Assembly: GCA_018985235.1 (NCBI GenBank)
Contig: JADGIG010000072.1
Location: 1 to 24,441 of the forward strand
Source: Sanchytrium tribonematis
Lineage: Eukaryota; Sanchytriomycota; Sanchytriomycetes; Sanchytriales; Sanchytriaceae
DNA: 24,441 bases
Direction of reading: 5' to 3'
Shown here: positions 1 through 24,441 of the stretch, one piece after another
Layout of the letters: the number at the start of each line of letters is the position of its first letter
Numbering within the stretch: position 1 is the first letter of the stretch
Made by a program: the position numbers and the translations under genes
Notes under the pieces: generated by a model
Told to the model about the DNA's origin: nothing
What the model saw: only the letters and a program-made list of their open reading frames with translations
Database searches by the model: none

Positions 1-3000
1 ACAGATCTCTAACGTCTTCCTTAGTTAAGGCACCTATTTCTATCTTGGCGAAGGCCAAAAAAATATCACTCGCTTCCTGAAATCTGTTCCAAACAAGGAC
101 GTTGGTGCAAACAGGTATAATTGTATATGATTTCATTAAAGATGGAAAATCATAACCTTTTAATTTTTGAATATAATTTTCTAAAATTGACTTTGATAAA
201 AACTTTCCATAAGAAAACAAATTCTTCATATTGGACAGAAAATAAGCAGCATTTTTGAAATTTACATTGTCAATAACAAATGTGATACAAATATTTTTGA
301 TTTTGGGAAGCATAATGCCAGATAAAATGTAGTCGATCAGATCGAGTAACGAGCCAGCTTTTACATAAGATTGATTTGCCTTATCGGTGATCTTTTGTAA
401 AATATCCAAGGCATCAAGTGGCCTAGGTATGTAACATAAAATAATAGCATTCATTTGAAAAGCTGCAAAAAACTGACGAATGCCATTCAAAAACCATGGC
501 AAGATATTAAAGTCATGAGCAATACTCTGCTGGGTCAGATTTTCGATATTAATATTTTTATACAGTACTTCCTTCTCCACAACGTATGTAAAATTTGACA
601 AATTTGGCTTCTCAGAAACAAACAAATTGAAGCGAATAGATTGAAATGTAACTTTTCTTGCTTGGTCATCAAAATAAAAGCTATATTTGCTAATAAAGTG
701 AAACAAATTTAAAATAAAATTACTGCCATATTTATCACTACTGATCGATTCTGCAGAATATATATTGATGATTTGAAAATCGCCAAATCTAGGTTTCCTT
801 ATAAAAGGATCTTCTAATAAAACTGTGACAAATTCGAGAAAAAGATGTACGTCTTCTAAAGTGGTATCTTTTGCACAGACAAATGAAATTCCACTTTCAA
901 TATTTTCGCCCTTGCCTATAAATGTTTTAATATATTTCTCGTTTTCCAGCTTAGGATAAACCCTTTGAAAATTAACGATACCCAATCGGCTAACGGTAGC
1001 TGGTGAAGCATAATTTAAGTCCTGAACTTTAAAAAGGTATTTACATTTCCTGAGGCTAACTCTTTCACCATTTGGAAGTGTTAATAACTTGTTGTCATCC
1101 ATCGCGGAGTTCAAGATCTCGACCCACTCAGGATCAATCAACCCGTCAAATATAACAATTCCTCCGTCTAAAAATGCCTTTGTTAGTTTTCCAAGGAGCC
1201 CTTCAATCCACGCTTCATCCATGTATCCTGTCAAACACTTCCTCGAAACAGATTTAGGATCTATAAATACGTGCTCTATGCCATGGTGACGTAAATATAC
1301 ATCAATACAGCTAGACTTGCCAGTATTTGGTCCACCCACCAAGCATACGCCAGTTTTCGATTTTAAAAGTTGGTTCAATTGTTTTAACTGTATTTGGAAA
1401 TCCTCGTTATTTTGATAACCCAATGCAGAAATAGTTTGATCATATTCATCGCATACATCTTTAATGTTTTGTTTAAAATGATTGTTGAAGATTCCTTTAA
1501 AGATAGTGCAATCATCAGGATTCAATCTTGATGAAAGGCTTTGATACAAAGATCGGCTAAGATTTGAGTCCGTTAATGATTGAACTATTGGCTTCAAAGA
1601 CCTCAAACCAAAGTCATATGTCTTTCTTTTAATTAAAACTTGTTCTAAAGATTTCGAAAAAGACACTAAGCACTTAATGTCACTTTCAGATATATCCAAC
1701 TTTTGACTTTGCAACATTGTAGTCAAAATCAAAAATATATCTGTGGAATCCATTTGAATATACTTAAATAACTGCCTAATGACTGAGGGCAATTCTCTTC
1801 TACCACCATATTCTTTGCTTGCAGGATTCATTGTGATTGCTGTAATATTGGTAGGTACAGAGACTGTCATGTCCAAAAATTGAACCTGAGATTCTTTATT
1901 ATATTGGGCAATTTGAATTTTTTTAAGATCCTGGCTAATAAGAGTCATTACTTGATTTTCTAGACGATTAAACTCGTCAAAACAGCCCCATTGATTGCTC
2001 AAAATAATTCCGCAATATATTTTGCGAAAACTTTCAATATCAATTTTATCATCACAATTAAAAACTATGACCTGCTTGCCCAATAAAGAAGCCAAGTATT
2101 TAATAGTTTCAGTTTTTCCGGTTCCCGCAATACCACTAGGGTTAGGACCCAAACCTATACTAAATGACATCAATGTAGTCATTACGCACTTTAGAGTCTG
2201 TCTCGTGAATACTAGCTTTTCAAATTCTCCCAAGTACTCAAAACCATATTCTATGCTTGTATCGAATAACTTAATAATGCATGTTTGGCTTTCAGAGTAA
2301 AATCTTAGAAAACGAATCCATTCAAAAGCATATATGCTTTTTGGAAAATTGATCTTAAGTTCCTGAATGATAAAGTGCTGGTATTGCTTAATAATAATGT
2401 CGCTTTCAAATGTTTTTAAAGATTTTTGATCATTCTGTTTGATACAATATTCACAATGCTTCGTGAATGAGACCAGAGCAATGAGATTCCGAATCTGAGA
2501 GCATGCTTTCTGTCCATTGAATTGTGCTATAAGTGTGGTTCTGCAACTATTTACAATTAAGGGTATCGACAACTCCGGATTCTGTAGCTCGACCGCTGGA
2601 AAATACAGTTCTTCAATATTATTTGACACACCTACAATTTTTTGGTCCTTGAGAATTACCTCATGTGCCCCTGATATGAATTTGTTTATATACTTGTTCA
2701 AAGTCTGAACTTCATGCCCATTGCTCAAAAGATATAAAAGCTCCGCATTACTAAGAAAATAAAATCTGTTAAAAATCTGCCTTTTAGTATCAAGATACTG
2801 TATTATCTGGTTCTCGATAATTAGGAGCTCAGAAAAAAGGTCTACCTTAATGTGGCGAAGATCAATTAAGTTGCATTTCGTGTATAATGTCAGCTCTTTG
2901 ATACAGTCAGCATCAATCTTTTTAAACTTTTGTGCATCAACATTAGTCTTGGAAGTTAAAATAATATTACGGATATCTAGCCATTTGATCTCGAGCTCTT

Positions 3001-5404
3001 TTATAGATTTCAAATTCTTCCTGAGATTTCCAAAGTCATTTTTAAGTGACTCAACATCAGCTAGCACAGTTTGCTTAATCGGCGAATTTTGTATTACCTC
3101 AATTTCGGAAAGTTTTTCATCAATTGTTTTAATTAATGACTTTATATTAGAAATGACGCCGTATTCGATGTCATATATTTTTCTTGGACTTTCTTTAGTA
3201 ATTTTTAATTGAAAGACATTTTTCGCCTCAACAAGGATTGAGCTAATTTTTTTCTCCAATATTGCTTTTTCATTAATCATAAGAATTTCTTTTTCGTTTT
3301 TTGTTAAATCTAGCATTGATAAGTCAAAGAGATTTATCTCTTTGTGATCTAAAGATGAACCCAAAAGTTGAAGTACGAAACTGAATTGATCAGTGTAAAT
3401 GTCGAAACGTATCATTTCAATGATTTTCAAACATTTGTCAACAAAGTCAACAAATGGAATTCCATTAAAAGTTGATTTTTTTCTTAGTTTTAATAATTTT
3501 GGTTTCAATTTTTCTTTGCATATTAAATAGGGCTGTTTCATTTCATGCTGCAATTCGAAATAATCATCATTAGAGTCCATCCAAGAAATAAGGCTTGTGA
3601 TTTGGTCTTTCATGTTTGCGACTTTTGAAGTGAGAACGTAGGTGCTATTTAGATCCGAAAACAAGTCTGAATATTTGATCAATGCATCACTATCCAAATT
3701 AATTCTCGAAATTATGACCAAGAGCTCTGATTTTGAATACTCAAATCTAGACACTTTATATAATTCATCTGCATTGTACCTGGTCAAAATGTTTTCCACT
3801 TCCTCAACTATTAGTTCCCTTTGTTTACTTAACAATTCATCCCGCCTTGAAAGTATGCTGGGTAAATTTTTATCAATTTTGTTTTTCAATTGTCGCAAAT
3901 TGCCTACATTGATTTTATATTTTGCACAGTCATCCTCTAGTGATTTATAATTTCTTGGTTGTACATATTTTATAATCAGATTCAGAGCTTCAACATCGAA
4001 GGTTTCAATCAAGTTTATCTTAGAATATTCTTCTAGAGTCAATTTTATATTATCAAACTCCTTTTGAAAACTTTTGGCTTTCTGAAGAAAGCTTTTTTCG
4101 TATAGGTTTTTCAAATACTCATTAAAAAGTTTATAATCAAAGTTAAAAATACCAGCTTTTACATTCGAAAAAGGGGCGTAGTCTGCGTGTTCCAATTTTC
4201 TAGCAATCTGGGCTATAATATGTTCAAGATAATTTTGTAGGAAAGTAAATTCCTTCTCAATTTGCAAGTATATTTCTTTCTTAACAATTACTTGGTACGT
4301 ACCAGTATTCAAGCCTTTGAAGTTGACTGAGATGTTATAAAGTCTCTTTAAAATCTTATAAGCAGATTTTTTTAATTCTAAAATTGCCAGAAATTTAAGA
4401 GATTGAAAATCTTCAGATAAAAAGTCTGTGATTTCAATGTTTAGACAAAGCCATCTTTTTAAGCTCATACAATCCAAATTTAAGCAAAGAGTTTTGAAAA
4501 TCTGTTGATTAATATGGTCATTGTATTCCTTATTGTCGCTTTGCATTTCACCTAAAATTGACTTCCATTCTTCGAAGTTGTTGATGATGTCGAGTTGGCT
4601 AAGTTTCTTCACAGCCTCAAGTTTGCCTGAGTGTGTCATTTGAATTTTAACGATATTTTTGTTTAATTGGTCAAAACTTTCCAACATCTTCAAGATTTCA
4701 AGATATCTACCTTGCTTCAAATCGATATCATTGGAGAGATCCATCCAAGAAACATCCAAAAAACTATTCAGTTGTCTTTCAAAATCTTCTACTTTTGTCA
4801 AAAATCCTAAGAAGTAATGAGGAATTAATGTTGGAAGCTTAGTGTATTCTTCTATCATTTGCATCAATTTAACGGCAAGTTTGTGGATTTTACGATGCAA
4901 CAGGACATAAGCCTGTACTTTGCCTTGTATGTAAAAGCTTTCATTTATCATATCGCCATACTTTACGTCGTAATTGACCATAAATGATTCGGTTTTTTTG
5001 TCAAAACTTAAAATATTCCCTTTGAGTATATCCGGGTATTGCTTGTGCCAATTATCAATTACTTCCCCATCGTCATCCAAATACTCATTTAGCAATAATT
5101 TGTCAAAAGCTGTCAACTCCTGCACATATGTACTAATTTCGATTTTCAAATCTTTAAAGTAATTAAGTTCTGTTATTTTACCATATGTAATAAACCAAGT
5201 AATCTCGCTCATTTTAGATTTTTCATCAATCATTTTGAGCTTCAGATCTTTTAGCGAAAATTGCTTGACAAAAAATTGCAATCTTGAGTGTTCTTTGTAA
5301 TTTTCAAGGGCTTGGATTTGTGATACATGATCGAAGTTTTCAATTTCAAACAGAAGCATGTCGATTGGAAGTTCTTGCAGATGTTTTATTAAATCACCAG
5401 GCAT
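1..5404 (-). CDS. DYNC2H1: Cytoplasmic dynein-2 (IFT retrograde) heavy chain, 5' part; 3' end lies outside the window
   Basis: An open frame of about 1801 codons starts at the ATG at 5404-5402 and runs off the left edge. It is the motor heavy chain that drives retrograde intraflagellar transport. Residues ~1-900 are a helical tail plus linker (DHC_N2-like). AAA1 has a P-loop GIAGTGKT (residues 1091-1098) preceded by GLGPNPS; that context resembles dynein-2 (GLGGNPYGPAGTGKTE) more than axonemal or cytoplasmic dynein-1. Walker B is CFDEFNRLE (D1143, E1144), followed by ITMNPASKEYGGRRELP. AAA2 has GGPNTGKSS (K1363), IDPEWVEILNSAMDDNKLLTLPNGERV and ASPATVSRLG. AAA3 begins near residue 1640 but has no recognisable Walker A. 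The tail before AAA1 is roughly 600 residues shorter than I expect for animal DYNC2H1. An in-frame TGA 24 codons upstream supports this ATG. No introns are needed. The dynein heavy chain family is certain; dynein-2 is strong but rests on motif resemblance. Confidence 0.88.
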   Translation of the reverse strand, partial: MPGDLIKHLQELPIDMLLFEIENFDHVSQIQALENYKEHSRLQFFVKQFSLKDLKLKMIDEKSKMSEITWFITYGKITELNYFKDLKIEISTYVQELTAFDKLLLNEYLDDDGEVIDNWHKQYPDILKGNILSFDKKTESFMVNYDVKYGDMINESFYIQGKVQAYVLLHRKIHKLAVKLMQMIEEYTKLPTLIPHYFLGFLTKVEDFERQLNSFLDVSWMDLSNDIDLKQGRYLEILKMLESFDQLNKNIVKIQMTHSGKLEAVKKLSQLDIINNFEEWKSILGEMQSDNKEYNDHINQQIFKTLCLNLDCMSLKRWLCLNIEITDFLSEDFQSLKFLAILELKKSAYKILKRLYNISVNFKGLNTGTYQVIVKKEIYLQIEKEFTFLQNYLEHIIAQIARKLEHADYAPFSNVKAGIFNFDYKLFNEYLKNLYEKSFLQKAKSFQKEFDNIKLTLEEYSKINLIETFDVEALNLIIKYVQPRNYKSLEDDCAKYKINVGNLRQLKNKIDKNLPSILSRRDELLSKQRELIVEEVENILTRYNADELYKVSRFEYSKSELLVIISRINLDSDALIKYSDLFSDLNSTYVLTSKVANMKDQITSLISWMDSNDDYFELQHEMKQPYLICKEKLKPKLLKLRKKSTFNGIPFVDFVDKCLKIIEMIRFDIYTDQFSFVLQLLGSSLDHKEINLFDLSMLDLTKNEKEILMINEKAILEKKISSILVEAKNVFQLKITKESPRKIYDIEYGVISNIKSLIKTIDEKLSEIEVIQNSPIKQTVLADVESLKNDFGNLRKNLKSIKELEIKWLDIRNIILTSKTNVDAQKFKKIDADCIKELTLYTKCNLIDLRHIKVDLFSELLIIENQIIQYLDTKRQIFNRFYFLSNAELLYLLSNGHEVQTLNKYINKFISGAHEVILKDQKIVGVSNNIEELYFPAVELQNPELSIPLIVNSCRTTLIAQFNGQKACSQIRNLIALVSFTKHCEYCIKQNDQKSLKTFESDIIIKQYQHFIIQELKINFPKSIYAFEWIRFLRFYSESQTCIIKLFDTSIEYGFEYLGEFEKLVFTRQTLKCVMTTLMSFSIGLGPNPSGIAGTGKTETIKYLASLLGKQVIVFNCDDKIDIESFRKIYCGIILSNQWGCFDEFNRLENQVMTLISQDLKKIQIAQYNKESQVQFLDMTVSVPTNITAITMNPASKEYGGRRELPSVIRQLFKYIQMDSTDIFLILTTMLQSQKLDISESDIKCLVSFSKSLEQVLIKRKTYDFGLRSLKPIVQSLTDSNLSRSLYQSLSSRLNPDDCTIFKGIFNNHFKQNIKDVCDEYDQTISALGYQNNEDFQIQLKQLNQLLKSKTGVCLVGGPNTGKSSCIDVYLRHHGIEHVFIDPKSVSRKCLTGYMDEAWIEGLLGKLTKAFLDGGIVIFDGLIDPEWVEILNSAMDDNKLLTLPNGERVSLRKCKYLFKVQDLNYASPATVSRLGIVNFQRVYPKLENEKYIKTFIGKGENIESGISFVCAKDTTLEDVHLFLEFVTVLLEDPFIRKPRFGDFQIINIYSAESISSDKYGSNFILNLFHFISKYSFYFDDQARKVTFQSIRFNLFVSEKPNLSNFTYVVEKEVLYKNINIENLTQQSIAHDFNILPWFLNGIRQFFAAFQMNAIILCYIPRPLDALDILQKITDKANQSYVKAGSLLDLIDYILSGIMLPKIKNICITFVIDNVNFKNAAYFLSNMKNLFSYGKFLSKSILENYIQKLKGYDFPSLMKSYTIIPVCTNVLVWNRFQEASDIFLAFAKIEIGALTKEDVRDL

Positions 5405-5473
5405 TTTGCGACCAAAATGAATTTGTTTCACAATTACATTATTGAAAAGAAAATAAATGCAAATTTGAGGTCC

Positions 5474-5800
5474 TCAAGCAGTGTGTTTATTAATGGCATT
5501 GATAAAATCCTTTATGTCTTGATCTCCTATCTTATTTGCGTAAGCAAAGCTAGAAGTCAAATTACCCTTGAAGATATTTAAAATCGACAAAAGCTTGCAT
5601 TTTTCATTTGATTCCTCCAAAGAATTGATAAGAGATTCCGCCAGCTCATATTTTCGGAAATATAGCGAAAAATATGCTCTGTTTTCTAAAATTTCCTGAG
5701 TTATTTCTAGCTCAACAGATTCTGCTTTGGAAAAGTAATGTTCTGCTAACTGTATATTCCCATTGAAGAGTGCCTTACGACCCAACGCACTCGTTGACAT
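5474..5800 (-). CDS. Small TPR-like helical protein (108 aa), unassigned
   Basis: An ATG-started frame of 108 residues, predicted almost entirely helical. Two or three degenerate helix-turn-helix units resemble tetratricopeptide repeats: residues ~5-28 (alternating small and hydrophobic positions, AEHYFSKAE), ~38-62 (NRAYFSLYFRKYELAESLI) and ~68-90. No signal peptide or membrane segment is visible. The ATG lies in a 94-bp divergent promoter shared with the plus-strand flavoprotein gene. The TGA stop is 69 bp from the dynein start and in the same frame. It loosely recalls the C-terminal TPR part of TRAPPC12, but I cannot assign it. It could also be a remnant of a longer TPR protein. That it is a real gene is likely from its composition and clean spacing. 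Confidence 0.6.
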   Translation of the reverse strand: MSTSALGRKALFNGNIQLAEHYFSKAESVELEITQEILENRAYFSLYFRKYELAESLINSLEESNEKCKLLSILNIFKGNLTSSFAYANKIGDQDIKDFINAINKHTA

Positions 5801-5894
5801 TATAGGAGGAAATTTGCAACAAGCTCAATTTTTCATTTGAGTGGTTACATGATTGGCCAAATTCTATTTAAACTACAAAAGTCCTCGTAGTTTA
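5801..5894. promoter_or_regulatory. Divergent promoter with a CCAAT box
   Basis: This 94-bp gap separates two divergently transcribed genes (start codons at 5800 on minus and 5895 on plus). It holds ATTGG (reverse CCAAT) at 5852-5856, within the near-palindrome ATTGGCCAAAT. An ATG at 5849 opens a frame that closes at TAG after 13 codons, so it is either upstream of transcription start or a short leader frame. Promoter function is inferred from gene layout. Confidence 0.45.
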
Positions 5895-6551
5895 ATGTCA
5901 ACATTTCAAGATTCATTTAAAAAGGATTTTGAGAGCCACTTTTCTTGTTCGACTGATGTGTTGCTGGAGAAACCATTAATGGTATCTATGTTTGTTGATA
6001 GAAAATATGCGTCATCAACTTGGAGCCCTATTCATTTTATGGGCTTTTTGCCTGAAAATGAGCAGTTTTTAGTGTTTTGCGCTCGTCTAAATGATCCTAA
6101 TGTGATTGCATTGAAAACAGGAAATTATGCTACTCTGCATCTATCACTGCCTTTCACTAGCAATTGGACTTTTTCCGGAAAGTTGTATAATGTTTCTCAT
6201 CCAAAAACGTACACCCGATTTTTCCCTCCATCGATATTTGACGAAGCTTCGAAGTTTTTTTGGCACAAGAAAAGACTGGATGCTTGGTTAAATACTTCTA
6301 ATGAATTTCGAGCATTGTTGATGCAAACTGAATATCTGGAAACTGATTCTAAAAAGTTAGAGATTTACTATGAGCAATTAAACAATTCCGCGATAGAATT
6401 ACCGCACGACGAGCATGCCACATTACTACAAAACTTTTGTTACTTAGTAATGAAGGCAACAGATATTGTGTGCGATTCCCAAGATACGATGTCAAAAACA
6501 AGTTATCATTTAAGCGGAGAAAATTGGGATATTGTTGAAGCTGATTTGTAG
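5895..6551 (+). CDS. Pyridoxamine 5'-phosphate oxidase-like flavin-binding protein (Alr4036 type)
   Basis: 218 aa from the first in-frame ATG (5895). The frame extends upstream only through non-ATG codons to about 5853, so the ATG start is preferred. The order of elements resembles the split-barrel PNPOx-like Alr4036 family: a first strand pair with PIHFMGFLPEN (residues ~47-57), VFCARLNDPNVIALKTGNY, then LHLSLPFTSNWTFSGKLYNV, where the family has a W-F-P..EQFRI-G element. A later RLDAWLNTSNEFRALL segment matches the family's R..W..LS...R block. Such proteins bind FMN and may oxidise pyridoxamine phosphate or other substrates. Binding residues are not clearly conserved here, so catalysis is uncertain. 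A TAG stop is followed directly by AATAAA. Moderate confidence in the fold, low in the reaction. Confidence 0.55.
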   Translation: MSTFQDSFKKDFESHFSCSTDVLLEKPLMVSMFVDRKYASSTWSPIHFMGFLPENEQFLVFCARLNDPNVIALKTGNYATLHLSLPFTSNWTFSGKLYNVSHPKTYTRFFPPSIFDEASKFFWHKKRLDAWLNTSNEFRALLMQTEYLETDSKKLEIYYEQLNNSAIELPHDEHATLLQNFCYLVMKATDIVCDSQDTMSKTSYHLSGENWDIVEADL

Positions 6552-6557
6552 AATAAA
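6552..6557 (+). terminator. AATAAA directly after the flavoprotein stop codon
   Basis: The TAG stop (6549-6551) is followed without a gap by AATAAA, the canonical polyadenylation hexamer. Function is inferred from sequence only. Confidence 0.55.
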
Positions 6558-6849
6558 CCATTAATCTTTTATCCTTGCTTTACAAATCATAATCATGCAA
6601 GAATTAAGAGCTTTAATAAGGCCTTGCCGATTCTACGCTGAATTTGTCGTCAATTTAAATAACATTACCGTACCATCATATTTAAAAGTGTTGGACTTTG
6701 TTCAATGAAGAACTCGCGTTGTGAAAAACTTGGGGTTAGATTGGCAAACAACCAAAGTCATGGAAATTAATACTTATGTACGTTGTGATTGGCAATCTTA
6801 ATAATCCTTTGTGAAAAGCTACATAAAAACGTGAATGTAAATTTTTGGG
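6558..6849 (+). other. Intergenic region upstream of tyrosinase with a small interrupted ORF and CCAAT boxes
   Basis: This gap holds an ATG frame at 6595 of 37 codons ending in TGA (6706-6708). The same frame then stays open for 30 more codons to tandem TAA TAA (6799-6804). I do not recognise the encoded peptide; it could be a decayed gene, a leader frame or chance. No 19-nt intron matching the local consensus removes the TGA. ATTGG (reverse CCAAT) occurs at 6740-6744 and 6788-6792, the latter 58 bp before the tyrosinase ATG, so the right part is probably its promoter. Confidence 0.35.
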
Positions 6850-8556
6850 ATGCTCTTATCACTATCTTTATTATCTGCTCAGGAGACAGCATTATGTAGT
6901 ACTCCTAGAGTCCGTAAAGAATACTCCACCCTTTCAGATGCGGAGAGATCTTCATTGGCAAAAGGTTTCGATGCCCTCCAAAAAAGTGGTCGCTTGGCCT
7001 ATTACGGTAAAAAGCACACCGACCTATTTGAAATCATTCATGGCAATGATGACTTTTTACCAGCACATCGTGGATTCATTTGGGATTTCGAAAATGATCT
7101 CCGAGAAGCATCTGGCGACCCTACTTTAACTTTGCCATATATCGACGAGGGAACTCTTGCTGATCAATATGGAACGGGAGCTCGTGACGCTTTACAGCAA
7201 ATGGACATAGGAAGTATGACAGGCTGTGTTCAAGGAGGAATGCTTGAAAATTGGCAGACTTCATTTCCGAACTCTCACTGTATCGCAAGAGGTGCTAATG
7301 GTAATGCATTAAGGGGAAAAGCTGTTATCGATGCCTTTATCGCGACCACTTCTGACTTTTCTCAATTTTCTTCCAATTTTGAAAACACTTTTCATGCTGA
7401 GTTTCATATATATATTGGTGGTGATATGGCAAATCAATGGAGTTCAAACGATCCCATCTTCTTTTTTCATCATTGCTTTATCGATTATATGTTTCTGAGA
7501 TGGCAGATCGTTCATGAAGCATTTCAAACACCACCAAAAAGTATTTCCAAATCGGTAATGCCAACCCACCCAATTACGGCACAGCAATCGGCAAAAATGG
7601 AAGGACTTTGTGTTCAATATATTGACAAAAGCAGCCCTATTCGTTCTACAACGTCAAATGTTTTCACTCCTCCGCAAGACCAAAATATTACCGATAATGC
7701 AAACGATACAAGTGGTACAATTACACCTCCGATTGCACCAACACCTGTGACCAACTCTACGGACACTAATGATACTACTAATAATACCGCACTTGATGTG
7801 GATGGAAATCTTGATCTTGGTAATCCGACGCCAAATCTTCCACCACCTACAAAAGTTGCGCCTCCAAAAGACAGAAAGACTGACGAAACTGCACATCCAG
7901 TTCCGACAGAGGCCCAAAACACTCCACAAATCTCTCCTAGTCCCCAAAGTACTCCGGCGATTCCATCTATTCCTCAAAATCCTATCCCGGTTACTCCACA
8001 ACTTCTCCAGCCAGACCGCTCTAATACTCAAAATTCTCCAGCTGTTGGTCCAACCACAATTACTTCCGATTCTTTCGGTAATAACAAGCTGAGTTTTGTC
8101 AGCCCACCACCTGTTCCGAAAAGTAAGGTGAAACCTTCAAGACAATTTGTTCCACAAGGTTCAACTACAGAGCAGTACTACAGCATTTTGGCAAAGCAAG
8201 TCAAAAAATTTGTTCAAAAACCTACCAAAGAAGCTGTTGATGATTGCCTTAAAGTTGTTGTTGAATTTTATGAATTGTCTACAGTTTTTATTCCTGTCAA
8301 TATCCCTGTAAACGAGACAATGATCAAAAATATGGGAATGGATTTGGACAAATATAAAGAGTCGCAAAAAAGAGTTGACAGTATTGGAGAATCATTAGCC
8401 AAAGTTGGAAATTTGACTAAATTCGATGTTTCTTCCAATAAGGTACTTACCGCAGCTGCAAATGCTACAAATTATGATACGGGTCTCGTTCAGCAGTCAT
8501 CCTCGGCAACGCAAATTAGTGTATCATTTTTTATTCTTGCTATGTTCTGTCAATAA
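6850..8556 (+). CDS. Secreted tyrosinase (binuclear copper oxidase) with Ser/Thr/Pro linker and probable GPI anchor
   Basis: 568 aa. A short hydrophobic N-terminus (residues 1-~12) looks like a signal peptide. The tyrosinase domain spans ~16-225. Copper-A ligands are H56 (KKH), H64 (IIHGN) and H73 (PAHRGF). Copper-B ligands are H182 and H186 (FHAEFH) and H208 (FFHHCFIDYMFLRWQ). All six histidines are present, so the enzyme should oxidise phenols to quinones. The usual LPYWD motif reads LPYID (residues 95-99). Residues ~235-450 form a low-complexity Pro/Thr/Asn/Ser linker, followed by a ~95-residue helical segment. The last ~15 residues are hydrophobic after a small-residue stretch (SSSAT), typical of a GPI-attachment signal. 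The protein probably sits at the cell or spore wall. The start is fixed by an in-frame TAA at 6838-6840. The gene is intronless. Confidence 0.85.
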   Translation: MLLSLSLLSAQETALCSTPRVRKEYSTLSDAERSSLAKGFDALQKSGRLAYYGKKHTDLFEIIHGNDDFLPAHRGFIWDFENDLREASGDPTLTLPYIDEGTLADQYGTGARDALQQMDIGSMTGCVQGGMLENWQTSFPNSHCIARGANGNALRGKAVIDAFIATTSDFSQFSSNFENTFHAEFHIYIGGDMANQWSSNDPIFFFHHCFIDYMFLRWQIVHEAFQTPPKSISKSVMPTHPITAQQSAKMEGLCVQYIDKSSPIRSTTSNVFTPPQDQNITDNANDTSGTITPPIAPTPVTNSTDTNDTTNNTALDVDGNLDLGNPTPNLPPPTKVAPPKDRKTDETAHPVPTEAQNTPQISPSPQSTPAIPSIPQNPIPVTPQLLQPDRSNTQNSPAVGPTTITSDSFGNNKLSFVSPPPVPKSKVKPSRQFVPQGSTTEQYYSILAKQVKKFVQKPTKEAVDDCLKVVVEFYELSTVFIPVNIPVNETMIKNMGMDLDKYKESQKRVDSIGESLAKVGNLTKFDVSSNKVLTAAANATNYDTGLVQQSSSATQISVSFFILAMFCQ

Positions 8557-8557
8557 A
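8552..8557 (+). terminator. AATAAA enclosing the tyrosinase stop codon
   Basis: The stop TAA (8554-8556) is the middle of AATAAA. The convergent proline dehydrogenase stop is only 2 bp further on, so the 3' UTRs of both transcripts must run into each other's coding sequence. Confidence 0.55.
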
Positions 8558-8558
8558 T

Positions 8559-9885
8559 TTAAGTGAATTTTAATTTACGCCATAATGCAGCTTTTATAGA
8601 GTTGAACTCATCCTTGTTATTTAAAAGAACCGAATTATTTTCTTGCGCTCTTCTAATCAAATAAGGCACAACCGATTCCAGTGGCCCAAATGGAACCTAT
8701 ATAAATATAAACTACATATTTGTATGCTCTATAATTTTGTTTTGCATTGTTAAACGTCATGGTATCATGCATGCCTAGTAACTGTCCTAAAACGGCACTC
8801 TTTTTAAAGTCTTTAAATAGCTTCTGAGCCAGAATCATGGATTGCTTGTTATGAGACGCGATAATGTGAGTACTAGTTGGTTTCTTTTGAACGTAATTAT
8901 GCAAAATGTTTATCGCGGAATCAAAATCTTTATGAGTATTTTCAATGTTATCATGAATTGGAGAATCATAACTCATTTCTAATGCTCTTTTGCGCTCGCT
9001 TACCATATACGCACCACGCACAATTTTGCAACCAAAAAGAAACTTTTCTTTTTCAGCAAATTCAAGCGACTCTTTTAAATCGTGTATTCCTCGTTTAAGA
9101 TACATTTGGAAAGTGGGTAAAACTACAGATTTTTCGTGGTTGTATTCCTTAGCTAATAACATAGAAATGACACTGATCGCAGGTTGGTAGTAGCTTTGTT
9201 CGGCATCTATAGTAACTTGAGTTCTATGTTGTGATGCATAGTCAATTATATCTTGAACTCTGTGGTATATTCTTTTGAAATCCAAAAGGTCTCTTTCGGA
9301 ACACTCTATCTTTTCGTTTAAATATTTATCGCTTTCTTCAGACTCAAAAATTCGCAACAATTCTTGCTTTCCGTGTTTCTTTTCAATATCTAAAATTAAA
9401 TTTGTTACTCTTTTTAAGGCAATTGTCGGTCCCAATGCAGTTAATTTAATAGCGGAGAAGTCACCTAAGCAGGAAGACTTAAGAACTTCACCATGAGTAT
9501 CAGCAAGAATATGTTGTCTATTTCGTTCCTGAATAGAGTCAATTAGAACATCATCTTGTTCGACTGAGTAATCTGCAATAGTTCCGATATTCAGCTGCTG
9601 AAGTTTAATCATTGTAGCGCGAAGATCGTCGATTTTTTCACCACCGCAAAAGACCTTGAATAATGTATTTCTTAAAAACCAATGACCCACAAAATGATCA
9701 TACATCCATGGTTTAATGTATTCTGGTGGAAATCTTGAAAGATTGTATGTTAAATAATATTGAAATAATTTTGGCCATTGGTATTCATCATATAAAGATT
9801 CTTGATTATATCGTGATATGTCTAACATATAAGCAGCTGTAGCGATTGCTGGTGACCATCGTACAGCCCTTCTAAAAAAATTCAT
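8559..9885 (-). CDS. PRODH: Proline dehydrogenase (mitochondrial), two exons split by a 19-nt intron
   Basis: FAD enzyme of the mitochondrial inner membrane that oxidises proline to pyrroline-5-carboxylate and passes electrons to ubiquinone. Exons are 9885-8716 and 8696-8559; removing the intron at 8697-8715 gives 435 aa. Family motifs: VTIDAEQSYYQPAI, FGCKIVRGAYMVSERKRA, IIASHNKQS and LGQLLGMHDTMTF. After splicing come YKYVPFGPLESVVPYLIRRAQEN, the conserved C-terminal block. Without splicing the protein would end in unrelated residues after YKY. The first ATG (9885) gives an Arg-rich N-terminus (MNFFRRAVRWSPAIATAAYM) fitting a mitochondrial presequence. The upstream extension begins only with TTG. 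The spartin-like gene stops 29 bp upstream on the same strand. The stop lies 2 bp from the convergent tyrosinase stop. Confidence 0.93.
8697..8715 (-). other. 19-nt spliceosomal intron in PRODH (phase 0)
   Basis: Intron GTAGTTTATATTTATATAG between codons TAT and GTT. Excision joins YKY to VPFGPLES, the conserved PRODH motif. Contains TTTAT (YTNAY) with A at intron position 14. Confidence 0.93.
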
Positions 9886-9914
9886 AAATGTTTTAAAATT
9901 TATTTTTCTCAAAA

Positions 9915-10943
9915 TTATTTCTTAACGCTCGCTTTTGCGATTGTTTTCAAAATTGCAGATCTTCCTATTCCTCTGTAGTCAAAGTACATCAGAACCACAT
10001 ACTTACCAGTTCTTTTAAATGATTCTGCCAAACTTCTGGCGTCGCTTCCAAATTTATGATCAACAACTTCCAGCATAGCATCCCCAGTGGAATCAAAAAC
10101 CAATTTTCCACCTTGTTCAAAACCATCCCACACAGATACAATGCTTGACATAGTTTCTGTGGCAAGAGATCTCAACGATTCAGGAGCAAATTTGTAAATT
10201 TTCTTTCCAACTGAATTTCCCACAGAGGTTGAAACTTTGGTAAGTCTTCTTACAACTGTATAATTCGCCACTTTGTATGTCTTTTCAGTGGCCTTTTGCA
10301 TATTTCGAACATATTTTTTCGTTGAGTCGGAAAATTCCACATTACTGCCTCTTTCAGAGCTGCTGACATAGCTTTTAGCACAAATTTCAATTTTAGATGC
10401 AAGTGCACTCCCTGCGTTATATAATCCTCTTCCAATATTAAGTCCGATATTGGCAATGTAGCCTTCCTTATTTTCTTCATTACTTGTTGCTTGAACAGCA
10501 TTGTTATCAAGATCTACTTCTACATTTTCATGTGGTTGAAAGTCGATATCACTTGATATATCAGACAGTTCTGCTTGCTCCTTTCCATAATTATCCATCA
10601 TGACTAATTTATTTGCCTTGGACATATCTGATAACGACGTATACATCCTAAGTAACTCATACAGCGTATCATCATGCTTAGGAACCTCGAACTTAACAGA
10701 AACATCACCCTCATTTAAAGTAAAAACCTTATTCTCGAAGGTGCAAGTAGTTTGTTTTGTTAAAGGATGAGTGAAATATCCAGAAGGAGTCAGAAAGCTC
10801 AGAAAAGTCATCCACATCTCAGATTGATCGGGTCCTGTATATAAGCATTGAAAAATATTAAGATCGTGAGTGACCTTTTGCTTTCCATCGTCGAATATTG
10901 TATTTGGAATTTTGCACATGCATAGGGAAGACTCAATGTTCAT
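9915..10943 (-). CDS. Spartin/senescence-domain protein
   Basis: 342 aa. Residues ~160-335 match the senescence domain (found in animal spartin and plant ERD7/senescence proteins): small-residue-rich amphipathic helices beginning IANIGLNIGRGLYNAGSALA, repeated K/T/S segments, GNSVGKKIYKFAPESL, and a closing part with KLVFDSTGDAMLEVVDHKFG and GKYVVLMYFDYRGIGRSAILK. The N-terminal half (residues 1-110) looks like the beta-rich PH-like region of spartin. An acidic linker (~120-155) separates the two. Spartin acts at lipid droplets and on membranes and transfers lipids; that role here is by homology only. No N-terminal MIT domain is evident. The ATG at 10943 is first in frame. Its stop is 29 bp from the PRODH ATG. 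Confidence 0.72.
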   Translation of the reverse strand: MNIESSLCMCKIPNTIFDDGKQKVTHDLNIFQCLYTGPDQSEMWMTFLSFLTPSGYFTHPLTKQTTCTFENKVFTLNEGDVSVKFEVPKHDDTLYELLRMYTSLSDMSKANKLVMMDNYGKEQAELSDISSDIDFQPHENVEVDLDNNAVQATSNEENKEGYIANIGLNIGRGLYNAGSALASKIEICAKSYVSSSERGSNVEFSDSTKKYVRNMQKATEKTYKVANYTVVRRLTKVSTSVGNSVGKKIYKFAPESLRSLATETMSSIVSVWDGFEQGGKLVFDSTGDAMLEVVDHKFGSDARSLAESFKRTGKYVVLMYFDYRGIGRSAILKTIAKASVKK

Positions 10944-11450
10944 GTTTTACATCTCCCGCTTACAATTTTGAATTAGACAGCATATGGAACACATTCAGTA
11001 TTTGAGTTATTATTTATCGATATGTTTCGAAAAATAAATACAGGTACTAGCTCATTGGAGATTCAAGTTAAGAATACAAGCCAGATAGTAAAGAAGACTT
11101 TACATTCTTGATGAACACTTTTTCGTAGATATTGATCCTAACAGTAACTTTCATGTAGTGATCACTTTGCAGGTGCGAGTCAGTAAATTATTTTATTTAA
11201 TTAATACAAGTTGTGGATTTGTACAAGGGTACATGTTGAGTACTTTGTAGGGGTGTATGTAAGAGAATTTATCTAAACACGTAAATTTTTGCATTTCGCA
11301 ACAGGCTACTCTCTAACAATGAATTTTATTCTTTGTCAGGATTCTGCTGTGTCCTCCTTGCCATTATTTGAAAATTATCTATATTTTTGATTGGAATGAA
11401 ATCAAAATTTGGAATTCATATTTTTAGAACTAAATACCAAAAAATTAATT
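10944..11450. other. 507-bp gene-free region
   Basis: The longest stretch without a recognised gene. It should include the promoter of the spartin-like gene (ATTGG near 11054) and the 3' end of the Nudix gene. On plus, an ATG frame at 11022 is open for 29 codons to TGA TGA. An overlapping frame from 11092 is open for about 50 codons to TAG near 11250. The two cannot be joined by any GT-AG segment of suitable length that I found. No tRNA or rRNA hallmarks were seen. It may hold a decayed gene, an RNA gene or only regulatory DNA. Confidence 0.4.
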
Positions 11451-12248
11451 TTATAGTTTAGAAACAGACAACACATGCTTCATCAAAATATTGGAGATGC
11501 TTCCTGAAGGAGGCACTTTAAAGTCATTATTTTCATTCTTTAACGCCGACGACAATTCCGTGCGTGAAACCCACCGAATATCTTCAAGCTCTCCATCTGT
11601 GCCATGATTTGTCAAATCTGAGCAAATAGCCGTGAAACCAAGCATTAGTTGAGATGGAAATGGCCAAGCCTGCGATTTAAAGTACTTGATATCATGAACA
11701 ACAAGGCCAGTCTCCTCCATGCACTCTCTCTTTACTGCCTCTTCTGCCGATTCAGCAATATCAATAAACCCACTAATCAAAGAATAAAAACCTTTAGGAT
11801 GTCTTGCTTGCCTTCCCAGTAAAATTTTGTCCTCGCTTCTGATTACAACGATGACAACTGGATCAACTCGTGGATGACTTATATTGATGGTTTTTTTAAA
11901 GGTTATACAATTTAAATTCGTACACTTTTTTTTGAAGCCATCCGGTAAAACCTTTGAACCACAGCAACCACAAAATTTGACCAGGTCATGAAAGTTCATC
12001 ACGGATTTGCCAAGAATAGCCAGATGGAGTTCTAGGCTATCTTTTAAATTCATAAAATCGCGGTCTCTTGTTGGTTCCGAAGTTGTTTTGCAATAGTACG
12101 CGACACTACCATCATGTCCAAGATAAATCGAATTCTGATCGGGTTCCACATAAACTAGCTGGCTTTCTTTTATAACAGCACTAGAATTAATCAAAATACA
12201 TTTCTTCACCAAGTTGGCCGATTGATCAAAGGGGATCCTACGTAACAT
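11451..12248 (-). CDS. NPY1: Peroxisomal NADH pyrophosphatase (Nudix, NPY1/NUDT12/NudC type)
   Basis: 265 aa. The enzyme hydrolyses NAD(P)H to NMNH and AMP, and the NudC class can also act on NAD-capped RNA. A zinc ribbon is formed by C93, C96, C109 and C114. The Nudix box runs from G160 to G181 (GX5EX7REUXEEXGU, with R174-E175 and E178-E179). It is followed by SQAWPFPSQLM (residues 192-202), the SQPWPFPxS signature specific to NADH pyrophosphatases. The last three residues are SKL, a canonical peroxisomal targeting signal 1. This fits peroxisomal localisation of yeast Npy1 and animal NUDT12. There are no ankyrin repeats, unlike NUDT12. The start ATG (12248) is about 120 bp from the MscL-1 stop upstream. 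Confidence 0.92.
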   Translation of the reverse strand: MLRRIPFDQSANLVKKCILINSSAVIKESQLVYVEPDQNSIYLGHDGSVAYYCKTTSEPTRDRDFMNLKDSLELHLAILGKSVMNFHDLVKFCGCCGSKVLPDGFKKKCTNLNCITFKKTINISHPRVDPVVIVVIRSEDKILLGRQARHPKGFYSLISGFIDIAESAEEAVKRECMEETGLVVHDIKYFKSQAWPFPSQLMLGFTAICSDLTNHGTDGELEDIRWVSRTELSSALKNENNDFKVPPSGSISNILMKHVLSVSKL

Positions 12249-12368
12249 AAATTTTTTTGTACTCGCCGGTTGAAGTCTATGTTTTTAAATTAAGAAGAAT
12301 CGATATATCCCAGTCGATTATAATATTATTGTTCAAACATTTAAAATTGGGATTTTATTTGATATCAC

Positions 12369-12996
12369 TCAAACTAGATTTGCCTCACTACCAGTGTTGC
12401 CCAAATCTGTCGGAGATTTGTCATTTCTTCCCAAAGTTTCACTCTCCAGCATTTGGCTTTCATTATTAACGTTGACAGAAAACTTTTCTTCTGTGGGATC
12501 ATGAGAGCTACAATGGGGGCAAACTAAGGCTGACTTTTTGATTTCCTCGAGACAATATATGCAGCTACTAGCTTCTTCCTTTTTTTGCTTCAGTATGGCT
12601 TGAAGTAGGATCTAGGTCAATGAAAATTACTTTGGTAACGAGAAAGCAGAATAATGTCACTATTATAAAACTAATAATGGCAGATATCACAGCTCCATAA
12701 TTCATTGTTACAATTCCACTGGCATTTGCAGCAGCCGGATTTGGATAGGTTTGCCCATTGTATCCTTTTAAAGGCGCGTACAAATTCTCCAAGTTATTTG
12801 CACCTAGTAGGCCAATGATAGGATTTACGATATTGTTGACTATGGAAGTAACAATTGAATTAAATGCAGTGCCAATCACCACACCAATTGCCAACTCAAT
12901 CACATTTCCTCTCATTGCAAAGGCCTTAAACTCCTTGCCTAGATTCTTGGGCCCTCTCATGATTCTATTTCCTACTCTTTTAAACCTCCCAGGCAT
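12369..12996 (-). CDS. MscL-type mechanosensitive channel with C-terminal zinc ribbon, copy 1 (19-nt intron)
   Basis: Exons 12996-12631 and 12611-12369 give 202 aa. Residues ~26-115 are a large-conductance mechanosensitive channel (MscL) domain: [20 protein letters not shown] (TM1 and its N-terminal helix), [13 protein letters not shown], a periplasmic-type loop with LKGYNGQTY, and TM2 (~90-118). The channel opens under membrane tension to release solutes. Excision of the intron at codon 122 reveals a helix and a zinc ribbon C139-x2-C142-x10-C153-x2-C156, with the same spacing as in copy 2 next door. Unspliced, the protein would end 27 residues after the intron site with no ribbon. The ATG at 12996 is preferred; the upstream extension starts only with TTG. 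MscL is typical of bacteria and archaea, and bacterial MscLs with such a ribbon exist, so ancient horizontal transfer is plausible. Copy 2 lies 65 bp upstream. Confidence 0.88.
12612..12630 (-). other. 19-nt spliceosomal intron in MscL copy 1 (phase 0)
   Basis: Intron GTAATTTTCATTGACCTAG after codon AAA. Its removal restores the CxxC...CxxC ribbon shared with copy 2, which has no intron at the aligned position. YTNAY is TTGAC, A at position 14. Confidence 0.92.
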
Positions 12997-13014
12997 AAAA
13001 TTTTCGAGGTTCAA

Positions 13015-13079
13015 CGTTTAAATAATTATTTAGATATTAGGCCGGAAGATAATTGGCAGAAATTAGATTAATAATATTT
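13015..13079 (-). promoter_or_regulatory. Short promoter of MscL copy 1
   Basis: 65 bp between the MscL-2 stop and the region just upstream of MscL-1. Carries ATTGG at 13052-13056 on plus (CCAAT on the coding strand), 56 bp before the ATG at 12996. Confidence 0.35.
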
Positions 13080-13084
13080 TTATT
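13079..13084 (-). terminator. AATAAA enclosing the MscL copy 2 stop codon
   Basis: On the coding strand AAA TAA AAA places the stop TAA inside AATAAA. Confidence 0.5.
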
Positions 13085-13712
13085 TTGACTTAGATTGAGG
13101 GTCCAACAAGAGTGCCGTAGCCTGTGTGATTCCATTGACTTCATCATTGGTATCTTTCTTTAGAAAATCTTTTATTTGAGCATCGTCGAGGTCTTGAAAC
13201 GGATTTTTCGAAAGACAATGACAACAAATTAGCGCGTCAGATTTGATATTTTCGCAGCAAAACGAGCACTCGTCTTTCTCGTCGTCTTTATAATGTTTTT
13301 GTAAGTAGTGTAATAATGTATTAGCTAAAAGGTAACAAAAGAGAGAAACTAATATAAATGTAATTACAGAAGAGCAAACCGCTCCTAGATTCAACGTTAT
13401 TAAGCCATTTTTTTGTGCTTCAAGTACTGTTGTATATGTAGTCCCATTATATCCTTTTAAAGGAACATATGAATTTTCTAAATTACTCGTTCCCATCAAA
13501 CCAATAATTGGAGATAAGATATTGGAAACTATAGAATTGATAATGGTATTAAAGGCTGTGCCCATACATAGGGCAATGGAAAGCTGAACAATATTTCCCT
13601 TATTAATAAATTTTAAAAAATTTTGAGCTGCTGTTCTTGGTGCTTCAATTCCTCTTCGGATACCTCTTCTTGCAATGCTCGTGAATCTGACGTCCGGAAT
13701 GGAAATAGTCAT
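13080..13712 (-). CDS. MscL-type mechanosensitive channel with C-terminal zinc ribbon, copy 2 (intronless)
   Basis: 210 aa from the ATG at 13712. The MscL domain spans residues ~30-125: FLKFINKGNIVQLSIALCMGTAF (TM1), VSNILSPIIGLMGTSNLENSYVPLKGYNGTTY, and TM2 (LGAVCSSVITFILVSLFCYLL). A C-terminal ribbon C-x2-C-x10-C-x2-C (CSFC ... CCHC) is followed by a charged tail. It is a tandem paralogue of copy 1, sharing the LKGYNG loop and the FC(F/Y)L end of TM2. It lacks the 19-nt intron. The N-terminal ~25 residues are Arg-rich (RRGIRRG), as is common on the cytoplasmic side. It shares a 68-bp divergent promoter with V-ATPase subunit f, hinting at joint osmotic or vacuolar regulation (inference). Confidence 0.88.
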   Translation of the reverse strand: MTISIPDVRFTSIARRGIRRGIEAPRTAAQNFLKFINKGNIVQLSIALCMGTAFNTIINSIVSNILSPIIGLMGTSNLENSYVPLKGYNGTTYTTVLEAQKNGLITLNLGAVCSSVITFILVSLFCYLLANTLLHYLQKHYKDDEKDECSFCCENIKSDALICCHCLSKNPFQDLDDAQIKDFLKKDTNDEVNGITQATALLLDPQSKSK

Positions 13713-13780
13713 TTTGTAATTTAAGATGTGAATTGGATGGATGTTGACCTACATATTTTTATAAAATTTTTGTAACTCAA
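13713..13780. promoter_or_regulatory. 68-bp divergent promoter, MscL-2 / V-ATPase f
   Basis: Separates divergent start codons. Contains ATTGG at 13732-13736 (45 bp before the plus-strand ATG) and the AT-rich block TATTTTTATAAAATTTTT nearer the plus gene. Confidence 0.4.
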
Positions 13781-14038
13781 ATGGACAAAATTTTAATTTC
13801 AAAGTTTAACTCAATCCAGTGCTCGGTCATTTCATCGTTCGGAATTGTTTTTCTTGTTATCTTAGGAAGTTTATTTCAAAACCAAGCATATACTCTCGTT
13901 AAATCAAAACATCCGATAGAAGATCCTGTTGGAACCGGTACAAGTTGTCTGATAGCAGCTGGTTTATTTGCGTTGTTACTGGCATTTTCAATACAACAGC
14001 TTCATGCGCATAAACGAAATAGCTTGCGACTTCAATAA
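13781..14038 (+). CDS. V-ATPase V0 subunit f (RNASEK-like small membrane protein)
   Basis: 85 aa, the same length as I recall for the yeast subunit (YPR170W-B). Two membrane segments, residues ~15-33 (CSVISSFGIVFLVILGSLF) and ~54-72 (SCLIAAGLFALLLAFSIQQ), are joined by a polar loop with a D-P-V-G/T element. It ends in a basic tail (HAHKRNS). The pattern C-S-VIS-FG then ..AAGL...F matches the ribonuclease-kappa/V-ATPase f family, which forms part of the proton-translocating V0 ring assembly in vacuolar membranes. The assignment rests on this pattern and size. The stop is embedded in AATAAA. The bL12m gene follows after 30 bp on the same strand. Confidence 0.75.
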   Translation: MDKILISKFNSIQCSVISSFGIVFLVILGSLFQNQAYTLVKSKHPIEDPVGTGTSCLIAAGLFALLLAFSIQQLHAHKRNSLRLQ

Positions 14039-14039
14039 A
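14034..14039 (+). terminator. AATAAA enclosing the V-ATPase f stop codon
   Basis: CTT CAA TAA ATA: the stop (14036-14038) lies within AATAAA. A second AATAAA-type hexamer overlaps directly after it. Confidence 0.55.
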
Positions 14040-14068
14040 TAAAATCATTTAATTGTAGGAGTACCAGG

Positions 14069-14503
14069 ATGCTACGACTCTCAAAAAGATTACTACAAAA
14101 TGCGCTTACAAGCAACAATCCAAAAATACCGCAGCTTGTATCTGAAATAAGTTCACTTTCTTTAATTGATACTGCAGTGCTTGTACAAGAATTAAGAATC
14201 AAATTGAATATAAAAGATATGCCAATTATACAATCAGCACCACAAGCAGCTCCTAAAGAAGAAGCGAAGGAAGAGAAAAAAGCTGTAAAGTCGGCCTTTC
14301 AAATTGTAATTTCTAAAGTTGATGGTGATAAGAAGGCCAAAATCATTCGTGAATTAAAACAAATGATGGGATGGACCTTGGTAGATGCCAAAAAATTTGT
14401 TGAAAGTGTTCCTGGAACAGTTAAGAAAGATGTTGTGAAAGAAGAAGCAGAAGAAATTAAGAAAAAGCTTGAAGGTGTCGGAGCTACAGTCAAACTAGAA
14501 TAA
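14069..14503 (+). CDS. MRPL12: Mitochondrial ribosomal protein bL12m (L7/L12)
   Basis: 144 aa. An N-terminal basic amphipathic stretch (MLRLSKRLLQNAL) fits a mitochondrial presequence. Residues ~20-50 are the dimerising N-terminal helices (ISSLSLIDTAVLVQELRIKL). A flexible Ala/Glu/Lys/Pro hinge (~56-72) follows. The C-terminal domain (~73-144) includes KAKIIRELKQMMGWTLVDAKKFVESVPGTVKK and EEIKKKLEGVGATVKLE, the canonical L7/L12 globular domain that recruits translational GTPases. Length and domain order are complete. The stop is doubled (TAA TAA), and the convergent ETFA gene stops 16 bp further on. Confidence 0.95.
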   Translation: MLRLSKRLLQNALTSNNPKIPQLVSEISSLSLIDTAVLVQELRIKLNIKDMPIIQSAPQAAPKEEAKEEKKAVKSAFQIVISKVDGDKKAKIIRELKQMMGWTLVDAKKFVESVPGTVKKDVVKEEAEEIKKKLEGVGATVKLE

Positions 14504-14507
14504 TAAA
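14502..14507 (+). terminator. AATAAA overlapping the bL12m stop codon
   Basis: GAA TAA TAA ATA: the hexamer begins at the second base of the stop. Confidence 0.5.
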
Positions 14508-14519
14508 TATCTTGTTTAA

Positions 14520-15417
14520 TTATAGCTTTTCTGTCAGCTCTGGAACAGCTTTGAATAGATCTGCGACAAGACCATAGTCAGCCAACTCCATCATGGGACA
14601 TTCTGCATCCTTGTTAATAGCGACAATGACCTTAGCATCTTTCATTCCAGCCACATGCTGAATAGCGCCACTGATTCCAACTGCAATATATAGCTCAGGA
14701 GCTACAACAACACCAGTTTGGCCGACTTGATAGGCGTTATCAACATAGCCAGCATCCACAGCTGCTCTTGAGGCTCCTATGGCTGCGCCAAGTTTATCTG
14801 CTAGAGGAGTAATAACACTAAGTGAGAGACAAATACGTTTTGAAATTTTCCGCGGACTTGAGAGCGCGCCCTCCAGAGACCACAACTTTTGCCCCACCCA
14901 GTTCTGGTCGATCTCCTCCACTGGTTTGGACATTAGTAGTCTTGACACGAGGTTCAGATAATTTGATTTCTTCTATTTCACCACTCGATTCTTTCAACGA
15001 TTCTCCTGTAAATGCCGTTGGTCTAATGCTAAAAAGAATTTGATCTTCATTAGTTTTCACCTGAGATACAACATTTCCTGCAAACATGAGGCGCGTGAAG
15101 TCCTTAGATCCCTCAATTTTAGTTATGTCACTTATCATGGATTTACCCAAAATAGCTGCTAATCGAGGAAGTACGCTTCTTCCTTTGGAATCGTGGGCCA
15201 TAATGATGTGTGTGTATTTTTTAAAATCGATTTTAATACCATGTAAGTCTTCTGGCTTTAAGTCGCGGTTTAGTAAAAAATGTTTTTTTGTAGTGTCGGG
15301 AGCTAATTTTTTGTGAGACAAGACGCTAATGTCTTTTCCGATTTTCTTCGCTGCAGCAGCTGATTGAGGAGTTGGATTAATTAACAAAATTTGTCTGAGA
15401 ATGACATTGTTAAACAT
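14520..15417 (-). CDS. ETFA: Electron transfer flavoprotein alpha subunit, two exons split by a 19-nt intron
   Basis: Exons 15417-14837 and 14817-14520 give 292 aa. With ETF-beta it carries electrons from mitochondrial acyl-CoA and amino-acid dehydrogenases to ETF-ubiquinone oxidoreductase. The N-terminal domain includes [21 protein letters not shown] and MISDITKI. The C-terminal FAD domain has [17 protein letters not shown], then after splicing [56 protein letters not shown] and [20 protein letters not shown]. The break between ENFK and PLADKL falls exactly where the 19-nt segment sits. Unspliced reading ends at a TAG formed by the intron's own last bases. The start ATG (15417) gives a short hydrophobic and basic leader. 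It lies 32 bp downstream of the uS7m stop. Confidence 0.95.
14818..14836 (-). other. 19-nt spliceosomal intron in ETFA (phase 2)
   Basis: Intron GTATTTGTCTCTCACTTAG within an ACT codon (AC|T). Excision joins the SGGRALKS block to the [20 protein letters not shown] block. YTNAY is CTCAC, A at position 14. The terminal TAG is an in-frame stop if retained. Confidence 0.94.
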
Positions 15418-15449
15418 TGGTTTGAAAAAATAAATTTATGCACAATAAA

Positions 15450-16013
15450 TCAACTGGCTTTATTGAAATTTTGGATACGCGCCAAGCGATTAAGAGCCGA
15501 CCTATTTTTTATCGCCTCTTCATGAAGAGTGTCTTTTTTCTGAATAGCGTTACTTTTACCACTAGCTGCATCCATAATTTCAATTCCAAGTTTGTGACTG
15601 TATGATATTTTGTCTTTTCTTTTAGACGCTTCCTTAATGATCCAGAGTAAAGAAAGTCGTTTGCCCTGTTTTTCGCTTAAAGGCCTAGGCTGAATTTCGA
15701 TCTTATTCTTCATTTTTCGTCGCTTTAAACCTACGATTGGCTGGGCATTCCCTACTGCCTTTTCTAGGGTTTTCAAAGCATGTGATGTCGACGATGGCAC
15801 AGCCTGTCCTGATTTATTGGTTTCTTCTTGGACAATAAAATCAAGTGCCGATAATACTTGATTCAGCGCCTTTTGCTTTTTACCGTCTTTCATTAGCAAC
15901 GATGTAAATTGTGAAATTAATGGGTTTAGTTGATAAGAGGATTTGAGGCTATTCAAGAGGGAGCTTCTCATCTTAATAGGTGCATTTAAAATTGGCTCTC
16001 TCAAAGCTTGCAT
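15450..16013 (-). CDS. Mitochondrial ribosomal protein uS7m
   Basis: 187 aa. Family landmarks: LMKDGKKQKALNQVLSALDFI (residues ~41-61), HALKTLEKAVGNAQPIVGLKRRKMKNKIEIQPRPLSEKQGKRLSLLWIIKEA, then LGIEIMDAASGKSNAIQKKDTLHEEAIKNRSALNRLARI. These correspond to bacterial S7 helices and the K-rich beta hairpin that binds 16S rRNA at the mRNA exit. The N-terminal extension of ~35 residues likely holds the import signal. It lies between ETFA (32 bp downstream) and UBC7 (202 bp upstream) on the same strand. No intron. Confidence 0.9.
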   Translation of the reverse strand: MQALREPILNAPIKMRSSLLNSLKSSYQLNPLISQFTSLLMKDGKKQKALNQVLSALDFIVQEETNKSGQAVPSSTSHALKTLEKAVGNAQPIVGLKRRKMKNKIEIQPRPLSEKQGKRLSLLWIIKEASKRKDKISYSHKLGIEIMDAASGKSNAIQKKDTLHEEAIKNRSALNRLARIQNFNKAS

Positions 16014-16215
16014 TTCGGAATCCCCTTTTCCAAGTTTTTTTACCAGTTTATATTTTCAATTGCAGTATAAGGAGCATTTTAATTTTGATTTACTAATAAA
16101 AAATCCGCTGTCCGGCAGATTACGATTATACTTGAAGGCGGGCAATACAGTGTCTTACTACCTTACATGTCATTAATTGGTTAGCAATGTAATATATTTA
16201 TTGAATAGATATAAG
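16014..16215 (-). promoter_or_regulatory. Intergenic region upstream of uS7m
   Basis: 202 bp holding the UBC7 3' end, with AATAAA on the coding strand about 15 bp after the UBC7 stop, and the presumed uS7m promoter. No further coding sequence, tRNA or intron consensus was seen. Confidence 0.35.
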
Positions 16216-16732
16216 CTAATCGAGACCCAAAGTTCTTTTAACTAGTTGTCTAACCTACATAAATCTAGAATACCTGTCTCTCGTATTCTTTGGGACTTTC
16301 TCGCAGCAATTTGCTAGCGTCAATATTAGCAGCTGATTCAGGATTAGGCTCGTGTAGCATACTTACAACACTAAGTAATATTTTTTCAACGCTTTGAACA
16401 GGAGACCATCTCTCCGAGCTATCTTCATAACCATATTGATCCTCGCCTGGAGCGTGTAGAATTGAAATACAAACCTCTCCATTTTGATATACATTTGGAT
16501 GCAGCATCTCGCAAGTAAATCGCATCTTAGGTGGTTGCAAAGGATAGTTGGGTGGAAATGTGAGTTTTGCAGTAAAAACACCACCTTCGTATGGACATCC
16601 GTCTGGTCCCATTATGATAGCATCCCATTCCAAGTAGTTTGATTCTTCAGAGGGACCGGCTGTAATTCCGTCTGGAGCATCTTTGCATAGCTGCTTGTAT
16701 TCGTTCATTAAGCGCTTGACTGCAGAGGACAT
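16216..16732 (-). CDS. UBC7: Ubiquitin-conjugating enzyme E2 of the UBC7/UBE2G2 class, two exons split by a 19-nt intron
   Basis: Exons 16732-16274 and 16254-16216 give exactly 165 aa, the length of yeast Ubc7. This E2 serves ER-associated degradation. The start [15 protein letters not shown] is canonical; an upstream in-frame ATG exists 11 codons earlier but gives a non-family extension. The HPN motif is at 78-80 and the catalytic cysteine is C88 ([10 protein letters not shown]). The class-specific acidic insertion is at ~94-108 ([17 protein letters not shown]), followed by [18 protein letters not shown]. Splicing replaces an immediate stop after ERQVF with [15 protein letters not shown], matching the UBE2G2 C-terminal helix ending KSLGL. 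It diverges from the 7TM-RGS gene through a 155-bp shared promoter. Confidence 0.96.
16255..16273 (-). other. 19-nt spliceosomal intron in UBC7 (phase 0)
   Basis: Intron GTATTCTAGATTTATGTAG after codon CAG. It contains in-frame TAG if retained. Excision yields the family C-terminus and the exact 165-aa length. YTNAY is TTTAT, A at position 14. Confidence 0.95.
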
Positions 16733-16887
16733 ATTTGTAATGATGACACAAGGAGATTTGATCATCTGCTTTATTGAGTCCAAATATAAACTCAATGCTG
16801 GCCAATAGCAGTGTCTAACTGCTTATTATTATTATTGCGATTGATTTTACATTATATTTCAAGCCCTGCCATTGTAAGCCACTTTAA
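16733..16887. promoter_or_regulatory. Divergent promoter, UBC7 / 7TM-RGS
   Basis: 155 bp between divergent start codons. Carries CCAAT on plus at 16802-16806 (82 bp before the plus ATG, 70 bp before the minus ATG) and a run of ATT repeats near 16825. Confidence 0.4.
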
Positions 16888-18096
16888 ATGTTGGAAATTT
16901 TGTATACAATTTTGGTTGTTCTTGGGACCCATCTTCCCGGAATTATTATCTGGGTGACTAAACAGAAACAAAATCACTACACCACAAGATTTATTGGTTT
17001 AACTTTCACATTATACGCGTTTTTAATGCTAGTGTTTGTCGGTTGTCTTTTTACAAACACTGCTTTCACGAGTTCCGACATTCAAATTCCCTGTGGAGTA
17101 ATTTGGTTTTTACTTTATTGCTGTATACCTGCTTTTATACTTCTCACTTACAGAACAATTTTGTTTGTTGAAATGTACCGAGCTCATAATCTGGTTATTT
17201 TGAGCGATTTTTTGGACAAATTCTTTCGCAAATCACCAGAAAGTGAATTGAATGAGTACGAAAAGACACTGAGTCGAAAGGTGGTTCCAAAAGTAGGTAC
17301 GAAGCAGTATTTGATAGTATTAAGTTTATCAATTGTCACTCTACTAGTTATGTTTGGGATTGGTATATTTATCTCGGGACCATCAGAAATGGCCAGATTT
17401 CCTAATCAATCTTCTATTTGTGATTATCAAATGGCAATAGTCTTACTCGCATTCATTGTATTTTGCCTCTCAATACAAATTTATTGTATGTGGTTATTGA
17501 GAAATTGCAAGGATGGTCTTGGTATTAGTATTGAGCTGATGGTCATGCTTGTAATTGCTCTCCCTTCGTACCTAATTTTTGTTGTTGTTGTTTTTCTCAG
17601 CAGTAATGATGTCGCTGGGATCATAGCTCCTTATGTGGGTTTGGTGCCTACTTACTTTCTAATGACGTCAATTCTGTATTTTCCAGAGATTTTTATGTGG
17701 ATCACCACATTAAGGATTAAAGAGCAGTCCAAATTCGCTTATCCTTATTTTGAACAAGCATTTAGTAAACCGGATGCACGAAAACAGATGGAAGAAATCG
17801 CGAAAAAGAGACTTTGCAGCGAACTCACAAATTTTATGAAAGTATTTGATGAAATGGAAAAAATATATCTTTTAAATGGTGTGTGCTCACCATACCGAGA
17901 TTTGGGTCAAATTATTATTGCAAAATATTTGGCAGACACCAGTGAGGAGCAAGTGTGCTTGAATGAGGATGTAGTTGTCAGGATTATGGACGTTCCAAGA
18001 GAAGAGGCAATTCCTTTTGAGTATTGGCTAATTGCGAAAAAAGATGTTTTATATATGATTTATGAAAATATTTACAAATACTATGTCGAAACGTAG
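16888..18096 (+). CDS. Seven-transmembrane receptor-like protein fused to an RGS domain
   Basis: 402 aa. Seven hydrophobic helices lie at approximately 4-23, 33-55, 69-94, 140-163, 181-204, 214-237 and 246-271, with a charged loop (95-139) between the third and fourth. Residues ~305-402 resemble a regulator-of-G-protein-signalling domain: ELTNFMKVFDEMEKIYLLN, a middle helical region with IIIAKYLADTSEEQVCLNED, PFEYWLIAKKDVLYMIYENIYKYYVE at the end. RGS domains speed GTP hydrolysis on G-alpha. 7TM-RGS fusions are known, for example plant AtRGS1 and fungal proteins. The RGS match is by pattern and moderately divergent. Start is the first ATG after the UBC7-side promoter. The TAG stop is 1 bp from the convergent RFC gene. 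Confidence 0.72.
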   Translation: MLEILYTILVVLGTHLPGIIIWVTKQKQNHYTTRFIGLTFTLYAFLMLVFVGCLFTNTAFTSSDIQIPCGVIWFLLYCCIPAFILLTYRTILFVEMYRAHNLVILSDFLDKFFRKSPESELNEYEKTLSRKVVPKVGTKQYLIVLSLSIVTLLVMFGIGIFISGPSEMARFPNQSSICDYQMAIVLLAFIVFCLSIQIYCMWLLRNCKDGLGISIELMVMLVIALPSYLIFVVVVFLSSNDVAGIIAPYVGLVPTYFLMTSILYFPEIFMWITTLRIKEQSKFAYPYFEQAFSKPDARKQMEEIAKKRLCSELTNFMKVFDEMEKIYLLNGVCSPYRDLGQIIIAKYLADTSEEQVCLNEDVVVRIMDVPREEAIPFEYWLIAKKDVLYMIYENIYKYYVET

Positions 18097-18102
18097 TTTA
18101 TT
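18097..18102 (-). terminator. AATAAA enclosing the RFC stop codon
   Basis: Coding strand GAA TAA ACT: the stop TAA lies inside AATAAA, which also abuts the convergent 7TM-RGS stop. Confidence 0.5.
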
Positions 18103-19126
18103 CGAAATCATCGTCGATCATCATCTTGCGAGACTTTTTCACGTGAACCATACATTTAGCCACGTAAGCTTCCAAATGCATAATCGGCTTAGAACCTTTT
18201 TGACATCTTAAATCAAATGTTGAGGCTTCTATCCATATTTGTTTTCGAAACTGGTCATTCAATTTAGCACAAAGTTGCTCGGTTATTTCAAGCAGTACAA
18301 TATCAGTGGGAATGCACTTAGTGATGAGCTCATACAACATTGCCCTTATTTTAAGAAGTTGTGATGCACTCTGCTCTGTCATTATCAATTGAACAATTTT
18401 GGAAATATACTTGATGTAATCAGGACCCACACTGTCTACTTCCTTAATATTACCATTATATTTCACTGAAGCAGTTTCCAATTCAAGTAGAACGCTTTTT
18501 AAATTTCTGTTATTTCTTGTTATTAAATCAGTTAAAATTTCATCACTAACTTTAATGTTGTGCTCCATGCAAAATTTGCCACATATTTCTTTGATGACTT
18601 TCTCAGAAGGTGCAGAAATTCGGAAACTTGCACATCTACTGACCAAAGGTGATATAATTTTTCCGATATTTTCCACTATAAATATAAATCTCAAATTTCC
18701 GCTATAGACTTCCATTGTACGTCTTAAAGCATGTTGCGCTTGTTGAGAAAGTAAGTCGGCGTCTAAAATAACAATAACTTTTGGGTGCTCTGTGATGGAC
18801 TTTGTCGATGCCATTTCTTTTACAATATATTGCATGACGAATCTATCGCTATTACCAAGCTCGCTGGGGTGAAGTTCAGTGTGTACATTGGATGAAAGCA
18901 AGTTGACTTCTAAATTTCTTGAGCCTGCCTTAATGACTTTTTGTTCTAATTTTACATGATTGACATGGTCACCAAGCCATTTTCCAAGTAAGGCCCTTAC
19001 TCTTGTATAACGCCCTGATCCCTTCGGCCCATAGAAAATAAAATTGTTGATTTCTTCCAAATCCTTAAGTCTTTCTGTACCGTAGTCCAATTGATCAAGT
19101 GAGTAAGAATTGTCGGCAAACAACAT
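18098..19126 (-). CDS. RFC3: Replication factor C small subunit (human RFC3 / yeast Rfc5 type)
   Basis: 342 aa clamp-loader subunit that helps open and load PCNA. The N-terminus MLFADNSYSLDQLDY is a contracted form of the LWVDKYRP..LDQLDYH start. Residues 32-41 are YGPKGSGRYT, where the Walker A lysine is arginine (R39). AQHALRRTMEVYSGNLRFIFIVENIGKIISPLVSRCASFRI contains the box VI/VII region with the SRC arginine motif. The Walker B segment reads VILDADLLSQQ, without the catalytic acidic pair. The C-terminal collar helices are LRAMLYELITKCIPTDIVLLEI and FDLRCQKGSKPIMHLEAYVAKCM. The RFC3/Rfc5 position in the clamp loader is non-catalytic, so a degraded ATP site is tolerable. The gene ends in an acidic MIDDDFE tail. 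WDR75 stops 21 bp upstream. Confidence 0.9.
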   Translation of the reverse strand: MLFADNSYSLDQLDYGTERLKDLEEINNFIFYGPKGSGRYTRVRALLGKWLGDHVNHVKLEQKVIKAGSRNLEVNLLSSNVHTELHPSELGNSDRFVMQYIVKEMASTKSITEHPKVIVILDADLLSQQAQHALRRTMEVYSGNLRFIFIVENIGKIISPLVSRCASFRISAPSEKVIKEICGKFCMEHNIKVSDEILTDLITRNNRNLKSVLLELETASVKYNGNIKEVDSVGPDYIKYISKIVQLIMTEQSASQLLKIRAMLYELITKCIPTDIVLLEITEQLCAKLNDQFRKQIWIEASTFDLRCQKGSKPIMHLEAYVAKCMVHVKKSRKMMIDDDFE

Positions 19127-19146
19127 TCAAGGAGAAATATTTTATT

Positions 19147-19152
19147 TTTATT
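19147..19152 (-). terminator. AATAAA enclosing the WDR75-like stop codon
   Basis: Coding strand AAA TAA AAA TAA: stop TAA within AATAAA, with a second AATAAA six bases on. Confidence 0.5.
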
Positions 19153-21175
19153 TGATCAATTTTTTCAAATATTTGGGCGGCTTTCTAAATTCACTAGAAT
19201 GAAATTGGAACAAGCCAGCATCCAAATCGAATGAATTCCTTCTAGGGATTGTATATTCACTATCAGAGGTCAAAACTGGGGCTTCTTCAAATTGCATTTG
19301 CGATTCCAAAAGGGCACAAAGATCATCATCCATTACGTACATGTGATTATTTGGAAGATCAAATAGCTCTTGAAGCGGTTCTATAAAAGAAGTAGTCTTG
19401 TGAACTTCTGGAAGAGAAAATTGGTCTTTTTGAATTTTGTTGTATATTGACATTAAATTATGTCTTGCAGATGATGTCACTGAACCAGGACCAGTAGCAA
19501 TTTCACCTTCTGATTTTTTTGATACAAGTATCCCAGCCTGGGAATAAATTATTCTAGAGCTTGGAAAATCATAAAAAGCGTTGGTGCCTGTTGGAAAATT
19601 TTCTGATTTAAACAAAGGTTTGTCTGATTGGAAATGTCTTCTTTTTGACTCTAGAACGTCGTGAATATTTAACTTTAAGTTTTTAGACTTTCCAAAAATA
19701 TAAGATTCAAAAAGTTTTCCATCCTCAAATTTTGCAGCAGACACCATACACCCAGTTAAAATATCAATTACATACAATGCAGATTTTGAGACGCAATATG
19801 CGGTGTTTTTCACAACTTCAATTTGGCGACAACCAGGAATCCTTAACTCTTTTAAAATGCCATATTTGAAAGAATATATTACCACTGACTTATCACAACA
19901 AATAATCATAGAGGTTCCATCTTTGCTAAACGCGCTTGCGTTGTACTCAATTTCTAGCTTGTGCACATTTTGAAGTGTAAATGTCAAGTCATAAACTTCA
20001 ACCTGTTTGGATTTTGCAATAAATATAGAATTATCAACCAATTTCATGTTCATAATTTGAGAACTGGCTTTTTGAAGCAGCTTGAACGTGTATTCTCCAT
20101 CAACAAGGTGATAAACTCTCAAATACAGTTCATTTACAACGCAGATTAACAATTTTTGACAGATTAAGAAATCTGTTAAAATCGGTTCAATAGGAGTCAT
20201 TTTTTTAGTACATTTTGGGGTGTATCTCCATTCTGGTGCGTAATCAATAGTATCAACTACGTCACCAAATTGATTTACAACCTGGATGATACCTGCGGTG
20301 CTATTTACATATAAGAAATCCTCGAATTTTAATAACTTCGCCTTATAGTCTTTACTTTCAAGTATCAATTTTTTAAAAAGTCTTACAGGATTAGAGTTAT
20401 TCATAATAGAGTAGATGGCATTATCCTCTGCCTTGATAAGAAGAGAGCTTCCGCATTTGACCATGTTTTGAATCGGTCCTCTATGAATTCTGCTAATGAA
20501 ATCCTTTGACTTTGTACCCATATGGTAATAAACTAAAACCGATTCATGCCCGATACTGCAAATTGTTTGGTCAAGCACTGCAATACCAGTTACAGCAGAC
20601 GAGTGCCAATGATACATTTCGAAATGTTGCAGAGATTTGTCTAACCTAAAAATTAAGATTTGCCCACCTTTTGTTCCTACTACGCAAATATTGCCTTCAA
20701 CTACTATTGTAGTTATAGTAAATGGAATTGTTTTTTTAGTTACAACTCCATCGAAATGAAAAGTCAACGTATTTTTTTCGTATTCTATCAGATTCTCTTT
20801 CTTCAGACACAAAAACTTTCCCGAAAGAGATGCCATGTGATGAGCCATCCCATCAAGATCATCTAAAGGCACACTGAGTACTTCGCAATTGATGTCTTTG
20901 TACACAAGTCTGTCATTAACGACCTGTATATCTTGAGCCTCTAAAGCAATAGCTAAAGGCTCCGCTTTTTCGATAAATACCATTGATTCATGCCATTTGT
21001 ACAAAATCAAATTATCACGCAACACAAATAAATAAACGTGGCTATTGTGAATCCCGAGCGCTACACAATTAGCATCTACTTCTAAAATTATTTCGTTTCT
21101 CAAATCAGTTACATGTACACCATGTTTTGTTATAAATGCAGAAAGCTGAACACTCTGTCCAACAGTCGCTATCAT
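19148..21175 (-). CDS. WD-repeat SSU processome protein, WDR75/Utp17 (Nan1) family
   Basis: 675 aa from the ATG at 21175; upstream in-frame codons begin only with TTG. Beta-propeller repeats are weak but regular through residues ~1-480. The most family-like stretch is CVVGTKGGQILIFR ... MYHWHSSAVTGIAVLDQTICSIGHESVLVYYHMGT, corresponding to the HWH-S...LLSGG-E-VLVLW block of WDR75. Later blades include EWRYTPKCTKKMTPIEPILTDF and YNASAFSKDGTSMIICCDKSVVIYSF. A C-terminal tail (~500-675) is Ser-rich and unstructured. WDR75/Utp17 belongs to the t-UTP subcomplex that couples rDNA transcription to 18S rRNA processing in the nucleolus. The assignment is good for the family, not certain against other propellers. 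A 45-bp gap leads to PXMP4 upstream. Confidence 0.72.
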   Translation of the reverse strand: MIATVGQSVQLSAFITKHGVHVTDLRNEIILEVDANCVALGIHNSHVYLFVLRDNLILYKWHESMVFIEKAEPLAIALEAQDIQVVNDRLVYKDINCEVLSVPLDDLDGMAHHMASLSGKFLCLKKENLIEYEKNTLTFHFDGVVTKKTIPFTITTIVVEGNICVVGTKGGQILIFRLDKSLQHFEMYHWHSSAVTGIAVLDQTICSIGHESVLVYYHMGTKSKDFISRIHRGPIQNMVKCGSSLLIKAEDNAIYSIMNNSNPVRLFKKLILESKDYKAKLLKFEDFLYVNSTAGIIQVVNQFGDVVDTIDYAPEWRYTPKCTKKMTPIEPILTDFLICQKLLICVVNELYLRVYHLVDGEYTFKLLQKASSQIMNMKLVDNSIFIAKSKQVEVYDLTFTLQNVHKLEIEYNASAFSKDGTSMIICCDKSVVIYSFKYGILKELRIPGCRQIEVVKNTAYCVSKSALYVIDILTGCMVSAAKFEDGKLFESYIFGKSKNLKLNIHDVLESKRRHFQSDKPLFKSENFPTGTNAFYDFPSSRIIYSQAGILVSKKSEGEIATGPGSVTSSARHNLMSIYNKIQKDQFSLPEVHKTTSFIEPLQELFDLPNNHMYVMDDDLCALLESQMQFEEAPVLTSDSEYTIPRRNSFDLDAGLFQFHSSEFRKPPKYLKKLIK

Positions 21176-21237
21176 CCTTTGATTCACCCTCAATTTGAAA
21201 ACGCAGACTTTGGTTTGTCAATAACAATCAAACATAA

Positions 21238-21243
21238 TTTATT
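21238..21243 (-). terminator. AATAAA enclosing the PXMP4 stop codon
   Basis: Coding strand CAA TAA ATT: stop TAA within AATAAA. Confidence 0.5.
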
Positions 21244-21724
21244 GCAGGTAAATATATTCCATCGATGTTCTCAAAGACGCCTGTAAATTTTTAGGATAGT
21301 GGTAAAAAAGCCACATGACCATTGCCCAATTCAGACCAGCCACCACTCTCTGGTTTTGATTATTGAACCATAACAAGTTATATTTTTCATTAAGAGTTGC
21401 AAAGAGCCCATATATATTACGACTTAATAAGTACATGACAACTTGTTGTGATAAAAAATGATCTCCAAAACAAAGACATCCAAAAACAAATCCAGGTAAA
21501 ATTTCTCTGATGTGTGGAGAGGGTATCATTGATCTCGCAAATCTGAATAACCCTCCAAAACAACCTAAGCGTATTGCATGTTGAAGGGTAAGTTTGATAA
21601 TTTGTTCCAGCATTTTAGGTAGTGAGTCTCTTTTAAACAATAAAGTCATGACAAGTGAATGTGGTGCTCTCACTTTGGACCCATATCGAAATCCATGGTG
21701 CAAGCCTCGTAAAAGAGCATCCAT
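21239..21724 (-). CDS. PXMP4: Peroxisomal membrane protein 4 (PXMP4/PMP24)
   Basis: 161 aa from the first ATG (21724). A near-family signature opens it: GFRYGSKVRAPHSLVMTLLF, matching G..YG.KIRAPHALVM.FLF of PXMP4. Then QQVVMYLLSRNIYGL (family INMYLLSRV), NWAMVMWLFYHYPKNLQASLRTSMEYIYLQ (family W.LVLWLFEYH...LQPSLQSSM.YLY). Four membrane-associated helices are likely. Relative to human PXMP4 it lacks about 25 N-terminal and 25 C-terminal residues. The SulP stop lies only 26 bp upstream, so no missing upstream exon fits. The molecular role is unknown in the family beyond peroxisomal membrane residence. Together with the SKL-tagged Nudix enzyme it argues that peroxisomes are present. Confidence 0.9.
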   Translation of the reverse strand: MDALLRGLHHGFRYGSKVRAPHSLVMTLLFKRDSLPKMLEQIIKLTLQHAIRLGCFGGLFRFARSMIPSPHIREILPGFVFGCLCFGDHFLSQQVVMYLLSRNIYGLFATLNEKYNLLWFNNQNQRVVAGLNWAMVMWLFYHYPKNLQASLRTSMEYIYLQ

Positions 21725-21750
21725 ATCGATAAGTTTCAAAAATTTATTTT

Positions 21751-23503
21751 CTAGGCTAGTGCTTCATTTAAACTTTGAAAAAATCGATCACCTACTAGTG
21801 CCGCCAAACCACTTCTAAATATCTTCTTTTGACAACTTCTCCTCATTTTAACAACGCTTACAAGAATATTTCTTTCGTGATAACTTTTTACCACTTCGTA
21901 AAGAATTTCAATTGCACTAAATAAATCAAATGTACGTTGAATCAACTCTTTTCATATTACCTATATCAAATATTATATGATGAATTGCTGCTTGTGAAGG
22001 ATGGTCTGAGGGATGATGTTCCAAATGACCATGGGCTTCTAATCGATGTACCCGTTCCATCATTTCAGCTGAATTTGCAAAGTGCAGAGACTCATCAATT
22101 TGTAACAGCAAAACACCGTCTATTCCTTCAGATTCATCAGGAAACTCCGAAAGGGCAAGATACTCGTCGCTAGTACCATGCCGCCTTCCTAAAAGTGTGA
22201 TCTTTGGAAGTGTAGTATTTCTAACATTAAGTAATAATGCAATTAATATAGCAAATAATGCTCCGTATTCAATGCTTATAGACAAGGTTATTATAAATAC
22301 GACGATACTTATAACAATATCTTTCCAAGCATGTAATTTAATTAAAAATGATATTTTTTGTCGCTCGATTAAATTATAGGCAGCCTGAGTTACAATACAT
22401 GCAGTAGCTGCCAGAGGCAAATATTTGAAAGCTGGTAACAGTAAAAGCGTGCTTGTCAAAACGAACAGCGCTACAAAAATCTGGCTAATAGGAGTCTCTA
22501 CATGGCTATTATGTGAAATCATGCTTCTTGCCAAAGATCCATAAACTGGCATACAGCCAAAGAATGAACCGACAATATTAGTCAGACCTAAGGCCACTAA
22601 TTCACGATTTCTGCTTATAGCGTACCCTTTTATACTCGCAAAAGATTTGGAAGCAATCATGCTTTCCATAAATCCAATAACAGCAATAACACCAGATGGT
22701 CCTATAAGGCTTTTCACAGAAGTGTCTAGATTTTTTAATGGTAGAGACATCTTAAATAAATCACCATGTACCTCGATATTGCCAACAATTGCTATGCCAT
22801 AAGTCTTAAAATTTAGCAAATAACTGAAAAATATGTTCAAAATAACCAAGGGCAAGATCACAGGAACCTTAAATTTTAATATTTTTGAAAATGAATTATA
22901 TAAAATAATAAATATCAAGCAGAAACAGCTTAAAAGTAATGTTTGAATATGAAGCGTATCCAGTGTTTCAATTTCGCTCCAAAGTAGCTCGAGTGGCGAA
23001 GAACCGCGTGCAACATGTATACCAAACATAAACGGTATTTGTTCTATAATAATTGTGCAGGCTACCCCACTTATAAATCCAGCAATAATTGGCCTCGAAA
23101 AAATTGCATCCAAAAATCCAAATCGCATTAAACCCAATAATAAAGTTATAATTCCGCATATAAATGCAATGCTGTTTTCATGCTTATATTGACCAATTAA
23201 AATACAGACAACAGCATCCAGTCCAATGGATAAACTATGGGAAGATCCAAAAATTGCATATATAAATAAAGGAAAGATTGTACTCTTTAATCCAACAACA
23301 GTGGGTATTTTTGCTAATGTCATGGTATAACTTATAACTTGTGGAATTAAAATACATGTCAAAGTGAGCGCTGCTGTAATATCTCTCAGGAATTTGGTTG
23401 AATTGTAATCTTGCATCCATTTCATTATGGGGACATAATATGTCGATCTTCGTATTATGTGCTCACTTGAAGAGAGTAGCGGTGATAAGGAATTAAAATT
23501 CAT
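21751..23503 (-). CDS. SulP-family anion transporter with STAS domain (sulfate permease-like), two exons split by a 19-nt intron
   Basis: Exons 23503-21936 and 21916-21751 give 577 aa. Membrane domain, residues ~35-430, with many hydrophobic helices: FLRDITAALTLTCILIPQVISYTMTLAKIP (SulP entry motif), FGSSHSLSIGLDAVV, GFISGVACTIII, AVIGFMESMIASKSFA, NRELVALGLTNIVGSFFGCMPVYGSLARS. The last two are the classic SulP ME(S/T)...G..N....FF...P..GS..RS elements. The STAS domain runs from ~445: ALSEFPDESEGIDGVLLLQIDESLHFANS, IIFDIGNMKRVDST, then after splicing AIEILYEVVKSYHERNILVSVVKM and SGLAALVGDRFFQSLNEAL. Substrate (sulfate, bicarbonate or other anions) cannot be decided. The His-rich insert before the last STAS strand (HGHLEHHPSDHPSQAAIHH) is unusual. 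Confidence 0.95.
21917..21935 (-). other. 19-nt spliceosomal intron in the SulP transporter (phase 2)
   Basis: Intron GTACATTTGATTTATTTAG within an ACT codon (AC|T). Excision restores VDSTAIEIL, the canonical STAS loop and helix. Retention gives TGA two codons in. YTNAY is TTTAT, A at position 14. Confidence 0.95.
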
Positions 23504-23519
23504 AACGGAGAGTTACAAA

Positions 23520-23525
23520 TTTATT
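23520..23525 (-). terminator. AATAAA overlapping the deacetylase-like stop codon
   Basis: Coding strand TTT TAA TAA ATT: AATAAA starts at the second base of the stop, and the next gene's ATG (23503) follows within 21 bp. Confidence 0.5.
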
Positions 23526-24334
23526 AAAAAAACCATCCCAGTCTGTTAGCACCACTATATGTATCTTTTGGCTTAGAAGTAGGAACTGGCCCGGAACTAC
23601 TGCTTCCGGAATTAAGTCCAGAATTTGGATTTGGCCCAGTACAATTTCCCCACCATTTAGATGATACTGAATAGCATGAACATAGATCATTAAATGGTTT
23701 GTTTGTGGAATTAAAATACCATTGAAGTGTTGCACTAGTGAATTTAGATTCTGCAAACTCATTCAGAATCACAACATCGTTTCCTAAAGATGAAAGTACA
23801 GATTTGATTTGGGCTTCAGTAGAATTGTAATCTACACTATCTTTGCTCCAAATTGTAGGGTAAAAATTAGACGAAAGCAATTGCTGGTTGACCGAGTCGC
23901 TTAGAGCAGTATTAGTATATGCAACAAATTTTGGCACTGCTCCTAAATTTTGAAACCAAACGTCTTTCTCTGCATTTAAGGTTGCAGAAATGTCATTTGT
24001 AAATTTTTTTATAACATTCATTCCTAATCTAAATTAAAAAAATTTACGTATGTCCATAGTTAGCAATCTGCTTCACCATATTCCAATCTGTGGTTGGGCT
24101 TGTTTCAATCATAAATGTTCCCTTAATTTTTAGCTGGGTCAATGCATTCAAAATATCAGCAGTGTGAGCAGAAGGTCCGTTGTAAAAGGTAAGTGCAACT
24201 CCACTTCCACATGTACTTTTGGCGGGAGCTGTTTCTGAGCATGTAGCAACTGGTACTCTTCGTTCCAAAATATGTTCAGGTGTAAAGTAAAACACAGCGG
24301 CTAATAAAACGAAGATACTAACAATTTGATACAT
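23524..24334 (-). CDS. Chitin/polysaccharide deacetylase-like secreted protein lacking catalytic residues, two exons split by a 19-nt intron
   Basis: Exons 24334-24048 and 24028-23524 give 263 aa. N-terminal signal sequence (MYQIVSIFVLLAAVFYF). The NodB-homology core is recognisable: GVALTFYNGPSAHTADILNALTQLKIKGTFMI lines up with the VALTFDDGPS.YT..LL..L....VKATFFV segment, and ANYGHTLGMN with the EGH.IG.HT block. However, TFDDGP is TFYNGP (residues 49-54), removing the catalytic and metal-binding aspartates. The metal-binding HTWSH is replaced by MNVIKKF, and the later RPPY and terminal His motifs are absent. The fold may be kept for chitin or wall binding. The C-terminus is a Ser/Gly/Pro-rich low-complexity tail. 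Fits a cell-wall or host-interface protein (inference). Confidence 0.8.
24029..24047 (-). other. 19-nt spliceosomal intron in the deacetylase-like gene (phase 2)
   Basis: Intron GTAAATTTTTTTAATTTAG within an ACA codon (AC|A). Excision joins NYGHT to LGMNV, the GH.IG.H region of NodB proteins; retention stops at once. YTNAY is TTAAT, A at position 14. Confidence 0.9.
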
Positions 24335-24441
24335 ATTGAGAGTGGAACCGTTTCAGATTTGTTACTTTTTATTTGATTTTTTGCCAAGACGTCGGTAATT
24401 TTTGACCAATCATTTACCCAAGCGAATTCTCAATGTTAGGT
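24335..24441 (-). promoter_or_regulatory. Promoter region of the deacetylase-like gene
   Basis: 107 bp to the window edge. CCAAT on plus at 24406-24410 (ATTGG on the coding strand), about 72 bp upstream of the ATG. No coding sequence recognised. Confidence 0.35.

Follow-up and report, generated by a model that had tools for sequence, protein, structure and literature searches.

The window, by which we mean the whole 24,441-nt stretch of DNA analysed here, contains about 20 genes by our count, rather than the sixteen of an earlier sequence-only reading, and tRNA and Rfam scans of it gave no matches. That reading had described a 19-nt segment of the form GTA...TAG in six of the genes, and all six segments are present, all on the minus strand. 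They lie in the genes for proline dehydrogenase (PRODH; segment 8697..8715, gene 8559-9885), MscL-1 (12612..12630, gene 12369-12996), ETFA (14818..14836, gene 14520-15417), a UBC7/UBE2G2-like E2 (16255..16273, gene 16216-16765 with its second Met at 16732), a SulP-family transporter (21917..21935, gene 21751-23503), and a polysaccharide-deacetylase-like protein (24029..24047, gene 23524-24334). Every segment has GT...AG boundaries and its excision joins two open frames, in phase 0 for PRODH, MscL-1, and UBC7 and in phase 2 for ETFA, SulP, and the deacetylase-like gene. Given as amino acids upstream (from stop to junction) plus downstream, the joined frames are 402+45 for PRODH, 129+80 for MscL-1, 199+99 for ETFA, 183+12 for UBC7, 525+55 for SulP, and 101+168 for the deacetylase. 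Without splicing, the upstream frames stop after 20 codons in both PRODH and MscL-1, and after 6, 2, 3, and 1 codons in ETFA, UBC7, SulP, and the deacetylase, respectively.

The removal of these segments had been said to restore the family sequence in all six genes. For three of them the Pfam scores bear this out: splicing raises the Pro_dh score of PRODH from 144.1 to 184.4 bits, raises the STAS score of SulP from 22.8 to 54.1 bits, and adds to ETFA an FAD domain of 113.8 bits that is not reported for the unspliced sequence. The gains are small for UBC7 (168.4 bits spliced vs 166 unspliced), MscL-1 (113.4 vs 107.9), and the deacetylase-like gene (30.9 vs 29.5, the weakest family-score support of the six), so that Pfam alone is insufficient for the claim as a whole. 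Spliced UBC7 does have the length of 165 aa ascribed to it when counted from the second Met, and its alignment reaches the final residues of a solved Ubc7/UBE2G2-type E2. Exon 2 of MscL-1 carries a CxxC..CxxC tail, as does the adjacent MscL-2, to which MscL-1 is identical at 77/166 positions overall, and the deacetylase, once spliced, can be aligned to one of known structure (PDB) through the junction, over residues 45-170 (E 1.3e-7). Homology strongly backs the joins in PRODH, ETFA, SulP, and UBC7; it backs that in MscL-1 through a paralogue, and that in the deacetylase more weakly.

From the six window introns we derived the motif GTA-N-TNAYNTAG, which the window contains at 19 nt only in these six segments, never at 20 nt, and in 6 scattered places over the remaining lengths between 15 and 25 nt. 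Its lengths were surveyed in 234 kb, chosen independently of the pattern, of the 6.34 Mb of sequence searched (published sanchytrid genomes are of 10.5 and 11.2 Mb). In these 234 kb, 49 matches to the motif are 19 nt long and 7 are 20 nt long, whereas the 20 remaining lengths between 14 and 35 nt average 2.85 matches each; there are 3, 5, 1, and 1 matches at 15, 16, 17, and 18 nt, and 3 each at 21, 22, and 23 nt. Because the motif had been read off the six window sites, only the 43 matches of 19 nt from the rest of the surveyed sequence count as independent (Poisson P about 4e-37). The excess at 20 nt is modest by count alone (7 vs 2.85, P 0.027). Where the flanks are coding-like (90-nt flanks, score over 2), excision is needed at 25/25 sites of 19 nt and 6/6 sites of 20 nt, and retention fits none of these 31. 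This cut-off was adopted after a stricter one (120-nt flanks, score over 8) had left two sites at 19 nt, both needing excision, none at 20 nt, and one 25-nt site compatible with retention. In the whole-genome pattern search, the first 100 of 630 places comprise 62 of 19 nt, 12 of 20 nt, and 0-5 at every other length from 15 to 25 nt; the raw total of 630 is not above that of a backwards control (713), and only the length split stands out. The genome appears to carry hundreds of introns, nearly all of 19 nt and some of 20 nt. The class is not confined to the window: over the 234 kb, the lengths peak at 19 nt, with a smaller excess at 20 nt. The proposal of a fixed 19-nt class stands as far as 19 nt is dominant and 18, 21, and 22 nt are at background, but has to admit a 20-nt minority; likewise, the statement that none is of 18, 20, or 21 nt holds in the window but not, for 20 nt, elsewhere in the genome.

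A gene model requiring the motif called 38 introns in the same 234 kb, 28 at 19 nt and 6 at 20 nt, whereas two control models made 5 and 4 calls, the shortest of at least 79 nt. With the presumed branch A of the motif changed to T, no calls were made at 19 or 20 nt, and hence the peak requires the A of TNAY. The phases of the 34 model introns are 10/11/13. When any GT...AG of 9-120 nt was allowed, the model called 82 introns, 19 at 19 nt, 7 at 20 nt, and 56 scattered with at most 4 per length; the scattered calls were discounted, since by eye many of them extend past the gene end into the next gene. One of them, of 22 nt, is a 19-nt intron with its start placed 3 nt earlier. Requiring only GTA...TAG gave 83 introns (26 at 19 nt, 6 at 20 nt, 51 scattered). 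The positions of the model introns are skewed to the 3' half of genes (median 0.68), a skew that we leave uninterpreted because the model sees early introns less easily.

Introns at the PRODH and ETFA sites also fit independent sequences of relatives from ENA and EukProt. At the PRODH site, the protein tails of two relatives fit the removal of 19 nt over 19/20 and 32/32 residues, the next best removal length reaching at most 10 and 13 residues, and at the ETFA site the tail of relative P0004 fits the removal of 20 nt over 16/16 residues (next length at most 8). In P0243 the PRODH intron is absent at that site; a 20-nt intron is possible 10 nt downstream (9/9 residues), but this fit was not counted because few residues lie beyond the junction. 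The ETFA read-through tail of the window itself is fitted by 13 nt (7/8) and by 19 nt (6/6), and is too short to tell lengths apart.

Among the spliceosomal RNAs, U6 (61.8 bits) and U2 (115.9 bits) were found over threshold, together with a U1 candidate of 43.7 bits, below the Rfam threshold of 69.5, whose fold shows no unusual stability (z -1.27). By eye, the recognition boxes of U6, U2, and the U1 candidate, ACAGAGA, GUAGUA, and AUACUUACCU, respectively, are canonical. Searches of the genome gave for U4 only two sub-threshold matches (E 0.77 and 0.99) and for U5 none, although such a search does not prove absence. The U6-binding domain of Prp8 (282.6 bits) lies within a 2239-aa open frame. 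A search for the U2AF large subunit returned 20 sub-threshold matches, the best with 51.6 of 310.3 bits, and the search for the U1C finger was non-specific, as an E. coli control matched too.

That the frame is broken at every site, in an assembly that looks short-read, would also be expected of assembly or sequencing indels. However, errors would not keep GTA, TNAY, and TAG at fixed spacing, and both the 43 further matches at 19 nt and the fit of the sites in independent relatives speak against them, so that we give this explanation hardly any credence. Broken frames would equally follow from processes other than splicing, namely ribosomal bypassing, programmed frameshifting, or DNA elimination as in ciliates, whose internal eliminated sequences (IESs) have TA near both ends, as GTA...TAG does. 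A cut from TA to TA, however, takes 15 nt out of a 19-nt segment and leaves the frame broken; 19 and 20 nt would demand two different frameshifts, while excision repairs both (31/31), and the branch-like motif and the U1, U2, and U6 genes fit splicing. Such a process is very improbable here. So is an origin of the contig from a lineage known for such introns, that is, a chlorarachniophyte nucleomorph, a heterotrich ciliate, or a mikrocytid, in spite of nucleomorph introns being 18-23 nt long and, in Bigelowiella natans, 70.3% of them 19 nt (PMC4494063). Nucleomorphs are of 330-1,033 kb, compared with 6.34 Mb with metabolic genes here, and their introns are described as having no obvious branch motif (PMC6461891); the 15-16 nt and 16-17 nt of heterotrich and mikrocytid introns are lengths at which the motif is at background here. 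Furthermore, the best named full-length matches of HSP90 are fungal. In the HSP90 tree the host stands in a clade of its own at the end of a long stem, rather than next to Blastocladiomycota. The GC content of 35.18% (293,358 bases) lies within the sanchytrid range of 34.6-36.3%, and the EukProt names for contig C288 are in the style of SPAdes contigs processed with TransDecoder, as in the sanchytrid assemblies. Paramicrosporidium saccamoebae, with 47% in 7.3 Mb (PMC5701793), was rejected as the host. A rhodopsin-guanylyl cyclase fusion, with both domains in a single 541-aa open frame on contig C197, compares with the 532/535 aa of the sanchytrid fusion (PMC8371127), although it is not unique to Sanchytriomycota, being common to Blastocladiomycota.

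In line with the earlier claim of a narrow class of ultrashort spliceosomal introns in a fungal genome, which the length peak, the need for excision, U2 and U6, and the U1 candidate support, the segments are very probably U2-type spliceosomal introns of a zoosporic fungus, itself probably one of the alga-parasitic sanchytrids, cut down to little beyond their recognition elements. They are best read as a fungal addition to an already known kind. From the precedents named before, nucleomorphs and some ciliates, mikrocytids, whose introns are all of 16 or 17 nt, had been omitted (PMC10245619). Chlorarachniophyte nucleomorphs likewise have hundreds of ultrashort GT-AG introns per genome, 19 nt being the commonest length in B. 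natans (PMC4494063, PMC4035089, PMC6461891), but these spread more widely in length and lack, as described, an identifiable 5'-site motif and show an excess of phase 0, whereas the introns here are of 19-20 nt, with a strong branch-like motif and phases of 10/11/13. Those of Stentor coeruleus share the GTA start, the AT-richness, canonical U1/U2/U6 boxes, and an A-to-end distance of 5 (branch-point A at 10 of 15 or 11 of 16), but are of 15-16 nt, with the A at 10 or 11 rather than 14 or 15, and are reported to lack a strong branch consensus (PMC9505925). Mikrocytos mackini has a similarly narrow length class with conserved sequence, but of 16 nt in 217/224 and 17 nt in 7/224, and mikrocytid introns are reported to be missing from genes for metabolic enzymes and transporters, unlike those in PRODH, ETFA, and SulP (PMC10245619). 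In Trichomonas vaginalis introns are short, with a fixed branch motif close to the 3' end, but few in number and of at least 23 nt (PMC12316389). Fungal introns in general share the U2-type signals; a source on them gives Cryptococcus, with a mean of 63 bp, as its example of short introns, and sanchytri is absent as a word from its main text (PMC8476143). As had been held before, no fungal lineage described with such introns was found among the open-licence PMC matches listed.

In order, the elements of the introns would be GTAWTT at the 5' site, 3 or 4 nt of spacer, AYTWAY at the branch site, and finally NTAG. The 5' site would be read by U1 and then U6, and the branch site by U2, with the probable branch point at A14 (A15 in 20-nt introns), 5 nt before the last G. 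Only three bases separate this A from AG, which leaves no space for a polypyrimidine tract, and the choice of the 3' site should therefore not need U2AF reading one. The difference between 19 and 20 nt lies only upstream of the A, with 13 or 14 nt before it and a constant distance from it to the end, which points to a steric ruler. Alternatively, the length may be held by selection against frame-keeping retention together with deletion bias: 19 and 20 nt both break the frame if retained, and 18 and 21 nt are at background (1 and 3 matches). Yet 22 and 23 nt, which break the frame too, are as rare (3 matches each), and therefore such selection alone cannot set the upper limit; the unchanged A-to-end distance also argues against it, and we regard this alternative as unlikely, though well short of negligible. 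Returning to the steric ruler, we are inclined to extend it, with some reservation, to the whole sanchytrid phylum, in which all or nearly all introns would be of 19-20 nt, shrunk before diversification to a ruler of 13-14 plus 5 nt in parallel to nucleomorphs, heterotrichs, and mikrocytids. The 5-nt spacing shared with Stentor would then be a physical minimum of the spliceosome, and proteins called from these contigs as open reading frames would be truncated at hundreds of introns that went unrecognised.

Such introns would place fungi among the few lineages with near-minimal introns, in a case where a single length dominates, the branch-like motif is strong, and genes for metabolism and transport are among those interrupted. 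How small the geometry of the spliceosome can become could be tested by comparing independent lineages, this one and Stentor, with equal branch-to-end but different 5' site-to-branch spacing. Caution is also needed with protein sets called from open reading frames of such contigs, which would be truncated wherever introns occur; the database copies of the PRODH and ETFA proteins of the window terminate in intron read-through.

Inspection of the window bore out, as described and at their places, the six 19-nt GTA...TAG segments of the sequence-only reading, all on the minus strand. Excision of the 19 nt joins the reading frames in phase 0 in PRODH, MscL-1 and UBC7, and in phase 2 in ETFA, SulP and the deacetylase-like gene. 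The claim that excision restores the family sequence in all six holds to different degrees, with a large Pfam gain for PRODH, ETFA and SulP but a small one for MscL-1, UBC7 and the deacetylase. The joins in the latter three are backed by an alignment that runs to the C terminus of a solved Ubc7/UBE2G2-type E2 (UBC7), by the cysteine-rich tail common to the adjoining MscL-2 (MscL-1) and, more weakly, by a PDB alignment spanning the junction (deacetylase). T12, A14, Y15 and TAG17-19, counted from the first G of the intron, are identical in all six.

The length class extends across the genome sequence (6,336,753 bases in 311 contigs, the window being one whole contig). A sample of 234,223 bases from 12 contigs or parts of contigs, which excluded the 20 loci picked by pattern, contains GTA...TNAYNTAG in 49 copies of 19 nt, 7 of 20 nt, and 1, 3 and 3 of 18, 21 and 22 nt, respectively; the mean per length is 2.85 over the 20 lengths of 14-18 and 21-35 nt. 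The 19-nt class proposed earlier stands, with the correction that it includes a 20-nt minority. Where both 90-nt flanks scored as coding, excision was needed at all 25 19-nt and all 6 20-nt sites, with retention fitting none, and at 1 of 9 sites of other frame-breaking lengths; this threshold was picked after a stricter one, which had retained only two 19-nt sites. Motif-free GT...AG spans that repair the frame numbered 48 at 19 nt and 15 at 20 nt; every remaining frame-breaking length of 13-40 nt had 3 to 17. The GA...TG control gave 16 frame-repairing spans at 19 nt, without a peak there.

When the spacer was allowed to vary genome-wide (GTAW, 3-13 nt, TNAYTTAG), the pattern matched 297 + 333 times, a total that is uninformative by itself because the backwards-read control pattern gave 365 + 348. 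Unlike the total, the length split does set the pattern apart: among the first 100 of the 630 places, 19 nt accounts for 62 and 20 nt for 12, with 0-5 at any other length of 15-25 nt. At positions left free by the pattern, these 62 places have T5 in 44, T6 in 47, A10 in 34, T or C at 11 in 58, and A or T at 13 in 55, with the consensus GTAWTTNNNAYTWAYTTAG. The AYTWAY of these introns resembles the classic branch site, UACUAAC. The 20-nt introns have A at position 15, and therefore the distance from A to the end stays 5.

When a gene model required the motif and permitted 12-250 nt, 28 of its 38 calls were 19 nt, 6 were 20 nt and 4 exceeded 100 nt, whereas reversed and A-to-T motifs gave 5 and 4 calls, the shortest in either being at least 79 nt. 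Since it recovered three of the six window introns, this model misses many. Intergenic gaps in the window are very short, in many cases a few tens of bases (e.g., 14503/14520 and 18096/18098), so that gene models in general readily fuse neighbours via false introns of 60-120 nt. Judged by motif density, the genome would contain ~1,250 19-nt and ~110 20-nt introns; the strict pattern, to which 19 of the 34 model introns conform, suggests ~370 and ~57. These estimates put the genome total at several hundred to somewhat more than 1,000.

The same sites can be followed in relatives, where the ETFA protein P0004 and the PRODH proteins P0242 (EukProt) and P0244 (ENA) end in tails resembling read-through. 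Judging from protein letters alone, the back-translated tails fit removal at the identical site of 20 nt in P0004 (16/16 residues; best other length at most 8), 19 nt in P0242 (19/20; at most 10) and 19 nt in P0244 (32/32; at most 13). These fits at identical sites suggest that the intron class predates the divergence of these lineages. A third PRODH relative, P0243, has no intron at the window's PRODH site; it may carry a 20-nt intron 10 nt downstream, a pattern that may reflect loss and gain, or sliding.

Among the spliceosomal RNAs, U6 scored 61.8 bits and U2 scored 115.9 bits, both above threshold, while a U1 candidate (43.7 bits) lies below its threshold of 69.5. Boxes read by eye are AUACUUACCUU at the 5' start of the U1 candidate, GUAGUA in U2 and ACAGAGA in U6. 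The predicted fold of the U1 candidate leaves the 5' end unpaired and forms several stems, with an energy z of -1.27 that is weak alone. A Prp8 domain was found, and a U1C-type finger was above the cut-off, yet the same search was also positive in E. coli. The genome search did not identify U4 and U5 snRNAs, nor a U2AF large subunit above the cut-off, which is non-detection rather than absence. Lengths, boundaries, motif spacing, snRNA boxes and the fits in relatives are the directly shown part of a scheme in which branching would occur at A14, U1 and then U6 would read the 5' site and U2 the branch site, no polypyrimidine tract would be read, and a steric ruler would set intron length. The missing 22- and 23-nt introns speak for a ceiling set by spacing, and not only by selection against frame-keeping lengths.

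Uniform ultrashort introns are described in nucleomorphs (18-23 nt; PMC4494063, PMC6461891, PMC4035089), heterotrichs (15-16 nt; PMC9505925) and mikrocytids (16-17 nt; PMC10245619). In line with the proposed lack of a fungal precedent, no report from fungi was found among the open-licence PMC papers listed in the searches; the sanchytrid genome and TPPP papers each use the word "intron" once in their main text, within a reference title.

HSP90, encoded on another contig (C288), is 84 and 88% identical to that of two relatives (the latter P0124, from EukProt), which need not be the same organisms as the PRODH and ETFA relatives. Among the 120 matches listed, the named full-length ones ranking after these relatives are fungi, mostly zoosporic; another four of the 120 come from plants or flies (854-1180 aa) and rank high by bits at 65-71% identity. 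In an outgroup-free tree of 35 of these matches, this genome and the two relatives form one clade with a long stem, not placed beside Blastocladiomycota. GC content is 35.18% over 293,358 bases. A 541-aa open frame on a further contig (C197:16452-17777, minus strand) joins rhodopsin and guanylate cyclase domains, an arrangement like that of BeGC1, a light sensor found in both Blastocladiomycota and sanchytrids. The genome is likely that of a sanchytrid. Against this assignment, published sanchytrid genomes are 10.5 and 11.2 Mb, compared with 6.34 Mb here; short contigs may be missing, since the 12 contigs of known length are all at least 11,955 bases.

A dynein heavy chain cut by the contig end (window 2-5404, minus strand; AAA_6, 227.1 bits) scored best with dynein-2 (296.9 bits), followed by dynein-1 (270.2) and axonemal-type dynein (263.8). 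These scores also count against a sanchytrid host, as sanchytrids are said to be without axonemal dyneins and IFT-A (sanchytrid genome paper). Dynein-2 is an intraflagellar-transport motor, and its best score is odd if sanchytrids lost IFT-A. Open frames at 5474-5800 (minus), 5895-6551 (plus) and 16888-18096 (plus) have no Pfam match at E 0.001. The window also encodes a tyrosinase-domain protein (6850-8556, plus; 97.2 bits) whose domain is followed by an extended Pro/Thr-rich stretch, and two adjoining MscL channels (12369-13712, minus), each with a CxxC..CxxC cysteine-rich tail and with the intron only in MscL-1.
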